Positions 1-64,000 of a DNA stretch of 64,000 nucleotides are shown here, in pieces; position 1 is the first letter of the stretch; the number at the start of each line of letters is the position of its first letter. The notes under the pieces are model-generated. The model had not been told where the DNA came from, did not search any database, and saw nothing but the letters and a program-made list of their open reading frames with translations. This stretch comes from Kiritimatiellia bacterium (GTDB lineage Bacteria; Verrucomicrobiota; Kiritimatiellia; RFP12; UBA1067). Location: the NCBI GenBank assembly GCA_017406465.1, contig JAFQYM010000038.1:1-64000 (forward strand). The letters are read 5' to 3'. The position numbers were made by a program, and so were the translations under genes.

Positions 1-1297
1 CAATGCCGTCGCCGATATATCCTGGGAAGGCTCCGACAATGCGCATTTCTGGTCTGACTCAGCCGCAACGCAGCCACTCCAGTCCATGTCCGGCATCTCG
101 CTTTCCTCGGTGACGCCGACCGACGGAGGCGCGTCATATACGCTCTATATGACATCGCCCAACATCGGGAGTGGTTCGTTAACGGCGACCTTCACCCTGC
201 CGAGCGGTGAGACACGCGGCGTCGCCAAATCGTATCGCGTCATAGAGCCAGTACGCAAGCTTATCACGAAAGACCGTGACGAAACCTCCCGTGGGATAAT
301 GAATCCGTCCAGGCTCATATACGATCCAAATCATGAGGTGTTTGAGAATCCCGATGCGGTGCTGACAGTCTCTGCCAACGGTCGGTTCGGAGCTTCGGAA
401 GTTCGTTGGGGCGTCGTGTCCGGGCCTGGTGAGATTGTTTCGACGAATGGCTGGCGCTCGACTGTCAGGGCTACGGCTGCGACCGGCACGGTTATAGTGG
501 AGGCAAGGTTCAACGGTGACGACCTGCAGCCGCGATTCGTCTTGCCGGTAGTCACTCCGCGAGTGATTCCGCTAAAGGCATTCGTGGTATCTGCAAAGAA
601 TGATTATGACGACTGGATGGACGATGAAATCGGAGAACAGATCGGTTTCGCCAATCTGATATACCGACAGGTTGGAATCAAGTTCAATCTCGTTTCCACA
701 ACGCAGAACGTTGGGACTGCTGACGATTGGAGCATAGAACCTATATACAGGATTCCCTTAATCGGCGTCGAGACGCTCTCAAGCGCGTTTAGGGGATTGC
801 TCGACTCCTATTCTGGCGGTGATTGTGTGGAGATATATTTTCTCGGGAAGTTTCAAGGAACCAGGGCATTAGCCCTTTGGACTGAATATGGAATCGCAGT
901 CACAAAGAGGTGCCCGCAGAATGTTTTGGCGCATGAACTTGGACATGCGCTTGGACTTAGGGATTGCTATGTCAATAGGAAGATTGGTCAAAATGTCTCG
1001 ATTGTCATGTCTAATGCCGATAGCCCGATCGCTTCTGACATGTTTGGGAAAGTCGCAGTCGATTGGTGTGCAGGCTCCGGGCGTGGTTTTACCGAATCTT
1101 CTGATACGAGAGGAAAGACGATAATGAATTTGCTGATGCATGGATGCGTGGAAGAATATTCGCTCAATGGCCGCGACATACCATCAAGTACAATAAAAGC
1201 GCTCCATGAGAATTCTTCTACGGGAACAGATGCTGACTATGTTGATGTCGGCGCTGAGCAAATCAACCCCAACAACGCGGAGGTCTATTCAAGATGA
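1..1297 (+). CDS. Metzincin-like zinc metalloprotease, 5' partial
   Basis: The frame is open from the first bases of the window, so the N-terminus lies outside; the Met at 86 is probably internal. The visible part starts with beta-rich, Ig-like sequence. A metalloprotease region follows, with HELGHALGLRD at 932-964. This fits HExxHxxGxxH/D: two zinc histidines, a catalytic Glu and a third ligand position occupied by Asp, as in some metzincins. The substrate is unknown and an extracellular location is inferred from the domain style. The stop overlaps the next start by ATGA (1294-1297), so translation is coupled to three further genes. The G+C of this block is visibly lower than the rest of the window. 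Confidence 0.75.
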   Translation, partial: NAVADISWEGSDNAHFWSDSAATQPLQSMSGISLSSVTPTDGGASYTLYMTSPNIGSGSLTATFTLPSGETRGVAKSYRVIEPVRKLITKDRDETSRGIMNPSRLIYDPNHEVFENPDAVLTVSANGRFGASEVRWGVVSGPGEIVSTNGWRSTVRATAATGTVIVEARFNGDDLQPRFVLPVVTPRVIPLKAFVVSAKNDYDDWMDDEIGEQIGFANLIYRQVGIKFNLVSTTQNVGTADDWSIEPIYRIPLIGVETLSSAFRGLLDSYSGGDCVEIYFLGKFQGTRALALWTEYGIAVTKRCPQNVLAHELGHALGLRDCYVNRKIGQNVSIVMSNADSPIASDMFGKVAVDWCAGSGRGFTESSDTRGKTIMNLLMHGCVEEYSLNGRDIPSSTIKALHENSSTGTDADYVDVGAEQINPNNAEVYSR

Positions 1298-2127
1298 AGA
1301 AATTGCTTATGTCGGTTTTCGTGGCCGGTCTTTCGGTTGTGGCATTGCCGCATACTGAAAGCGAGAAGTTGGAGGTTGGCAGATATATGGCGCGTTTTGT
1401 GAAAGAAAGCACAAGTTACGACCACATAGACGAGGCGTTGGCAAATTACAGGGAATGGTTTCGCCCGGAAGTGTTTTTTGGCATCAACATCGACGGGTGG
1501 ACTGTTGACGAGAAGATAAATGCATTTGACGCTTATATACGATACATTGCGACAACGAATTGCGCTAACGAAGAAAGCCCGGACCATGTGGCGTCCATCA
1601 GTGCAGTCGAGCAATGCTGCTGGATGTCGCGCACGAACGAATTGGCGAGCCTCCGCCAATTCGTGTTGAACACACAGCATCCTTATCGGAGCAGGATTAC
1701 GGAAGATGTTGTCGCGTTGTCTCCGCTTGACGATGTCACGACGGATTTTGTGGAGGCCATTGTGACGAACATGTCGAGATTCGCTCGCTATGAGCGTGGC
1801 GGCGCACTGGCAAGATATGAAGACAAGATCATAGGTGCGGACTTGTCGGATCCGGCGTTAAGCAATGCGTGCAATAAAGCCGTTATGATGTTCTACCGAA
1901 ACCGTCTTCTGTCGGTAGTTGGCGCGGACAGTTTTGACCCGGTTCTTACCAATCGCCTCGCCGGATACGCCATGAGCTCCAACAGGCTCGAAACTGCACT
2001 GTTTGTCCTTTCGCAGACAGACTGTACGCGGCGGTTACGCGAATATTGCACGGCCATTACAAATCAAATGCTCTCGTCTGGCCAGCCGCTTGAGGTTCTT
2101 GATGTCGGTGGGATTGTAGGCGAATGA
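1294..2127 (+). CDS. Exported protein of unknown function, 277 aa
   Basis: The family is not recognised. The start is fixed by ATGA overlap with the metalloprotease gene. The N-terminus has two Lys, a short hydrophobic run (LLMSVFVAGLSVVALP) and then polar sequence, which reads as a Sec signal peptide. The rest is mostly helical-looking, with cysteines scattered through it (NCANEES, EQCCW, QTDCTRR) and no enzyme motif that I can see. It is sandwiched by 4-nt overlaps between a metalloprotease and a caspase-like protein. It may therefore be a partner, inhibitor or chaperone of one of them, which is inference from position only. Confidence 0.6.
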   Translation: MKKLLMSVFVAGLSVVALPHTESEKLEVGRYMARFVKESTSYDHIDEALANYREWFRPEVFFGINIDGWTVDEKINAFDAYIRYIATTNCANEESPDHVASISAVEQCCWMSRTNELASLRQFVLNTQHPYRSRITEDVVALSPLDDVTTDFVEAIVTNMSRFARYERGGALARYEDKIIGADLSDPALSNACNKAVMMFYRNRLLSVVGADSFDPVLTNRLAGYAMSSNRLETALFVLSQTDCTRRLREYCTAITNQMLSSGQPLEVLDVGGIVGE

Positions 2128-3187
2128 GCTTGCCGCCTATCCCGAAGCCAACTTGCCGGACTGAGTTCATCGTGCTTATTCAGATACGGCTTTGTCCGAA
2201 CGGCGACTTCGTGACGCGTTCGAACGAGGTCGAGACAGTCTGCCGCCGCGTCAACCCCGACGACTGGATGACGACGGAATACACAACGGGCGAGACGCGA
2301 ATCAGACAAGCGCCAACGGCGATTTCTTTGGCGTGGCAACTACGACTTCGCAGGGGCGGAACGTCTTTCACGTGTCTGTTGCGGCAGACTGGCTTCAGAC
2401 GAACGGCATCGTCCGCAATGCCGATGACGGCATTCTTTCTAAGACATCAATTGACATGTCTGATGCGGCAACCGGCGACAGCAATCGCCAGGACAGCGAC
2501 ATCTTCGATTCTCAGATTGCTGGACGGCTCTATGGTCGTGCGCGGGGAGATGAGAATGGAAATGTTAGTGCATCAATTCCTGAGGGTAGCCTGAATTTGA
2601 AAACGTTTCAGGCAGGAGGAACTGGTATAATGATTGCCACATGCGGCTCGGCTTTGTCTGATAAATGCCAGGTCCAGCAGCAGGCGGATATAATATTTTA
2701 TTCTGGACATGGTGGTCATGAGAACGCAATGCTCGTTGGTGGTGTGTATCCATCTCTGCTGAATTCCTATTGGACGAACGTTAATGCCGTAGTTTTGTCA
2801 GGATGTGCGGTGCTGGATATTTCAAACTATAGGCAACAGTCATTTGGCTGGAAAACGAGTTTGCGGTGGAGGAAGCATGGGGGAGCAAACTCGCCTGGCG
2901 AGGCATGGGAGTCTCTCGATGTTGGAATCCTGTTAGGATTTGCATGGACGGCTCCGCTTGATGACGCGGGAGGGGTTGATGTAGTCCAAAGCTTTGTGTC
3001 GTCAGTGTCTTCCGGGAGCAGCCTTGTCGAGGCTTGGCGCGATGCTACTGATTCAGGCGACGCGCGAAATGCGTGCGCGATTGACAAAACGGTTGTGCCA
3101 CATGTTTACTGGTTTTGGGACGAACAAACCGGCGTTCCAATATGGACTAATGCGGTGAAGACCGCGGAAGGGTGGAAAAGACGATGA
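2124..3187 (+). CDS. Caspase-like (clan CD) protein, probably frameshifted near 2315
   Basis: The main open frame ends at 3187 and carries the two hallmarks of clan CD cysteine peptidases: a beta strand ending in SGHGGH (about 2702-2719, catalytic His) and a second strand ending in SGC (about 2798-2806, catalytic Cys). That frame has no good start, because a stop lies near 2160 and the first ATG is at 2192. The other three genes here are coupled by ATGA, and an ATGA also occurs at 2124-2127. The 2124 frame reads as coding (PDDWMTTEY, G/C-ending codons) up to about 2315, then coding character moves to the frame ending at 3187. A one-base loss near 2315 would explain this. The product may be inactive, or the indel may be a sequence error. 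No signal peptide is obvious. Confidence 0.55.
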
Positions 3188-3666
3188 AAAACACAATTAT
3201 AGTTGCGGCGCTTGTCTTGTCATGTGGACTTGCGTTTGGCGATTCCATATCCAACTTGTCGCAAATTGTTGGGAGGGATATTACACAAGAAGTGTGTCTG
3301 TCAATGCCTGCTGGACATGACTTTGCGAATTGGGAGGCAACGACGCTTGCGGTGCTACGGTCTATGCGCACTGGAGATGTGACAAATTTTGTTGCCAACT
3401 CTACGGCAGGAATGCTGGACAGGGAATTTGAGGTTAGCCTGACTAACGGCATCCCTGCGGCTTTTTCCCTCGCTTTCTCCCAAACGTCCACAGAGTATTC
3501 GCGCTATCGTGTGACTGCGTATGACATCACCACTAACACGACAGATTCAGTCTGTGTGAACATAAGCGTGATGTTGGGACGTGCGGCTTCGACAAATGAT
3601 ATTCAGGAGATTTTTAACTTTTCCTTGTTAAAGACCAATGACGTTTGGAAGGTTGATGGTCTTTGA
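3184..3666 (+). CDS. Small exported protein of unknown function, 160 aa
   Basis: The start at 3184 is chosen because its ATGA overlaps the stop of the caspase-like gene and because it opens a clean signal peptide (MKNTIIVAALVLSCGLAFG, cleavage probably after AFG). An upstream in-frame Met at 3172 would add four residues and is less likely. The mature part of about 140 residues is polar, with a beta-rich look and a C-terminus reading LLKTNDVWKVDGL. That resembles small NTF2- or DUF4864-like folds that end in a W-K-V-D pattern, but this is only a resemblance. It is the last gene of the coupled low-G+C block; a weak hairpin terminator follows about 100 bases later. Confidence 0.6.
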   Translation: MKNTIIVAALVLSCGLAFGDSISNLSQIVGRDITQEVCLSMPAGHDFANWEATTLAVLRSMRTGDVTNFVANSTAGMLDREFEVSLTNGIPAAFSLAFSQTSTEYSRYRVTAYDITTNTTDSVCVNISVMLGRAASTNDIQEIFNFSLLKTNDVWKVDGL

Positions 3667-3766
3667 GAACTTGAGAGTCGACAGGGTCAGCATATAACCA
3701 CTTTGCCATTGTGTTGTCTGTGGGGATTTGGTAAACTGTATCCCAAAACACGACAAGGAGAATGCG

Positions 3767-3788
3767 CGGCGAAGACGCCGATTATTTT
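3767..3788 (+). terminator. Possible intrinsic terminator
   Basis: The stem CGGCG / CGCCG (3767-3771 and 3776-3780) has an AAGA loop and is followed by ATTATTTTA. The stem is short and the U tract is interrupted, so this is weak. It sits between the low-G+C block and the promoter of the next gene, where a terminator is expected. Confidence 0.35.
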
Positions 3789-3793
3789 AGGGT

Positions 3794-3821
3794 TTGATGT
3801 CATAAGGTTTCGGGATATAAT
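3794..3821 (+). promoter_or_regulatory. Promoter of the rRNA methyltransferase gene, near-leaderless
   Basis: TATAAT lies at 3816-3821, with a TTGATG -35-like box at 3794-3799 (16-bp spacer). The GTG start at 3831 is 10 nt past the box, so the expected transcript begins only about 3 nt before the start codon. No Shine-Dalgarno sequence is visible in the short stretch TGGTTAAAAA. Confidence 0.6.
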
Positions 3822-3830
3822 GGTTAAAAA

Positions 3831-5000
3831 GTGAAAACGATACGACTAAGGAAAGGGCGCGAGAGGAGCGTCTTAAAAGGGCATCCGTGGGTGTTCTCGG
3901 GCGCTGTCGAAAGCGGCGAGGCCGCTACGGGCGAGCTTGTCGAGGTGTGCGACTCGAAGGGCGAGAAGATCGCGCTCGGGTGGTACTCCCCCGCGTCGCA
4001 GATTCGCGTAAGAATTGTGCCAGATGCGCCGATCGCCGATCTCGTCGCCAACGCCGTTGCGCGTCGCGGTGACTTCTTCGTAAACTGCTACACGAACGCG
4101 GTGCGACTCGTAAACGCCGAAAACGACCTTCTGCCCGGCGTCGTCGCAGACTACTATGCCGGTCATGTCGTCTGCCAGTTCACCTCGGCGGGCGCGGATG
4201 CGCGCAAGGCCGAAATCGCCAACGCACTCATGAAGTTCGCTCCCGGCTGCGTCGGCGTTTCCGAACGGCTTGACGCCGACTCGCGCGAGAAGGAAGGTCT
4301 TCCCGTCGAGCAGACGCTAAAGACCATTTGCGGCGAGGAACCGCCGGAATTCGTCGAAATTACCGAAGGGCAGGTGAAGTTTCTCGTCGACGTGAGACGC
4401 GGCCACAAGACCGGATTCTACCTCGATCAGCGCGACGCACGCGCGACGGTCGGACGGCTCGCCAACGGTGCCGATGTCCTCAACTGCTTCTGCTATTCCG
4501 GCGGCTTCGGGCTCTTTGCCCGTGCCTGCGGCGCAGAGTCCGTGACGCAGGTGGACATTTCCGGCGACGCGCTTGCGCTCGCGAAGAAAAACGAGGCGCT
4601 TCAGCACTACTGCGGCACGAAGATGGAATATGTCGAGGCCGATGTCTTCCAGTTCCTCAGGAAGTGCCGCGACGCGGGGCGGAAGTTCGATTTCATCGTC
4701 CTCGACCCGCCGAAGTTTGCCGCGTCGAAAGGCCAGCTTATGAAGGCGGCGCGAGGCTACAAGGACATCAACCTCCTTGCGATGAAGCTTCTGAAGCCCT
4801 ACGGCACGCTCGCGACGTTCTCGTGCTCTGGCGCGATGGATGCGGCCTTTTTCGATACCGTTCTCGCCGAGGCCGCAGAGGACGCGCACCGCAAGTTCCA
4901 GGTCGTCGCGCGAACCCGCGCTGGCGCCGACCATCCCGTACTTCTTTCTTTCCCCGAGGGGGCGTACTTGAAGGGTGTTGTCCTCCGTTCCATTACATAA
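3831..5000 (+). CDS. rlmI: 23S rRNA m5C methyltransferase, RlmI-like
   Basis: SAM-dependent methyltransferase of the RlmI/YccW family, which methylates a cytosine of 23S rRNA. The N-terminal 70 or so residues form a PUA-like RNA-binding domain (GHPWVFSGAVESGE). The Rossmann methyltransferase domain follows: GHKTGFYLDQRDAR near residue 191, the SAM-binding strand VLNCFCYSGGF near 215, and VLDPPKFA near 289. A late Cys (TFSCSG) fits the RlmI catalytic-cysteine position. Length 389 aa is close to E. coli RlmI (396 aa). The start is GTG, placed just after a TATAAT box. The rhamnosidase gene follows after 12 bp with its own ribosome site. Confidence 0.85.
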   Translation: MKTIRLRKGRERSVLKGHPWVFSGAVESGEAATGELVEVCDSKGEKIALGWYSPASQIRVRIVPDAPIADLVANAVARRGDFFVNCYTNAVRLVNAENDLLPGVVADYYAGHVVCQFTSAGADARKAEIANALMKFAPGCVGVSERLDADSREKEGLPVEQTLKTICGEEPPEFVEITEGQVKFLVDVRRGHKTGFYLDQRDARATVGRLANGADVLNCFCYSGGFGLFARACGAESVTQVDISGDALALAKKNEALQHYCGTKMEYVEADVFQFLRKCRDAGRKFDFIVLDPPKFAASKGQLMKAARGYKDINLLAMKLLKPYGTLATFSCSGAMDAAFFDTVLAEAAEDAHRKFQVVARTRAGADHPVLLSFPEGAYLKGVVLRSIT

Positions 5001-5012
5001 GGAGAAAAACAA

Positions 5013-7601
5013 ATGAAAACCAATATGATTCCGATGGCAGCGTTGCTCGTCGCCGTGGTAGGGTGTGAGCCACTTAGCAAGCGTGTAGATGCGCTTGATT
5101 CGTCCCTCTGGGCACAGAGCGAATGGATATCGGTCGCGGACGCACCTGTGTTCACCGGTCAGTCAAAGGACGGTGCGCGAGCGGCCGACGGTACGAGCTG
5201 GTTCGTCCGCGAGATCAAGAACGAGGGCGAGGTCAAGTCGGCGGTCTGGATGACGACGGGCCTCGGCGTTTACGAGATCTACGTGAACGGCAAGCCAGTC
5301 GGTTCTGACGAAGCGCTCAAGCCGGGCTTTACGCACGTCAAGAAGACGCGCCGCTCGTTCACCTACGACGTCACCGGCTGTCTCAAGAAGGAGAAGGGCG
5401 AGAAGAACTTCTTCGCCGCCGAGGTCTCCGCCGGGTGGTGGCGCGACAAGATCGTAAACTTCACAGGCAAGAAGAGCGCCTTCCGCGCCGTTCTTAAGGT
5501 CACGTACGCCGACGGCTCGACCAAGGTCTATGGCACAAAGGCAGACGAGTGGAAAGCTGCGATTGGCGGCCCCGTCAAGCACGCCGCGATCTTCGACGGC
5601 GAGGAATACGATGCGCGAGTCGTGCCACCTTACTTCGGCGGCGAGGCGTTCAGGAAGGCCGAGCGCAATGACGAGTTCAAGGGCGAGATACTTCCCTCGG
5701 AGGGTGGCGAGATATGCCGCCGCATGGACAAGGCGCTTAAGCCGGTCGAGGCATACGTCTGGAAGGGAGTGGATGGCGCAAGCGAGGCGAACAAAATCTT
5801 TGGTCGTGTCCATAAGTTCCGCGACGTTTCGTTTGACGGCAAGACGCCTGTCTCGCTTACGAAGGGCGAGACGCTTGTCGTCGACTTCGGTCAGAACTGC
5901 GCGGCAGTTCCCGGGTTCGTCTTCAAGGCCGTAGAGGGGACTGTGCTCACGTGCCTCCCCGCCGAGATGCTCAACGACGCCAACGGCGAGCGCTCGCGCG
6001 GCAACGACGGTCCTGGCGGCAGCGTATACCGCGAGAATCTGCGCGTTCCAAATCTCGGGATGCGCGCCGTCTATACCTTCGGCAATGGGGAGGACGGTCC
6101 GTATGCGATTAAAGACGGTTTCGTGTTTTACGTTCCGGTGTTCACCTTCTTTGGCTATCGCTATGTTTCCATCACGGCGACCGACGACGTGGAGTTCCTT
6201 GAAATCGGCTCCATCCCCGTCACTTCGATCAAGCAGGATATGGAGATAGGCAAGATCGAAACTGGAGTCGCCGACGTCAACAAGCTGATCTCCAATGTCT
6301 ACTGGGGGCAGCTCTCCAACTACCTCTCCGTTCCGACCGACTGCCCGCAGCGCAACGAGCGCCTCGGCTGGACGGCCGACACGCAGGTGTTCACCGAGGC
6401 GGGCACCTTCAACGCCAATACTTCGACATTCTTCCGCAAGTGGATGCGCGATCTCTGCGACAATCAGGATGACCGCGGCGGCTTCCCGGGCGTTGCGCCG
6501 CTCGGGCAGTACGGTAACGAGCCGATGCGCATCGGCTGGGCAGACGTCGGTGTCATAACGCCGTACCAGGTGTGGAAGCAGTTCGGTGACACGAAGCTTC
6601 TGGAGGACAACTGGGCGGCGATGGAGAAGTTCGTCGCGCGCGTCAACGAGACGAAATACGACTACGAGGCGACGAAGGGCGAGAACGGCGGCTACCAGTG
6701 GGCCGACTGGGTCGGCTACGAAGACCTCGAGAGCTGCAGCGGCCGCGCTTGGAAAGACGGCAAGCTGAGGCCCGAGGCGAAGCTCTACTGGAACTACCTC
6801 GGCGCGTGCTACTGGCGCTGGGACGCGCAGATGATGGAGGCGATGGCCGCCGCTATCGGCAAGGATGCCGCGAAGTACGCGAAGATGGCCGAAGAGGCGA
6901 AGGAGTATCTTAAGAAGAACTTCTTTGCCGCCGACGGACTGCTCGTCGAGCCGATGCGCGGAATGCAGACGCCTGCGCTCTTCGCGCTCAAGCTCGGGCT
7001 TGTCGATGGCGACGCAAAGGCGAAGACGATCGAGGCGCTCAAGCGCAACTTCGCCGACCACGGTGACTGCCTGCAGACCGGCTTCCTCGGGACTTCCATC
7101 CTGATGGAGACGCTTACGGAGAACGGAATGTCGGACATCGCCTACACGCTGCTCCTCCAGCACAAGAACCCGTCGTGGCTCTATTCCGTCGACCAGGGCG
7201 CGACGACGATCTGGGAACGCTGGAACAGCTACACGAAGGAGAAGGGCTTCGGGCCCGTCGGGATGAACAGCTTCAACCACTACGCCTATGGCGCGGTTCT
7301 CGCGTGGATCTACAAGTCTGCAGCTGGAATCGCCGCCGACCCGAAGGCGCCAGGGTTCAAGAACATCATCATGGCCCCCAAGCCCGACATGCGCGTCGGC
7401 TTTGTAAAGGCCGAGTACAAGTCTGCTGCGGGACTTATAAAGAGCCACTGGCGCTACGAGAGCACGCAGACGGACTTTGGCATGAAGTGGGTCTGGGACT
7501 TTACGGTTCCCGAAGGCGCGACGGCCGACGTCACGCTCCCCGGCGAGACGACCTCAAAGCGCTACGCCGCCGGCACCTACCACATCGTTAAAGATCTTTA
7601 A
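5013..7601 (+). CDS. Alpha-L-rhamnosidase, GH78, predicted lipoprotein
   Basis: Hydrolyses terminal alpha-L-rhamnose, for example from rhamnogalacturonan or plant glycosides. The family shows in the catalytic (alpha/alpha)6 region near residue 443 (DCPQRNERLGWTADTQVF, the acidic loop typical of GH78) and in GATTIWERWNSY near residue 730. Beta-sandwich domains occupy the N-terminal 350 or so residues and the C-terminus. The first 19 residues are hydrophobic and end in VVGC, which fits a lipobox; the enzyme is probably anchored in an envelope membrane. The ribosome site AAGGAG lies just before the ATG. Released rhamnose would feed the L-rhamnose isomerase at 37111. Confidence 0.88.
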   Translation: MKTNMIPMAALLVAVVGCEPLSKRVDALDSSLWAQSEWISVADAPVFTGQSKDGARAADGTSWFVREIKNEGEVKSAVWMTTGLGVYEIYVNGKPVGSDEALKPGFTHVKKTRRSFTYDVTGCLKKEKGEKNFFAAEVSAGWWRDKIVNFTGKKSAFRAVLKVTYADGSTKVYGTKADEWKAAIGGPVKHAAIFDGEEYDARVVPPYFGGEAFRKAERNDEFKGEILPSEGGEICRRMDKALKPVEAYVWKGVDGASEANKIFGRVHKFRDVSFDGKTPVSLTKGETLVVDFGQNCAAVPGFVFKAVEGTVLTCLPAEMLNDANGERSRGNDGPGGSVYRENLRVPNLGMRAVYTFGNGEDGPYAIKDGFVFYVPVFTFFGYRYVSITATDDVEFLEIGSIPVTSIKQDMEIGKIETGVADVNKLISNVYWGQLSNYLSVPTDCPQRNERLGWTADTQVFTEAGTFNANTSTFFRKWMRDLCDNQDDRGGFPGVAPLGQYGNEPMRIGWADVGVITPYQVWKQFGDTKLLEDNWAAMEKFVARVNETKYDYEATKGENGGYQWADWVGYEDLESCSGRAWKDGKLRPEAKLYWNYLGACYWRWDAQMMEAMAAAIGKDAAKYAKMAEEAKEYLKKNFFAADGLLVEPMRGMQTPALFALKLGLVDGDAKAKTIEALKRNFADHGDCLQTGFLGTSILMETLTENGMSDIAYTLLLQHKNPSWLYSVDQGATTIWERWNSYTKEKGFGPVGMNSFNHYAYGAVLAWIYKSAAGIAADPKAPGFKNIIMAPKPDMRVGFVKAEYKSAAGLIKSHWRYESTQTDFGMKWVWDFTVPEGATADVTLPGETTSKRYAAGTYHIVKDL

Positions 7602-7635
7602 ACATCTGTGAGCCAGTTGCAAAATATTTCTTTTA

Positions 7636-7696
7636 GCCATGTAGAACATGTAGATCGTGTAGAACATCTACATGTTTCTACACGTTCTACACGGCT
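7636..7696. repeat. Intergenic palindromic repeat (GTAGAACATGTAG family)
   Basis: A 60-bp stretch made of GTAGAACATG/TAGATCGTG units followed by their inverse (CTACATG, TTCTACACG, TTCTACACGG), able to fold into a long hairpin. Its first 29 bases (7636-7664) recur with two mismatches inside the hrpB coding sequence at 59423-59451. It may also end the rhamnosidase transcript. Confidence 0.7.
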
Positions 7697-7706
7697 AATT
7701 TTCTCA

Positions 7707-7712
7707 TAAAAT
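7707..7712 (+). promoter_or_regulatory. -10 box of the mutarotase gene
   Basis: TAAAAT lies at 7707-7712, 15 nt before the ATG at 7728. The implied leader is about 9 nt and has no Shine-Dalgarno sequence. No clear -35 box. Confidence 0.4.
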
Positions 7713-7727
7713 GTTAACAAAAGCCAA

Positions 7728-8648
7728 ATGAACATCGACCAACTCAATTCCCGCTATGGCGCTCCTGGCCGCATCGTGTTCCGCCCGGGACACTGCGGCT
7801 ATCCGAACGTCGTCCTCGCAAACAAATATGGCACGGCGGAAGTCGCGCTTCTCGGCGCAAACGTCCTCTCCTATCGCCCGACTGGACATGCGGAAGTCAT
7901 CTTCCGCCCCTCGAAGCGCGACTATAACCGCGGCGAGTCGTTCCACGGCGGGATTCCCGTCTGCTTCCCGCAGTTCGGCAAGCGCTTTTCCAAGGACCTG
8001 CCCCAGCACGGCTTTGCGCGCGCGATGACGTTCGAGGTCGAGGCGAGCGAGTATTCCGACGAGATGACCGAGGTGACGCTCGTCCTCAAGGCGGATGACG
8101 CTACTCGCGCCGTCTGGCCCCACGATTTCCGCCTTGCGATCAAGGTCTCGGTTTCTATGAAGCTCAACATCGCGATGGAAGTCGAGAACACCGGCAAAGA
8201 GCCGTTTGGCTTCAGTTGCGGGTTCCATCCCTACATCCTTCTCCGCGAGCGCGACGGCGCGACGGTGAAGGGGCTCGACGGGTTTTCGTTCGTCAACGGC
8301 GTCTCGGGTCAGGACGATAGGCAGACGGGCGATCTCGTTATGGACCATCCCTCCGACCACGTCTTCACGCTCCCGTCTTCGCCGCGCCACGAATTTGCCG
8401 TAATCGACTCTGGGCTTCGCCGCGCCGTCGCGATTTCGTCTTCGGGGAACGACCGCGTCGTCGTGTGGAATCCTGGCGCCGAATGCACGATTGCAGATTT
8501 CGACGAGGACTCGTGGCGGCGCTTCGTCTGCGTCGAGCCGGTCTCGGACTGGCCGGATGGGCGTGTCTTGGGGCCGGGCGGGAAATATGTCCTCGCCGCG
8601 GCGATCCAGTCTACGATGGAGACGACAGATGAAACGGCTAAAGCTTAA
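7728..8648 (+). CDS. D-hexose-6-phosphate mutarotase (aldose-1-epimerase fold)
   Basis: Predicted to interconvert the anomers of hexose 6-phosphates in the cytoplasm, as the YeaD family does. The galactose-mutarotase-type fold is supported by FHGGIPVCFPQFG near residues 71-83, QHGFAR near 90, CGFHPY near 165 (active-site His) and FVCVEPVSDWPDG near 265 (conserved Glu). At 306 aa the length is normal, and there is no signal peptide. The C-terminal 20 bases overlap the next gene. It sits between a rhamnosidase and a sugar-type regulator, so a role in sugar uptake metabolism is likely. Confidence 0.85.
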   Translation: MNIDQLNSRYGAPGRIVFRPGHCGYPNVVLANKYGTAEVALLGANVLSYRPTGHAEVIFRPSKRDYNRGESFHGGIPVCFPQFGKRFSKDLPQHGFARAMTFEVEASEYSDEMTEVTLVLKADDATRAVWPHDFRLAIKVSVSMKLNIAMEVENTGKEPFGFSCGFHPYILLRERDGATVKGLDGFSFVNGVSGQDDRQTGDLVMDHPSDHVFTLPSSPRHEFAVIDSGLRRAVAISSSGNDRVVVWNPGAECTIADFDEDSWRRFVCVEPVSDWPDGRVLGPGGKYVLAAAIQSTMETTDETAKA

Positions 8649-9108
8649 TCCTGAGTTCTTCTACCGCCACCTCGCCGTCTGCATCCTCATGCTCGGCATG
8701 GGGGGCTGGTTTGGCTATGACGGTTTCGTTGTCTATCCGAAGACCCCCGCGGCAGAGCTCTACGAGAATATCGAGAAGTCGAAACCGCCGGAGGGCTTTC
8801 AGCTTGAGGCGTTCAAGCGACAGAAGATACAGTCGCAATACGGTTTCATGGCGCTGTGCCTTCTCGCGTCGGTGCTGATCGGCCTTAACCTCGCGTCGGT
8901 CGCATCTTTCCGCTTCGAGTTCGAAGACTCAGGTTTCGTCTGGCGCGGCAAGAAGCTGCCTATTTCCGACATCAAGTCGGTCGACCGTTCGCAGTGGAAA
9001 AAGAAGGGTATAGTGAAACTTCTTCTTGCTGACGGCTCGCGTGTCACGCTCGATTGCTGGCACCACCTCGGTGTAAAGGATTTCGAGAAACTCCTACCGG
9101 CGCAGTAA
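8629..9108 (+). CDS. Small membrane protein with PH-like C-terminus, 159 aa
   Basis: No named family is assigned. The start at 8629 lies inside the end of the mutarotase gene and gives a sensible N-terminus. Two membrane segments are seen, about residues 16-36 (VCILMLGMGGWFGY) and 70-90 (FMALCLLASVLIGLNL). The C-terminal 70 residues are a compact beta-rich block (FRFEFEDSGFVWRGKKLP...LLLADGSRVTLD...), which resembles the bacterial PH-like domains found after membrane pairs in small envelope proteins. The function is unknown. The gene ends 15 bp before the regulator gene, so the two are probably co-transcribed. Confidence 0.6.
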   Translation: MKRLKLNPEFFYRHLAVCILMLGMGGWFGYDGFVVYPKTPAAELYENIEKSKPPEGFQLEAFKRQKIQSQYGFMALCLLASVLIGLNLASVASFRFEFEDSGFVWRGKKLPISDIKSVDRSQWKKKGIVKLLLADGSRVTLDCWHHLGVKDFEKLLPAQ

Positions 9109-9123
9109 AATAAACATCGGGAC

Positions 9124-10227
9124 TTGCCGAACATGCAAAACGACGAGACATCAGGGGCGATTGCCAACTACAGCAAGATAGCGGAGGCGCTGTGCGAGGA
9201 GATTCGCGCTGGCGTGTACTCCGATGAGGGATCGTTCCCGAGTCTCACCAAGATAATGCAGCGTTTCGGAGTTTCGCGTCCAAGTGCCGTCAGGAGCGTC
9301 GCAGAGCTAAAGCGCCTCGGCCTCGTCACGACGCGGAAGGGTGCCGGTACGTTCATCTCGCAGAAGAACCGCACGATAGGCCTCGCGATTCCGGGGACTG
9401 CGGACTCCGAGTTCTTCTCCGCCATCATGGATGGTCTCGTCTTTAACTGCAACAAGTACGGAATGGACCTTGTCGCGGGCGACATTTTCGCCGTGGACCA
9501 CGACAAGCGCGCCAAGCAGGCGGAACGGCTCGCGCGTCATTTTGCCTCGGTTGGCGTGGCGGGCGTCATCATGCAGCCCGTGGGATTCTCGGAAAATGCC
9601 AACCATCTCAATGGCATCATCTCCGATATTCTCGACAAGGCAGGGATTCCGGTTGTCCTTGTTGACTACGACATCGCGACGCCGCCCAACCGCAGCAAGT
9701 ACGACCTTGTGGCGATCGACAACTTCGGCGCAGGACGCAGGGTCGCGGCGCATCTCTTGAATGTTGGAGCGAAGAGGATCTGCTGTCTCCTGCGTCGCCT
9801 GTGCGCGGATAGCGTGCACACGCGCTTTGCGGGTGTAGATGCCGAGGTTTTCCGCACGACGGGGCGTCACGCTACAGTTGTGGTGGGCGAGCCGACCGAC
9901 GGCAAGGCGGTTGCCGCGGCACTCAAGAAGTTCAGGCCCGACGCAATCGTCTGCTCGAACGACATCGCCGCCGGATGGCTCTTAAAGACCCTTAAGAAAC
10001 TTGGTGTCGCCGTTCCTGGCGATGTCATGGTTGCGGGTTTTGACGATGTACGCTTGGCGGCCAGAATGAGACCGGCTCTCACCTCTGTTCGCCAGCCCTG
10101 CTTCGAGATTGCGGACATGGCGTTTAAGGCGCTTTTGGAGCGAATGGCAGATTCGAGTCTCCCGCCGCGCGAGATACTGCTCGACACAACTCTCGTCGTT
10201 CGCAAGTCAACGACACCGTCGCACTAA
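9124..10227 (+). CDS. Transcription regulator, GntR DNA-binding domain fused to LacI-type sensor
   Basis: Residues about 15-80 form a winged helix-turn-helix of the GntR type (IAEALCEEIRAGVY, LTKIMQRFGVSRPSAVRSVAELKRLGLV, GAGTFIS). Residues about 85-365 form a periplasmic-binding-protein-like sensor of the LacI/GalR type (GLAIPGTADSEFFSAIMDGL, VVLVDYDIATPPN, VCSNDIAAGWLLK, GFDDVRLAARMRPALTSVRQP). Such AraR-like hybrids bind palindromes and respond to sugars. The 18-bp palindrome AACTGGTTAAAACCAGTT lies 29 bases downstream of its stop. I infer, without proof, that this protein or a paralogue binds it. The start could also be the Met at 9133. Confidence 0.85.
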   Translation: MPNMQNDETSGAIANYSKIAEALCEEIRAGVYSDEGSFPSLTKIMQRFGVSRPSAVRSVAELKRLGLVTTRKGAGTFISQKNRTIGLAIPGTADSEFFSAIMDGLVFNCNKYGMDLVAGDIFAVDHDKRAKQAERLARHFASVGVAGVIMQPVGFSENANHLNGIISDILDKAGIPVVLVDYDIATPPNRSKYDLVAIDNFGAGRRVAAHLLNVGAKRICCLLRRLCADSVHTRFAGVDAEVFRTTGRHATVVVGEPTDGKAVAAALKKFRPDAIVCSNDIAAGWLLKTLKKLGVAVPGDVMVAGFDDVRLAARMRPALTSVRQPCFEIADMAFKALLERMADSSLPPREILLDTTLVVRKSTTPSH

Positions 10228-10255
10228 GGCATGCCCCCGAAGAAATTTTTGAAGG

Positions 10256-10273
10256 AACTGGTTAAAACCAGTT
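10256..10273. promoter_or_regulatory. 18-bp palindrome, operator-like, copy 1
   Basis: AACTGGTTAAAACCAGTT is a perfect inverted repeat with an AA centre. Its right edge lies 23 bp before TATAAT at 10297. The same sequence with the same spacing occurs at 13717, and a variant at 26591. Its centre would be near -44 relative to the predicted transcript start, touching the -35 region. Confidence 0.8.
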
Positions 10274-10296
10274 GCCCGTTTCGCTGCGTTAATTGA

Positions 10297-10302
10297 TATA
10301 AT
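10297..10302 (+). promoter_or_regulatory. -10 box that sets the start of the BSP-like gene
   Basis: TATAAT at 10297-10302 overlaps the upstream ATG at 10301, so that ATG cannot be in the transcript. The next in-frame ATG, at 10310, is where transcription should begin, which implies a leaderless message. Confidence 0.65.
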
Positions 10303-10309
10303 GAGTGGC

Positions 10310-12307
10310 ATGAAAGCGACCACTCTTCGCATTCTCTGCGCCGCATCGGTCGCGGTGGTTTTCGCGACTTCCGCGTCCGCGCTGAACGTCGTCTACGACA
10401 ATCGCACGCCGCAGGAGCACCGCGAATGGGCGGAGCGCAACCATCTTCCAGCGCACATGGAAGTCGCAGCGCGGCGCATCTGCACTGCGCTTTACGGCAA
10501 CGAACCGCGCTCGCGCCTGTACGAGAACTTCACCATCACCCTCTACCTTGCGCCGACGAGAGGCGGAAATCCCGCGTTCGCGTCCGGACGCCGCATCACG
10601 TGGAAGGTGGGCGAGCATCCGTCTGGCACAATCGGGGAATGTCCCGGGATACTCGTCCACGAGATGACGCATGTCCTCGACATGGGGTCGGACCGGGTGT
10701 TCACCGAGGCGATGGCGGACTGGGTGCGCTACTACAGGGTGTGCACTAATCCCGCAGGGGTGCTTGACCGACGGTACGGTGCGCTGCGCGGCGGACGCAA
10801 CTACGGCAAGTATGCGGCGGGCGCGAACTTCGTCGACTTCATGACGCAGAACTACGGCGAAGGTACGATCTACAGGATTCTGCAGGGCTACGCGAAGCAC
10901 CACGGCAAGGTATGGGAGAATGTGTTCGGCAAGACGTTTGACGGCCTTGTGGGCGAGTGGCGCCAGATGGAGACGATATATGATCCGGTGTTCCAGTGGA
11001 CGTACACCGGAACGGCCGAGGGAAAGCGCCGCTGGGACGGGAAGTTCTGCGGACTCAGATCCGTTGCGGCGAAGGAGGCCTCGGACAAGTCCGGCGCGTG
11101 GATAGACGGCACGACGGCCGGACGGGTCAACAACGTATCCGACGGCAGTCTTGCGATTGCGCTGCACGGCAGGTTCCCGTCCGGCGGCACGCCAGTGGCG
11201 ATAGCCTCTTTGGGCGCGGCGAAGGAAGGCGAGGGGAAGTCGGTGCTGCTTGCGTCCGGGCAGAGGCGCGACACGCTGTACGCGCATGTCGTCGCGACGG
11301 TGCACGGGAAACCTTGCGCAATTGTCACGACGCGGCAGATTCCCGTCCCCGCCCTTGCCACGAAGCCGCACGCCGTCGTGCTGTCGGTAGCCCGAGGGAA
11401 TGAAGCGCAGATATCCGTCGACGGAAAGACGCCCGTCGTTGTCGACATGAAGACGAAGTGCGCCGGCTGCTCGTTCGCCCCTGTGTTCGCGGTTGGAGGA
11501 ATGTCGGGTGGAATCGGCGTCGCAGGAATCGCCGAAGCGCGCGGCGAGAAGGGCATCTGCATAGACGACATGCGCGTCTTTGCGCGTGCGTTCAGGAGGC
11601 GCGAGACGGCGGACTACGCTGCTGCGTTCGGCCCGGACTACCGCGCTGCGGTCGCGGTCAGCGCGGAATGGTGCGGCAAGCCCGGCGCGGCAATAGACGA
11701 TCCCGCCAGCTGGCGGTGCTTCAATTCCATCGGCGAGCGCGTCGGCGTTCTGCCTTCCAAGGATACCGTCGTGAGGGTGTGGGGACGGAATCTGCCGTCA
11801 GTCCCGTCTAAGTCTAAGTTTTCATGCAAGTCCTTCATCATCGACGGAATCGTCGTGGTCGAGGATGCGGATGTCGATCTACGCGGCGCGGGTGTCGTGG
11901 AATTTGCGGACAACACGCATGTCATAACGCGAAACGGACGCCGCGTCGCGCTCGCCTCGCTTCGTGCGAACAGCGTCCATCTCGACGGCATGCTCGCCGT
12001 CACGGACGAGATGAAACTGTCCGGGCGCCTCGCAATGAAAGCGGGGAGCGTCCTTCGCCTTCCCATCAACCCCGACAGGGCGTCTGCAAAGTCGATTTCC
12101 ATCATCGGCGACGGAGCGGTGGCGCTCATGCCAGGTTCCTCCGGTCGGCGCAACCAGTTTCAGAAGATCATCCGCCTCGAAGAGATGCCGAATGACATGT
12201 CGCGCTTTCGGCTCGGGCCGTCCGACGGGCCTGACGACGCGGACTTCAAGCCGGCGACCGGCGGCAAGTTCCTCGGCGCAACCCCGCGCAAGCCATCAAA
12301 CCAGTAG
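10310..12307 (+). CDS. Exported BSP-like metalloprotease with LamG-like region
   Basis: The start at 10310 follows from the -10 box overlapping the earlier ATG, and it gives a signal peptide (residues about 1-24, ending SASA). Residues about 25-220 resemble the basic secretory protein family of putative zinc proteases: HEMTHVLD (HExxH near residue 116), then EAMADWVRYY and NYGEGTIYRILQGY. Residues about 240-435 resemble a LamG/concanavalin-type beta sandwich (SDGSLAIALHGRF, CIDDMRVFARAF). The remainder (about 440-640) is beta-repeat sequence like surface proteins. It is probably extracellular; the substrate is unknown. The promoter carries the 18-bp palindrome. Confidence 0.7.
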   Translation: MKATTLRILCAASVAVVFATSASALNVVYDNRTPQEHREWAERNHLPAHMEVAARRICTALYGNEPRSRLYENFTITLYLAPTRGGNPAFASGRRITWKVGEHPSGTIGECPGILVHEMTHVLDMGSDRVFTEAMADWVRYYRVCTNPAGVLDRRYGALRGGRNYGKYAAGANFVDFMTQNYGEGTIYRILQGYAKHHGKVWENVFGKTFDGLVGEWRQMETIYDPVFQWTYTGTAEGKRRWDGKFCGLRSVAAKEASDKSGAWIDGTTAGRVNNVSDGSLAIALHGRFPSGGTPVAIASLGAAKEGEGKSVLLASGQRRDTLYAHVVATVHGKPCAIVTTRQIPVPALATKPHAVVLSVARGNEAQISVDGKTPVVVDMKTKCAGCSFAPVFAVGGMSGGIGVAGIAEARGEKGICIDDMRVFARAFRRRETADYAAAFGPDYRAAVAVSAEWCGKPGAAIDDPASWRCFNSIGERVGVLPSKDTVVRVWGRNLPSVPSKSKFSCKSFIIDGIVVVEDADVDLRGAGVVEFADNTHVITRNGRRVALASLRANSVHLDGMLAVTDEMKLSGRLAMKAGSVLRLPINPDRASAKSISIIGDGAVALMPGSSGRRNQFQKIIRLEEMPNDMSRFRLGPSDGPDDADFKPATGGKFLGATPRKPSNQ

Positions 12308-12326
12308 TTCGCTATGACGTGGGAAT

Positions 12327-12359
12327 AATGGGGAGGGACCCCATTGTGATTTCGTTTTT
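12327..12359 (+). terminator. Intrinsic terminator after the BSP-like gene
   Basis: Perfect inverted repeat AATGGGG / CCCCATT (12327-12333 and 12339-12345) with loop AGGGA, followed by a T-rich stretch ending in TTTTT. It separates the plus-strand gene from the convergent ATPase gene. Confidence 0.6.
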
Positions 12360-12378
12360 CGCGCCATAATCGGCTGAA

Positions 12379-13515
12379 TCAGAAGATGCGGCCAGACCAG
12401 AGCTGGTCGATAAATACACGCCAAGGAAGTATGCCGATTTCGTCCGTTTCCCTTTCCGTGGGTTCGTCGCACACAAGCAGCCGCCGGGCAAATCGCCCCT
12501 CGTCGGCGATTGCGCGAAGACCCTTCAAATCCTCCTTGTCCGCATTGCGCGTCGTCTTGACTTCGATTGCCGTTTCGCCGTTGATGACAAAATCGACTTC
12601 AATCTTGGTGCGCGTGCGCCAGTAGGCGATTTCGGCGTCGCGCCTGCAGGCGTCAGCGTAGGCGCTGATTTCGTGGAGAATCCAGCTCTCGAATGCATCG
12701 CCGTATTCGGGTGTGCCGCGAACGAGCTCTTTGCGCCGCTGGAGCCGTCTGGTGACGCCCGTGTCGAAGAGATAGAACTTGGACGTTTCGACAGTCTTTC
12801 TGGATTGCCCCTTGCGCCATACGGGGACTTCCCGGGCAAGAAGGGTGTCGTTGAGTATCTTGAAATACTCCTGGACGGTGCTTCTGGGAATCTGCGCGTC
12901 GGAGGAGATGGACTGGTAGTTGATCTGGTCTCCGCTGGAGAGGGCGGCTATTTCGAGGAAGCGGCTGAACGCCGGCAGATTCCTCGTCGCCCCCTCCTGC
13001 ATGATTTCCTGCTGAAGATAGAGCGAGACATATCCGGCGAGGTCTTCTTCCGGTTCGTCAGAAAACCATATCCCCGGAAGAAGTCCATAGTTCATGGCGC
13101 GGTCGAGGTCGAATCTATCGCCCAGCTCCGATGCGGAGAAAGGATGTATGTTCCTAACCCTCGCCCTGCCGCCCAAGAGGTTGACTCCGCCTCTGCGGAG
13201 CTTTCTGGCGCTGGAGCCCGTGAGAAGAAACTTGAATCCGCGCGATTCTATGAGGCGGTGCACTTCGTCGAGCAGCGACGGCATCTTTTGGATCTCGTCG
13301 ATGACTATCGGCCGGTTTTCGCGGCAGACCTCCTCGATGTATCCAGCATTGCGGGCAAGGCGGGAGAATGTATCGGAGTTGAGCAGATCAAAAATGTATG
13401 CGTCGGGAATCGTTTCGCGTATGAGCGACGACTTGCCGCATTGGCGAGGTCCGAAAAGAAAGCAGGACTTGTGCTCAAGTACGCTGGAAACGTCGAGTTT
13501 TCGCTGAATATACAT
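12379..13515 (-). CDS. AAA-type ATPase with DUF4143 C-terminus
   Basis: Member of the widespread ATP-binding AAA_14/DUF4143 family, whose function is unknown. Walker A is GPRQCGKSS near residues 23-31 and Walker B is IVIDEIQK near 70-77. A sensor strand FLLTGSSARKL lies near 95-105. The C-terminal half contains a helical linker and a nuclease-like segment (IEVDFVINGETAIEVKTTRN), reminiscent of PD-(D/E)XK sequences. Length 378 aa is usual for the family. It is a lone gene opposite to its neighbours, as these mobile accessory genes often are. A long open frame on the plus strand here is an antisense shadow. Confidence 0.8.
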   Translation of the reverse strand: MYIQRKLDVSSVLEHKSCFLFGPRQCGKSSLIRETIPDAYIFDLLNSDTFSRLARNAGYIEEVCRENRPIVIDEIQKMPSLLDEVHRLIESRGFKFLLTGSSARKLRRGGVNLLGGRARVRNIHPFSASELGDRFDLDRAMNYGLLPGIWFSDEPEEDLAGYVSLYLQQEIMQEGATRNLPAFSRFLEIAALSSGDQINYQSISSDAQIPRSTVQEYFKILNDTLLAREVPVWRKGQSRKTVETSKFYLFDTGVTRRLQRRKELVRGTPEYGDAFESWILHEISAYADACRRDAEIAYWRTRTKIEVDFVINGETAIEVKTTRNADKEDLKGLRAIADEGRFARRLLVCDEPTERETDEIGILPWRVFIDQLWSGRIF

Positions 13516-13699
13516 CAGATTTCCTCCTGTCTGACGTTCAAACGAGCATATTCTATCATTTATGACGGGCAGAAGTCAATGGCAAATCGCCAACTCTATC
13601 GGCAGATTTGCAGTAAATTCGCCAACTCTGTCGGCGGTTTGCTAACTATCTTTGGTTATCTTTTCATGTGCTCTCATGTCTTTGCGCTGCGGAGTTTCA

Positions 13700-13734
13700 A
13701 AAACCAGTTGAAAAAAAACTGGTTAAAACCAGTT
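13700..13734. promoter_or_regulatory. 18-bp palindrome, operator-like, copy 2, with extra half-site
   Basis: A perfect AACTGGTTAAAACCAGTT lies at 13717-13734, 23 bp before TATAAT at 13758. A second half-site, AAAACCAGTT, precedes it at 13700-13709, which also creates CCAGTT...AACTGG. The arrangement suggests cooperative binding of a dimeric regulator. Confidence 0.8.
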
Positions 13735-13757
13735 CGCTATCACTGGAGAGTTCATGT

Positions 13758-13791
13758 TATAATATCGTTGCAAATGAATATGCAAAGGAGG
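13758..13791 (+). promoter_or_regulatory. -10 box and ribosome site of the thioredoxin-fold gene
   Basis: TATAAT lies at 13758-13763. Unlike the leaderless promoters, this transcript has a leader of about 32 nt with a strong AGGAGG at 13786-13791, 10 nt before the ATG at 13802. Confidence 0.65.
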
Positions 13792-13801
13792 GACATCAGA
13801 T

Positions 13802-15247
13802 ATGACCCGCTTTATGAAAACAACTGCTGCTGTCGCCGTCGCGGCAATCGCGGCAATTGCCGCAAACGCGGCGGATGCGAACGGCGTCAAGCTCAAGGTC
13901 ACCGGCGTCGCCGTGGTGGACGACACGTACGACGGCAAGAGAGGGGCAAAGTTCCTGCCGCCGGAGACGCGCGTCGTTGTCCCGTCGGACAAGCGGCTTG
14001 CGCTGTTCCGCGTTGAGTATGACGTGCCGACGAACATGAACGTATGCATCTACCTTGATGCGAACGGCCACGAGGACAAATTCGGCTTGGGCTGCAATTT
14101 CGGCACCAGCGGATCAGGTCTATACAGCGGAGCAGGCGTCTGCGCAAGGATTCTCCATCTGGATGGAAAGAACTACTGTGAGGGCGGCGACTTGTACGAC
14201 GACGGTGTGTTGGTGAAGTCTGTCAGGCTGTTCTGCTACGAAGAAGAAGACGATGAATGCGGTTTCTATGTCTGCGATGCGCCGGTCAACGTCCTGTTCG
14301 CGAAGGACGGCGAGAAGAAGACTGGCGGCTTCAAGGTGCTGGAGCCCCTGCCGCCGCCGCCCGCCAAGTCGCTTTCGCTCCTGCCGGGCTGGACGGAGGA
14401 CTTCAAGGCGGCGTGTGCCCAGGCGAAGAAGGAGGGCAAGCTCGTCCTCGCGTACTTCCTCAACTCTCGCCCGGGCGATGACGGCAAGGCAACGAGAGTT
14501 CTGGACCACGAGGTGCTTGGCTCCGAGGAGTTCCTGAAAAAGGCCGGCGAGTCGTATGTCCTATACATGGCGGAGCTTTACAAGCCCTGCCAATCATGGA
14601 CTGCGCACAACAATGTCATTCCGGCATGCAAATATGCCGCGCGGAAGGGGACGTTCTCTCCCCCGGAAATGGCGATCGTCCATCCCGACGGTTCGCGCGT
14701 TGCGCTTCTGGACAAGGGCGGCTGGGAAGGGGGCGTCGACGGCTATCTCGCGAAGATGGAAAAGGGGCGCAAGGCCGGTCTTGCAAAGCAAGAGGCGGCG
14801 AAAAAGGCGCGCGAAAAGGCGGCGAAGAAAATCCCGCCGAAGACAGACAAAACATCTACGCCCGCCGGCTTCACCGACAATCTCGACGAGGCGCTCGCCA
14901 AGGCGAAGGCCGAGGGCAAGCTCGTCTATGCCTGCTTTTCCGGCAGCGACTGGTGCTACTGGTGCAAGAAGCTGGAAGATGAGGTGCTGTCCGACCCTTT
15001 GTTCGTGGCGGGCGTGATGGACGACTACGTCCTCGTGTTCATCGATTCGCCTCAGAACAAGGCGCGGCTCTCGGATCACGCGAAAGCCGAAAATAAAAAG
15101 CTGACGAAGAAATACGGCATAGAGGGCTATCCCACGGCGCTCATCCTCGACGGCGACGGCAAAAAGGTCGGCAAGACCGGCTACCGCGAGGGCGGAGCGG
15201 CGGAATACGTGAAGTATCTCAAGTCCATCAAGAAAGACCACCAATAA
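13802..15247 (+). CDS. Exported protein with two thioredoxin-like domains
   Basis: The signal peptide covers about residues 1-24 (TTAAVAVAAIAAIAANA). A beta-rich domain runs to about 180. A first thioredoxin-like domain (about 195-320) lacks the CxxC motif (LAYFLNSRPGDDG at the usual site). A Lys/Ala-rich linker of about 25 residues follows. A second thioredoxin-like domain (about 355-480) has an intact redox site WCYWCKK near residue 384. The second domain resembles DsbD-gamma or thioredoxin_7 proteins, so thiol-disulfide exchange outside the cytoplasm is likely. Only 15 bp separate it from the next gene, so it may serve the cysteine-containing caspase fusion encoded there. The promoter has the 18-bp palindrome. 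Confidence 0.75.
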   Translation: MTRFMKTTAAVAVAAIAAIAANAADANGVKLKVTGVAVVDDTYDGKRGAKFLPPETRVVVPSDKRLALFRVEYDVPTNMNVCIYLDANGHEDKFGLGCNFGTSGSGLYSGAGVCARILHLDGKNYCEGGDLYDDGVLVKSVRLFCYEEEDDECGFYVCDAPVNVLFAKDGEKKTGGFKVLEPLPPPPAKSLSLLPGWTEDFKAACAQAKKEGKLVLAYFLNSRPGDDGKATRVLDHEVLGSEEFLKKAGESYVLYMAELYKPCQSWTAHNNVIPACKYAARKGTFSPPEMAIVHPDGSRVALLDKGGWEGGVDGYLAKMEKGRKAGLAKQEAAKKAREKAAKKIPPKTDKTSTPAGFTDNLDEALAKAKAEGKLVYACFSGSDWCYWCKKLEDEVLSDPLFVAGVMDDYVLVFIDSPQNKARLSDHAKAENKKLTKKYGIEGYPTALILDGDGKKVGKTGYREGGAAEYVKYLKSIKKDHQ

Positions 15248-15262
15248 AAATTGTGTAAAACC

Positions 15263-18200
15263 ATGAAACAATCTATCGCTGTTTCGGTGATTGCAGCCTG
15301 CTTCTGCGCGGCGGGGATGACGGCGCTGGCCGTTGATTTCAACATGCTCTCGTGCTGTCCGGGCGAGAACACGGCGACGCAGGCGCGGTTTGTCTGGCAC
15401 TCCGGCAGCAGCTCGTGCCTGCTTTTCTGCGCCAAGGCGTCCAGCCCGGAGAACGTGTACACCATACTCCCCTACGCCAGGCAGAACAAGCCGGTGGCTT
15501 TTCGTTCCGCCGATGTCGCATACTACAAATACGAGGCGCAGATATCCGACCTCGAGCCGGACACGGAATACCTCTACTGGGTTGAGGCGGGCAGCGATGC
15601 GTCCGCCCGCCAGAAGTTCAAGACGGCCGGAACGAGCGGCAGCTTCAATTTCCTCTGGATGAGCGACGTCCATGCGCATCCCGACAATCCCGGCAAGATG
15701 ACGACGGTCGAGCTGCTTCGTCAGGATGCGGAGGCGCAAACGGCATCGTCCGGCGGAATCGACCTTGTCCTCTTTTCCGGCGATGCGGTGAAGTACGGCT
15801 CGCGCTACGACAACTGGCAGCAGTGGAACGGTGCGCCGACGGTGACGAACTACATGTTCGCCATGATTCCCGGAAACAAGGAATACTACTACACCGGCTC
15901 CAGCACGTTCTACGACTACTACTGGTATCTCGCCGTGAAGAACAACCCGCCGAACGGACCCGGCACGACGGAGCAGGAGGGCTGCTACTGGTTCCTGCGC
16001 GACGGCGTGATGTTCGTCGGCATCGACTCGCTGATTCACAAGGGGTCAAGGATGACGATGTACAACAAGAAGAGCGAGGTCCTCGCGGCGCAGACAAACT
16101 GGTTCGACAAAGTCGTCACATCGCAGCGCGGCAAGTTCCGCTACCTCGTCGTCTTCCAGCACGATCCGTGGTTCGTGTATGCGGCGACAAAGAATTCGTT
16201 CGACAAGTCGCGCGGCAACTACGATACGTGGCGGCACGTGTTCGACAAGCACAAAGTGGACCTTGCGCTCTCCGGCGACGAGCACAACTACATCCGCACT
16301 AAGCCTTTGCGCGGGGATTCCGCAAATTCCGACGGCACGATCTACATGGTGGCCGGGCAGATAGAGGAGAGCAACTACTCCGCCACGATAACAACGGACA
16401 TCGCAAGCTACGGCAACTCGAACGCGACAAAGTACTTCGACTGCATGGGCGCTACGGATGCTTCCTGCGGAGCGGCATGGATCGAGGTGCGGCCTGATTC
16501 GCTGAAGGTGACGGAGTTCTGGGACAAGTGGCAGAGTCCGAACTACAAGGTCTACGACACCGTGACGATAACACCCAAGGCGAGAGGCTGGGCGTTCGAG
16601 GATATCGGCGCGCGGGCACACAAGCGCTACCGCTTCGCCGTGGACGCACCGAGGAGCGATTCGAGGATGATGCAGTTGTCCGAAATCGAGCTTCTGGATG
16701 CCAACGGGAATGTGATTCCGCCCAGTGATTTTACTCTGGCTTGGGATTTGATGACGACAAACTCGGCAGGACAGACATACCCGTCGAACGAAAATCCAGG
16801 CCTTGCCGCAGATGGAAAGCTCGATACAAAGTGGCTGGACTATCGCGCGGGTCTCGACAATCCTGCGGACGTGCGCGCCGCCGCGTGGCTCGACTTCTGC
16901 TTTTCAAGCCCCGTGAAGATATCCGGCTACCGCTGGTACACGGCGGGCGACAACAGCTGGTACCCGAGCCGCGCGCCGGTTTCGTGGACGTTCTCGGCCT
17001 ACGACGACAATGACGACACGTGCTACATTCTGGACAGGGTGTCGGGATACGACTCTCCCAAGGATAACAAAGTTCTCGCGTACCCGCTGCCGCCTTCGCC
17101 CGACGAGCCCGACGAACCGGCCGGGCCTGGGGAATCGGCCGTCACAACCGCGGGCGGGGTCTACTACGCATTGAGCGTGGGAGTAAACAACTACAAGAAC
17201 GACAGGCAGAACAAGCTCAACGGCTGCGTTGCCGACGCGGAGGACGTGCTGAGCGCGTGCACGAACGGCGTCAAGGGATTGTGGAATCCGATGAACTGCC
17301 GCTGCCTCAGCGACTCGGCGGCGACGCGCTCCGCCGTGCGGGCGCAGTTCCAGACATTGGCAGGCGAGGCGAGAAAAGGCGACACTGTTCTCTACTACCA
17401 TTCGAGCCATGGCGGCGACGACTGTCTTTGCCTCTACGACGCAGAATACTACGCCGATCAGTTGGCGGAGGACCTTATGCGGTTCGCGGCGGGCGTCCGT
17501 GTTGTCGTCGTTCTTGACACGTGCCATTCGGCAAGCATGTTCAAGGGGGCGGACGAAGACTCCGAGTCTGGTCCGTGGGATTTCGCCGCGAGCGTCCAGG
17601 CGTACATGGACGCGATGCAGACGGTGCTGACGAAAGGCGCCAAGTCCGCCGCCGCGAGCGGTCCGTCCGTCGGATGGGTCACGGCCTGCGACGACGACCA
17701 GACTTCCCTTGAGTCAAACAAGCGCGGAAAGTTCACGAAGCCGTTTGTGGAGGCGTGGAAGACGGACGGCACGGACGCGAACGGCGACGGCTACAACGAC
17801 TTCAAGGAGATGTTCAACATTGCAGCGCCGAAGGCCGTCGACAGCGTGCGTGCGCCGCAGACATTAAATGAAAGCCTCCTCAGGAATGTCGCCGCATGGG
17901 AGGTGTTCTACCATCCTGTTGTTTCTGACAAGTGGCTTGAGGAGACAATGGACACGAGGCTTTCGACTGGAGCGTGGTCCGAACCCGTTTCATACGACTC
18001 TGACGGCAGGGCGTATCTCGGCGGCGAAGTCGTCTTTACGCCATTCCACGCCTCCACGGGGAATGTCGTGACGGTAGAGACAAAGGCGCAGTTCTGCGAA
18101 TACACAAGTGACGATGTGCCTGACATGACCGCCCAGGCCGCCGTCAGGCTCTCCACCAACGGATGTTTCCAGGTGTGGGCGAAGACGGGGTGGGTGGATG

Positions 18201-18937
18201 TCGCGGCTGAGGGCATTACACCGGTGAGCGGCGAGGAATATACGCTTCGCACGACCTTTGACTACACGGCGAATATCTATTCTGTTGAAGTTAAGACAGG
18301 ATTAACAGAATTTACAAGATTAGGAGAAAAGATAAATCCTGTCAATCCTGTAAATCCTGTCAGAACCTCTTTCCCCATTGCCGCAGTCACAAACTGCATC
18401 TCCTCGGTCGCGTTCGTGGGCGATACACTCTTCACGTCCATGATTGGCGACTGCCGATACGAGATAATCGGTTTCGTGGCGAATGAAGCGCTTGCTCTGT
18501 CGAACAACGTCCAGATCGTCCTCAGCGCGGCAAAGGCAGCGTGGCTCAACAACTGCGCAGGCGGCAAGGCGACGGTCGCAGGCGCAGCAGCCGGACTTTC
18601 GGGAAAGGATTTCACTGACGCCTACCTTCTCAACCTCGACATCACCGACGGCGATCGCTCGTACACCTTTGAGATTACTGACATCGACGTTGGCGACACG
18701 AGCGTGTCTGTCGCCGTCACGCTCACGCGAAGCGGCAGCATAGCGCAGCCCATCAACGGCGTCCTGAAGTTCTACGGCGCGGCGACCTTGGCGGCGTTCA
18801 AGGATGGCGCGACCGAGCTCGGCGCGGCGGAACTCACGAACGAAACCTTCGCCGGCGGCGAAACCGCCACGGCGACGATTCCGCTCGATGGCGAGACCCC
18901 GCCCGCCTTCTTCAACGCAAAGATCGAAGAACAGTGA
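15263..18937 (+). CDS. Exported fusion: purple-acid-phosphatase-like, discoidin-like and caspase-like domains
   Basis: The ATG at 15263 opens a signal peptide (MKQSIAVSVIAACFCAAGMTALA); a TTG at 15251 is less likely. Residues about 25-125 look like the Fn3-type domain of purple acid phosphatases. Residues 131-350 are a metallophosphatase (MSDVHAHP, SGDAVKYG, GNKE in place of GNHE, FQHDPW, SGDEHNY). Residues about 453-600 look like an F5/8 type C domain. Residues about 633-880 are a caspase-like C14 domain with HSSHGG (712) and DTCHSAS (751). The C-terminus is beta-rich. A repeat element at 18292-18364 inserts Asn-Pro-Val repeats in frame. The reaction and substrates are unknown; the GNHE change may weaken the phosphatase. 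Confidence 0.75.
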   Translation: MKQSIAVSVIAACFCAAGMTALAVDFNMLSCCPGENTATQARFVWHSGSSSCLLFCAKASSPENVYTILPYARQNKPVAFRSADVAYYKYEAQISDLEPDTEYLYWVEAGSDASARQKFKTAGTSGSFNFLWMSDVHAHPDNPGKMTTVELLRQDAEAQTASSGGIDLVLFSGDAVKYGSRYDNWQQWNGAPTVTNYMFAMIPGNKEYYYTGSSTFYDYYWYLAVKNNPPNGPGTTEQEGCYWFLRDGVMFVGIDSLIHKGSRMTMYNKKSEVLAAQTNWFDKVVTSQRGKFRYLVVFQHDPWFVYAATKNSFDKSRGNYDTWRHVFDKHKVDLALSGDEHNYIRTKPLRGDSANSDGTIYMVAGQIEESNYSATITTDIASYGNSNATKYFDCMGATDASCGAAWIEVRPDSLKVTEFWDKWQSPNYKVYDTVTITPKARGWAFEDIGARAHKRYRFAVDAPRSDSRMMQLSEIELLDANGNVIPPSDFTLAWDLMTTNSAGQTYPSNENPGLAADGKLDTKWLDYRAGLDNPADVRAAAWLDFCFSSPVKISGYRWYTAGDNSWYPSRAPVSWTFSAYDDNDDTCYILDRVSGYDSPKDNKVLAYPLPPSPDEPDEPAGPGESAVTTAGGVYYALSVGVNNYKNDRQNKLNGCVADAEDVLSACTNGVKGLWNPMNCRCLSDSAATRSAVRAQFQTLAGEARKGDTVLYYHSSHGGDDCLCLYDAEYYADQLAEDLMRFAAGVRVVVVLDTCHSASMFKGADEDSESGPWDFAASVQAYMDAMQTVLTKGAKSAAASGPSVGWVTACDDDQTSLESNKRGKFTKPFVEAWKTDGTDANGDGYNDFKEMFNIAAPKAVDSVRAPQTLNESLLRNVAAWEVFYHPVVSDKWLEETMDTRLSTGAWSEPVSYDSDGRAYLGGEVVFTPFHASTGNVVTVETKAQFCEYTSDDVPDMTAQAAVRLSTNGCFQVWAKTGWVDVAAEGITPVSGEEYTLRTTFDYTANIYSVEVKTGLTEFTRLGEKINPVNPVNPVRTSFPIAAVTNCISSVAFVGDTLFTSMIGDCRYEIIGFVANEALALSNNVQIVLSAAKAAWLNNCAGGKATVAGAAAGLSGKDFTDAYLLNLDITDGDRSYTFEITDIDVGDTSVSVAVTLTRSGSIAQPINGVLKFYGAATLAAFKDGATELGAAELTNETFAGGETATATIPLDGETPPAFFNAKIEEQ
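18292..18364. repeat. Hairpin repeat inside a coding sequence (AATCCTGT family)
   Basis: The left arm begins GACAGGATTAACAG and the right arm contains three AATCCTGT(C/A) units; the arms pair over about 27 bases with a few mismatches around a short loop. It is read in frame and gives an INPVNPVNPV stretch. This type of sequence is otherwise typical of intergenic DNA. Confidence 0.7.
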
Positions 18938-19283
18938 GAGCTAGGAAATATCCTGCCTTTCAATCCCACCCAGTATCCTCAAAGTCTAAACGCAAGGGAA
19001 TCTTGCATTTGCTTCTGGACTTCACACCCCCAAAAAACTGGTAAAAGAACTGGTAAAAGGTATCTTCAAAACGCAACAATTTTTTAGTATAATTGCGGCA
19101 AAAGCGCGTGAGTGTATCATCCGACGAGAATTGACTTGATGCAGAAATACGCAGACATAGCCATGCAAAATGGCGTCGCCACAGAGGCCGCAGGGCGGTC
19201 TTCTGGCGGCTTCTGCTTCGCCCGCGCTACCCCCTCCTTCACTCCCCCACTTTTATAAAAACCACTATCAAGGAGACAAACTG
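18938..19283 (+). promoter_or_regulatory. Regulatory region and long leader of the autotransporter-like gene
   Basis: This 346-base gap holds a tandem direct repeat of 12 bases (AACTGGTAAAAG at 19036-19047 and 19048-19059) related to the 18-bp palindrome half-site. TATAAT follows at 19088-19093, about 23 bp after the repeat region. The implied leader is about 185 nt and ends with AAGGAGA before the ATG at 19284. I see no structured RNA family in the leader. Confidence 0.6.
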
Positions 19284-22046
19284 ATGAAAACACCAACAAG
19301 ACGAACGGCGCACCGCCTCGCTGCGGTGCTTGCAATCGCCACCGCCTTCGCCGCCACCGGCGCTTGGGCGGAGGACTGGACGGTGAGCGAAAACACGACG
19401 CTAACCGCAGACACGACGGTTGACGCGCTCACCGTCGAGGAGGGCGTCACGCTCGACCTCAACGGCTACAAGCTCTACTGCACATCCCTCGCCGGTAGCG
19501 GCACAATCACCAGCACGTCCACCGACCTCACGTCCCCCGACACGGGCGGCACGCACGTGACGTGGATTACGAAGTTCGGCAAGGACGGTGCGACGGCTGG
19601 CGGGGAACTGCGCACCACTGCAAATGCCGACAACAACCCACGCAACCTTTTCAACGACTTTAATGGCACTGACGCGCCGTCTTCCAGCGACACTTCCGCC
19701 GCCGTCACTCCAAAGAGAATACTTGTGGAAACGGCTTTTCTGCCGCTTGCCGTCACCTACGATTTCGGCGACGGGACACCGAAGAAAGTCAATGCGTACA
19801 AGATGGTTGCAGTGCGTGCAGGCAATTCGACCAAAGATTACTACAAGAGGTGCCCGAAGACGTGGATCTTCGAGGGGTCGAACGGCAACGACGAGTGGAA
19901 ACCGCTCCATTCGGCGGACAATGTATCGTGGCAGGCCAGCGGGAGTTCGCCGAAGGAGTTCTCGTTCTCCAACGATACCGCCTACCGCTACTACCGCATC
20001 ACATTTAATGCTTCGAGTGCTACCGACTTTCTTGAAGTGAACCAGCTGGAATACTTCGGTCCCGGCGAGCTGCATGTGAATGTTCCGGCGGTTGCGGAGG
20101 CGACAGTAGAATCGCTCACGATTTCCGGCAACATGAAGGTTGTGAAGGATGGCGAGGGCAGGCTGAACGGCGTCACGGGTATCGGCTCCAACACATTCCC
20201 GGGCGTGCTTGAGGTCAACGCCGGCACGGTGTATGTCGATGCGGACTTCAAGCTTGGTACTGCCGCCGACGGGACGCTGACGATCAACGGCGGCACGGTC
20301 GAGGTGAATAGCAGCAAGGCAACGCATATCGGAGCGAGTAGCGGCAAGACCGGCACGGTAAACCTCAACGGCGGCATCCTTAAGACAAAGCGCCTCGTCA
20401 ACGTAAACGGCGGCACTGGCAAGGTCAAGTTCGATGGTGGAATGCTCCAGGCGAATAACGCAGATAACAATGGGCTTTTCGGGATCAATGTTACGGTCAC
20501 CGTAAACGAGCGCGGCGGCACGATCGACAGCGGCAACTTCGCAGTGACGGTTCCGGCGGCCATCAGCGGCACGGGCGCGATGCGGTTCAAGGGCGGCAAT
20601 ACGATTACACACAACGCCGCCAGCGCCTACACCGGTGGCACGGCCATCGAACTCGGCACGAAGATCGTCACTTCAAATGCAGATGCGAAGGCTGCCATTA
20701 TTGACAATCTCGCCATAGACGGCAAGACAAAGATGGCTGACGAGAACGGCATCGTCGTGTTCGAGTACAGCGGTTTGGCCGACGAAGACGTTCCCACCCC
20801 CGATTACAAAAACTGCGGACTCGGCACGACGATTTACCGTGACGGCGATACACTCAAGGTTGATTTCGTCCTCCCGGTCTGGGAGCTCGCGGCAGATACA
20901 ACCTGGAGCGACCTCGTTGCGACATACGGCGCACCAGCCGCCGACGTGATTGTTCGCATCGCGTCTTCTGGTGGGTATACGCTCACCATCGACACGGATG
21001 TAGATGTCAAGGAACTTGTGTTCAATGATGGCGCGAGCGCAACGTTGACTGTTGCCGAGGGCAAGACTTTGACGACGGAGAACATCAACGGCATTGGCAA
21101 GATCATCAACAACGGCACCATCGTCAAGACGGGCACAGGGACAGTCGACTGGCCGTTCGACAACGCATCCACAGGCTTGTATGTCATCAGCGCAGGAAGA
21201 ATCAACGTGTCGAAACGTACAGGTTTGGCGTATGCGGGAAGCGAGCAGGTAATTCGCGTGAAGAACGTCGCGACGTTTGACTTTCATGCCAGCAAAGGGA
21301 AAGGACTCAACTTCTCCGTCGTGCTTGAAGACGGCGCGAGATTCGCCAATAGCGACGAAGACTTTAATACTAGCAGCCAGGCTAAGAGTCTTACGCTTGA
21401 AGGCAATGCAACGGTGGTCCCTTTTTACAACTTTGGTCTTATTGCATCAGGGCATGGTGTTACAACTCTTGACCTCGGGACTTACACTCTTACCGTAGAT
21501 TCGGCAAGGAGTTTCATTCTGGACAACACGACGATTTCCGGCACGGGAACGATTCTCGTGAAAAAAGGAACGCTTTGGGCGACCCAAACAGAGTCGGGTG
21601 GTTTGGACTGCACGGTTTCAATCGGTTCTGAAGGCAAGTTGAATCTCGGGAAGAATCTTACCGTGAAGGACTTCGTAAACAATGGCACCATCAGCGGTTC
21701 TGCCACTCTTACGGTGCTTGGCGAACTTGCGCCTGGCAACCAGGTTCCGAATCTGACGCTCGCAAACGGCGCGACGGTCAAGGCGACGGGCACGGCGCAG
21801 ACTGTTTCGACGACGTTCTCCGCCTCCGGCACGATTACGGTCGATGCCTCGGGGATTACGAAGGAGCAGTTGGACGCGGGCAATGTCGCGGTCCTGACCG
21901 TCCCGTCCTCGTTCAATACATCAAGCGTGAAGTGGAACGTCAGCGGCGAACAAATCGCCGGCACTCGCGCGAAGTGGAGAACCGATGGCACGACCCAGAC
22001 GCTCTATCTCTGCAAGCCCATCGGCCTGATGGTGATCTTCAGGTAA
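19284..22046 (+). CDS. Large exported autotransporter-like beta-repeat protein
   Basis: The start at 19284 is set by AAGGAGA upstream and opens a classic signal peptide (RRTAHRLAAVLAIATAFAATGAWA). The mature protein of about 890 residues is rich in Gly, Thr, Asn and Val, with repeating short strands (GTLTINGGTVEVN, GTVNLNGGILK, NGTISGSATLTVLGELAPG) typical of autotransporter passenger beta-helices. An embedded discoidin-like region lies at about 90-270 (TWIFEGSNGNDEWK, YRYYRITFNA). No outer-membrane barrel domain is visible. The C-terminus ends in a short hydrophobic tail (KPIGLMVIFR), which could be an anchoring or sorting tail. It is probably a surface protein; its ligand is unknown. Confidence 0.75.
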   Translation: MKTPTRRTAHRLAAVLAIATAFAATGAWAEDWTVSENTTLTADTTVDALTVEEGVTLDLNGYKLYCTSLAGSGTITSTSTDLTSPDTGGTHVTWITKFGKDGATAGGELRTTANADNNPRNLFNDFNGTDAPSSSDTSAAVTPKRILVETAFLPLAVTYDFGDGTPKKVNAYKMVAVRAGNSTKDYYKRCPKTWIFEGSNGNDEWKPLHSADNVSWQASGSSPKEFSFSNDTAYRYYRITFNASSATDFLEVNQLEYFGPGELHVNVPAVAEATVESLTISGNMKVVKDGEGRLNGVTGIGSNTFPGVLEVNAGTVYVDADFKLGTAADGTLTINGGTVEVNSSKATHIGASSGKTGTVNLNGGILKTKRLVNVNGGTGKVKFDGGMLQANNADNNGLFGINVTVTVNERGGTIDSGNFAVTVPAAISGTGAMRFKGGNTITHNAASAYTGGTAIELGTKIVTSNADAKAAIIDNLAIDGKTKMADENGIVVFEYSGLADEDVPTPDYKNCGLGTTIYRDGDTLKVDFVLPVWELAADTTWSDLVATYGAPAADVIVRIASSGGYTLTIDTDVDVKELVFNDGASATLTVAEGKTLTTENINGIGKIINNGTIVKTGTGTVDWPFDNASTGLYVISAGRINVSKRTGLAYAGSEQVIRVKNVATFDFHASKGKGLNFSVVLEDGARFANSDEDFNTSSQAKSLTLEGNATVVPFYNFGLIASGHGVTTLDLGTYTLTVDSARSFILDNTTISGTGTILVKKGTLWATQTESGGLDCTVSIGSEGKLNLGKNLTVKDFVNNGTISGSATLTVLGELAPGNQVPNLTLANGATVKATGTAQTVSTTFSASGTITVDASGITKEQLDAGNVAVLTVPSSFNTSSVKWNVSGEQIAGTRAKWRTDGTTQTLYLCKPIGLMVIFR

Positions 22047-22072
22047 GGCTGTAGAATGTTGCCAATGTTGCC

Positions 22073-22140
22073 AGTGTTGCCAATAACCAATACCAATGTC
22101 CAATGATTGGAAATTGGCAACATTGGACTTGGCAACACTT
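22073..22140. repeat. Intergenic palindromic repeat (GTTGCCAATA family), copy 1
   Basis: AGTGTTGCCAATAACCAATACCAAT-type sequence followed by its inverse, ending GGCAACACTT. Extra GTTGCCA units lie just before it. A second copy stands at 25496-25553. Nothing else is visible in the gap between the two genes apart from a weak non-coding leader. Confidence 0.75.
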
Positions 22141-22186
22141 CCACATCGGCAACATTTATCATGACAACCTCGAAACTAACTAAACC

Positions 22187-23938
22187 ATGACGGCGCGGAC
22201 GATTATCTTGCTTGGCGCGGCGGCCATGTTCGCCGCAAGCGGCGCACGGGCGGCGGAGACGCTTGATCGCGACATCGTGATATACGGCTCGAGTCCGGCG
22301 GGGATCTCTGCGGCGGTGCAGGCTGGGCGCATGGGCAAGTCCGCTGTCGTCGTCTCGCCCGAGACGCGCATCGGCGGGCTTACGACGGGCGGACTCGGAC
22401 AGACCGACATCGGCAACAAGTCCGCGTTCGGCGGCATTGCGCTGGAGTTCTACAAGGATGTTGCCAAATGGTATTCCGACCCCGCGCACTGGACGCGGCA
22501 GACGCCGGAGCAGTACAAGCCGGACGGCCAGACCGCAGGAACGATGGGCAAGGACTCCATGTGGACGTTCGAGCCGTCCGCCGCGCTCGCGATCCTCGAA
22601 GGATGGGAGCGGCGCGACGGTCTCGACATCCGGCGCGGCGAATGGCTGGACCGCGACGGCGGAGTCACGAAAGAGGGCGGACGCATCGTTTCCATCAAGA
22701 CGCTCTCTGGCGACGTCTACCGCGGCAAGGTCTTCATCGACGCGACATATGAGGGCGACCTAATGGCGGCGGCGGGCGTCAGCTACACCGTCGGACGCGA
22801 GGCGAACAGCGTCTATGGAGAGACGATCAGCGGCATCCAGTTTCGCGAGGCGAGGGCGCACCAGCTGAAGTGGCATGTCAGCGCGTATGTCGAAGAAGGG
22901 AATCCGGAAAGCGGACTTCTCCCCGGCATCGAGCCTTGCAATCCGAACGAGAAGGACGGCGACGGCGACAAGCGCGTGCAGGCCTACAACTTCCGCATGT
23001 GCCTCACCGACGATCCTGAGAACCGCATTCCGTTCAAGAAGCCCGCAAACTACGACGAGAAGGAATACGAACTCCTCTTCCGCAACTTCGCGAGGGGTGA
23101 AAAGGCTGTGCCGTGGATAAACTCGAAGATGCCGAACCGCAAGACGGACACGAACAACCGCCTGGGCTTTTCGACCGACTTTATCGGACGCAACTACGAA
23201 TGGCCGGAGGCGTCGTACGAGCGCCGCGCCGAAATCTTCAAGGCGCACCTCGACTACCAGAAGGGACTTATGTGGACGCTCGCCAACCATCCGCGCGTCC
23301 CGGAGAAGATTCGCGCCGAAGTCTCGCGTTGGGGAACATGCCGCGACGAGTTCACGGACGGTCCTGGCGACGGATGGCAGAGCCAGCTCTACGTGCGTGA
23401 GGCGCGGCGCATGGTCGGCGAATACGTGATGACAGAGCACGAGTGCCGGGGCGACCGCGTCGCGCCGCACCCCGTCGCGATGGGCGCGTACACGATGGAT
23501 TCGCACAACGTCCGTCGCGTCGTCACCGCAATGGGCAATGTGCAGAACGAGGGCGACGTGCAGGACCGCGGACGCTACAGCGCATGGGGGCCTGACGCCG
23601 CCAAGCGCGCGAAGGGCGGCAGGATGAAGCCCTACGGCATCGACTACGGCGCGATAACCCCGAAGCGCGGCGAATGCGAGAACCTGCTCGTGCCCGTGTG
23701 CCTCTCGGCCTCTCACATGGCGTTCGGGTCGATACGCATGGAGCCGGTCTTCTTCGCGCTCGGCCAGGTGGCCGGAACCGCTGGCGCGATGGCCGCCGCA
23801 AACGGCTCCGCCGTCCAGGACGTGCCATACGACGCGCTCGCCGCGCGCCTCGCCGCCGACGGCCAGGTGCTTTCTCTGGACGCGCGCCCCATCGCCTCCG
23901 CCGCGATTCACCCCGCCGCGCCAGACTCGCCTGAATGA
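22187..23938 (+). CDS. Exported FAD-dependent oxidoreductase
   Basis: The signal peptide covers about residues 1-22 (ILLGAAAMFAASGARAA). A Rossmann FAD-binding motif follows directly: DIVIYGSSPAGISAAVQAG near residues 29-47, then ETRIGGLTTGGLGQTD. This is the FAD_oxidored family often annotated as xanthan-lyase-associated in PVC and Bacteroidota genomes. The late GSIRMEPVFFALGQVAGTAG block is the C-terminal FAD contact. The substrate is unknown, probably a sugar derivative. Translation is coupled by ATGA (23935-23938) to the metallophosphatase gene, so the two probably act together. No Shine-Dalgarno sequence is seen before the ATG. Confidence 0.78.
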   Translation: MTARTIILLGAAAMFAASGARAAETLDRDIVIYGSSPAGISAAVQAGRMGKSAVVVSPETRIGGLTTGGLGQTDIGNKSAFGGIALEFYKDVAKWYSDPAHWTRQTPEQYKPDGQTAGTMGKDSMWTFEPSAALAILEGWERRDGLDIRRGEWLDRDGGVTKEGGRIVSIKTLSGDVYRGKVFIDATYEGDLMAAAGVSYTVGREANSVYGETISGIQFREARAHQLKWHVSAYVEEGNPESGLLPGIEPCNPNEKDGDGDKRVQAYNFRMCLTDDPENRIPFKKPANYDEKEYELLFRNFARGEKAVPWINSKMPNRKTDTNNRLGFSTDFIGRNYEWPEASYERRAEIFKAHLDYQKGLMWTLANHPRVPEKIRAEVSRWGTCRDEFTDGPGDGWQSQLYVREARRMVGEYVMTEHECRGDRVAPHPVAMGAYTMDSHNVRRVVTAMGNVQNEGDVQDRGRYSAWGPDAAKRAKGGRMKPYGIDYGAITPKRGECENLLVPVCLSASHMAFGSIRMEPVFFALGQVAGTAGAMAAANGSAVQDVPYDALAARLAADGQVLSLDARPIASAAIHPAAPDSPE

Positions 23939-25446
23939 TAACAAGACGAGAGTTCGTGAAAGATGGTTTAGCGGCGCTGGGTTTCCTGGCGCTGCCGGGC
24001 GGGCTTTTCGCACCCCTGCTAGGGCATCCGCTTCGCGGACAGCCTTCGGCTGGGGGATACGCGCCTGCGGACTGGAAGCCAGCGAAGAAGCCGAACCTCG
24101 TCCTTGGTGTTTTGAGCGATACGCATCTTCAGGTGGGATGGGACGGCACATCTGTCCACAAGCTTTTCCCGCATACGTACGTCCGCAATGCGATGAAGCT
24201 TTTCAAGAAAAGGAACATCGATGCGTTTGTGCATCTTGGCGACGCGGCACATCGCGGCATCACGCGAGAGCTTGAATTCCACCGCGAACTTTTCGAGGAG
24301 GCGTTCGGCACACGCGGCGGTCCCGTGAAGCTTTTCATCGTCGGCAACCACGAATGGTACGGCGAGGCGTTCAAGGGCGGCGGCGGCGTCACTGCGGCGG
24401 GGCTGTGGAAGGATCCGGTCGAGCGGGCGAAGCATACGCTTTGTGCCGACATGCCGCGCCGCTGGGAGCAGGTCTGGGGCGAGAAGTACGAGGAAGTCTG
24501 GCACAAGGAGGTGAAGGGCTACCACTTCTTTGGACGCCATTGGCACGAAGACGAATACAAGCATGCGGGAGAAAAGCCGTTTGCGGACTACATCCTCTCC
24601 AAGGCCGACCAATTCTCACTTCGCGGAACCAAGCCGTTCTTCATCCTTTCGCACAGGCGGCACCACGCGGCATTCTGCCAGGCGCTGAAGGATTTCCCCA
24701 ATGCCATCGCGCTCTTCGGACATTGGCACTGGAGCAACGCCGACTGGAAGACGATCTTCTTCGACGCCGACACGTTCGGCGGGCATTTTCCCAACATTCA
24801 GGTCGGGGCTTGCCGCATGGACGGCGGCAACGCCGTAACGCCGTCGAGCGAAGTCAAGCTTCCGGAGGATTCAAGCAGCTGGAAAGGCGACAATCTGCCG
24901 TCGCGACAGGCGATGATAATAAACATTTACGACGACATGGTGGTGTTCGAGCGGCACGAGGTGGGCAAGGGAGGCAAGCTTGGCCCCGACTGGGTGCTGC
25001 CCCTCGGCGAATTCAAGCCGCATCCGTTTTCGCGGGACGAATTGAAGAAGACAATCGGCGAGCCGGAGTTCGGGAAAAAGGCGAAGCTGGTCGTCGCAAA
25101 AGGGACGCAGGCGACAAAAGCGACCAAAGGGACAAAGAAGGGCGATTCTGTCGCTTCCGTCCCTTCTCTTAAAATCAAGATCCCTATGGCTGACGGGAAC
25201 CCCGAATCGCGCGTCTACGCATACGAAATAGTCGTTGTAGGAGACGATCCGAAAGCGAAGCTCTTCAAGAACGCATTTTTCAAGGGCGCGAACGCAGGCA
25301 TCGGCCACGAGCTGAACCACGGCGTCACCGAAGTCGAAATCCCCGTCTCCGAACTTCCCCCTGGAAAGAAGCTGACAATTGACGTCAGTCCATGCAGCTC
25401 GCTTGGCACGAAGGGAAAATCGATCTCGACCACTTTTAGAGTGTAA
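23935..25446 (+). CDS. Tat-type exported metallophosphoesterase
   Basis: Calcineurin-like phosphoesterase with metal-binding motifs in order: LSDTHLQ (DxH, near residue 62), HLGDAAHRG (GD), VGNHEWYG (GNHE), LSHRRHH and FGHWHWSN (GHxH). The N-terminus TRREFVKDGLAALGFLALPGG resembles a Tat signal. Two repeat elements are read in frame: a 50-base element at 24011-24060, between the signal and the catalytic domain, and a hairpin at 25100-25165, giving a KGTQATKATKGTKKG stretch. The C-terminal 100 residues form a beta domain. The substrate is unknown. It is coupled to the FAD oxidoreductase by a 4-base overlap. Confidence 0.75.
   Translation: MITRREFVKDGLAALGFLALPGGLFAPLLGHPLRGQPSAGGYAPADWKPAKKPNLVLGVLSDTHLQVGWDGTSVHKLFPHTYVRNAMKLFKKRNIDAFVHLGDAAHRGITRELEFHRELFEEAFGTRGGPVKLFIVGNHEWYGEAFKGGGGVTAAGLWKDPVERAKHTLCADMPRRWEQVWGEKYEEVWHKEVKGYHFFGRHWHEDEYKHAGEKPFADYILSKADQFSLRGTKPFFILSHRRHHAAFCQALKDFPNAIALFGHWHWSNADWKTIFFDADTFGGHFPNIQVGACRMDGGNAVTPSSEVKLPEDSSSWKGDNLPSRQAMIINIYDDMVVFERHEVGKGGKLGPDWVLPLGEFKPHPFSRDELKKTIGEPEFGKKAKLVVAKGTQATKATKGTKKGDSVASVPSLKIKIPMADGNPESRVYAYEIVVVGDDPKAKLFKNAFFKGANAGIGHELNHGVTEVEIPVSELPPGKKLTIDVSPCSSLGTKGKSISTTFRV
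24011..24060 (+). repeat. 50-bp element inside a coding sequence, copy 1
   Basis: Starts CACCCCTGCTAGGGCATC and ends GGGGGATAC, with two small internal hairpins (CCGC-TTC-GCGG and AGCC-TTC-GGCT). An inverted copy of the same length, with a divergent middle, is at 27893-27942. Here it is in frame and encodes a Gly/Pro-rich linker. Confidence 0.75.
25100..25165. repeat. Hairpin repeat inside the metallophosphatase gene
   Basis: The left arm AGGGACGCAGGCGACA pairs with the right arm TGTCGCTTCCGTCCCT with few mismatches. The centre holds further GACAAAG/GACCAAAGGG units. It is read in frame and encodes a low-complexity Lys/Thr stretch. Confidence 0.6.
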
Positions 25447-25854
25447 AATGTAAAGTGTAAAGTGGGAAGAAAGAGGAAGAATGTGAAAATGTGGAAGTGT
25501 TGCCAATAACCAATACCAATTGGAAATTGGCAACGTTGGTATTGGCAACACTTTCGTATCTATGACGGCGAGTTTCATGATCCCGCTTTGTGCCATACGA
25601 AAAGGAGGACTGTTATGAAGCATAGTCTATGCGGTGCCGCGAGGTGGAGTCGCTTGTGAACGCCGTAAGATAGCTGTTCGCAATGTAGAAAAAATGAAAC
25701 ACGGCACGGCGTCAGCGGACGGCGGCTACAGGAACGGTGATCTTCGTCCGTTAATCGGACTGCATAGCCGCTCCATCAGGCCTGTCTCCACCACCTCGGC
25801 GAGACAGGGCTTTGGCTTGGAGCCGCAGCGAGGGCAGCTTGAGAATATGAGACG
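25447..25854 (+). other. Non-coding gap with repeat copy 2 and a gene remnant
   Basis: Bases 25440-25490 are A/G-rich direct repeats (GTGTAAAATGTAAAGTGTAAAG). The GTTGCCAATA palindrome copy 2 is at 25496-25553. A strong AAAAGGAGG stands before an ATG at 25616, opening a 14-codon frame. Near 25633-25660 another frame reads CREVESLVN and then stops, matching the C-terminal RREVESLVN of the broken glycosidase at 28045. I read this as a remnant of a related gene. Nothing recognisable lies in 25700-25854. Confidence 0.5.
25496..25553. repeat. Intergenic palindromic repeat (GTTGCCAATA family), copy 2
   Basis: AGTGTTGCCAATA...TTGGCAACACTT. It is the same as copy 1 at 22073 except that a short centre (GTCCAATGA) is missing. 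The arms AAGTGTTGCCAATA and TATTGGCAACACTT are perfectly complementary. Confidence 0.75.
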
Positions 25855-26142
25855 TTAGCCGTAAACTTCGTCGTGGGTTCCGATGTTGTGGAGCACGATT
25901 TCGCGATCCACAATCTCCACGCAGAGGACGATGCGGTAGGCGTAGGTGATGCTGACCGCCTGCTTGCTGCTGAGCGGCCCAGTCAGGTTGTGGAGCCGGA
26001 GCGAAGGTGTGAAAGGGTCATTTCTGAGGGCAAGAAGCGTTTCTTTGGTTTTCTCCCGGAGTTCCGGATGCTTTCGTGCGAATTTTGCAAACGCACGCTT
26101 GAATTGCGGCGTTTGGATGAGACTGTACGGAGCGCTGTGCAT
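25855..26142 (-). CDS. RelE/YafQ-type toxin of a toxin-antitoxin pair
   Basis: Small basic protein of 95 aa with the RelE-superfamily layout: PQFKRAFAKFARKHPELREKTKETLLALRNDPF (helical hairpin), then beta strands SLRLHNLTG, YRIVLCVEIVDREIVLHNIGTHDEVYG. The C-terminal HNIGTHDEVY matches the ribosome-dependent mRNA interferase group. The protein would cleave mRNA when not bound by its antitoxin. The gene lies 11 bp after the antitoxin gene, in the same direction. Confidence 0.85.
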   Translation of the reverse strand: MHSAPYSLIQTPQFKRAFAKFARKHPELREKTKETLLALRNDPFTPSLRLHNLTGPLSSKQAVSITYAYRIVLCVEIVDREIVLHNIGTHDEVYG

Positions 26143-26153
26143 TGTGGCGGCTC

Positions 26154-26405
26154 CTACTCGTCAAATTCCTTCATCAACTCTTCTACAGTAACGCGCTTGG
26201 CGAGCCCAGCGCGATATTCGGCGTCGGACTGCAGGCATTCGTTGACGAACGCTTCATGGCGCATCCGCTTAAATTCGTCGGCGAACATGACGACATATTT
26301 GGGAGTATTGTTGCTTATAACCCAAACGGGGCCGTTGGCAAGGCTCTCGTTCATGACGCTCATTCCGCGCCGCTTGACTTCCTGCGCTGGAAAAGTAACA
26401 GGCAT
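26154..26405 (-). CDS. Phd/YefM-type antitoxin
   Basis: An 83-aa protein with an N-terminal Phd-like DNA-binding fold (PVTFPAQEVKRRGMSVMNESLANGPVWVISNNTPKYVVMFADEFKRM) and an acidic C-terminal helix (VTVEELMKEFDE) suited to wrapping the toxin. It is the first gene of a two-gene operon with the RelE-type toxin. The Shine-Dalgarno sequence AAGGAG precedes the start. The promoter lies within an inverted repeat (GGTGCT...AGCACC), which fits autorepression by the complex. Confidence 0.8.
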   Translation of the reverse strand: MPVTFPAQEVKRRGMSVMNESLANGPVWVISNNTPKYVVMFADEFKRMRHEAFVNECLQSDAEYRAGLAKRVTVEELMKEFDE

Positions 26406-26420
26406 GGTAGACTCCTTACT

Positions 26421-26450
26421 GGTGCTAAATTCGGTGCAAATTATAGCACC
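26421..26450 (-). promoter_or_regulatory. Promoter and autoregulatory operator of the toxin-antitoxin operon
   Basis: On the minus strand, TATAAT (26445 to 26440) is enclosed by the inverted repeat GGTGCT / AGCACC (26421-26426 and 26445-26450); a further GGTGC lies between the arms. Overlap of a palindrome with the -10 box is the usual arrangement for toxin-antitoxin autorepression. Confidence 0.6.
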
Positions 26451-26590
26451 ATTTATCCAATGCTGTCAAGAGCCTCTGGCACTACTGGGCGTGAACCTCG
26501 ATGTGGCGAGCGTGTAGTCTGCTATTCTCCTGTCTCTCCTGTTCTACCTGCTAAAAAACACCTCGGCAGAGACAGGAAAAAAGTTGAAGA

Positions 26591-26608
26591 AACTGGTTAA
26601 AACCACTC
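26591..26608. promoter_or_regulatory. 18-bp palindrome variant, operator-like, copy 3
   Basis: AACTGGTTAAAACCACTC: the left half is identical to the perfect copies and the right half is degenerate. It is 23 bp before TATAAT at 26632-26637, the same spacing as at 10256 and 13717. Confidence 0.7.
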
Positions 26609-26631
26609 GTGTGCAATTCCGGTAGATGTGG

Positions 26632-26637
26632 TATAAT
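26632..26637 (+). promoter_or_regulatory. -10 box of the chimeric glycosidase gene
   Basis: Extended -10 TGTGGTATAAT. The ATG at 26647 is 10 nt past the box, so the leader is at most about 3 nt and the message is close to leaderless. Confidence 0.6.
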
Positions 26638-26646
26638 TTCTACTTG

Positions 26647-28088
26647 ATGAGAACTGCACTTCAGACTGTTTTTGCATATTGCCTGATTTCAACGGTCGCA
26701 TGTGCCGCCGTGGCGCCGCATGCCAAGTTCGAGGACGGCATGCTTTCGAAGACGCGCCCCGCCGGCTGGCTTCAAGGCGCGTGTAGGCTTCAGGCCGAGG
26801 GCCTTACCGGTCATCCTGAGGCGTTGAGCTATCCCTACGACACTTGCCTTTGGGCGGGAACGATTCCGCGCATGGGCACGCACGGACAGGACTGGTGGCG
26901 CTACGAGCAGACCGCATACTACACCGACGGACTTCTTCGCCTCGGTTATGCTCTTGGTGACAAGACATTTATAGAGAAGGGTGAGGCGGGAGTCAACTGG
27001 ACGCTTGATAACGTTTCGCCCGAGGGTTATCTCGGGAACGCCTGCCTTTGGGATGCTAAGAACTTCAAGCTCAAGAAGGGCTACGACATGTGGCCATTCG
27101 CCGTGTTCTTCCGCGCGATGAAGGCGAAATATGACGCCACGCCGGACGAGCGTATCCCTGTCGCGCTCGCGCGCTACTTTCTGCTTTACTCAAAGGAACA
27201 CGTTTCCGAAACTCGTAACGTCGTCAACGTCGAGGGAATTCTTTGGGCGTATTCGCACACGGGCGACAAGAAGCTTCTCGAGCTCGCTGAAGAGGCGTGG
27301 TGCATGAGAAAGCCGCTACCGCCGGAATCGAAGAACGAACTCGCGCCCAAGAACTGCGCGAACAACGATGCGATCCACATGCACGGCGTAAGCTACTGCG
27401 AGGAAATGAAGGTGCCGACAGTCGCGCGCATAACCGCCGCGGCCGACGCGAAGCCCGGCATCTACAACTTTGGCCCGCTTAAGGTCACTGTCTTGAATCG
27501 TGTGCTTCCGCCTGCGAAGGACTGGAAATACTTCCTCGACTTTTGGCAGCATCCGTGGGCGGTCTCGCGCTACTTCAACGTCGAACCATTCTCGAAGGAG
27601 CACTACGCGAAGGTGGAGCCGATCTATCGTACGCTTGCGGAGTGCGGTTGCAAGGCGTTGACGACGACGCTTCTCGATCTTCCCTGGAACCACCAGTGCT
27701 ACGATGGATATTACTCCATGATCGGCAGGGTTAAGAAGGCCGACGGTTCGTGGGTCTTCGATTACAAGCTCTTCGACGAGTATGTTGAGTTTGGCAGGAA
27801 ATGCGGCCTTGGCCCTGACATTGCCTGCTACACGATGTGCCCGTGGAAGTACATGGCGACATGGAAGGAAGAGGTAACGGGGAACGGGGAACGTATCCCC
27901 CGAGCGAAGCGAGTCGCCGAAGGCGATGCCCTAGCAGGGGTGGGAATGGGGAACGGGTCGAGGAGAAGATTGCGGAGATTGCCAAGCGCTACCACTTCTT
28001 CCCGTCCGTGCGCGACCCGAGCTTTGATTTTGGCGGATTCCGCCGCGAGGTTGAATCACTTGTGAACGATTCCGCCGGCGTCGAGTGA
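26647..28088 (+). pseudogene. Chimeric glycosidase gene (DUF1680-like start, GH123-like middle), frame broken by repeats
   Basis: Start at 26647 just after the -10 box; signal peptide MRTALQTVFAYCLISTVACA. Residues about 21-255 resemble the start of DUF1680/GH127 beta-L-arabinofuranosidases (GWLQGACRLQAEGLTGH). Near residue 260 the sequence switches to a GH123/DUF4091-like segment (PLKVTVLNRVLPPAKDWKYF, DFWQHPWAVSRYF, LDLPWNHQCYDG) that stops at CPWKYMATWKEEV. From 27870 to 27960 lie GGGGAAC repeats with the 50-base element inserted. The original frame then runs through nonsense to 28065, while a different frame continues plausibly (VEEKIAEIAKRYHFFPSVRDP) to a stop at 28088. Neither enzyme is complete, so activity is doubtful. 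Confidence 0.6.
27893..27942 (-). repeat. 50-bp element, copy 2, nested in a GGGGAAC repeat
   Basis: Reverse complement of the 24011 element (ends CACCCCTGCTAGGGCATC and GGGGGATAC conserved, middle diverged). It sits between GGGGAACGGGGAAC and GGAATGGGGAACGG, that is, inside a heptamer repeat, in the broken glycosidase gene. Confidence 0.75.
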
Positions 28089-28119
28089 GAGGTAAGTAAC
28101 GACAAGTAAGGAGTGAAAA

Positions 28120-29436
28120 ATGGATAAGCACCCGGTTGAGAAAAGATATACAGTGGCCAGACTACGCCAGATTGGGGCGATGCTGTTCGTCTACGCCATA
28201 TTCTACGTGTGCCGACTTGCCTTCTCGGCGTCTAAGAAGGGGATGATAGAGCAGGGCGCCTACACGCCGACGGAAATCGGCTATGTCGGCTCGGCGATGC
28301 TTTTCGCTTACGCGATCGGCAAGATTGTCAACGGCTTCATCGCGGACCATGTTAACGTCAAGAAATACATAATGTTCGGGCTCTTTGTATCCGCGCTCGT
28401 CAACCTGCTTGTCGGCTTCCACCTTCCGGCGATGATGCTTGCGGTGATTTGGTTCGTAAACGGCTTTGCCCAGGCATCCGGCTCGCCGTGCTGCGTCGTG
28501 GCGCTTTCGCGTTGGTGGCCGAAGGAGAAGCGCGGCACCTACTACGGCATCTGGAGCTGCTCGAACAACCTGGGCGAAGTCCTCGCCTACATTGTCTCAG
28601 CTGGAATCGTAGTCTGGGTAGGCCATCATTTCGGTCCTGATTGGGCATGGAAGAGCTGCTTCTGGGGCGCAGCGTCGTTCGGTCTCGTTGGTATCGCGAC
28701 GGCGTTCTTCTTCTTTGGCAACGCGCCCGAGGACGAAGGACTGCCGCCTGTGCCTGTGGACGCGGCTGAGGCCAAGGTAGACACGACGGGCGGACAGCGA
28801 ATCGCGCTCACGACACTCGCGGTGTGGCTCATCGCGCTCGCCGGCGGGTTTTTCGCTGCGAGCCGCTACGCGATCATCGACTGGGGAATGTTCTTTCTTC
28901 AGGTTAAGAAGGGATATACCGACACGGGCGCGGCCACGATAGTCTCCATCAACTCCGTCGTCGGAGCCGTGTCGTCCGCGCTCTCCGGCATAATCTCCGA
29001 CCGCTTCTTCAGGTCGAGCCGCAAGGAACTCGCGCTTTCGGCGGGCGTCCTCAACATCGTCGCGCTATCGCTCTTCATGCTGGTGCCTGGTCATCATGTG
29101 TGGATCGACGTCTTGGCGATGGTGTTCTTCGGCTTTGCGGTAGGCATCTTGCTGACCTTCCTCGGCGGGCTCATGGCGATCGACTACGTGCCAAAATGTG
29201 CCGCGGGCGCGGCCTTGGGCATCGCGGGCATGGGCAACTACATCGGCGCCGGCATACAGTCCGTCGTGTCTGGCTATCTCATCAACCGAGCCGAGGACGG
29301 TACGGCGTCGCTCGCAGGCGTCACCTTCGGCAACGGCTACACTTTGGACTATCTTGCGATTTTCTGGATCGGAATGGCCACGCTTTCGGTTATGTGCGTC
29401 ATTGCCGCAGGAAAGGGAAGAAAAAACAGAGAATGA
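28120..29436 (+). CDS. MFS transporter, organophosphate:phosphate antiporter (UhpC/GlpT) type
   Basis: Inner-membrane carrier with 12 predicted membrane segments. The N-terminal block (VYAIFYVCRLAFSASKKGM, then GYVGSAMLFAYAIGKIVNGFIADHVNVK) is characteristic of the GlpT/UhpT/UhpC family, which exchanges sugar phosphates or glycerol-3-phosphate for phosphate or acts as a sugar phosphate sensor. Length 438 aa is typical. The ribosome site AAGGAG precedes the ATG. The substrate cannot be told from sequence. It stands ahead of the uronate operon, so a sugar-derived solute is likely. Confidence 0.82.
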   Translation: MDKHPVEKRYTVARLRQIGAMLFVYAIFYVCRLAFSASKKGMIEQGAYTPTEIGYVGSAMLFAYAIGKIVNGFIADHVNVKKYIMFGLFVSALVNLLVGFHLPAMMLAVIWFVNGFAQASGSPCCVVALSRWWPKEKRGTYYGIWSCSNNLGEVLAYIVSAGIVVWVGHHFGPDWAWKSCFWGAASFGLVGIATAFFFFGNAPEDEGLPPVPVDAAEAKVDTTGGQRIALTTLAVWLIALAGGFFAASRYAIIDWGMFFLQVKKGYTDTGAATIVSINSVVGAVSSALSGIISDRFFRSSRKELALSAGVLNIVALSLFMLVPGHHVWIDVLAMVFFGFAVGILLTFLGGLMAIDYVPKCAAGAALGIAGMGNYIGAGIQSVVSGYLINRAEDGTASLAGVTFGNGYTLDYLAIFWIGMATLSVMCVIAAGKGRKNRE

Positions 29437-29467
29437 TTCGGGGTGGCGGCGGGTGGCTCATATTTGG

Positions 29468-29473
29468 TATAAT
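29468..29473 (+). promoter_or_regulatory. -10 box of the uronate operon, leaderless
   Basis: Extended -10 TTTGGTATAAT, with TATAAT at 29468-29473. The ATG at 29480 lies exactly where transcription should start (6 nt between), so the operon's first message appears leaderless. Confidence 0.65.
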
Positions 29474-29479
29474 TAACAC

Positions 29480-30985
29480 ATGAACGAAAATCAAACCTCA
29501 AGGATGTCCAATTTTCGCTGGGTCATCTGTGCGTTGCTGTTTTTTGCAACTACCGTAAACTACCTTGACCGTCAGGTCCTGTCACTCACGTGGAAGGACT
29601 TCATCTCGCCCGAGTTCAACTGGACCGACAACGACTACGGCACGATCACGGCGGTGTTTTCGATTATATACGCCTTGTGCAACCTCTTCGCCGGCAAGTT
29701 CATCGACAAGCTCGGGACGAAGAAGGGGTATCTGTGGGCGATCTTCATCTGGTCTCTGGGCGCGTGCCTCCATGCGGCGTGCGGCGTCGGCACTTCCGTG
29801 CTCAAGGCCGCCGGCTTTGTCGCCATGATGGGCATCACCGCGTCCGTCTGGCTCTTCCTCGCGTGCCGCGCGGTGCTCGCGCTCGGCGAGGCCGGCAACT
29901 TCCCGGCGGCGATAAAGGTGACGGCCGAATACTTCCCCAAGAAAGACCGCGCGTTCGCGACCTCGATCTTCAACTCCGGCTCTTCCGTCGGCGCACTTGC
30001 CGCGCCGCTCACGATTCCGATCATCGCGAAGTTCTGGGGCTGGGAGATGGCGTTCATCGTCATCGGTGCGCTCGGCTTTGTCTGGATGGGGTTCTGGGTG
30101 TGGCTCTACAAGAAGCCCGAAAATGAACGGTACTGGTTTAATTGGCGCTTTAAATACGAATACGATGACGGACGAACGGAAAGTGGTGTCGGACATTGTT
30201 GTGTTCTGATGAACAAGGCCGAACTTGATTATGTGAGCCAAGACGAGTGTGATTCAGTCACCGCTAATGTAGACTCCAAATCGCCTATCCCCTCCAGCAA
30301 CGAGCCTAAGATCAGCTACCTCAAGGCGTTCTCGCTGCGCCAGACGTGGGCGCTCGTCCTCGGCCGGTTCCTCACCGACGGCGTGTGGTGGTTCTTCCTC
30401 TTCTGGACGCCCGGCTACCTCAGCGACCAGTTCGGCTACAAGAGCTCGTCCGGAATGGGCATGGCGCTCATCTTCACGCTCTACGCGATCGTCACGTTCG
30501 TCTCGATCTACCTCTGCAAGATCCCGACCTACATGGTCGACAAGCGCGGGATGAACGCCTACGAGGGACGCATGGTCGCGATGTTCATCTTCGCGTGCTT
30601 CCCGCTCCTCGCGCTCGGCGCACAGCCGCTCGGCACGGTCTCCGCGTGGTTCCCGGCGATCCTCATCGGCCTCGCTTGCGCTGGTCACCAGGCGTGGAGC
30701 GCGAACGTCTACTCCGTCGTCGGCGACATGTTCCCGAAGTCGACGATCGGTACCTTGACCGGCATCGCGCAGTTCGCGGCGGGCTGCGGCAGCTTCATGG
30801 TGAACAAGTGCGCGGGCAAGCTCTTTACATACGCGGCGGAACAGGGCGATGCGTTCGCGTTCTGCGGCTACACCGGCAAGCCCGCCGGATACATGATTCT
30901 CTTTAGCTATTGCGCCGTCGCCTACATTGTCGGCTGGTGCTTTATGAAGGGCCTCGTGCCGCACTACAAGAAGGTTGAGCTGTAA
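29480..30985 (+). CDS. MFS transporter, hexuronate (ExuT) family
   Basis: Anion:cation symporter family carrier, probably importing galacturonate, glucuronate or a related sugar acid. Family features: RWVICALLFFATTVNYLDRQVLSL, the first loop GTKKGYLWAIFIWSLGA, and ALGEAGNFPAAIKVTAEYFPKKDRA. Length 501 aa exceeds the usual 430-470 because of a loop of about 60 residues after KKPENERYWFN. That loop is encoded by A+T-richer DNA (about 30125-30300) and contains an unusual Cys pair (GHCCV). It is first in an operon with KDG kinase, 6-phosphogluconate dehydrogenase, a HAD phosphatase and a LarA-type racemase. Confidence 0.82.
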   Translation: MNENQTSRMSNFRWVICALLFFATTVNYLDRQVLSLTWKDFISPEFNWTDNDYGTITAVFSIIYALCNLFAGKFIDKLGTKKGYLWAIFIWSLGACLHAACGVGTSVLKAAGFVAMMGITASVWLFLACRAVLALGEAGNFPAAIKVTAEYFPKKDRAFATSIFNSGSSVGALAAPLTIPIIAKFWGWEMAFIVIGALGFVWMGFWVWLYKKPENERYWFNWRFKYEYDDGRTESGVGHCCVLMNKAELDYVSQDECDSVTANVDSKSPIPSSNEPKISYLKAFSLRQTWALVLGRFLTDGVWWFFLFWTPGYLSDQFGYKSSSGMGMALIFTLYAIVTFVSIYLCKIPTYMVDKRGMNAYEGRMVAMFIFACFPLLALGAQPLGTVSAWFPAILIGLACAGHQAWSANVYSVVGDMFPKSTIGTLTGIAQFAAGCGSFMVNKCAGKLFTYAAEQGDAFAFCGYTGKPAGYMILFSYCAVAYIVGWCFMKGLVPHYKKVEL

Positions 30986-30995
30986 AGGAGAGAGC

Positions 30996-32069
30996 ATGAA
31001 AGTCAAGAAAAACGCAAAATACGCCGTGGCATGCGTGTCTTCCATGGGGCTTCGCATAACCCCCGAAAACCGCATGGCGGTCCACAACTCGAATCGTTTC
31101 TACCTTCAGGCGACGAGTGCCGAGACGAATGTCCTCAACGTGACCAGCTCCCTCGGGCGCGAATGCCTTGTGCTGACGCGTTTCGTCGAGGGTTCGCCGA
31201 TGGCGGCGTTCATCAAGGCGCAGCTGCGCTCGCGCAACATCGCGTACGTCGGGCCCGACGTGCCGCAGGGCGGGCCGTGGGGTTTCCGCCACCAGTTCAA
31301 CATCGCAGACTCCGGCTTTGGTCTCAGAGCGCCTCGCGTGTGGAACGACCGAGCCGGTGAAGTCGGCCGCACGCTTGACGCGAAGGACTACGACACGAAG
31401 AAGCTCTTCGGCAAGGACGGGGTCCAGGTGCTGCACCTCTCTGGCCTCATCGCCGCGATGTCGCCCGAGACGACGAAGTGCTGCCTCAAGCTCGCCGCCG
31501 ACGCGAAGAAGTACGGTGTGCTGGTTAGCTTCGACCTCAACTACCGCGCGACGTTCTGGAAGGGCCGCGAGGCGGAACTTTCCAAGGCGTTCCACAAGAT
31601 CGCCTCGGTCGCCGACATCCTCGTCGGAAACGAGGAGGATTTCCAGCTGTGCCTGGGATTCAAGGGACCGGAAGCCGGCGGCAAGGACCTCAAGGGCAAG
31701 ATCGACCGCTTCAAGGAGATGATACTCCAGGTGACGAAGAAGTATCCGAACGCGAAGATGTACGGCACGACGCTCCGCCAGGTCGTTGCAGCGGACGAGC
31801 ACCTCTGGGGCGCGATTGTATACGCCGGCGGCAAGTTCTACGTCGAGGAGCCGCGCACGATTCAGGTGCTGGACCGCATTGGAGGCGGCGACGGCTTCAC
31901 GGGCGGTCTTCTCTACGGCGTCGTCAACGGCTGGAGCGCCGAGAAGTGCCTCCAGTTCGGCTGGGCGTCTGGCGTGATGGCGGCGAGCTCGCTGAACGAC
32001 TATGCGGAGCCCGCAGACGAGAAGCAGGTGTGGGACGTGTACGCTGGTAACGCGCGCGTCCAGCGCTGA
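30996..32069 (+). CDS. kdgK: 2-dehydro-3-deoxygluconokinase (KDG kinase), PfkB family
   Basis: Phosphorylates 2-keto-3-deoxygluconate to KDPG in uronate and pectin catabolism. The start at 30996 is fixed by AAAGGAG upstream. KDG-kinase-like features are VSFDLNYRATFWKG near residue 170, the PfkB signature DRIGGGDGFTGGLLYG near 289 with the catalytic Asp in GGGDGF, and the C-terminal NDYAEPADEKQVWDVYAGNARVQR-type ending. Length 357 aa is normal. No KDPG aldolase gene is seen in the window, so the next step must be encoded elsewhere. It is the second gene of the uronate operon. Confidence 0.85.
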   Translation: MKVKKNAKYAVACVSSMGLRITPENRMAVHNSNRFYLQATSAETNVLNVTSSLGRECLVLTRFVEGSPMAAFIKAQLRSRNIAYVGPDVPQGGPWGFRHQFNIADSGFGLRAPRVWNDRAGEVGRTLDAKDYDTKKLFGKDGVQVLHLSGLIAAMSPETTKCCLKLAADAKKYGVLVSFDLNYRATFWKGREAELSKAFHKIASVADILVGNEEDFQLCLGFKGPEAGGKDLKGKIDRFKEMILQVTKKYPNAKMYGTTLRQVVAADEHLWGAIVYAGGKFYVEEPRTIQVLDRIGGGDGFTGGLLYGVVNGWSAEKCLQFGWASGVMAASSLNDYAEPADEKQVWDVYAGNARVQR

Positions 32070-32085
32070 CAGGAAAAGGAGAGAG

Positions 32086-33537
32086 ATGAAAAAAGCAGAC
32101 ATCGGTTTGATCGGGCTTGCCGTGATGGGCGAGAACCTGATCATGAACATGGAGTCGAAGGGCTTTACCGTGGCGTGTTTCAATCGCACGACCTCGAAGG
32201 TCGACGCATTCGTCGAGGGCCGCGCCAAGGGCAAGAACATCATCGGCTGCCATTCCATCCAGGAACTCGCCGATAGTCTCGAGAAGCCCCGCAAGGTCTT
32301 CTGCATGGTCAAGGCGGGATCGGCGGTCGACGCGATGATCGAGGAGCTTCTGAAGGTCCTCGAGCCCGGCGATATCATAATCGACGGCGGCAACAGCCAC
32401 TTCCCCGACACCATCCGGCGCACCAAGTACGTGGAGTCAAAAGGGCTCCTTTACGTCGGCACGGGGGTTTCCGGCGGCGAGGAAGGTGCGCTTAAGGGAC
32501 CGTCGATGATGCCAGGCGGCTCGCCGGCGGCCTGGCCGTTCGTCAAGCCGATCTTCCAGGGGATCTGCGCAAAGGTCGAGGACGGCTCGCCGTGCTGCGA
32601 CTGGGTCGGGGAGAACGGAGCCGGACACTTCGTCAAGATGGTTCACAACGGCATCGAGTACGGCGACATGCAGCTCATCTGCGAGAGCTACCAGCTCATG
32701 CGCGATCTCCTTGGGATGTCCGACGACGAGATGCACGAGGTCTTCAAGAAATGGAACACAACCGAGCTCGACTCGTATCTCATCGAGATCACCCGCGACA
32801 TCCTCGCGTTCAAGGACGAGGACGGCTCGCCGATCGTCGAGAAGATCCTCGACACGGCGGGGCAGAAGGGCACCGGTAAGTGGACCGGCATCGCGGCGCT
32901 CGACGAGGGCGTGCCGCTCACGCTCATAGGCGAGGCCGTGTTCGCACGGTGCCTGTCGGCGATGAAGGCCGACCGCGTGGAAGCCGCCAAGGCGTACGGC
33001 CGCAAGATTCCTGCGTTCACCGGCGATAAGGCGGAGTTCGTGGAGGCCATACGCCAGGCTCTCTACGCCTCGAAGATCGTGTCCTACGCGCAGGGATACA
33101 CGCTGATGCGCACTGCGGCGAAGACGTACGGATGGAACCTCAACTACGGCGGCATCGCGCTTATGTGGCGCGGCGGCTGCATTATACGCTCGGTCTTCCT
33201 CGGCAAGATTAAGGAGGCGTACGACAAGAACCCGCAGCTTTCGAACCTGCTTCTTGACCCGTATTTCAAGGGGACGGTGGAGAAGCTCGTCCCGGCGTGG
33301 CGCAAGGTCGCGTCTGCGGCGCTCCAGTACGGCATCCCGGCGCCGACCATGACTTCGGCGCTCAGCTACTTTGACGGCTACACGACCGAGCGCCTTCCGG
33401 CGAACCTCCTGCAGGCGCAGCGCGACTACTTCGGCGCGCACACGTACGAGCGCCTCGACAGGCCGCGCGGCGAGTTCTTCCACACAAACTGGACGGGACA
33501 TGGCGGCAGCACTTCTGCCGCAACCTACAATGCATGA
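32086..33537 (+). CDS. gnd: 6-phosphogluconate dehydrogenase, decarboxylating
   Basis: Oxidises 6-phosphogluconate to ribulose 5-phosphate and CO2 with NADP. The start at 32086 follows AAAAGGAGAGAG. Family motifs: GLAVMGENLIMNMESKGF near residues 10-27 (dinucleotide binding), GGNSHFPDT near 104, SGGEEGALKGPSMMPGG near 130 and GENGAGHFVKMVHNGIEYGD near 175 with the catalytic Lys. The C-terminal helical domain is complete (RRGEFFHTNWTG-type ending). Length 483 aa is in the usual range. Its place beside KDG kinase is unusual and suggests a sugar-acid route entering the pentose phosphate pathway. Confidence 0.92.
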   Translation: MKKADIGLIGLAVMGENLIMNMESKGFTVACFNRTTSKVDAFVEGRAKGKNIIGCHSIQELADSLEKPRKVFCMVKAGSAVDAMIEELLKVLEPGDIIIDGGNSHFPDTIRRTKYVESKGLLYVGTGVSGGEEGALKGPSMMPGGSPAAWPFVKPIFQGICAKVEDGSPCCDWVGENGAGHFVKMVHNGIEYGDMQLICESYQLMRDLLGMSDDEMHEVFKKWNTTELDSYLIEITRDILAFKDEDGSPIVEKILDTAGQKGTGKWTGIAALDEGVPLTLIGEAVFARCLSAMKADRVEAAKAYGRKIPAFTGDKAEFVEAIRQALYASKIVSYAQGYTLMRTAAKTYGWNLNYGGIALMWRGGCIIRSVFLGKIKEAYDKNPQLSNLLLDPYFKGTVEKLVPAWRKVASAALQYGIPAPTMTSALSYFDGYTTERLPANLLQAQRDYFGAHTYERLDRPRGEFFHTNWTGHGGSTSAATYNA

Positions 33538-34430
33538 GCGGGGCGGACGCAACGAGGAAAGGTCCTGACGGCATGGGCGAGATACGCATCATCGCGCTCG
33601 ACCTTGACGGCACGTTGCTCGATTCCGACAAGAATCTCCCTGCCGCCAACCGCGCCGCGCTTGAACGCGCGGCGGAGGCCGGTATCCATATCGTCCCTAC
33701 GACGGGGAGGTTCTTCGGCATGATGCCGCAGGCCGTACGCGACCTTCCGTTCGTCCGCTACGCGATAACCATAAACGGGGCGCAGGTGTACGACCGCGAG
33801 ACGGACTCGGCGATCGTGCGCGACGAGATACCCCTTGCGACGGCGCTTGAGGTAATGGAGATACTCGACGGATGCGACGTTGTGTACGACTGCTACCGCG
33901 GCAACTGGGGGTGGATGACGGCGTCGCATCAGGACAGAGCCGAGGCGTACGCCACGAACGTCCACTACCTCAAGATGGTGCGCGAGTTCCGCAATCCCGT
34001 CCCGGACCTCAAGACGCACCTCCGCAGCACTACTGCGGACGGAGACGTCCAGAAGATCATGTTGTTCGCGAGGAAGGACGATCCGGAAGCGGCGGCGGCG
34101 ACGCTTGATGCCGTGAGGCGGGCCGTGTCCGAGCGCTTCCCGGAAATACGGGCTACGTCTTCGACATGGAACAACATCGAGCTGAACATTGCCTCTGCCC
34201 ACAAGGGCAACGCGCTCAGGCGTTTTGCGCAGCATCTTGGGCTTGGTCTCGAGAACTGCATGGCGTTCGGCGACGGTATGAACGACTTTACGATGGTGGA
34301 GGCGGCGGGCCTTGGAGTGGCGATGGAGAACGCCGATCCCGAGGTGAAGCGCGTCGCCAAGTACGTTGCGCCGTCGAACGACGACTGCGGCGTGGCGAAA
34401 GGAATTGAAAAATGGATATTTTCAAGATAG
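33534..34430 (+). CDS. HAD-IIB (Cof-type) sugar phosphatase
   Basis: Haloacid-dehalogenase-family phosphatase, probably acting on a sugar phosphate. Motif I is ALDLDGTLLDSD, motif II TTGR, and motifs III/IV AHKGNALRRF and FGDGMNDFTMVEAAG. The C2-type cap lies between. The ATGA at 33534 overlaps the stop of gnd. The Met at 33573, with GAGGAAAGG upstream and the domain starting directly after it, is an equally good or better start and gives 285 aa. It overlaps the next gene by 19 bases. It may clear a phosphorylated intermediate of the operon's pathway. Confidence 0.82.
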   Translation: MSGADATRKGPDGMGEIRIIALDLDGTLLDSDKNLPAANRAALERAAEAGIHIVPTTGRFFGMMPQAVRDLPFVRYAITINGAQVYDRETDSAIVRDEIPLATALEVMEILDGCDVVYDCYRGNWGWMTASHQDRAEAYATNVHYLKMVREFRNPVPDLKTHLRSTTADGDVQKIMLFARKDDPEAAAATLDAVRRAVSERFPEIRATSSTWNNIELNIASAHKGNALRRFAQHLGLGLENCMAFGDGMNDFTMVEAAGLGVAMENADPEVKRVAKYVAPSNDDCGVAKGIEKWIFSR

Positions 34431-35716
34431 CCGAAGAGGGAAGCGTTATTTCCGACGAGGAGATTGCGAAGCTTCTGGAGCTGGCACTCATGGACTGGGA
34501 GTCGCGCAGGGGCGCGGTGAGGAACGCGCTCGTCATTCCGCCGGACTTCACGCGCTTCCACTCCAACGCCGGTTTCATAACGCAGGTGTTCTACCGGCTT
34601 CTGACGGCGAAAGGCGCGAACGTCGACGTCCTTCCGGCGCTCGGCACGCACGTGCCGGTGTCGGAGTCGCAGTGGAAGACGATGTTCGGCGACATCCCAT
34701 ACGGGAAGATGCTCGTCCACAACTGGCGCACCGACGTAGTCCGCCTCGGCGAAGTGCCTGCGGCGGAGGTCGAGCGCATTTCCGAGGGACTTTGGAAGGA
34801 TCCGGTGTCCGTCGAGGTCAACCGCAGGCTGATGGACGACAAGTACGACTTGATCGTCTCGCCTGGGCAGGTCGTCCCGCACGAGGTGATCGGAATGGCC
34901 AACCACGCGAAGAACATCTTTGTCGGTATAGGCGGCAGCGACATGATAAACAAGTCGCACATGATAGGCGCCGTGTGCGGGATGGAGAAGGCGATGGGAC
35001 GCGACCACACGCCGGTCAGGCAGCTGTTCGACTATGCGTTCGACCACTACGTCTCGCACCGCCCGATTCTCTGGGTGCTGACCGTTAACACCGCCCCCGG
35101 CGGCAGGATCGCGAGCCACGGCCTCTTTATCGGCGAGGGGCGCAACTGCCTCACCGAGGCGGTGAAGCTCGCGCAGCAGCGCAACATCGACTACGTGGAG
35201 CACGGCCTGCGGAAGTGCGTCGTGTACCTCGACCCGTCCGAGTTTTCGTCTACCTGGCTTGGAAACAAGGCGATCTACCGAACGCGCATGGCGATGGCCG
35301 ACGGCGGAGAGCTGATAGTCCTCGCGCCGGGCGTGAAGCAGTTCGGGGAGGACAAGGCGGTCGACGGGCTCATCCGCAAGTACGGCTACCGCGGGCGGCT
35401 CCACACGCTCGAGGTGTTCAAGCGCCCGGATGCTGACGACCTGCGCGCGAACATGGGCGCGGCCGCGCACCTTATCCACGGCTCGTCCGACGGCCGCTTT
35501 TCGATTACCTACTGCGTGAGGGAAATATCACGCGAGGAAGTGGAAGGTGTCGGCTTCAAGGCCGCCTCGTACGACGAGATGTCCGCCAAGTACGATCCGA
35601 CGAAGCTGAAGTATGGCTACAACGTAGTGGACGGGGAGGAAATCTACTTCATCCCGAACCCTGCCCTCGGACTTTGGATCAACAGGGAGAAGTTCAATGA
35701 GCAGAAAGGAGCATGA
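34412..35716 (+). CDS. LarA-family nickel-pincer racemase/epimerase homologue
   Basis: DUF2088 protein of the lactate racemase superfamily, which epimerises 2-hydroxyacids using a nickel-pincer cofactor. Conserved positions visible: PALGTHVP near residue 76 (substrate/Ni His), HEVIGMANHAKNIFVGIGG near 156-174 (His ligands and the Lys that carries the cofactor) and the C-terminal LDPSEF and GFKAASYDEMSAKY. Length 434 aa matches LarA. With uronate transport, KDG kinase and 6-phosphogluconate dehydrogenase around it, an aldonate 2-epimerase (for example gluconate/mannonate) is more likely than lactate racemase; this is inference from context. The larB, larC and larE cofactor genes are not in the window. 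Confidence 0.8.
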   Translation: MDIFKIAEEGSVISDEEIAKLLELALMDWESRRGAVRNALVIPPDFTRFHSNAGFITQVFYRLLTAKGANVDVLPALGTHVPVSESQWKTMFGDIPYGKMLVHNWRTDVVRLGEVPAAEVERISEGLWKDPVSVEVNRRLMDDKYDLIVSPGQVVPHEVIGMANHAKNIFVGIGGSDMINKSHMIGAVCGMEKAMGRDHTPVRQLFDYAFDHYVSHRPILWVLTVNTAPGGRIASHGLFIGEGRNCLTEAVKLAQQRNIDYVEHGLRKCVVYLDPSEFSSTWLGNKAIYRTRMAMADGGELIVLAPGVKQFGEDKAVDGLIRKYGYRGRLHTLEVFKRPDADDLRANMGAAAHLIHGSSDGRFSITYCVREISREEVEGVGFKAASYDEMSAKYDPTKLKYGYNVVDGEEIYFIPNPALGLWINREKFNEQKGA

Positions 35717-35720
35717 GACA

Positions 35721-37034
35721 ATGAGGAGCATACTGTTCTTTGCCTTTGCCGCGCTGTTTGCGGCACCGGCTATTTCCGCCGCGCGCCCGGTCGCGCATTG
35801 GGACGTCATACCCTGCCAGCGCCTCAAGGAGCCGTTCAAGGCGGGTGTAGTCGCGTTCTACGACAAGCCGTTCTACGTCGAGTTCACCATAAACGGCAAG
35901 AAGGCCGCAAAGGTGACCGAGCCCACCATGAACGACAGGACAAAGGTCGTCGAGCACTGGTTCACGATCGACCCCGCGTCGTTCGATCTGTCAAAGCTCA
36001 GGGAGAACAAGCTTGTCGTCGGCGCGAAGGCAGTTGCCGAGGACGGGACGAAATACACGCTCCCCGACCTCCTGCTCTATTGCGACAAGGACGGAACGCT
36101 CGGCTCAACGAAGACGATATGGCTCGACCAGACTGATGGAATCGACTACAACGAAGGCACAAAGGAAGCGCCGGTAAAGACGATGAAACAGGCGGTGAAG
36201 CGTGCCGGCGACGGCGGGATGGTCTTTCTCTCCAAGCCGGGCGTGTACACTGTCGAGCGCATCGGCGGTGGCAATGACCGCAAGTACTGGACGACAATCA
36301 TGCCGGCTCCCGGGCTCACGCGCAAGGATGTTCGCATAAAGGGCGGTCGTACCGGTTGCGACAAGCTCAAGTTCAAGGACGTGCAGATCTTCTGCGACAT
36401 CGAAGGCGGCCAGGGCTATGCACTTGCCGGCGTGGACGATAAGTCGAGCTGCTGGCTCGAGGACTGCATCGTCCGCAACAAGGGCGGCCGCGCCGTCGCC
36501 AACACGTTTGTCTTTGGCAACCGGCTCACCGGCTACGTTACTGGCGGCGCAACGACCGAGATGGCGAACGGGCCGTGCTGCAAGATCGTCCGCAACCACC
36601 TTATCAAGTCGATCTCCGCCGACGCGTTCTCGGCAGACGACTGCCTCGCAGTCAACTGCAAGCTGATTGACGTCGAGGACTCCGGCGTGGTGGATGAGCC
36701 GGCTTTCCACCGGTCTCAGGGGTTGTATGGCGCATGGGTTCATGACGTGATCCTCGCCAACATCACGGCGACCGGGTGCGCGTGCAACGGCTTCATAGGT
36801 CTCAAGCTGCGTGACTCCGTCTTCTCGAACATAACGCTCGACACAATTGGCCCCGAGCGCCGATTCGTCTCGCGTTACGCGTGGGAGATGGAGAACGTCT
36901 GGTTCGACCGCGTCAAAGTCACGGGCCAGGAATGGATCTGGTTCAAGGCAGAAAACCACAACGGTGACTTTGCGCCGACGGACGTCCGCGTGACCGGCTG
37001 TTCGTTCGAGCTGCCCAAGCCCGAGGAAGAGTGA
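35721..37034 (+). CDS. Exported right-handed beta-helix protein, pectate-lyase-like fold
   Basis: The start at 35721 follows GAAAGGAG and opens the signal peptide MRSILFFAFAALFAAPAISAA. Residues about 25-130 form a beta domain. From about 135 the sequence shows a parallel beta-helix of the type found in polysaccharide lyases and GH28-like proteins (WLDQTDGIDYNEGTKEAPVKTMKQAVKRAG is the typical N-cap, followed by coils such as CWLEDCIVRNKGGRAVANTF). The catalytic residues are not identifiable. It closes the uronate operon, only 4 bp after the racemase gene. It may cut pectin outside the cell, which is inference from fold and place. Confidence 0.65.
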   Translation: MRSILFFAFAALFAAPAISAARPVAHWDVIPCQRLKEPFKAGVVAFYDKPFYVEFTINGKKAAKVTEPTMNDRTKVVEHWFTIDPASFDLSKLRENKLVVGAKAVAEDGTKYTLPDLLLYCDKDGTLGSTKTIWLDQTDGIDYNEGTKEAPVKTMKQAVKRAGDGGMVFLSKPGVYTVERIGGGNDRKYWTTIMPAPGLTRKDVRIKGGRTGCDKLKFKDVQIFCDIEGGQGYALAGVDDKSSCWLEDCIVRNKGGRAVANTFVFGNRLTGYVTGGATTEMANGPCCKIVRNHLIKSISADAFSADDCLAVNCKLIDVEDSGVVDEPAFHRSQGLYGAWVHDVILANITATGCACNGFIGLKLRDSVFSNITLDTIGPERRFVSRYAWEMENVWFDRVKVTGQEWIWFKAENHNGDFAPTDVRVTGCSFELPKPEEE

Positions 37035-37045
37035 CGCATATTTCG

Positions 37046-37081
37046 TGTCTTTCGTGTATTTCGTGGTTTAAAAATTTCGTG
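37046..37081. repeat. Intergenic tandem repeat (TTTCGTG units)
   Basis: Successive TTTCGTGTC, TTTCGTGTA and TTTCGTGG units, with ATTTCGTGGTTTAAAA occurring twice in a row. The last unit runs into the -10 box of the rhamnose isomerase gene. Confidence 0.55.
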
Positions 37082-37084
37082 GTT

Positions 37085-37090
37085 TAAAAT
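37085..37090 (+). promoter_or_regulatory. -10 box of the rhamnose isomerase gene
   Basis: TAAAAT lies at 37085-37090, derived from the end of a TTTCGTGG repeat. The leader is about 14 nt and contains AAGGAGA before the ATG at 37111. Confidence 0.4.
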
Positions 37091-37110
37091 AACATACAAA
37101 AAGGAGAACA

Positions 37111-38346
37111 ATGAGCTACAAGGAAGCGCAGAAGAAGTACGCCAAGATCGGCATCGACACCGAGAAGGCGATCAAGGACCTCGGCAAGATCGCTATCTCG
37201 CTGCACTGCTGGCAGGGCGACGACGTCGGCGGTTTCGAAACGACTGGCGGAGCGTCGGGCGGCATCCAGACGACCGGCAACTATCCCGGCAAGGCGAGGA
37301 CTCCTCAGGAACTTATGAAGGACCTCGAGTTCGCGCTTGCGCTGATCCCCGGGCGTCACCGCGTCAACCTCCATGCCTGCTATGGAATCCATGAGGGCAA
37401 GGTGATCGACCGCGACAAGCTCAGCGAGAAGAACTTCGCACCGTGGGTGAAGTGGGCGAAGAAGACGGGCGTCAAGCTCGACTTCAACCCGACGTTCTTC
37501 TCCCATCCCAAGGCGGCCGACGGGCTCACGCTCTCAAACCCCGACCCGAAGATCCGCAACTTCTGGATCAAGCATGGCATCCAGTGCCTCAAGATCGGCG
37601 AGTACTTTGCGAAGGAACTAAAGTCGCCCTGCGGCATCAACTTCTGGTGCCCCGACGGCTACAAGGACGAGCCGAGCGACCGCCTCGGGCCGCGCAAGCG
37701 CATGGCAGACTCGCTCGACAAGATCTTCAAGTACAAGTACAACAAGAAGGCCGTCATTCCGTTCCTCGAGTCGAAACTCTTCGGCATCGGCGTCGAGAGC
37801 TACACGGTGAACTCGCACGAGTTCGTGATGGGCTACGCGATGAAGGCGAAGATTCTCGCGCTTCTCGACATGGGTCACTTCCACCTCACCGAGTCGGTCG
37901 CCGACAAGATCAGTTCGTTCCTCATGACGTTTGGCAAGGTCGCGTTCCATATCTCGCGCCCGGTCAGGTGGGATTCCGACCACGTGATCCGCCAGAACGA
38001 CGACCTCCGCGCGTGCGCGCAGGAAATCGTCAAGATGGGCCCGGAGAACTTTATCGTCGCGCTCGACTACTTCGACGCATCGATCAACCGCGTCGCGGCG
38101 TGGGTGCTCGGCATGCGCAACATGCAGAAAGAGCTCCTCAAGGCGATGCTCGTTCCGTGGAAGGACTTGACGAAGCTCCAGGACACCGGCGCCCTCACTG
38201 CGCAGCTCGTCCTCCAGGAGGAGTACAAGAACTATCCCGTCGACGAAGTCTGGGCCGAGTTCTGCAAGCGCAACGGAGTCGTTGCCGACGAGTCCTGGTT
38301 CAAGGCGGTCGAGAAGTACGAGAAGGACGTTCTGCTCAAGCGGTAA
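37111..38346 (+). CDS. rhaA: L-rhamnose isomerase
   Basis: Converts L-rhamnose to L-rhamnulose in the cytoplasm. Family features: ISLHCWQGDDVGGFE near residue 29, the metal-site region HRVNLHACYG near 90, LDFNPTFFSHPKAADGLTLSNPD near 125 and INFWCPDGYKDEPSDRLGPRKRM near 175. A metal-binding stretch LLDMGHFHLTESVADKISS lies near 250. Length 411 aa is typical. With the GH78 rhamnosidase at 5013 it indicates use of rhamnose-containing glycans. Rhamnulokinase and the aldolase are not in the window. The ribosome site AAGGAG lies just before the ATG. Confidence 0.92.
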   Translation: MSYKEAQKKYAKIGIDTEKAIKDLGKIAISLHCWQGDDVGGFETTGGASGGIQTTGNYPGKARTPQELMKDLEFALALIPGRHRVNLHACYGIHEGKVIDRDKLSEKNFAPWVKWAKKTGVKLDFNPTFFSHPKAADGLTLSNPDPKIRNFWIKHGIQCLKIGEYFAKELKSPCGINFWCPDGYKDEPSDRLGPRKRMADSLDKIFKYKYNKKAVIPFLESKLFGIGVESYTVNSHEFVMGYAMKAKILALLDMGHFHLTESVADKISSFLMTFGKVAFHISRPVRWDSDHVIRQNDDLRACAQEIVKMGPENFIVALDYFDASINRVAAWVLGMRNMQKELLKAMLVPWKDLTKLQDTGALTAQLVLQEEYKNYPVDEVWAEFCKRNGVVADESWFKAVEKYEKDVLLKR

Positions 38347-38361
38347 CTGCTGGAGACGAAT

Positions 38362-39159
38362 TTGGGAAACTACCAGAATACAAGGCACCACAAGGGCCCG
38401 CGTGAGCTGGTGACCGGCGGCGAGTGGATCTACGGGAGGAATCCCGTGGAAGAAGCTCTTGCCGCCGCTCGCCGCACCGCGTCAGAAATTGTCTTGCCGC
38501 CCGCGTTCCCCGACGAGGACGACCAGATCGCCCGCATACGCGCCGAGGCGCAGTCGCGGCGGTTGATGATCCGCACGATGGACCGCGACCAGCTCGACCG
38601 CCTGACGCGCTTCGGCCACCATCAAGGCGTCGCGCTAAAGACTACGGGCTATCCGTATGTCGGCATCGAAGACATAGTCCGCGATGTCGAAGAGGATGAA
38701 AACGCGCTAGTCCTTGTCCTTGACCATCTTGAAGACCCGCAGAACGTCGGCGCGATCCTCCGCACGGCTGCGGCAGTCGGCGCAACTGGCGTCGTGATTC
38801 CAGAGGACCGCGCTTGCGGCATTACGCCCGCGGCTGTCCGCGCTTCGGCCGGCGGTGCAGAGCACATAAAGGTCGCCCACGTCGTCAATCTGCCGCGTGC
38901 GATTGAAGAGCTAAAAGAGGCCGGGCTCTGGTTCACGGGGCTTGACTGGGGCGAGGACGCGAAGAACTACACAGACATCGACTTCAAGGGGCGCGTCGGC
39001 CTCGTCGTCGGTGCGGAGGGTAACGGCATTTCCCGCCTCGTGCGAGAGAAGTGCGACTTCATAGCCGTCCTTCCTATGCCCGGCGGATTCGAGTCTCTGA
39101 ACGCGGCGACAGCCGCATCTGTCGCCATGTACGAAATCCTTAGGCAGAGGGGAAGATGA
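38362..39159 (+). CDS. rlmB: TrmH-family rRNA 2'-O-methyltransferase, RlmB-like
   Basis: SpoU/TrmH-type knotted methyltransferase, probably forming 2'-O-methylguanosine in 23S rRNA. The N-terminal substrate-binding domain begins WIYGRNPVEEAL near residue 20. SPOUT motifs: LVLDHLEDPQNVGAILRTAAAVGATGVV near 113 (motif 1), VVGAEGNGISRLVREKCD near 214 (motif 2) and LPMPGGFESLNAATAASVAMYEILRQ near 235 (motif 3). Length 265 aa is normal. The start is TTG with GGAG 6 nt upstream; no ATG fits. The stop overlaps the next gene by ATGA. Confidence 0.85.
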   Translation: MGNYQNTRHHKGPRELVTGGEWIYGRNPVEEALAAARRTASEIVLPPAFPDEDDQIARIRAEAQSRRLMIRTMDRDQLDRLTRFGHHQGVALKTTGYPYVGIEDIVRDVEEDENALVLVLDHLEDPQNVGAILRTAAAVGATGVVIPEDRACGITPAAVRASAGGAEHIKVAHVVNLPRAIEELKEAGLWFTGLDWGEDAKNYTDIDFKGRVGLVVGAEGNGISRLVREKCDFIAVLPMPGGFESLNAATAASVAMYEILRQRGR

Positions 39160-40280
39160 TGTTGCGGTTCCTGGCGGTATTTTTTGTGCTTGCGTCTCTT
39201 GCAGGGTGCAAGTCGTCCGAGTGTACCAAGGAAGAGACACCCTCTGATCTCGTCGAACAGGGCAAGGGCATCGAGGACCGAGAGCTCTACTGGTACCAGC
39301 GCGGGACAGATTCCACCAGGGCAATATGGGCCAAGTACCGGCTCTCCAATGACGTCGCACTTCTCGCAGATGGGAAAGGAGGCGACGTTCCGTCGTTCAA
39401 CTTTGCGACTCAAGTCTTCTCGCTTCTTCTCGACAACGTGTCCACGTTTTGGCGCATGGACCTTGCGGCAGAGGCCATTGACGCCTATTTCGGCGATTTG
39501 TCGTCTGTGTATCCCGACCGTGCGGCGAATAGCCGTACCGACGAGGTCCTGAAATGGGCAATCGTATGTGTACGCGCCTCGCGCACGAGCGGCAACCAGA
39601 AGTATCTCGACGAGGCGCGGACGCTATACGACTCGCTCTGGCTCAACCAGGTCGACAACGCACTTGGCGGCGGCATGTGGCATAGGAGCGACGAGAAGAC
39701 TTTGAAGAGTGCCTCGGTCAATCTCAGCGCCGTAGTAGCGGCGCTCAATCTCTACCATGCGACGCAGGACGTCAAGTATCTGCTGCAGGGCCGCCGCCTC
39801 TACAAGTGGACGGCCGAACGCATGTTCGACCCTGCGACTGGCGCGGTTCGCGAATGGCTGTCCATGGACGGCACCCGTTCGGACGCCGAATCTGCGGAGA
39901 ACGCAGGCGTCTTCATCGGTGCGTCGATGCGGCTCTACAGGGCGACGGGAAGCGCGATCTACCTCGTGAACGCGAAGAAGGCCGCCGACAGGCTGATAGG
40001 ATCGTCTGATTCCGTGCGTTGCGCGGGGAGCGTCGCCGAAGGACTCTCAAACGGTGTCGCGATGCGGTATCTCGCGGAGCTCGCGAGGCGCCCAGGATGC
40101 GAGAAGTACCGCGACTACATTCTCGCCAACGCACGCTCTGCGTGGACTTCGCGTCGTCTTTCCGATGGTCTCAATGGCCCCGACTGGAATAAGCCGCCGC
40201 TCGGCGGCGAAACGGTCGATCCGCAGTACGCCGTTTCCGCGGCCATGCTTTACATGTCCGCCTCCCGCGCCTGCAGGTAG
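39156..40280 (+). CDS. GH76-like lipoprotein (alpha-1,6-mannanase fold)
   Basis: The N-terminus MMLRFLAVFFVLASLAGC has a lipobox (LAGC), so it is a predicted lipoprotein. The rest looks like an (alpha/alpha)6 barrel of glycoside hydrolase family 76 (WAIVCVRASRTSGNQKYLDEARTLYDSLW, LGGGMWHRSDEK, LSAVVAALNLYHATQDVKYL). Those motifs sit in order. The paired catalytic Asp residues typical of GH76 (YYDD) are not visible at the expected place, so activity on alpha-1,6-mannan is not assured. Coupled to rlmB by a 4-base overlap, which is probably only an operon convenience. Confidence 0.65.
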   Translation: MMLRFLAVFFVLASLAGCKSSECTKEETPSDLVEQGKGIEDRELYWYQRGTDSTRAIWAKYRLSNDVALLADGKGGDVPSFNFATQVFSLLLDNVSTFWRMDLAAEAIDAYFGDLSSVYPDRAANSRTDEVLKWAIVCVRASRTSGNQKYLDEARTLYDSLWLNQVDNALGGGMWHRSDEKTLKSASVNLSAVVAALNLYHATQDVKYLLQGRRLYKWTAERMFDPATGAVREWLSMDGTRSDAESAENAGVFIGASMRLYRATGSAIYLVNAKKAADRLIGSSDSVRCAGSVAEGLSNGVAMRYLAELARRPGCEKYRDYILANARSAWTSRRLSDGLNGPDWNKPPLGGETVDPQYAVSAAMLYMSASRACR

Positions 40281-40323
40281 CCGACCCCTCCGGAAAACGG
40301 GGCGAGGCGGCAGAAGAATATGG

Positions 40324-40329
40324 TATAAT
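40324..40329 (+). promoter_or_regulatory. -10 box of hisB, leaderless
   Basis: Extended -10 ATGGTATAAT, with TATAAT at 40324-40329. The ATG at 40336 is at the expected transcript start (6 nt between). Confidence 0.65.
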
Positions 40330-40335
40330 ATCAGC

Positions 40336-40920
40336 ATGAGAACGGCCAAAATATCGCGCGACACTAAGGAAACGAAGATTGCCCTTGAGCTGAACCTCGA
40401 CGGTTCCGGCGAGGGAGAGATATCGACGGGCATCGGGTTTTTCGACCACATGCTCGAGCTTCTCAAGAAGCATGCGCTTATCGATCTCACGGTAAAGGCG
40501 GACGGCGACCTCAATGTCGACTACCACCACACCGTAGAGGACGTCGGGCTCGTTCTCGGCAAGGCGCTCAACGAGGCGCTCGGCGACAGGAAGGGCATCG
40601 TCCGCTACGGCTTTGCGTCGATTCCGATGGACGAGGCGCTGTGCGAGACTTCGCTCGACCTCGGCGGCCGTCCGTTCCTCGTCATGCAGTGCGCGATGAA
40701 GCACATGTTCGTCAAGGACTTCGAGGTTAAGCTCGTGGAGGAGTTCTTCCGCGCCGTCTCTGTCGAGTCGCGCTCGAACATACACCTCCGACAGATATAC
40801 GGCGACGAGGCGCACCACGTCTGCGAAGGGCTCTTCAAGAGCTTCGCCCGCGCGCTTCGCCAGGCAAAGGCCGTCGATCCGAACGAGAAGGGCGTTCCCT
40901 CGTCGAAGGGAGTCATCTGA
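40336..40920 (+). CDS. hisB: Imidazoleglycerol-phosphate dehydratase
   Basis: Sixth step of histidine synthesis: IGP to imidazole acetol phosphate. The start at 40336 is set by the -10 box directly before it; the frame is open further upstream but that part belongs to the previous gene. Family motifs: GIGFFDHMLELLKKHALIDL near residue 33, YHHTVEDVGLVLGKALNEALGD near 58 (His/Glu metal ligands), and EEFFRAVSVESRSNIHLRQIYGDEAHHVCEGLFKSFARALRQA near the end. Length 194 aa is the stand-alone dehydratase, without the phosphatase domain of the enterobacterial enzyme. hisA follows after 1 bp. Confidence 0.93.
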   Translation: MRTAKISRDTKETKIALELNLDGSGEGEISTGIGFFDHMLELLKKHALIDLTVKADGDLNVDYHHTVEDVGLVLGKALNEALGDRKGIVRYGFASIPMDEALCETSLDLGGRPFLVMQCAMKHMFVKDFEVKLVEEFFRAVSVESRSNIHLRQIYGDEAHHVCEGLFKSFARALRQAKAVDPNEKGVPSSKGVI

Positions 40921-40921
40921 C

Positions 40922-41647
40922 ATGGTAATACTCCCCGCAATCGACTTAAAGGACGGTAAATGCGTGCGGCTCAGGCAGGGCCGCGCCGACGACGTCACTG
41001 TCTATGGAGACGATCCGGCGGCGCAGGCGAGGGACTGGCGCGAGCAGGGCGGCGAGGAACTTCACGTCGTCGACCTTGACGGAGCTTTCGCCGGGACGCC
41101 GAAGCATGCCGAGACGATAGCGCGCATAATCGAGGCGTTCGGCGGCCCCGTCGAAGTAGGCGGCGGTCTTCGCAGCCCCGAGTCGCTTCGCGCCGTTCTT
41201 GAGGCGGGCGCGACGCGCGCGATAATCGGGAGCGCCGCCCTCGAAGACCCCGCGTTTCTTTCCGAAGCCGTCGAGCTCTATGGCGACAAGATCGCCGTCG
41301 GTATTGACGCGCGTGATGGTTTCGTCCAGACGAAGGGCTGGGTCGAGACTACGAAGGTCAAGGCCACCGAGCTCGCAGCCGCCGTCGCCAAGGCCGGCGT
41401 GAAGACGATAATCTATACCGACACCGCGACGGACGGAATGCTCGACGGGCCGAACCTCACTCAGATGGCGGCGATCTGCGATGCGGCGCCGACATGCCAA
41501 ATAACGGCCTCCGGCGGTGTAAGCTCTCCGTTCGACATCGAGAACCTGAAAGCGCTCGAGCGCCCGAACCTGCGGGCTGCGATAGTCGGCAAGGCGCTCT
41601 ATGACGGGCGCACGACGCTCAAGGAGATAAAGCGCGCAGCGCTCTGA
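40922..41647 (+). CDS. hisA: ProFAR isomerase
   Basis: Histidine synthesis isomerase (TIM barrel) acting on ProFAR. Motifs: PAIDLKDGKCVRLRQG near residue 5 (catalytic Asp of the first strand), LHVVDLDGAF near 46, VGGGLRSPESLRAVLEAGATRAIIGSAAL near 78 and IIYTDTATDGMLDGPNL near 160 (second catalytic Asp), with phosphate binding ITASGGVSS near 198. Length 241 aa is normal. It is in a tight cluster hisB-hisA-debranching enzyme; other his genes are not in the window. Confidence 0.92.
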   Translation: MVILPAIDLKDGKCVRLRQGRADDVTVYGDDPAAQARDWREQGGEELHVVDLDGAFAGTPKHAETIARIIEAFGGPVEVGGGLRSPESLRAVLEAGATRAIIGSAALEDPAFLSEAVELYGDKIAVGIDARDGFVQTKGWVETTKVKATELAAAVAKAGVKTIIYTDTATDGMLDGPNLTQMAAICDAAPTCQITASGGVSSPFDIENLKALERPNLRAAIVGKALYDGRTTLKEIKRAAL

Positions 41648-41649
41648 CG

Positions 41650-44600
41650 ATGGTCCAGACCCCGGCTCCCGAATCGTTTCTTCTCAAGTGGCGCGGCGAC
41701 GTCCTGTCGGTGACGCTCGCGCTTGACGCACCGCGCAAGGGGCGTGCGGCGTTCCGCACGAACATAGGCCGCGCCCGCGTGCGCCGGCGAGAAATCATCG
41801 CCGAGACCGAGAGGGGAGAGACGCCGCTTGCCCGCGCGTGGACTGACATTCCCCTCGTCGAGACGGCTCCTGGCGTCTTCAAGGCCGACATCCCTCTCGA
41901 CGAAGTCGGCATCTTCTCTGGCAAGGCGTGTTTCTTTCCGGAAGGGTCGAACGTTCCCGAGTGGCCAGAGGGCCGCAATCTCCACGTCAAGGTCGAGAGT
42001 TCGGAAACGCGGGCCAACAACACGATCTACACCGTCTTTCCACGGCAGTTTGGCTCGTTCCGCGAAGTCGCGCGGCGTCTCGACCACATCATGGACAGGA
42101 TGGGCTTTTGCATCATCCAGACGCTTCCGCCTTTCCCTGTGCCTACGACCTATGCCGTCATGGGCGAATACGGCTGTCCGTTTGCCGCGACAGATTTCCT
42201 TACTGTCGATCCGGCGATGGCCGAGTTCGACGAGTTCACGACTCCGCTCGACCAGTTCAGGGAGCTCATCGACGCAGTGCACGCTAGGCACGGGCTTCTG
42301 CTCGTAGATCTTCCTGCGAACCACACGGGCTGGGCGTCGACGCTGCAGACGCACCATCCCGACTGGTTCCGCCGCGAGGCGGACGGGCGCTTCCACTCGC
42401 CTGGCGCGTGGGGAGTTAAGTGGGCCGACCTCGTGGAGCTCGATTACTCGAATCCCGAGCTCCGCGCCTATATGGCGGATGTCTTTCTCTTCTGGTGCCG
42501 CAACGGCGTTGACGGCTTCAGGTGCGACGCAGGGTACATGATCCCGCTCAAGACGTGGGAGTATATCGTCTCCCGCGTCCGCGAGGAGTATCCCGACACG
42601 ATCTTCATGCTCGAAGGGCTTGGCGGTGACCTTAAGCTTACCGACGATCTCTTGGCCGTGGCAAACCTCGACTGGGCGTACTCCGAGATATTCCAGACCT
42701 ACGACCGCGGTGCGTTTGAGTGGTATCTCCCTGGCGCCATCGAGCGGAGCGAGAAGTTCGGTGCGCTCGTCCATTTTGCGGAGACGCACGACAACGACCG
42801 CTTGGCGAAGAAGGGCGAGACGTATGCTCGGCTTCGAGTGCAGCTTGCGGCGCTTCTCTCCTGGCAGGGTGCATGGGGAATCGCGAACGGCGTGGAATGG
42901 TTCTGCCGCGAGAAGATCGACGTCCACGGCAAGAACGATCTCGCGTGGAACAGCGAATCGAACATGGTCGACCTGATCGCGAAACTCAATCATATCTTGC
43001 GAAGCGATCCGACTTTCTCCGGCGCGAGCCGCCTCTCGCTCGTCACGCGCGGCGAGGGCAATACGCTTGCGGTGGTGAGGAAGGGTGGAATGGACGGGGA
43101 AGGCGTTCCCCGCACCCCTTCGGCGGAACGGCTTGTCCTTGTTCTCGCCAACCTCGACTGCGGTGCGCAGGCGATGATCGACTGGGATCGCGCGGCGTTT
43201 CCCTACGGCGAGGCCTTTGACTTGCTTTCTGAGCGCAAGGTCAAGACCTCGGGTCCTGTGCCGCTGACTCCTGGCGAGGTTCTCTGCCTTGTCACTTCGG
43301 CTGTCCATGCGAAGTCGCGTCCAACTCAAACCATCAGACCCTCAGACCCTCAGACCCTTAAACCCTCCTTCCACTGGGTTTTCCCGCGCGATCTCCACCG
43401 CGTCGTATGCGTTCCGGAGAACGAATGGGTGGAGGTTTCCGCCGAATGTCATTTTAGAGTGCGGCTCATCGATCCCGAGACAGGCAAGACGCTCAGGGTG
43501 TACCGCTCTCGCCCCGACGGGCGGCGGCACGTGGCGATGTTCGATGCGCCGCACTACAAGGGCGACGGCACTCATTGCCGCGAACTTGAGATAATGGTCG
43601 TCGTCTATTCCGAGGGCAAGGCGAAGCGGACGAGCGCAAAGTTTCTCGTCCCACCGACGCCAAAGCTCGCCGCGGCGAAGCTTGTCCTGACAGGCGACGA
43701 GGTGCGCAAGCATCCCGAGTACAGAACAATTCTTTCCAATGGCGCGGGCGCTGCGTCTCAGGTGCGTCTCGGCTGGGGCGACATTGCAAGCCAGTACGAC
43801 GCGATTCTCGCGGCAAACCCGAATCCAAACGTGCCGTCCGACCGGCTGAACCTTTGGACGCGCACGCGCTGCTGGCTTCAGCGCGAGGGATATACGCGCG
43901 AAATCGACGCGAAGTGCGTGACGTCCTTCACTGCAGACCCTGCGGGGCGCGGTGCGCGCTGGGATTTCCTCGTTCCGTGCGGCATGGGTCATTCCGCCTC
44001 GTTCTCCTTCGTGCTCACGCTTGCCGAGGGCAGGAATGCTGCGCGGCTCGTCGTCACGCGCTATGAGCGCGGCGACAACGACGTTGGCGACCAGGTGCGG
44101 ATAGTCTTTCGTCCCGACATCGAATGGAGGAGCTTCCATTCTACGACAAAGGCCTACGCGGGGCTCGAAGAGCTTTTTCCGGCGAAGACGCGCGACATGG
44201 GAAGCGGTTTCTCCTTTGCGCCTTACGAAGGCAAGTTCGAGATGACGGTGGAGAATGGCGCGTACCACCATGAGCCGCAGTGGTCCTATAGCGTTTCCCA
44301 CTCCGAGGAAGCCGCGCGAGGGCAGGATGGATCTGGCGACCTCTACAGCCCCGGCTGGATATCCGCAGACCTCAAGGTAGGCGAAGCGGTTGTCATGACC
44401 GGCGTCTATGAAGCCGATTCAGACCGCGGCAAATCCGCCGCGCCGTTCAGGTGGTGCGCCGAGCAGCTGCCGTCCGTCGTGACGGCACCTGTTCCAGAAG
44501 TCCTCGCCCGATCGCTCGACCTCTTTATCGTAAAGCGCGACGACCTCAAGACGGTGATTGCTGGCTATCCGTGGTTCCTCGACTGGGGGCGCGACACCTT

Positions 44601-45564
44601 CATCTTCATGCGCGGCATGATTGCCGCGGGCAAGATCACCGATTCCGTCCGCATCTTGAAGGCGTTTGCCGCGTTTGAGGAGAATGGGACTCTCCCGAAC
44701 ATCATCTACGGCAACACAGCCGGTAACCGCGACACGACGGATGCGCAGCTCTGGTTCATTCGCTGCGTACAGGAGATATGCGAGGCGGGTTGCGCGAACC
44801 AGATGACGGCGCTCAAGAAGACGTGCGAGTCTATAGTCGACAATTACATCAAGGGCACGCCTAACGGAATCCACGTCGACAATGAAAGTGCGCTCGTCTG
44901 GTCGCCGTCTCATTTCACGTGGATGGATACGAACTATCCGGCGTGCACGCCGCGCATCGGCTATCCCGTCGAGATACAGGCGCTCTGGATTTCCGCTCTC
45001 CGGTTCCTCGGCCGCGGCGAACTCGCTGACAAGGCGCTCGATTCGCTGAAGCGGCTCTTTAAGCGCAAGGACGCGCCGGGCTACTTCGACTGCCTCGCGG
45101 CGCCGAACGGAGAAACCGCCGCTCATGCGGAGCCAGAGGACACGATTCGCCCGAACCAGCTTTTCCTGATTACGCTTGGCATCATCGACGATCCGTCCAT
45201 ACTGCTTGCGACCGAGGAACTCGTCATTCCCGGCGGCATGCGGTCCTTGAACTCTGGTCATCCGCTCTACTGCGGCGTATATGCCGGCGACGAGGATACG
45301 AAGCGCAAGCCCGCCTACCACAACGGAACGGTGTGGTGCTGGGTGTTCCCGCTTTATGCCGAGGCGCTCGTCAAGACGGGCGCTTGTTCGCGCTCTTCCG
45401 CGCTTTCGCTTCTCGCGTCGTCTGTCGAGAATCTCAACGCGGGCTGCATCTGCCATGTGAGCGAAAATGCCGACGGCGACGCGCCGCATGCCCAGAAGGG
45501 CTGTGCGGCCCAGGCGTGGAGCGATTCCGAGCTTCTTCGCGTCTGGCTCAAAATTTGCAAATAG
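41650..45564 (+). CDS. Fused glycogen debranching enzyme: GH13 plus GH133-type glucosidase
   Basis: Predicted two-activity debranching enzyme: a 4-alpha-glucanotransferase-like GH13 part and a C-terminal amylo-1,6-glucosidase. Residues about 120-480 form the GH13 barrel (NTIYTVFPRQFGSF; LLVDLPANHTGW; nucleophile Asp in GFRCDAGYM near 294; acid Glu in FMLEGLGG near 320; FAETHDNDR near 376). Beta domains fill 560-830. Residues about 960-1300 match the GDE_C domain (WFLDWGRDTFIFMRG near 974, NIIYGNTAGNRDTTDAQLWFI, RPNQLFLITLG). Two repeat blocks (43081-43120 and 43334-43357) are read in frame between the domains. The gene starts 2 bp after hisA. Confidence 0.85.
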   Translation: MVQTPAPESFLLKWRGDVLSVTLALDAPRKGRAAFRTNIGRARVRRREIIAETERGETPLARAWTDIPLVETAPGVFKADIPLDEVGIFSGKACFFPEGSNVPEWPEGRNLHVKVESSETRANNTIYTVFPRQFGSFREVARRLDHIMDRMGFCIIQTLPPFPVPTTYAVMGEYGCPFAATDFLTVDPAMAEFDEFTTPLDQFRELIDAVHARHGLLLVDLPANHTGWASTLQTHHPDWFRREADGRFHSPGAWGVKWADLVELDYSNPELRAYMADVFLFWCRNGVDGFRCDAGYMIPLKTWEYIVSRVREEYPDTIFMLEGLGGDLKLTDDLLAVANLDWAYSEIFQTYDRGAFEWYLPGAIERSEKFGALVHFAETHDNDRLAKKGETYARLRVQLAALLSWQGAWGIANGVEWFCREKIDVHGKNDLAWNSESNMVDLIAKLNHILRSDPTFSGASRLSLVTRGEGNTLAVVRKGGMDGEGVPRTPSAERLVLVLANLDCGAQAMIDWDRAAFPYGEAFDLLSERKVKTSGPVPLTPGEVLCLVTSAVHAKSRPTQTIRPSDPQTLKPSFHWVFPRDLHRVVCVPENEWVEVSAECHFRVRLIDPETGKTLRVYRSRPDGRRHVAMFDAPHYKGDGTHCRELEIMVVVYSEGKAKRTSAKFLVPPTPKLAAAKLVLTGDEVRKHPEYRTILSNGAGAASQVRLGWGDIASQYDAILAANPNPNVPSDRLNLWTRTRCWLQREGYTREIDAKCVTSFTADPAGRGARWDFLVPCGMGHSASFSFVLTLAEGRNAARLVVTRYERGDNDVGDQVRIVFRPDIEWRSFHSTTKAYAGLEELFPAKTRDMGSGFSFAPYEGKFEMTVENGAYHHEPQWSYSVSHSEEAARGQDGSGDLYSPGWISADLKVGEAVVMTGVYEADSDRGKSAAPFRWCAEQLPSVVTAPVPEVLARSLDLFIVKRDDLKTVIAGYPWFLDWGRDTFIFMRGMIAAGKITDSVRILKAFAAFEENGTLPNIIYGNTAGNRDTTDAQLWFIRCVQEICEAGCANQMTALKKTCESIVDNYIKGTPNGIHVDNESALVWSPSHFTWMDTNYPACTPRIGYPVEIQALWISALRFLGRGELADKALDSLKRLFKRKDAPGYFDCLAAPNGETAAHAEPEDTIRPNQLFLITLGIIDDPSILLATEELVIPGGMRSLNSGHPLYCGVYAGDEDTKRKPAYHNGTVWCWVFPLYAEALVKTGACSRSSALSLLASSVENLNAGCICHVSENADGDAPHAQKGCAAQAWSDSELLRVWLKICK
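43081..43120. repeat. Palindromic element inside the debranching-enzyme gene
   Basis: Nested inverted repeat: outer AAGGGTG / CACCCCTT, inner GGGGAA-GGCG-TTCCCC (43096-43111). Read in frame in the interdomain region after GH13. The sequence resembles the other small intragenic palindromes of the window. Confidence 0.5.
43334..43357 (+). repeat. Tandem octamer inside the debranching-enzyme gene
   Basis: TCAGACCC repeated three times in a row, 24 bases, which keeps the frame and encodes RPSDPQTL-type linker sequence between the GH13 part and the following beta domain. Confidence 0.65.
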
Positions 45565-45569
45565 CCCCC

Positions 45570-45599
45570 TTGCGCACGAGACGCCACTTTTGGTATAAT
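45570..45599 (+). promoter_or_regulatory. Promoter of the tRNA-Asn/tmRNA unit
   Basis: TTGCGC at 45570-45575 and TATAAT at 45594-45599 (18-bp spacer) in the context CCCCTTGCGC...ACTTTTGGTATAAT. An almost identical promoter with the same spacer precedes tRNA-Ala at 46122. Confidence 0.65.
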
Positions 45600-45616
45600 A
45601 CGCGCCACTTGACCAT

Positions 45617-45691
45617 TCGGGCGTGGCGCAGTGGTAGCGCAGTTGACTGTTAATCAATTGGTCGCTGGTTCGAATCCAGCCGCCCGAGCCA
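45617..45691 (+). tRNA. tRNA-Asn (anticodon GTT)
   Basis: Complete cloverleaf: acceptor TCGGGCG / CGCCCGA, D arm GCGCAGTGGTAGCGC, anticodon loop CTGTTAA with GTT, T arm CTGGTTCGAATCCAG, discriminator G and encoded CCA. It lies just upstream of the tmRNA gene. Confidence 0.95.
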
Positions 45692-45711
45692 AGTTTATGA
45701 TTCCCCATGAT

Positions 45712-46064
45712 GGGGGTGATCCGGTTTCGACGGGACATGTTGAGGTCAGATCGCGCGTCGTGGATCCTCGTTGGCCACGTAAAAAACGAGGACAAAAAGT
45801 AATTGCGAACAACGATTACGCTCTCGCCGCCTAATTAACGGCCGCGATGTCAAAGCGCCGATGTCTGCTGAGCGCCTAGGCATAATTTAGCAGGCCACGC
45901 TTGAGGGGGCTCCGCTCGCTCGTTCAAGGGTGCCGAATCGAGCGGGTGGTTGCGGATAAGCCCGGACGTCGGCGTACCGCTTCCGAGATCAAAGGCGCCA
46001 TACACGCGTAGAAGTTTGGTTGATTCTGTTTCGGACGCGAGTTCGACTCTCGCCACCTCCACCA
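45712..46064 (+). ncRNA. ssrA: Transfer-messenger RNA (tmRNA)
   Basis: The one-piece tmRNA rescues stalled ribosomes and tags the product for degradation. The 5' end GGGGGTGATCCGGTTTCGACGGG is the tmRNA signature, and GGGGGTG (45712-45718) pairs with CACCTCC (46054-46060). The 3' end has a T arm (CGAGTTCGACTCTCG), discriminator A and an encoded CCA. The tag frame at 45805-45834 reads ANNDYALAA then TAA, a standard tag ending in ALAA. Length 353 nt is usual. Confidence 0.95.
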
Positions 46065-46090
46065 GCCTTCGCTCAGCGAAGCTGAGCTTC

Positions 46091-46110
46091 GGCTCGGCGA
46101 GCCGTTGTTG
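46091..46110 (+). terminator. Possible terminator after tmRNA
   Basis: Hairpin GGCTC-GGC-GAGCC (46091-46103) followed by GTTGTTGT. A second hairpin, CTTCGCT / AGCGAAG, lies just before it at 46067-46081. The T tract is weak. Confidence 0.35.
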
Positions 46111-46121
46111 TAAATTCCCCC

Positions 46122-46151
46122 TTGCGCGTGAGCGGCGACTTTTGATATACT
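46122..46151 (+). promoter_or_regulatory. Promoter of tRNA-Ala
   Basis: TTGCGC at 46122-46127 and TATACT at 46146-46151 with an 18-bp spacer. The whole box CCCCTTGCGC...GACTTTTGATATACT closely repeats the tRNA-Asn promoter at 45570. Confidence 0.65.
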
Positions 46152-46171
46152 ATACACCGTTTCCACGGAAT

Positions 46172-46247
46172 GGGGAAGTAGCTCAGTTGGTAGAGCATCA
46201 CGTTCGCAACGTGGGGGTCGAGAGTTCGAATCTCTTCTTCTCCACCA
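46172..46247 (+). tRNA. tRNA-Ala (anticodon CGC)
   Basis: Acceptor GGGGAAG / CTTCTCC contains the G3:U70 pair that identifies alanine tRNA. D arm GCTCAGTTGGTAGAGC, anticodon loop TTCGCAA (CGC), T arm AGAGTTCGAATCTCT and encoded CCA. Confidence 0.95.
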
Positions 46248-46267
46248 TCCTTTGCCGGAAGCTATGT

Positions 46268-46344
46268 GGGACTGTAGCTCAACTGGACAGAGCGACGGTT
46301 TCCTAAACCGTAGGTTCCGGGTTCGATTCCCGGCAGTCCCACCA
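46268..46344 (+). tRNA. tRNA-Arg (anticodon CCT)
   Basis: Acceptor GGGACTG / CAGTCCC, D arm GCTCAACTGGACAGAGC, anticodon stem ACGGT / ACCGT with loop TTCCTAA (CCT), T arm CCGGGTTCGATTCCCGG and encoded CCA. It is followed 43 bases later by a protein gene without an obvious promoter, so the two may share a transcript. Confidence 0.94.
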
Positions 46345-46387
46345 ATGTTTTCGCTGTTGGTCTTAAAGCTGGATTGGGGGTTTTGTG

Positions 46388-49300
46388 ATGTTGTTTGGTA
46401 CGGTTCTTTTGGCAGCGGTATTCGAATGTGGTGGCCTTGCTACCGGCGGTGAACGCGTTTTCGTGGAGGCCGAGTCGTTTGCGACGCTCGGCGGCTGGGT
46501 AATAGACCAGCAGTTCATGGACGTAATGGGCTCTCCCTATTTGCTTGCGCACGGCATTGGCCGCCAGGTCGAGGATGCAGTGACGAAGGTGGACTTTGCC
46601 GCGGCCGGGAAGCGTCGTCTCTTCGTGCGGACGCGCGACTGGGTTTCCCCTCATGGTCCGGGGCGCTTTCGCGTCAAGGTCGGCGATTGGACTTCGCGGG
46701 AGCTTGGCGTCGGCAACGGCGACTGGCACTGGGAAGACTGCGGCGTAGTCGATGTCGCCGGAGAAATGGAGGTGCGGCTTTGTGACCTCACGGGATTCGA
46801 AGGCCGTGTCGATGCGCTTTGCTTCGTTCCAGACGGCGAAAGTCCCGTGCGTCCCAGCAAGGCCGTTGAGGAAGGCGAGGCATTCGATTTTGTCGTCGTG
46901 GGCGGCGGCTTCTCCGGGATGTGCGCGGCTGTCGCCGCTGCGCGTGCCGGCGTGAGAACGGCGCTCGTGCAGGATCGTCCCGTTTTCGGCGGAAACGGCT
47001 CCAACGAATGCCGCGTGGCCCCCAGCGGAGGACTTGACGTAGGTCCGTTTCCGCGCAACGCCGATCTCATGAAGGAGCTTCGGGCGATGATGCCCAGGCA
47101 TCAGGGTCCTGCGTGCTCGGACAACTACCGCATTGACGACGAGGCGGTCGGGAAGTGGCTTTTGGCGGAGACGAACCTTTCCGTCTTCGCGTCGACGCGC
47201 TGTGTGGCGGCCGAGAGGGGAACGGACGGCTCGATCGCTTCCGTAGTCCTCCATGGCATAAGGAACAGCCGCCGCTTCCGCATTCGCGCGCGTTTCTTCT
47301 GCGATGCGACAGGCGACGCGTCGCTTGCGGAACAGGCGGGAGTCGAGACGCGCTGGGATGCTGAATGCTTCGAGGAGACAGGCGAGAGACTTGCGCCGCA
47401 TCGCGGCAACCGCCGCGAGAGCGGCGGGCTCGAGTCGTCGTGTCTTTGGTTTGCGCGCGACGCAGGCGATGTGCGTCCGTTCCCGCGCTGCCAGTGGGCG
47501 CTCGATGTCGCACGCGACGAGGATGCGCTCGTGGAAGGCGAGGTCGGCAAGACAAACTGGCTCCTTTCCGGCAACTGGAGCTGGGGTTCCGGCTTCTACC
47601 GGGATCCAGTGAAAGAGGGCGAGCAGATACGCGACTGGAACTTCCGCGCCATATACGGGCTCTGGGACTACCTCAAGAACAAGGCGGCCTATTCTGAAAA
47701 CTACGCCCGCGCCGAAATCTACTGGCTTGGCTACATCCTCGCCAAACGCGACGCACATCGCATCGTCGGCGACTATGTCGTCACGGGGACCGACATGCTG
47801 GAAGGCAGGAAGTTTGACGACGGCGTCGTTACGACTACGTGGTACCTCGACCTGCATGGCCCTGCGCCCACTGTGGAGGCGAAGTTCCCGGGAGGGGCCT
47901 TTCGCACCGCCGGCGCCGTCCTGCACGGCGGCAAGCTCGCGGCCATCCAGCCGTTCGAGATACCGTTCAGGTGCTTCTATTCGAAGGACGCGTCGAACCT
48001 CTTCGCGGCCGGCAAGGTCATATCAGGCACTTACGTGGCGCTTGGCTCGTATCGCGTCGAGAACACGTGCGGGATGATGGGCACGATGGTCGGCCGTGCC
48101 GCGGCGCTCTGTCTCCGGCTCGGCGTTTCGCCGCGAGAGCTCGGCAAATCGCATCTTGCGGAGCTGAAGGCCGTACTGTCAAAACCAGAGACAATTTGCT
48201 ATAATTCCCGTATGAAGAAATGCACTTTTCCCGATTGGTCGTCGCTGACCCCCGAAAAGGCCGCGGCGGATTTGCCGCGGCTCCTCGAAGAAGCAGAGAA
48301 GGGTGTCGCGAAGATAGAGGCGTCGTCTCCCCAGACTTTTGAAGATTTGGAATGGGCCCTTGCGGACGCGACCCGCCCGCTGTGGGAGCTCTGGGGCATG
48401 GTCGGACACATGATGTCGGTCATGAACTCCGACGAGTGGCGCAAGCTTGACGAGGACTTCCGCCCGAAGATCGTAGACTTCTCGCTCAGGGTCTCGCAGT
48501 CGAAGCGCCTCAACGACCTGGCTAAAGAGGTGCTGATGCGACTCAAGTCGTGCGGCGGCGCGAGCGAGAACGCGACGCGCATACGGATTCTCGAGAAGTC
48601 GATCCAGGGCGCGGAACTTGCCGGCGTCTCGCTCGAGGGCGAGAAGAAAAAGCGTTTCAACGAAATCTCCCAGCGGCTTTCTAAGCTCTCGATGGACTAT
48701 GCCAACTCCGTCCTCGACGCGACGAACGCGTTCAAGTTCGAGAAGGACGGCAAGACTTACACGATAGACGACGCAAACTACCCGCAGACGATGAAGCACT
48801 GCGCCGACCGCGAGGTGCGCGAGAAGCTCTTTCGCGCCCGCTCGACGCGCGCGCCCGAGAACACGGCGAGGATAGACGAGATTCTCGCCCTGCGATTCGA
48901 GAAGGCGAAGCTGCTCGGCTTCAAGAATCCGGCGGAACTTTCGATAGCCGTCAAGAGCGCGCCGTCCGTCGCGGCGGTGATGAAGATGATTGACGACCTC
49001 GACGCTGCGACCGAGAAGATAGCCGCTGAGGAAAAGGCAGAGCTCGAGGCATCCGCGAAGGGCGCGGTCGAGACGCTTGAGCCGTGGGACCAGTCCTTCT
49101 ACGCGACGCGGCTGCGCGAGGACAAGTACTCGTACTCCGAGGAAGAGCTGAAGAAGCACTTCGAGGTCGAGGTTGTCGTGGCGGGGCTTTTCAAGATGGC
49201 TAACTTCCTCTACGGCGTCGACATCCGCGAGCTGAAGGGCGCCGAGAAGCCGTCCGTGTGGCATCCTGACGTCCGCTTCTTCGAGATGTCGGAGGGCGGC

Positions 49301-50107
49301 AAGCCCATCGCGCATTTCTACTTCGATCCGTATGTCAGGAACGGCCAGAAGCGCGGCGGCGCGTGGATGAACTCGTTCGACGACCGTTGCGACCGCAGGG
49401 GCGTCCTTCCGCTCGCGCTCGTCTGCACGAACTTCCCGCAGCCAGACGCGAACGGCAAGTCGTATCTTCCGATGCGCGAGGTCGAGACGTTGTTCCACGA
49501 GTTCGGCCACGCGACGCAGTGCATGCTTACGAAGGTAGGCGAAGAGGGCGCGGCCGGTCTTTCGCTCGTCGAATGGGACGCAGTGGAGGTCGCGAGCCAG
49601 TTCAACGAGAACTGGTGCCTCGACGACCGCACGGGAATCGTCGTTCCCGCGGACCTCAAGAAGAAGGTGCTCGCCGCGAAGAACTTCCGAGCGGCGACGG
49701 TCTGCCGCGCCCAGCTCGCGCTTGCCAAGATCGACATGCTCCTTCACATCGGCGAGAACGGCGGCAAGAAGCCGCGCGAGATCAAGGAGGAGATCTTCCG
49801 CCACTTCGACATGCCGATGGTAAAGGAGGATCTCTTCCTCTGCGCGTTCTCGCACATTTTCGCTGGCGGATACTCCGCCGGCTACTACGGCTACAAGTGG
49901 GCCGAGGTGATGAGCGCTGACTGCTATGGCGCGTTCGAGGAGGCGGGGCTTTCCGACGACGCGGCGGTGAAGCGCGTCGGCAAGGCGTACCGCGACACGA
50001 TCCTCGCGCTCGGTGGCAGCGAGTCGGCATACGATGTGTTTCTCCATTTCCGCGGCCGTGCGCCGACGATTGACGCGCTTCTCAGGCAGCAGGGGCTGAA
50101 GAAATGA
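46388..50107 (+). CDS. Single open frame joining an exported FAD oxidoreductase to an M3 oligopeptidase
   Basis: From the ATG at 46388 the frame runs 1239 codons without a stop. Residues 1-20 look like a weak signal peptide. Residues about 22-150 form a carbohydrate-binding-like beta domain (VFVEAESFATLGGW). Residues about 165-600 form an FAD-dependent oxidoreductase (DFVVVGGGFSGMCAAVAAARAG, DRPVFGGNGSNECRV, FDDGVVTTTWYLD, GMMGTMVGRAAALCL). Residues 609-1239 are a complete M3 peptidase. An exported oxidoreductase and a cytoplasmic-type oligopeptidase are an unlikely pair. A TATAAT box at 48200 followed by an in-frame ATG at 48212 suggests two genes whose separating stop has been lost or never existed. 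Confidence 0.75.
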   Translation: MLFGTVLLAAVFECGGLATGGERVFVEAESFATLGGWVIDQQFMDVMGSPYLLAHGIGRQVEDAVTKVDFAAAGKRRLFVRTRDWVSPHGPGRFRVKVGDWTSRELGVGNGDWHWEDCGVVDVAGEMEVRLCDLTGFEGRVDALCFVPDGESPVRPSKAVEEGEAFDFVVVGGGFSGMCAAVAAARAGVRTALVQDRPVFGGNGSNECRVAPSGGLDVGPFPRNADLMKELRAMMPRHQGPACSDNYRIDDEAVGKWLLAETNLSVFASTRCVAAERGTDGSIASVVLHGIRNSRRFRIRARFFCDATGDASLAEQAGVETRWDAECFEETGERLAPHRGNRRESGGLESSCLWFARDAGDVRPFPRCQWALDVARDEDALVEGEVGKTNWLLSGNWSWGSGFYRDPVKEGEQIRDWNFRAIYGLWDYLKNKAAYSENYARAEIYWLGYILAKRDAHRIVGDYVVTGTDMLEGRKFDDGVVTTTWYLDLHGPAPTVEAKFPGGAFRTAGAVLHGGKLAAIQPFEIPFRCFYSKDASNLFAAGKVISGTYVALGSYRVENTCGMMGTMVGRAAALCLRLGVSPRELGKSHLAELKAVLSKPETICYNSRMKKCTFPDWSSLTPEKAAADLPRLLEEAEKGVAKIEASSPQTFEDLEWALADATRPLWELWGMVGHMMSVMNSDEWRKLDEDFRPKIVDFSLRVSQSKRLNDLAKEVLMRLKSCGGASENATRIRILEKSIQGAELAGVSLEGEKKKRFNEISQRLSKLSMDYANSVLDATNAFKFEKDGKTYTIDDANYPQTMKHCADREVREKLFRARSTRAPENTARIDEILALRFEKAKLLGFKNPAELSIAVKSAPSVAAVMKMIDDLDAATEKIAAEEKAELEASAKGAVETLEPWDQSFYATRLREDKYSYSEEELKKHFEVEVVVAGLFKMANFLYGVDIRELKGAEKPSVWHPDVRFFEMSEGGKPIAHFYFDPYVRNGQKRGGAWMNSFDDRCDRRGVLPLALVCTNFPQPDANGKSYLPMREVETLFHEFGHATQCMLTKVGEEGAAGLSLVEWDAVEVASQFNENWCLDDRTGIVVPADLKKKVLAAKNFRAATVCRAQLALAKIDMLLHIGENGGKKPREIKEEIFRHFDMPMVKEDLFLCAFSHIFAGGYSAGYYGYKWAEVMSADCYGAFEEAGLSDDAAVKRVGKAYRDTILALGGSESAYDVFLHFRGRAPTIDALLRQQGLKK
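48200..48205 (+). promoter_or_regulatory. Internal -10 box for the M3 peptidase start
   Basis: TATAAT inside the long frame, 6 nt before the ATG at 48212, the same geometry as the leaderless promoters at 29468 and 40324. It is read through as codons for Cys-Tyr-Asn in the fusion. Confidence 0.6.
48212..50107 (+). CDS. M3-family oligopeptidase, internal start of the fused frame
   Basis: Complete zinc peptidase of the M3 (oligopeptidase A/thimet) family that degrades short peptides in the cytoplasm. The metal site is HEFGH near residue 429 (ETLFHEFGHATQCML) with a downstream Glu in VEWDAVEVASQF. N-terminal helical domain: LTPEKAAADLPRLLEEAEKGVAKIE. C-terminal: FAGGYSAGYYGYKWAEVMSADCYGAF, as in OpdA/Dcp. 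Length 631 aa is close to family members (650-690). The start is at the first Met after the internal TATAAT box and needs no fusion partner. The next gene overlaps its stop by ATGA. Confidence 0.85.
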   Translation: MKKCTFPDWSSLTPEKAAADLPRLLEEAEKGVAKIEASSPQTFEDLEWALADATRPLWELWGMVGHMMSVMNSDEWRKLDEDFRPKIVDFSLRVSQSKRLNDLAKEVLMRLKSCGGASENATRIRILEKSIQGAELAGVSLEGEKKKRFNEISQRLSKLSMDYANSVLDATNAFKFEKDGKTYTIDDANYPQTMKHCADREVREKLFRARSTRAPENTARIDEILALRFEKAKLLGFKNPAELSIAVKSAPSVAAVMKMIDDLDAATEKIAAEEKAELEASAKGAVETLEPWDQSFYATRLREDKYSYSEEELKKHFEVEVVVAGLFKMANFLYGVDIRELKGAEKPSVWHPDVRFFEMSEGGKPIAHFYFDPYVRNGQKRGGAWMNSFDDRCDRRGVLPLALVCTNFPQPDANGKSYLPMREVETLFHEFGHATQCMLTKVGEEGAAGLSLVEWDAVEVASQFNENWCLDDRTGIVVPADLKKKVLAAKNFRAATVCRAQLALAKIDMLLHIGENGGKKPREIKEEIFRHFDMPMVKEDLFLCAFSHIFAGGYSAGYYGYKWAEVMSADCYGAFEEAGLSDDAAVKRVGKAYRDTILALGGSESAYDVFLHFRGRAPTIDALLRQQGLKK

Positions 50108-50709
50108 CGTACCGGGCAAAGAAGAATTTCGTCTCCATCCTGCCCTATGCGGTATGGATGGCAATGATGATCCTGCTTCCGGCGACGCCCGAATGCTATG
50201 CGGCGCGCACGCTCGTCACGATCATCATCCTCCTGCCGTGCCTCTTTTATCTCGAGCACCATCACGGAGTCATCCACCGCAACTCAACGTTCAAGCCGGA
50301 GCTCGTGTGGGGCATCATCGTCGGGCTGCTCGTTCTCGCGATATGGGTCTGGCCGGAGCAGTTCGCCTGGTATCGCAAGTGGTGCATCTACGGCGACGGA
50401 GGCACGGCTTCCGTAGACGAGAGCGAGATGGTTTACAAGATCGTGCGGCTTCTGGGAAGCGCCTTCGTCATTTCCATTGCGGAGGAGCTTTTTTTCCGTC
50501 GCTGGCTGATGCGTTTCGCTGGCTTCTGGCTTATGGTCGCGCTTTTCGCCGTCGAGCATGACCGCTGGCTTGTAGGCGCTATAGCGGGCATGCTCTATGG
50601 CTGGCTTGCCATCAGGAAGGGGCTTCTTTCCGCGATAATCGCCCATGTGACTACGAATCTTGCGCTCGGGCTTTATGTGCTTGAGACGGGTAGCTGGCAG
50701 TTTTGGTGA
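50104..50709 (+). CDS. CPBP-family intramembrane metalloprotease
   Basis: Membrane protein of 201 aa with about six hydrophobic segments. CPBP (Abi/CAAX-protease-like) motifs: [12 protein letters not shown] near residue 126 (EExxxR), AVEHDRW near 148 (single His) and [12 protein letters not shown] near 180 (HxxxN). In gut and soil PVC bacteria a close subgroup accompanies exosortase systems; no exosortase gene is in the window, so that link is a guess. Translation is coupled to the M3 peptidase by ATGA and followed by a methyltransferase whose GTG start overlaps its stop. Confidence 0.75.
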
Positions 50710-51539
50710 GGCAATCGGTGAAAGACGACTACGAGCTTCTCGATTCTGGCGACGGGCGAAAGCTGGAGCGCTTCGGCAAGTATGTGCTTGCGCGTCCGTG
50801 CTCGCAGGCGCTCTGGCGGCCTTCGCGCCCGACGGCGGAATGGAATCGCGCAGACGCGTCGTTCGACCGCGAGGACGGCAACCGCTGGCATGGCCGCACA
50901 AATCTACCCAAGGAATGGACGATTGAGACGGCAGGCATAAAGTTCAAGCTCGGCGGCACAGACTTCGGACACCTCGGGATATTCCCAGAGCAAAGAGCGC
51001 AGTGGAAGTGGATTATGGAACGGGGAACGGGGAACGGGGAACGGGTGTTGAACCTCTTCGCCTACTCCGGCGGCTCCACGATGGCGTCGGCGCTTGGCGG
51101 CGCGGAAGTCTGCCATCTCGACGCGTCGAAGGGGATGGTCGAATGGGCGCGAGAGAACGCGCGGCTGAACGGCCTTGCTGACGCGCCGATCCGCTGGATT
51201 GTAGACGACGCGCACAAGTTCATGAAGCGTGAGATCCGCCGTGGTCGGCGCTATGACGCTATAATTCTCGACCCGCCGACCTTCGGGCGCGGCGCAGGCG
51301 GCGAGATGTACAAGATAGAGCGTGACTTGAAGGAAACGCTCTCGCTTGTGCGCGACCTCTTGAGCGACAAGCCGCGCTTTGTCCTTTTCTCGAGCCATAC
51401 GCCTGGGCTCTCGCCGATTGTCGCCGAGAACATACTTGGCCAGCTTTGGCCAAAGGCCTCGCTTGAATCGGGCGAAATGACACTTGACGGCGAGGGGCTA
51501 AAATGTCCAAGCGGCATCTTCTGCCGCGCAATCTGGTAG
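50706..51539 (+). CDS. Class I SAM-dependent methyltransferase, RlmI/PF10672-like
   Basis: Probably an RNA methyltransferase. Start: GTG at 50706 overlaps the previous stop; a GTG at 50718 is possible. Motifs: [17 protein letters not shown] near residue 82, the SAM strand [15 protein letters not shown] near 114, [23 protein letters not shown] (acidic ribose-binding residue), and [10 protein letters not shown] near 188. At 277 aa it lacks the PUA domain of RlmI. Four GGAACGG heptamers (51017-51044) add about seven residues (ERGTGNGER) in frame just before the SAM strand. Confidence 0.82.
51017..51044 (+). repeat. GGAACGG heptamer, four tandem copies, in a coding sequence
   Basis: Exact 7-base unit repeated four times (28 bases). 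The same unit brackets the 50-base element in the broken glycosidase gene at 27876-27890 and 27943-27958. Slippage here would shift the frame of the methyltransferase, so it is a possible on/off switch. Confidence 0.7.
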
Positions 51540-51543
51540 AGCC

Positions 51544-52278
51544 ATGAAGTATCGCTATCTCTATCAGACGAAGGACAACGAGAACAAGGAGGGCTGGATC
51601 AACGCCAAGAGCCGCGAGAACGCATACGCGGAGCTCCGCAAGGCCGGCATAAGGCCCTATCGAGTAATTGGCGACGATCCGTTGAACTGGAAGCCGTATG
51701 CTGCAGGTGCGGCAATCGTCCTTCTCGCCACAGCTCTCGCCGCCGTCCTTCTTGTTGGACGCGAGGACCGCAGGCCACATCCGCGCGCGCAACTCGTCGG
51801 CGATCGCGCCGTCATCGACGCAGGGGTCTATTCCGGGTGGACTAATGTTCTTTCCTCCGCGCTCGACCGGCAGCTCGCGCGGTATGCGCAGCCGGGTCGC
51901 TACGTCGAGCCGGAGGAGTTGACCGAGGCGGATTGCGCCGCGTTCACGGCGGAACTGGACGTGTCGGTCGCCTATGTCGCCGGCGAGCCGCCGGAGCACC
52001 GCATGCTTAAGAACATTGTCGCGAAGATGCGTGAGGATATGCGCGCATACATCGCGGATGGCGGCGATGTCGTGGGGTACTTCGACTTCCTCGACGAACG
52101 CCAGTCGCAGGAGCGCGAGTTTCGCGAGAAGGCGCTCGATACGGTCTATCGCGCCCCAGAGAGCTTGCGTGAACGCGCATGGCTTGGCGTCAACGCCCGA
52201 CTGAAGGACATGGGCATAGAGCCGCTTTCACGGCCTACGGGAATTCAGGAGCTTCCAGAGGAGAAGGAACAACAATGA
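51544..52278 (+). CDS. Single-pass membrane protein with GspF-N-like cytoplasmic domain
   Basis: Residues 1-45 (KYRYLYQTKDNENKEGWINAKSRENAYAELRKAGIRPYRVIG) resemble the N-terminal domain of GspF/PilC type II secretion proteins (Y.Y.A.D..G....G...A.S...A...LR..G). One membrane segment follows at about 55-75 (AAGAAIVLLATALAAVLLV). The rest is a polar, charged domain of about 165 residues with a mostly helical look (REDMRAYIADGGDVVGYFDFLDERQSQEREFREKALD). It lacks the second membrane domain of real GspF. It could be an accessory secretion protein, but the function is unknown. ATGA overlaps the next gene. Confidence 0.5.
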   Translation: MKYRYLYQTKDNENKEGWINAKSRENAYAELRKAGIRPYRVIGDDPLNWKPYAAGAAIVLLATALAAVLLVGREDRRPHPRAQLVGDRAVIDAGVYSGWTNVLSSALDRQLARYAQPGRYVEPEELTEADCAAFTAELDVSVAYVAGEPPEHRMLKNIVAKMREDMRAYIADGGDVVGYFDFLDERQSQEREFREKALDTVYRAPESLRERAWLGVNARLKDMGIEPLSRPTGIQELPEEKEQQ

Positions 52279-54170
52279 GATATAGAATGGCCATTTTCGC
52301 ATTAGCGACATCGCTTGCCGTGCGCGGCGCGGTGGCTGCGCCTGAAATACTCGTCGGTGTTACCGGCTATGGCGAGAGCCCGGAGTTCGGCGAAGTCGTG
52401 ACGAACGGGGAGTGCAACCTCTTCGTCCAGTGGTCGCGCAGCGAGAACCTGATACCAGGCGAGTCCAGGCTGATGGACGCGGCGCTTTTCGAGAAGGCCA
52501 AGGCGAACCACGTGCGCGTCATGACGATCTACGGCAACCAGGACGGACGCAAGACGAAGGCGCTCAAGGCGGCGTGGGGCGACCTCTACCTCGGCAACAA
52601 CATCGGCGAATACGCCGGGTTCCTCTACCAGGACGAGAAGAGCTATTCTAAGAACTGGCCGCAGTGCCGCGACCTCAAGGATGCGCGCGACTGGCTCGTC
52701 GGCACGATGCTCGCCGCGCCGAGGAAGTCGCAGCTTGCGCGTCCGGAAGACGAGCGCGAGCCGTGCGTCTTCTCGACGAGCGGCTCGCCTCTCGCCTGCT
52801 ACGAGCTCGACGGCGGCATCGACGTCATCTGCAACGAGATGTACGCCGTCGGATGCGGTGACCTCGCCTACGCCACGGCCGAGGCGCGCGGCGCGGCGCG
52901 GCGGAGGGGGCGTCCGACGTGGACGGCGTGGCTGGCGCACGAATGGCAGACGTGCTGGCCACGCGTTCCCTATGGCGTCGCGCAGAAGCAGGATTCGCTC
53001 GAGGTCGGCCTCAAGGAGATGTGGGTCATGGGAACCTCGATGATGGTTCTCGAGTCCGGTTCACAGTCGACGCAGGCCCAGGACTACACGCCGCCGGACG
53101 GATCGATGGCGGAGTTCAAGTCGCCGAAGCAGGGATACGACGGCGAAGTGCCGCGCGCCTACCGGAAGACCATGCGCGACTTCTACCGCTGGACGAAGGA
53201 GCATCCAAGGGCTGAAGGCTCGCCCGTCGTCGACGCGGCGCTTCTCATCGGCAACTGCGACGGCTACGTCGGCATGACACACGACATCTTCGCCGTGTTC
53301 GGACAGCACCACCTCGCCGCCACGAACGCGAACTGGAAGTGCGCCGCGCCCGAGTACACCTGGGAGGACGTCATGGAGACGTTCTTCCCGCGCCCGGCGG
53401 ACGCGCTCAGGCCGTTCGCCAATGGTTGGCTCGGCGGCACGCCGCACGGACAGCTCGACGTCGTGAACGTCGATGACGCGACGACGGCCGAACAGCTCTC
53501 GCGCTACAAGGTCGTCGCGTTCGGCGGATGGAACACGATGACGCCGAAGATCGCGGCCGTCTTGCGCGAATACGCCGGGCGCGGCGGACAGGTCGCGCTT
53601 TGCGTGCCGCAGCTTTCGTCGCGCGTCGACCGCGAATTCGCGAACTACGCGGTGACCGACCTCGTGCAGGCCGTGCCGGGCGTGGCGGTATGCCCCCCGA
53701 CGCTCGTCGAAGACATTCTCATGGTCGCCGAGGGCGCGCCGGAGTTCCTGAAGCGCGCGTACCCCGCCTATCTTTCCGCAAAGCTCCGCGTAGCAGACGC
53801 CGCGCTCTCGGACGGCGTGGAAGTCGTCGCGTCGATGGGCAAGAAGCCCTATCTTGTCAAGGCGCCGTTCGGAAAGGGCGCGTTCTGGCTCTGCCTCGCG
53901 TGGGACTATCCCGCCGCACGTCGCGAAGTCGAGGAATTCCCGTCGTACAGGCGTTTCAGGATGGACTTCTGGCGGACGCTCTTGACGGGGCTCGTCGATT
54001 CCGTCCGGCCTTTCCGCGTGACGGGTGACGTTGACTACGTGAACTGGGCCGTCTATCCCGACGGCACGATCTATCTGCTCAACGTCGACTGCGTCGGCCC
54101 GCGCTCCATTTGCGTGAATGGGAACGAGGTGACGCTGTCGCCAAAGGAAATGAAGGAGGTTAGGCCATGA
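52275..54170 (+). CDS. Exported protein of an unrecognised family, paralogue A (glycosidase-like layout)
   Basis: The start at 52275 overlaps the previous stop by ATGA; signal peptide MRYRMAIFALATSLAVRGAVAA. Residues about 23-400 look like a TIM-barrel glycosidase: LGNNIGEYAGFLYQ, CYELDGGIDVICNE, ARGAARRRGRPTWTAWLAHEWQTC, GTSMMVLESGSQ. Residues about 395-560 look like the glutamine-amidotransferase-like domain of GH42-type enzymes (YKVVAFGGWNTMTPKIAAVLREYAGRGGQVALCVPQ). All these blocks are shared with the next gene. Conserved Glu in GEYA, CNE, HEW and VLES are candidate catalytic residues. I do not recognise a named family. Confidence 0.6.
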   Translation: MRYRMAIFALATSLAVRGAVAAPEILVGVTGYGESPEFGEVVTNGECNLFVQWSRSENLIPGESRLMDAALFEKAKANHVRVMTIYGNQDGRKTKALKAAWGDLYLGNNIGEYAGFLYQDEKSYSKNWPQCRDLKDARDWLVGTMLAAPRKSQLARPEDEREPCVFSTSGSPLACYELDGGIDVICNEMYAVGCGDLAYATAEARGAARRRGRPTWTAWLAHEWQTCWPRVPYGVAQKQDSLEVGLKEMWVMGTSMMVLESGSQSTQAQDYTPPDGSMAEFKSPKQGYDGEVPRAYRKTMRDFYRWTKEHPRAEGSPVVDAALLIGNCDGYVGMTHDIFAVFGQHHLAATNANWKCAAPEYTWEDVMETFFPRPADALRPFANGWLGGTPHGQLDVVNVDDATTAEQLSRYKVVAFGGWNTMTPKIAAVLREYAGRGGQVALCVPQLSSRVDREFANYAVTDLVQAVPGVAVCPPTLVEDILMVAEGAPEFLKRAYPAYLSAKLRVADAALSDGVEVVASMGKKPYLVKAPFGKGAFWLCLAWDYPAARREVEEFPSYRRFRMDFWRTLLTGLVDSVRPFRVTGDVDYVNWAVYPDGTIYLLNVDCVGPRSICVNGNEVTLSPKEMKEVRP

Positions 54171-56923
54171 CGGCTATTCTTGCGACGTGTGCGATTTTGG
54201 CAGTGGCGTCCGTCAGCGACAGGGGCGACAAGTTCACCGACGAAGAGCCGATCGCGCTCGAGCTCGGCGGAGCGACGCGTCAGGTGGAGTCGTGGGGGCA
54301 GAGCAAGTGGAACGGACAGTCGCTTTCCGTTACGAACGGAACGCTCGTGTTCACCAAGTCAGTGCATGTCCACGGCGGCAAGATAAACGTCGGACCTGAT
54401 ACCACGCTCAAGTTTGCGCGAGGCTGCTCGCTCGGGACCGGGCTTGGTGACGCTGGAACGCGAATCTTTGACATCGCGCCTGGCTCCCGCCTCGACATGG
54501 ACGGCATCCGCTGGAACATGGACCACACGCGCGTCGTTCTGCCCAAGGGCGCGGAGTGGAACGCCGACCTTGAGCACTTCGAGCTTGCGGGAGGGATGAA
54601 GGACAATCTCTGGGACATCGGCGGACGTGCCTCCTTCCCGCGCGGTATACGCCCCGCCAAGGCCGACTGGGGTCCTGCTCTCAAGGTGGTGCTGCATGAA
54701 GGCGGCGAACTTCTTCTCGGCGGGCCCGTCTCGACGAACAGCACAAAGAAGTGCCGCTTCGAGGTCGTTCTCGAGGGCGGCGTGGTTACGCTTTTCTGGA
54801 ACGCGCAGATAGCCCCCGGCCTCGTTCGGCTCGCTCCCGGCGCGAAGGTCGAGGTCCGCGTTGCCAAGGGCGTGGAATTCGACGAGTCTGCGATTGCCGT
54901 TCCTGACGATGCGACGCTTGCGGTGACACGCGACGTTCCCGTGCCGGATGGGCTGCCCTTGCGCTATTCGCTGACGGTGAAATACGATAGGACTGGGCGC
55001 AGCTGGTGGCTCTACGCCGACGCCCACAAGGACGAAATCGCCGAATGGCACGTGACATACCCGAATCCCGACGTCGAGGCAGAAGAAAAGACCGAGACCG
55101 CGAAGCCGACCGACACGGTGTTCCGCCGCCGCTTCCCGAAAGGCGTGGGTCCGTGGAAGGTGTTAGTTGAGATAACGAACAAGAAGGGCGACAAGGACGT
55201 ACAGGCCGTCACCGTGGCGCGGCCGGAGAAGGTTGTAGTGCAGCCAGCTCCGAACGAGCTCGTGATGGTAGGGCAATGCGGCTACGGCGTCGCCACCAAC
55301 TTGGTGCGCGACATCCTCAAGGACGACCTATGCAACCTCTACGTCGGCTGGAACGGTGCCGCGAAGACGCTGCCACGGAAAGCGCCCGAGGACATCCAGG
55401 AGGCCTGGGCGCAGGCAATCAAGGACCGCAAGATGTGGTCGATGAGCATTTACGCCGGTGACGACGAGAAGTTGCAGAAGGAGATCAGCGACGCCTACGA
55501 AGGGCGCTACCTCGGCAACAACTGCGGCGAATACGCGAGCTTTATGTACCAAGGCCGGAAGGAATGCTGCATACCCATGAACCTCGACCTCGCGTCGGCG
55601 AGGGACCGTTTCGTAAACCGCTACTGCGGCAAGGCCAGCTTTGGATGGCTTGCGAAGTTCCCGTGGGTGTTCTCAACGTGCGGCGCGGCGCTTTCGTGCT
55701 ACGAGCTCGCGGGCGGAATAGACTTCATCTGCAACGAGCAGTGGGCCATTGGCGCGATGAACATCGCCCATACGTCTGCTGAGGCCCGCGGCGCGGCCCG
55801 CAAGTGGGGCCCCGAGTACTGGTGTGCATGGAACGCCCACGAGTGGCAGACGTGCGGACTTCCCTATCGCAGCGAGCAGAAGTACGACTCATGTCTCGTT
55901 GGATTTCTGCAGGAATACGTCTTCGGCACGTCGATGATCGTGCTGGAGTCGGGTGCGCAGGGCAAGCAGGCGTGGCAGTACACCTCGGACGTGCGCGGCC
56001 AGCCGAAAGAAGAGCGCGCGAAGGAGGGGTATGACGGCTATGTCGCGCAGCACTACCGCGACGTGACGAAGAAATTCTACGAATGGGTGAAGGCGAATCC
56101 GCGCGACAAGGGCACGCCCGAGTCGAAAATCGCGATGGCGCTTGGCAATCTCGACGCCTATCTCGGGCAGAACGGTGGCTTCACCGTATGGAGCCAGCAC
56201 GACAACGCCAAGACGAATTCGGCGCTTTGGAAGTACGGCGCGCCTGAGAAGACACAGGCACTGATCGAGGACATTTTCTTCCCGCGTCCAAAGGACCTCG
56301 TCGAGCCGTTCGGCAACTGCTGGCTTGCCGGCACGCCCTACGGCCAGACCGACGTGATGCAGATCGATGACGATTCCTCGATTGCAGACCTGAAACGCTA
56401 CGATCTGCTTGTGTTTGGCGGGTGGAATACGATGACGCCGCACGTGAAGGACCTGCTCGAGCGCTATGTCAATGCAGGCGGCACTCTCGTCCTGTCGCGC
56501 CCCGAGCTTACGACGCGTCTAGACCGCGACTTCATCGGCTATACAGATGCTGACCTCATGGCGCTGTTTGGATTCCTGCCGCCAGAGGGGAAGGACGACG
56601 AGTTCATCGAGAAGCAGTTTGGCAAGGGCCGCTATTTCCTGTTCACGGGGCGCAAGTTCCCCGCTGCGACGAAGGAGGGGCGCGCCGCGTATGAAGCGCT
56701 CGTGAGGCGTCTCGCGTCCGAAGTGAAGCAGACGGTGCGTCTTCTCGGCGAGGGCGATCTGCCGCCGCCGGACTGCATCACCTACGCCGTCTACCAGAAC
56801 AAGATGTACTTCCTCAACATGGACACCCGCCGCGAGCGGAAGTTCGCGTACGAAATCGACGGCAAGCGTTCCGAGATGACGCTTGCTCCCTGCGAGATCA
56901 AGGTCTTGGACCGCAAGAAATAA
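54167..56923 (+). CDS. Exported protein of the same unrecognised family, paralogue B, with extra N-terminal beta domain
   Basis: Coupled by ATGA to paralogue A. Residues about 1-15 are a short signal-like run. Residues about 20-240 form a beta-repeat domain (SLSVTNGTLVFTKSVHVHGGKINVG) like autotransporter passengers, followed by a linker domain to about 355. From about 359 the core repeats paralogue A: LGNNCGEYASFMYQ, CYELAGGIDFICNEQ, ARGAARKWGPEYWCAWNAHEWQTC, GTSMIVLESGAQ, FFPRPKDLVEPFGNCWLAGTPYGQTDV and FGGWNTMTP. A tandem duplication with a domain gained or lost is the simplest reading. The gene end overlaps the convergent acyltransferase gene by 26 bases. Confidence 0.6.
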   Translation: MTAILATCAILAVASVSDRGDKFTDEEPIALELGGATRQVESWGQSKWNGQSLSVTNGTLVFTKSVHVHGGKINVGPDTTLKFARGCSLGTGLGDAGTRIFDIAPGSRLDMDGIRWNMDHTRVVLPKGAEWNADLEHFELAGGMKDNLWDIGGRASFPRGIRPAKADWGPALKVVLHEGGELLLGGPVSTNSTKKCRFEVVLEGGVVTLFWNAQIAPGLVRLAPGAKVEVRVAKGVEFDESAIAVPDDATLAVTRDVPVPDGLPLRYSLTVKYDRTGRSWWLYADAHKDEIAEWHVTYPNPDVEAEEKTETAKPTDTVFRRRFPKGVGPWKVLVEITNKKGDKDVQAVTVARPEKVVVQPAPNELVMVGQCGYGVATNLVRDILKDDLCNLYVGWNGAAKTLPRKAPEDIQEAWAQAIKDRKMWSMSIYAGDDEKLQKEISDAYEGRYLGNNCGEYASFMYQGRKECCIPMNLDLASARDRFVNRYCGKASFGWLAKFPWVFSTCGAALSCYELAGGIDFICNEQWAIGAMNIAHTSAEARGAARKWGPEYWCAWNAHEWQTCGLPYRSEQKYDSCLVGFLQEYVFGTSMIVLESGAQGKQAWQYTSDVRGQPKEERAKEGYDGYVAQHYRDVTKKFYEWVKANPRDKGTPESKIAMALGNLDAYLGQNGGFTVWSQHDNAKTNSALWKYGAPEKTQALIEDIFFPRPKDLVEPFGNCWLAGTPYGQTDVMQIDDDSSIADLKRYDLLVFGGWNTMTPHVKDLLERYVNAGGTLVLSRPELTTRLDRDFIGYTDADLMALFGFLPPEGKDDEFIEKQFGKGRYFLFTGRKFPAATKEGRAAYEALVRRLASEVKQTVRLLGEGDLPPPDCITYAVYQNKMYFLNMDTRRERKFAYEIDGKRSEMTLAPCEIKVLDRKK

Positions 56924-58028
56924 GGCGGCAGCCGGAGAGGTCTTCGCCGATGTGCGGGATGCGCGCGAGGACAAGGACTGCAAGCGTCGAGATCGCGAAA
57001 GTCGCGACGGCCGAGGCAACGATGCAGAGAGGCGTCGTCATTCCGGCGCGCCACGAGTCGACGACGCGCGGCAAGATGAGCATGTGGACGAGATAGACGC
57101 CATAGCTCGCCTTTGCGCATGGTTGAACGACGCGGCGGTAGAATGCGCCGTTCCAGTTGAACTTGCGCAAGACGAGTATGTATGCGAACACCGTAAGCGC
57201 GACGCCAAACGACGTGAAGCCCCAGGTCGTTTCCATGTCGACGGCGAGCTGGAAATCGGTCTTGACTGGGTAGCCCGTGCCAAATGTCGCAAGATACTTT
57301 TCGAGCGTCGCCCAAAAGCCTCCCGCGACAATCGCCCATCCGGCGGCGAAAAGGAAAAGGGCGTTGACGAGCGTTCGCTTCCAAGACCAGTCCTTCAGGA
57401 ATCGCCTTATGTAGAGACCGACGAAGAGATAACCGACGAAGCCGCTGACGTAGTAGAATGCGTCAAAGGCATTCCATGCTGCCTCGCCGTAAAGCTCACC
57501 GGAAAAGCCGACCTTCCTTGCGACTACGCGGATAAACGGCAGAAGCGTCGTGAAGAGCCAGAGCAGGATCCAGCCGCGCAGTTCCTTTTCCGACACCTTT
57601 TCCGCCCACGGCGAAATAAGAGGCATGAGAAAGTAGACGCCGACGAGCATCCATACGAACCAGAGGTGGCCGTAGTCTGTCGGAAAATTGAATAGGAGCT
57701 GTCGCCAGTCGCCGCCCTGCACCGCCATGTAGACGCATGTCCAGATACCGAACGGAATGAGGACGCGCGCAAGACGGCGCTTCAGGAAGTCGCCTGTTGC
57801 ACGGCGGACAGGAAAGAGCAGGAACGCGGAGGCGATGACGAAGAGCGGCACTGCGGCGCGCATTGCGCTGTCGATGATCGTCACCCATACGGCGTCGAAT
57901 TTCGACGCTATGGCCGTTCCCTCTGCGTCGAGGTAGAATGGTTCGCAGGCGTGAATCAAGAGAACCATGAATATGGCAATTGCGCGCAACCAGTCGAGGA
58001 AAACTATCCTGTCAGCGTCGGAGTTCAT
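56898..58028 (-). CDS. Acyltransferase 3 family membrane protein
   Basis: OafA/YrhL-type integral membrane O-acyltransferase, about ten membrane segments, which transfers acyl groups to cell-surface sugars. The start at 58028 follows GAAAGGAAAG on the minus strand; the frame is open further upstream but lies in the hrpB gene. Family features: DWLRAIAIFMVLLIHACEPF near residue 11 (conserved His), RRLARVLIPFGIWTCVYM near 85, HLWFVWMLVGVYFLMPLI near 120, and the late SYGVYLVHMLILPRVVD near 325. Length 376 aa is typical. It is transcribed against its neighbours. Confidence 0.8.
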   Translation of the reverse strand: MNSDADRIVFLDWLRAIAIFMVLLIHACEPFYLDAEGTAIASKFDAVWVTIIDSAMRAAVPLFVIASAFLLFPVRRATGDFLKRRLARVLIPFGIWTCVYMAVQGGDWRQLLFNFPTDYGHLWFVWMLVGVYFLMPLISPWAEKVSEKELRGWILLWLFTTLLPFIRVVARKVGFSGELYGEAAWNAFDAFYYVSGFVGYLFVGLYIRRFLKDWSWKRTLVNALFLFAAGWAIVAGGFWATLEKYLATFGTGYPVKTDFQLAVDMETTWGFTSFGVALTVFAYILVLRKFNWNGAFYRRVVQPCAKASYGVYLVHMLILPRVVDSWRAGMTTPLCIVASAVATFAISTLAVLVLARIPHIGEDLSGCRLISCGPRP

Positions 58029-58111
58029 CGATCTTTCCTTTCTCGCGCACAGTTTACCAAATTCCCGTCGCCGTGTCCAAGCACGGCCGTTCGATAACGG
58101 GCAATATTTGG

Positions 58112-58117
58112 TATAAT
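58112..58117 (+). promoter_or_regulatory. -10 box of hrpB
   Basis: Extended -10 TTTGGTATAAT, with TATAAT at 58112-58117. The ATG at 58150 is 33 nt past the box; the leader of about 25 nt has only a weak AGAAAG ribosome site. Confidence 0.5.
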
Positions 58118-58149
58118 GTGCGCGTAATTTTTCTAGTGCAATAGAAAGC

Positions 58150-60663
58150 ATGGCGTTCCCAGTTGAAGAGAAGATAGACGACATTCGCCGCGCGCTTGCG
58201 GCGAACAGGGATGTCGTGCTTACTGCGCCTCCAGGAAGCGGCAAGACTACTTGCGTGCCGCCCGCGCTTCTTGACGAGCCGTGGCTCAAGGGGAAGAAAC
58301 TCATAATGCTCGAGCCGCGTCGGCTTGCCGCGCGCAATTGCGCGACCTACATCGCGCGTAAACGAGGCGAGACGGTTGGCGGGACTATCGGCTACCAGGT
58401 TCGGCTTGAACGCAAGATTTCCGCGGCGACGCGGCTTGAGATAGTGACGGAAGGGCTGCTAACTCAGCGGCTTCTTTCAGATCCAGAGCTTTCAGATGTC
58501 GGGCTCGTGATCTTTGATGAATTTCACGAACGCTCGCTACCATGCGACACCGCGTTTGCGCTTGCGCTCGAAGTGCGGCGTGCGCTTAGGCCAGATCTCC
58601 GCATCCTTGTCATGTCCGCGACGCTTGACGCGGACGAAGTCGCTGCGCATCTCGGCGACGCAGATATCATTCGCGCCGAAGGACGCATGTTCCCCGTTGA
58701 GACAAATTACCTTGGCGACATGTCGATGACAGCGGCGATATCGAAGGCGCTAAAGGAAACGGATGGCGACATACTCTGCTTTTTGCCGGGAGAGGGCGAG
58801 ATAAGGCGCTTGCAGGACACGGTAGATGTCCGCGGGCGCCTAGGGACAGGCGCCCCTACCATAGATGTCTTGCCGCTTTACGGAGCTCTTCCAAAAGAAG
58901 AACAAGACAGGGTGTTTGCGCCGAGCAACTTGCGAAAGGTGATTCTCGCTACCTCCATTGCGGAAACTTCGGTGACGATAGAGGAAATCTCGACTGTGAT
59001 CGACTCGGGGCTTATGCGTGTACCGCGCTTTCGCTCTGCGTCTGGCATGTCGGGGCTCGTCACGCTTCCGCTCACGCAGGACCGCGCAGAACAGCGCAGA
59101 GGTCGCGCGGGGCGTGTGCGCGCTGGAGTTTGCTATCGCCTCTGGAGCGAAGGGGAACAGCAGTCGCGTCCAAAGAAGATGATGCCCGAGATTCTTGACG
59201 CCGACCTTTGCTCGCTCGTCCTGACGAGCGCGGCATGGGGTGCGCTTGGGCGCGAGGATCTGCCGTGGATGACGCCACCACCTGCGTCGAACTGGGATCA
59301 GGCGGTTGGGCTTCTAAAGATGCTCGGTGCGCTTGATGGCGATGGACGGCTTACGAAGAAGGGGGTCGCGATGGCGAAACTGCCGATGCATCCGCGGCTC
59401 GCGAACATGGTGCTTGGGGATGGCCGTGTAGAACATGTAGATCGTGCAGAAGGGGTTGGAGTGGCTTCGCTATTGGCGGCGATTGTAGAAGAGGGGAATA
59501 GAAGCCGCGAGACTGATATTAGGAAGATTGCTGAGGAGATAAAAGAGACGCCGAACAGGCCGTTTTCAAAGAGGGTGCTTCAGTTGGCTCGAAGGTTTCA
59601 AAAAGGGTCAGACCCCTCTGACACAGTAACTGACACAGCTAAAGCTGCAATCAGTTACTGCAGTCAGAAAGGTCTGACCCTAGAAGGTTCTTTGCTTGCG
59701 CTTGCGTATCCTGACAGGGTTGCGAAGAACCGAGGGAATGGAACATTCCGCATGGTGTCTGGGCGCGGCGCATTTGTCGACGAGACCGATCCTCTTTCAA
59801 AGTCGCCTTACCTCGTATGTTGCGAACTTGACGACCGCGCCGGTGATGCAAAGGTCTTTCTCGGTTGCCCCATTGACGAGGACGAAATAGAAGACCTCTT
59901 CGGTGATCGAATAATCGAGGAGCCGTACTGCGCGTGGGACAGGCAGAACGACCGAGTGAAGAGCGTTGTTCGCCGCAAGTTAGGAGAGATGACCCTTGGG
60001 GAGAAGCCACTCTCGGCGGCTGATGCGAGCCACTCGGTGGATGTCGACACAAGGGAATCGGAGGCGCTTCTTGACGGCATTCGCCAGAAGGGAGTCGAGA
60101 ATCTTCCTTGCTGGACAAAGGAATCGCGGCAAATGCGCGCGAGGCTGCGCTTCGTCTGCAAGACGCTTGGCGAGAGCTGGCCTGACGCAACAGACGACGC
60201 TATGCTTGCCGCGCTCCCTGGTTTCATCAGCGGCATGACGAAATGGAAGGATTTGGAGCGGCTTGACCTCTTTTCGGTCTTAGACTTTATCCTTGCGGAA
60301 GCGGGGCATGACAGGCGCGAGCTTGACCGCCTTGCGCCAACGCGCATGGAGGTCCCGAGCGGGAGCCACATGCTGATCCACTACGAAGGTGACGAACCAA
60401 CGTGTGAAGTGCGGCTTCAGGAATGTTTCGGGCTTATGGAAACGCCGAAGGTCGCTGGCGGGAAAGTTCCTGTCGTGATGACGCTTCTTTCGCCTGCACA
60501 GCGCCCGATCCAGATAACGAAAGACCTTGCGGGATTCTGGCGAGAAGGGTACCAGCTTGTCCGCAAGGACATGCGCGGTCGCTACCCGAAGCACTACTGG
60601 CCGGAAGATCCGTTCACCGCCATTGCAACGCGCCGCACCGTCAAGCGTGCTGGACAGACCTGA
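58150..60663 (+). CDS. hrpB: ATP-dependent DEAH-type helicase HrpB
   Basis: Superfamily 2 RNA helicase. Walker A APPGSGKTT near residue 27, motif II DEFHERSL near 123 (DEFH is typical of HrpB), motif III MSATLDADE near 155, motif V LATSIAETSVTIEEI near 265 and motif VI QRRGRAGRVRAGVCYRLW near 316. The C-terminal half is the HrpB-specific domain (LALAYPDRVAKNRGNGTFRMVSGRG), ending in the HrpB_C region (RYPKHYWPEDPF). At 837 aa it is longer than E. coli HrpB (809). The excess fits three in-frame repeat elements at 58831, 59423 and 59605. A function in RNA metabolism is expected. Confidence 0.9.
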   Translation: MAFPVEEKIDDIRRALAANRDVVLTAPPGSGKTTCVPPALLDEPWLKGKKLIMLEPRRLAARNCATYIARKRGETVGGTIGYQVRLERKISAATRLEIVTEGLLTQRLLSDPELSDVGLVIFDEFHERSLPCDTAFALALEVRRALRPDLRILVMSATLDADEVAAHLGDADIIRAEGRMFPVETNYLGDMSMTAAISKALKETDGDILCFLPGEGEIRRLQDTVDVRGRLGTGAPTIDVLPLYGALPKEEQDRVFAPSNLRKVILATSIAETSVTIEEISTVIDSGLMRVPRFRSASGMSGLVTLPLTQDRAEQRRGRAGRVRAGVCYRLWSEGEQQSRPKKMMPEILDADLCSLVLTSAAWGALGREDLPWMTPPPASNWDQAVGLLKMLGALDGDGRLTKKGVAMAKLPMHPRLANMVLGDGRVEHVDRAEGVGVASLLAAIVEEGNRSRETDIRKIAEEIKETPNRPFSKRVLQLARRFQKGSDPSDTVTDTAKAAISYCSQKGLTLEGSLLALAYPDRVAKNRGNGTFRMVSGRGAFVDETDPLSKSPYLVCCELDDRAGDAKVFLGCPIDEDEIEDLFGDRIIEEPYCAWDRQNDRVKSVVRRKLGEMTLGEKPLSAADASHSVDVDTRESEALLDGIRQKGVENLPCWTKESRQMRARLRFVCKTLGESWPDATDDAMLAALPGFISGMTKWKDLERLDLFSVLDFILAEAGHDRRELDRLAPTRMEVPSGSHMLIHYEGDEPTCEVRLQECFGLMETPKVAGGKVPVVMTLLSPAQRPIQITKDLAGFWREGYQLVRKDMRGRYPKHYWPEDPFTAIATRRTVKRAGQT
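58823..58869. repeat. Palindromic element with 8-bp direct flanks inside hrpB
   Basis: GGGCGCCT / AGGCGCCC (58834-58841 and 58848-58855) with loop AGGGAC, within 31 bases flanked by the direct repeat TAGATGTC (58823-58830 and 58862-58869). Insert plus one flank is 39 bases, 13 codons, so the frame is kept. The flanks look like a target duplication. Confidence 0.75.
59423..59451. repeat. GTAGAACATGTAG-family repeat inside hrpB
   Basis: 29 bases matching the intergenic repeat at 7636-7664 with two mismatches, read in frame as GRVEHVDRAEG in a variable part of the helicase. Only the left half of the intergenic hairpin is present. Confidence 0.7.
59605..59680. repeat. Large hairpin repeat inside hrpB
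   Basis: Outer arms GGGTCAGACC (59605-59614) and GGTCTGACCC (59671-59680) are perfect; inner arms CTGACACAGTAACTGA and TCAGTTACTGCAGTCAG pair with few mismatches. The centre AGCTAAAGCT is itself palindromic. Read in frame through a variable region of HrpB. Confidence 0.7.
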
Positions 60664-60737
60664 TTTGTCAAATGATTGCAGAGTCCTGATTCCGGTTCCA
60701 AATTGCGGTTGTGGATTTGTGCGCTTGTGGAATATGC

Positions 60738-60743
60738 TAAAAT
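60738..60743 (+). promoter_or_regulatory. -10-like box giving an alternative leaderless start of the vWA gene
   Basis: TGCTAAAAT, with TAAAAT at 60738-60743 and an ATG at 60750 (6 nt between), in frame with the vWA gene at 60888. Use of this start would add 46 residues ahead of the signal peptide. Confidence 0.35.
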
Positions 60744-60803
60744 ATTCGCATGAAGTCTGATTTGACTGGCTTTGCAATTTCTTTACAAATGTTTTACCGT
60801 GGC

Positions 60804-60835
60804 TTGACAACGGCTGAGGCGAAAAATGGTTTAAT
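60804..60835 (+). promoter_or_regulatory. Main promoter of the vWA gene
   Basis: TTGACA at 60804-60809 and an extended -10 TGGTTTAAT ending at 60835. The spacer is long (20 bp to TTTAAT), so the extended -10 is probably the more important part. The leader carries AAAGGA before the ATG at 60888. Confidence 0.45.
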
Positions 60836-60887
60836 GTTCACCGTCGACGGCAATGGTGCCGGAGATGAAAAGAAAGGACGGCGGAAT

Positions 60888-62210
60888 ATGAAGAAAACAA
60901 TTGCAGGATTCGCGTTCGCCACGGTTGTGGCGGCATTTGTCGGGACGGCATCGGCGGGGGTCTCCTGCCGGGTGGAGCCCGATTACTCGGTCCGGCTCGC
61001 GGACAAGGCTGGCGAGGCGTACGTGAAGGTGACACTCGCGGCGGACAAGGTCGCGGCGGCAAACCGTCCGTCCGTAAACCTTGCCATAGTCCTCGACAGG
61101 TCTGGCTCGATGGGCGGCGACAAGATCGTCAAGGCCCGCGAGGCGGCGTGCGAGGCGATAAGACGCCTCGACTCGAAGGATATCGTGAGCGTCGTCGTAT
61201 ACGACAACAAGAGCGAGGTAATCGTCCCCGCTCAGTATGTGACGGAGAAGGAAGCGATCATTGCTCGCGTCAACTCGATTCAGCCCGGTGGATGCACCGC
61301 GCTCTTCGACGGCGTCTCGGCAGGCGCGGCGGAACTGAAGAAGTTCAAGGGGAAGTGCGAAATCAGCCGCGTGTTACTTCTTTCCGACGGGCAGGCCAAT
61401 GTTGGACCATCGTCCGCCGAAGAGCTCGGACGCTACGGGGCGCTCCTCATGAAGGACGGAATCGCCGTGTCCACAGTCGGGCTCGGCGTCGACTACAACG
61501 AGGACCTGATGACGCGCCTCTCGCAGAAGTCGGACGGCAACAGCTACTTCGTCGAGAAGTCGGACGACCTTCCACGTATCTTTGCGAGCGAGCTCGGGGA
61601 TGTCCTTTCCGTCGCTGCGACGAAAGTGGCGCTTAAGGTCAAGTTCGGCGTCGGCTTTACGCCGGTCTCGCTCATCGGACGCGACGGACGCATTCTCGAC
61701 GGCGTCGTGACGATCGACCTCAATCAGCTCTACGGCGGACAGGAAAAATATGTAATCGTCAAGTGCGATGCCGCGCCCGGCGCTGTCGGTTCGGCGCGCG
61801 AGATTGCGAAGGCCGAAGTCACTTACATCGACCCGAAAGACGAGAAGTCCATGATGGTGACGGGCGTCGGCACTGTGACGTATTCGGCGGATGCCGCCGC
61901 AGTCGCGGCGAGCGTGAACAAGAGCGTCGTGCGCGAGCGCGCGCTGAACGAAAACGCGCTACGCACAGAGGAAGCGCTGAAACTTGCCGACCGCGGAGAT
62001 TTCAAGGCGGCGGAAGAGCTCATTCGGAGCAACTACAGAAACTCGCAGGATGTTCAGGCCGTCATTGGACGGGATGCCGCACTTGAGGCTGACGCCGACA
62101 TGCAGCTTGGCAACTCGCGCAGCATGAACAGTGCCGATTACAGCGGCAGGACGCGTAAGAAAATGAGGACCTCGAGCTTCCAGCTCTTCAATCAGCAAAA
62201 GGTGAAGTGA
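60888..62210 (+). CDS. Exported von Willebrand factor A domain protein
   Basis: The start at 60888 follows GAAAGGACGG and opens the signal peptide MKKTIAGFAFATVVAAFVGTASA. A beta domain (about 25-60) precedes a vWA domain (about 62-235) with a complete MIDAS metal site: DRSGSMGG near residue 69 (DxSxS), the Thr in GGCTALFDG near 138 and LLSDGQAN near 165. The C-terminal part resembles the YfbK/VWA-TPR proteins of unknown role (EEALKLADRGDFKAAEELIRSNY is one helical TPR-like pair). Probably a metal-dependent adhesion or assembly protein in the envelope. Only 4 bp separate it from the kinase gene, so the kinase may respond to the same envelope condition. Confidence 0.78.
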   Translation: MKKTIAGFAFATVVAAFVGTASAGVSCRVEPDYSVRLADKAGEAYVKVTLAADKVAAANRPSVNLAIVLDRSGSMGGDKIVKAREAACEAIRRLDSKDIVSVVVYDNKSEVIVPAQYVTEKEAIIARVNSIQPGGCTALFDGVSAGAAELKKFKGKCEISRVLLLSDGQANVGPSSAEELGRYGALLMKDGIAVSTVGLGVDYNEDLMTRLSQKSDGNSYFVEKSDDLPRIFASELGDVLSVAATKVALKVKFGVGFTPVSLIGRDGRILDGVVTIDLNQLYGGQEKYVIVKCDAAPGAVGSAREIAKAEVTYIDPKDEKSMMVTGVGTVTYSADAAAVAASVNKSVVRERALNENALRTEEALKLADRGDFKAAEELIRSNYRNSQDVQAVIGRDAALEADADMQLGNSRSMNSADYSGRTRKKMRTSSFQLFNQQKVK

Positions 62211-62214
62211 ACCG

Positions 62215-63726
62215 ATGAAGCGCTGCTTCCACATTCCAGTCGCACTTGTGCTGCTAGCGATGCCTGCCATCGTTTTCGTGGGCGTGGTGTCCGACTGGAT
62301 TGTGGGAGACATTGAGCAGCTCGCCAAGGTGGCTGAACGCGCGGATGCGAGGGTTGTCGAAAACAACGTGTTGTCCGGGCTGTCTGCTTGTGTCGAGCGG
62401 GCGAAGCACGCAGCCGAAACCGCTGTCGCATCTGCCGCGGCAAATCCGACTGATGCCGCGCTTGCCGAACTCTCGCGGCGCGAACCGTACGTTCGTAACG
62501 CGTTTAGATGGGTTCGGGGGCGCGGCGTCGTCTTTCCGCAGGAGCGTGGCGCGACGCAGGAGGAGCGGCGCTTCCTCGCGCGGTATGTGACGCTTTTCGA
62601 CGAAGGCTTCAAGGACGCGGCAAGGTCGTTCTTCGCCTGGAAATCATGGTTCGAGGGCGACCGGCTTTCGTTTGTCGGCTGGTGCAATGCGGCAGATGGA
62701 AGCGTGGTCGGCGTGGAACTGGAGACGGTTGCTTTTCTCGCGGAATTTCCCTCGATTATTGCCGAAGCTGCGGGTGACGGGTTTGTCCTCGAAGTGCGCG
62801 ACGACGCGGGCGGAGCTCTTTTCAAGACGGGCGAGACGCCGGAGAAGAAAAAGCCCGACGCCGTTTTCGAGCTTTCGTCTGTGCTGCCACACCGGTCGCT
62901 CGCCTTGTGGCGGACGTGTCCGCCAGCAGCCGTCGAAGGTGTCGGTGCGCCGCTTGCTGCTGCGGCCGTCGTGGTGCTGCTTCTGCTGTCGCTGTCTGCA
63001 GCTGGTGCATTGATCCTTGTCCTGGACGCGCGGCGTGAGAGTCGCGAATCGGAGAAGAAGACTTCGTTCGTCTCCAACGTTTCGCATGAGTTGAAGACGC
63101 CGCTCACGTCGATTCGCCTGTGTGCGGAAATGCTTTCGGAAGGGCGAGCAAAAGACGATGCGGCGAAGGAGCGCTATCTTGGCGTCATAACGAAGGAGTC
63201 TGAGCGACTGACACGTCTTGTCGACAACGTCCTCGACTTTGGGCGGCTTGAGCAGAACAGGCGCAAGTACGACATGGCCGATGTTGACTTGCGCGATGTC
63301 GTGCGCGAAGCGGCGGAATCGCAACGCTCGCGCGTCGAGGCGGCGGGCATGGAACTTTCGGTCGAAGTCGCGGCAGAACCGGTGGTCCGCCGCGTGGACC
63401 GCGATGCCGTGAGCCAGATCGTCGTGAACCTCGTAGACAATGCGGTCAAGTACGCGGCGGAAGGGAGGCGACTCGACGTGAGGGTGGATTCACAAGGGAC
63501 TGTCATGGTCGCGGATCGTGGACCCGGCGTCCCGAAACGGGACAGGGAGCGTGTGTTCGAACGGTTTTACCGGTGCGATGACTCGCTTGCGGCGAAGTCG
63601 TCAGGGAGCGGCCTCGGACTCTCCATCGCGCGGCGGCTCGCGGAGGGCATGGGCGGCAGTCTCGTCTGCTATGAGCGCGAGGGCGGCGGAGCCGAGTTCA
63701 AATTGGAGTTTGGAGGTGGTCGATGA
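62215..63726 (+). CDS. Sensor histidine kinase
   Basis: Inner-membrane kinase of the HisKA type. Membrane segments at about 7-27 and 248-270 bracket an extracytoplasmic sensor domain of about 220 residues with no recognised fold. HisKA: FVSNVSHELKTPLTSIRLCAEML with the phosphorylated His near residue 290. HATPase_c: N box IVVNLVDNAVKYA near 405, G1 VADRGPGVP near 432, F box ERVFERFYR and G2 GSGLGLSIARRLAEGMGG near 463. Length 503 aa. Coupled by ATGA to the response regulator and 4 bp after the vWA gene. Confidence 0.9.
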   Translation: MKRCFHIPVALVLLAMPAIVFVGVVSDWIVGDIEQLAKVAERADARVVENNVLSGLSACVERAKHAAETAVASAAANPTDAALAELSRREPYVRNAFRWVRGRGVVFPQERGATQEERRFLARYVTLFDEGFKDAARSFFAWKSWFEGDRLSFVGWCNAADGSVVGVELETVAFLAEFPSIIAEAAGDGFVLEVRDDAGGALFKTGETPEKKKPDAVFELSSVLPHRSLALWRTCPPAAVEGVGAPLAAAAVVVLLLLSLSAAGALILVLDARRESRESEKKTSFVSNVSHELKTPLTSIRLCAEMLSEGRAKDDAAKERYLGVITKESERLTRLVDNVLDFGRLEQNRRKYDMADVDLRDVVREAAESQRSRVEAAGMELSVEVAAEPVVRRVDRDAVSQIVVNLVDNAVKYAAEGRRLDVRVDSQGTVMVADRGPGVPKRDRERVFERFYRCDDSLAAKSSGSGLGLSIARRLAEGMGGSLVCYEREGGGAEFKLEFGGGR

Positions 63727-64000
63727 AACGGATACTTATTGCCGAAGACGACGCGGACATCCGCGAGACGCTGAAGGACCTGCTCTTGGGCGAGGGGTAT
63801 GAGGTGGAGACCGCGGCGGACGGCGTGGCGGCGATTGCGGCCTGGAAGGGCGCGGCGGAGCCATTTGACCTCGTTGTTCTCGATGTGATGATGCCTGGGA
63901 AGAGCGGATACGACGTTTGTCGCGAAATTCGCGCGGCGGGGAGCCGCGTCGCTGTGCTGATGCTGTCGGCGAAAAGCGAAGAGATAGACAAGGTTGTGGG
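63723..64000 (+). CDS. Response regulator receiver, 3' truncated by window end
   Basis: CheY-like receiver domain of the two-component pair with the preceding kinase. MKRILIAEDDADIRETLKDLLLGEGYEVE-type start with the acidic pair EDD near residues 8-10; phosphorylated Asp in LVVLDVMMPGKSGYDV near 55; switch residue in MLSAKSEE near 83. The output domain lies outside the window; OmpR-type DNA binding is the commonest partner for this receiver type but cannot be seen. The start overlaps the kinase stop by ATGA. Confidence 0.9.
   Translation, partial: MKRILIAEDDADIRETLKDLLLGEGYEVETAADGVAAIAAWKGAAEPFDLVVLDVMMPGKSGYDVCREIRAAGSRVAVLMLSAKSEEIDKVV

Follow-up and report, generated by a model that had tools for sequence, protein, structure and literature searches.

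Class-II activators such as CRP act from an operator that replaces or overlaps the -35 element at a fixed distance. FadR has an acyl-CoA domain and no LacI domain. This GntR-family protein of Escherichia coli activates fabA, fabB and iclR from 5' of the -35 (PMC9329746), and AraR of Bacillus subtilis, a GntR-LacI hybrid, is a repressor (PMC4218819). The sugar-utilisation regulons of the LacI family are local and small, use even palindromes, are often autoregulated and respond through a sugar-binding effector domain (PMC4052901). A literature search on the regulators of this lineage and on class-II GntR activators found nothing direct.

Operator sites and promoters

The following elements were located in the window, i.e., the whole 64,000-nt stretch of DNA that was analyzed (gap, bases between operator and -10 hexamer):

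10256 to 10273, forward strand: operator 1, AACTGGTTAAAACCAGTT, predicted from the pattern search
10297 to 10302, forward strand: -10 element of the operator 1 promoter, TGATATAAT, extended; gap 23
13702 to 13709, forward strand: extra half-site, AACCAGTT, 5' of operator 2; found also in the relative L032
13717 to 13734, forward strand: operator 2, AACTGGTTAAAACCAGTT, predicted from the pattern search
13758 to 13763, forward strand: -10 element of the operator 2 promoter, TGTTATAAT; gap 23
19036 to 19059, forward strand: tandem variant, AACTGGTAAAAG twice
19088 to 19093, forward strand: -10 element of the tandem-variant promoter, TATAAT
26591 to 26608, forward strand: operator 3, AACTGGTTAAAACCACTC, with two mismatches, both in the promoter-proximal half
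26632 to 26637, forward strand: -10 element of the operator 3 promoter, TGGTATAAT; gap 23

The initial annotation had placed the palindrome at 10256-10273, 13717-13734 and 26591-26608, exactly 23 bases before TATAAT at 10297, 13758 and 26632, and all three coordinates and all three gaps proved exact. The two copies described as perfect are indeed exact copies, but only 16 of the 18 bases are self-complementary: the central AA is not, and it reads AA toward the promoter in every site. The tandem form was also found where it had been reported, and it is a variant of the operator, but the 23-bp geometry does not extend to it. Its half-sites begin 52 and 40 bp 5' of TATAAT, compared with 41 bp in the palindromic sites, so its geometry is different, and the promoter-proximal half-site is absent. 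In G010 and G012, the counterpart promoters, which carry the same leader, have the palindrome at 23 bp. A further candidate site, with the right half alone, was located outside the window (C77:41283, gap 22).

The start codons of the first and last of these genes are likely 10310 and 26647 rather than the first ORF starts. These ATGs stand 7 and 9 bases past the -10 (10297-10312 and 26632-26649), and the transcripts would therefore be leaderless or nearly so; codon 10310 about coincides with the expected transcription start. At the tandem promoter, a strongly conserved leader of about 90 nt lies 3' of the -10 (19102-19190). It begins with AAGCGCGTGAGTGTATCATCC, is kept in G000 (the genome of the window), G010, G012 and G013 and in two copies in G052, and may encode the peptide MQKYADIAM[QL]NG. 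Within the genus, its first 21 bases are confined to those copies, and an Rfam search of 19060-19320 gave no match.

Regulator and downstream genes

The genes adjoining these sites are listed below.

9124 to 10227, forward strand: GntR-LacI hybrid regulator, likely operator binder (Pfam domains, orthologue co-occurrence)
10310 to 12307, forward strand: secreted BSP-like peptidase (Pfam BSP, 23.5 bits, just under the 23.8 cut-off; hydrophobic signal sequence)
13802 to 15247, forward strand: secreted thioredoxin-fold/DsbH-like protein
15251 to 18937, forward strand: secreted calcineurin-like (purple acid phosphatase type) phosphoesterase with a caspase-like/C13 domain
19284 to 22046, forward strand: large secreted repetitive (autotransporter-like) protein
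26647 to 28065, forward strand: secreted GH127-GH123-GDSL enzyme remnant, by comparison with a 1459-aa relative in G012

The phosphoesterase ORF follows the thioredoxin-fold ORF after 3 bp, and the two are probably cotranscribed. No Pfam or NCBIfam match was found for the 19284-22046 protein. In G012, the relative of the glycosidase remnant carries an operator of its own, likewise at gap 23. The remnant (26626-28076) lacks residues 267-748 and 910-1110 of that protein and shows frame changes near 27894-27933, for which an assembly error is possible; its operator 3 is the most degenerate of the three. In relatives, the regulon includes GH3, GH127-GH123-GDSL, endonuclease/exonuclease/phosphatase-family and aspartyl protease (with BSP) genes, a GH92 gene (G049, with no -10 at 23 bp) and the regulator itself, whose own gene carries the site (L028); an MFS transporter lies just 3' of one site. 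This composition suggests glycoprotein degradation as the theme of the regulon.

Distribution of the palindrome

The genome of the window (3.5 Mb, 83% complete) was searched by pattern, with the distance to TATAAT recorded. With up to two mismatches, the palindrome was found at the three window sites and nowhere else, which upholds the original observation; the reversed control pattern, with up to three mismatches, was found in one place in the whole genome. The pattern AACTGGTNNAA-N26-32-TANNAT occurred four times in the genome, always inside the window, compared with no occurrence of its reversed control, and 100 shuffles of the window gave no palindrome match. A chance origin of the sites is ruled out by the shuffles and the reversed-pattern controls. 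The statement that the palindrome marks promoters of exported proteins was too broad, since about four or five promoters carry it here and other exported genes have no site; with only 4-5 sites in 3.5 Mb, a general mark of exported genes is ruled out. The palindrome is best described as the mark of one local regulon with mostly secreted products.

Among 61 genomes of the genus (coded G000, G004, G010 and so on), the palindrome was detected with up to one mismatch in seven: G000, G004, G010, G012, G013, G049 and G052. The spacing preference was kept in these relatives, as 20 of the 23 copies had a -10 hexamer (up to one mismatch) exactly 23 bp 3' of the palindrome, all in a single orientation with the central AA toward the promoter; it was lacking at the two sites of G049 and at one in G013. 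When the gap was left open (AACCAGTT-N9-37-TATAAT), 21 cases were obtained in nine genomes, 19 of them at gap 23, one at 22 (on C77 of G000) and one at 21, and the reversed controls gave five cases in total. The probability of 19 out of 21 at gap 23 is about 1e-24 assuming independent sites, some of which are orthologous promoters.

Promoter architecture

The spacers differed from one another by more than 40% in 11 of the 24 aligned promoters. In these 11, the operator and TTTGnTATAAT were conserved and little else: the -10 was extended in ten, and TTGACA at 17-bp spacing was unrecognisable, with a mean of 1.7 matches out of 6. A TTG at 19-bp spacing, present in most promoters, is formed by the end of the operator and the next G. 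Altered half-sites were promoter-distal in 10 and proximal in 3 of the 24 sites; no weight is placed on this asymmetry, because the non-redundant set gives 3 and 3. Two features of class-II-type promoters are thus present, an operator at a fixed distance that abuts or overlaps the -35 and a poor or absent -35 element. This arrangement fits an activator bound in place of the -35, and it is also compatible with a repressor.

Unrelated promoters of the window, at 29468, 40324, 45594, 48200 and 58112, also have an extended -10, TTTGnTATAAT or similar, which is apparently the general promoter type of the lineage. An alternative sigma-factor promoter is ruled out, as the -10 here does not depart from the ordinary extended TATAAT of such promoters.

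The GntR-LacI hybrid as the probable operator binder

The 9124-10227 product has a GntR winged helix at its N-terminus (Pfam PF00392, 44.8 bits, cut-off 27) and a LacI-type effector domain at its C-terminus (Peripla_BP_3, PF13377, 94.4 bits, above cut-off). No LacI helix-turn-helix was among its Pfam matches, the N-terminal match being GntR, so that it does not belong to the LacI family proper. The closest solved DNA-binding domain is that of AraR (4egy, E=7e-6), and the predicted model (mean pLDDT 75) resembles LacI-family structures, with a TMt of 0.78 against the AraR effector domain (3tb6).

Orthologues with at least 64% identity were found in six other genomes (G052, G012, G010, G004, G059 and G013), five of which have the palindrome. 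Counting G000, regulator and operator occur together in six genomes, the operator only in one, the regulator only in one and neither in 53, and therefore presence agrees in 59 of the 61 genomes (Fisher p=8.7e-7). Both discordant genomes are incomplete: G049 has two operators, neither followed by a -10 at 23 bp, and lacks a close orthologue, and G059 has the regulator and no clear operator. The regulator gene of G012 is immediately preceded by an operator that has TAGAAT at 23 bp, and those of G000 and G052 are immediately followed by an operator. Outside the genus, an orthologue with 52% identity (L213) is associated with AACTGGTCTAGACCAGCT-N23-TACAAT.

The proposal that the 9124-10227 product is the nearest candidate binder gained from co-occurrence, adjacency, the own-promoter site in G012, the matching DNA-binding helix and the paralogue operators at the same spacing. 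These sequence data strongly support it as the putative binder, and the palindrome is very likely the operator of this neighboring regulator.

Paralogous regulators

A scan of the surroundings of 73 loci, nearly all of them with a more distantly related GntR-LacI gene of the genus, counted, per gap, any 18-bp palindrome 5' of a TATAAT-like hexamer. Gap 23 gave 13 cases and gap 22 gave 9; the remaining gaps averaged 2.0 (sd 1.7), and with scrambled hexamers the two counts fell to 4 and 2, respectively. Gap 38 was also raised (9 cases, partly copies for divergent promoters), and a scan of other genera gave a weak peak of three at gap 23 and three at gap 22. Scans for the CTTGT and CCTGT operators with a strict TATAAT gave few matches.

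Many of these palindromes have GntR-like cores (AACTTGT-N4-ACAAGTT, NACCTGT-N4-ACAGGTN, AACCTGC-N4-GCAGGTT), and they sit 5' of the regulator gene, 5' of its neighbor or between divergent genes; AACTTGT/ACAAGTT is the putative operator of the paralogue at L167. Operator types cluster on the regulator tree and track clade and DNA-binding helix: the CTGGT-operator regulators of this clade and L066 have FPSL and a similar recognition helix, and most others have PSE, with the CTGGT-operator regulator at L113 as an exception. In some paralogue promoters, a -35-like TTGACG or TTGCGG directly follows the operator.

In G057 (contig C2; L040 and L113), AACTGGTATATACCAGT was found five times, all within 20 kb beside its GntR-LacI regulator, with the -10 at gap 34 in four and at gap 22 in one; a TATAAT at 27 is present in addition at one of the gap-34 sites. 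Gap 34 equals 23+11, one helical turn. The AACTGGTATATACCAGT sites constitute a second regulon. At L116, one AACCTGC-N4-GCAGGTT palindrome serves divergent promoters, at gap 23 on one side and 38 on the other, and at L135 similar palindromes lie at gaps 21 and 38.

It is conceivable, at slightly less than an even chance, that the expanded GntR-LacI family of this Verrucomicrobiota order is a standard set of ligand-responsive activators with clade-specific operators, the dimer sitting mostly at gap 22/23 or 34 before an extended -10.

Proposed mechanism and alternative explanations

A dimer of the 9124-10227 product would bind AACTGGT-TAAA-ACCAGTT through its GntR-type winged helices and span about -53 to -36 from the expected transcription start, with its centre near -44.5, positions that assume a start 7 bases past the -10. 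These promoters have no -35 hexamer but do have an extended -10 (TGnTATAAT), and so the dimer, once bound, most likely stands in for the -35 contact and would recruit RNA polymerase as a class-II-type activator. A ligand of the LacI/periplasmic-binding-protein domain, probably a sugar, would control this recruitment. The regulon would be small and would consist, for the most part, of secreted proteins (peptidases, phosphatases, glycosidases and one protein with a thioredoxin fold), joined in some relatives by the regulator itself, and the many paralogous regulators would use the same operator-to-promoter geometry with other operator letters.

The identical spacing had been taken as an argument for a regulator that contacts RNA polymerase; the fixed spacing was borne out in relatives, with unrelated spacers in at least 11 promoters, and polymerase contact is its best reading. 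The same regulator could instead repress from the same operator, in the manner of AraR or LacI, the dimer blocking polymerase at the -35 until the ligand releases it. AraR, the closest characterized hybrid, represses (PMC4218819), the operator abuts the -35 position, and many paralogues have sites at their own promoters, several at gap 22/23, as expected of autorepressors; where TTGACG or TTGCGG follows the operator, repression is equally plausible. Against repression, there is no -35 there to block, the operator centre is oriented, and the exact spacing to the -10, beyond mere overlap, is kept across unrelated spacers, as well as being shifted by one turn to gap 34 in a paralogue. Repression is therefore unlikely, although it deserves consideration, and activation is the likely mode, given that the operator belongs to the neighboring regulator.

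That another DNA-binding protein owns the operator, the GntR-LacI gene being a bystander, would account for the operators of G049, which has no close orthologue, but is hard to reconcile with the agreement across 59 of 61 genomes, the GntR-type half-site, the presence of the operator in front of the regulator gene of G012 and the change of operator type with regulator clade, and is improbable. The spacing might also have been inherited from one promoter cassette copied to several genes, with no selection; certain promoters are evidently orthologues or duplicates of one another, e.g., those with the CGCTATCAC and CGTCATCAC spacers. Against such copying, operator and -10 are constant in at least 11 promoters whose spacers have diverged at over 40% of positions, and the unrelated operators of the paralogues keep 22/23 bp, which makes it very improbable. 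Sites, spacing, co-occurrence, the paralogue pattern and the missing -35 were observed, and from these we infer binding, activation and a ligand; jointly, an operator of an AraR-like GntR-LacI hybrid and a class-II-type activator remain the probable reading.

Significance and comparison with known systems

If this is true, the class-II-type activators would gain the GntR-LacI hybrids, a group represented by repressors such as AraR. The operator would link secreted glycosidases and peptidases to a controlling sensor in uncultured rumen Verrucomicrobiota, and the shared distance with differing operators suggests a standard mode of switching on such genes in this bacterial group. With a fixed geometry and operators that track clade, the regulons of dozens of paralogous regulators may be readable from sequence alone.

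Among the known systems, AraR shares with this regulator the GntR winged helix and LacI-type effector domain, an even palindrome in which GT and AC stand four bases apart, and the recognition-helix Arg41, which contacts G5. The AraR operator is At(T/A)tGTaCGTAcaa(A/T)T, with ATTTGT where AACTGGT stands here; in the alignment, E30 is replaced by Leu and R45 by Val, and for this reason the regulator was not assigned as AraR itself. AraR also differs in being a repressor, and the constant 23-bp distance to the -10 is a further feature that sets the operator here apart. FadR is similar in the placement of a GntR-type DNA-binding domain 5' of the -35 region, with activation being putative here. The LacI-family regulons resemble this one in the palindrome, the small local regulon and the effector, and differ from it in the DNA-binding domain, which is of the GntR type here. 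The likeness to CRP at class-II promoters lies in the fixed-distance operator at the -35 and in the paralogue site one helical turn further upstream; the protein family differs, as does the centre, near -44.5 here compared with -41.5.
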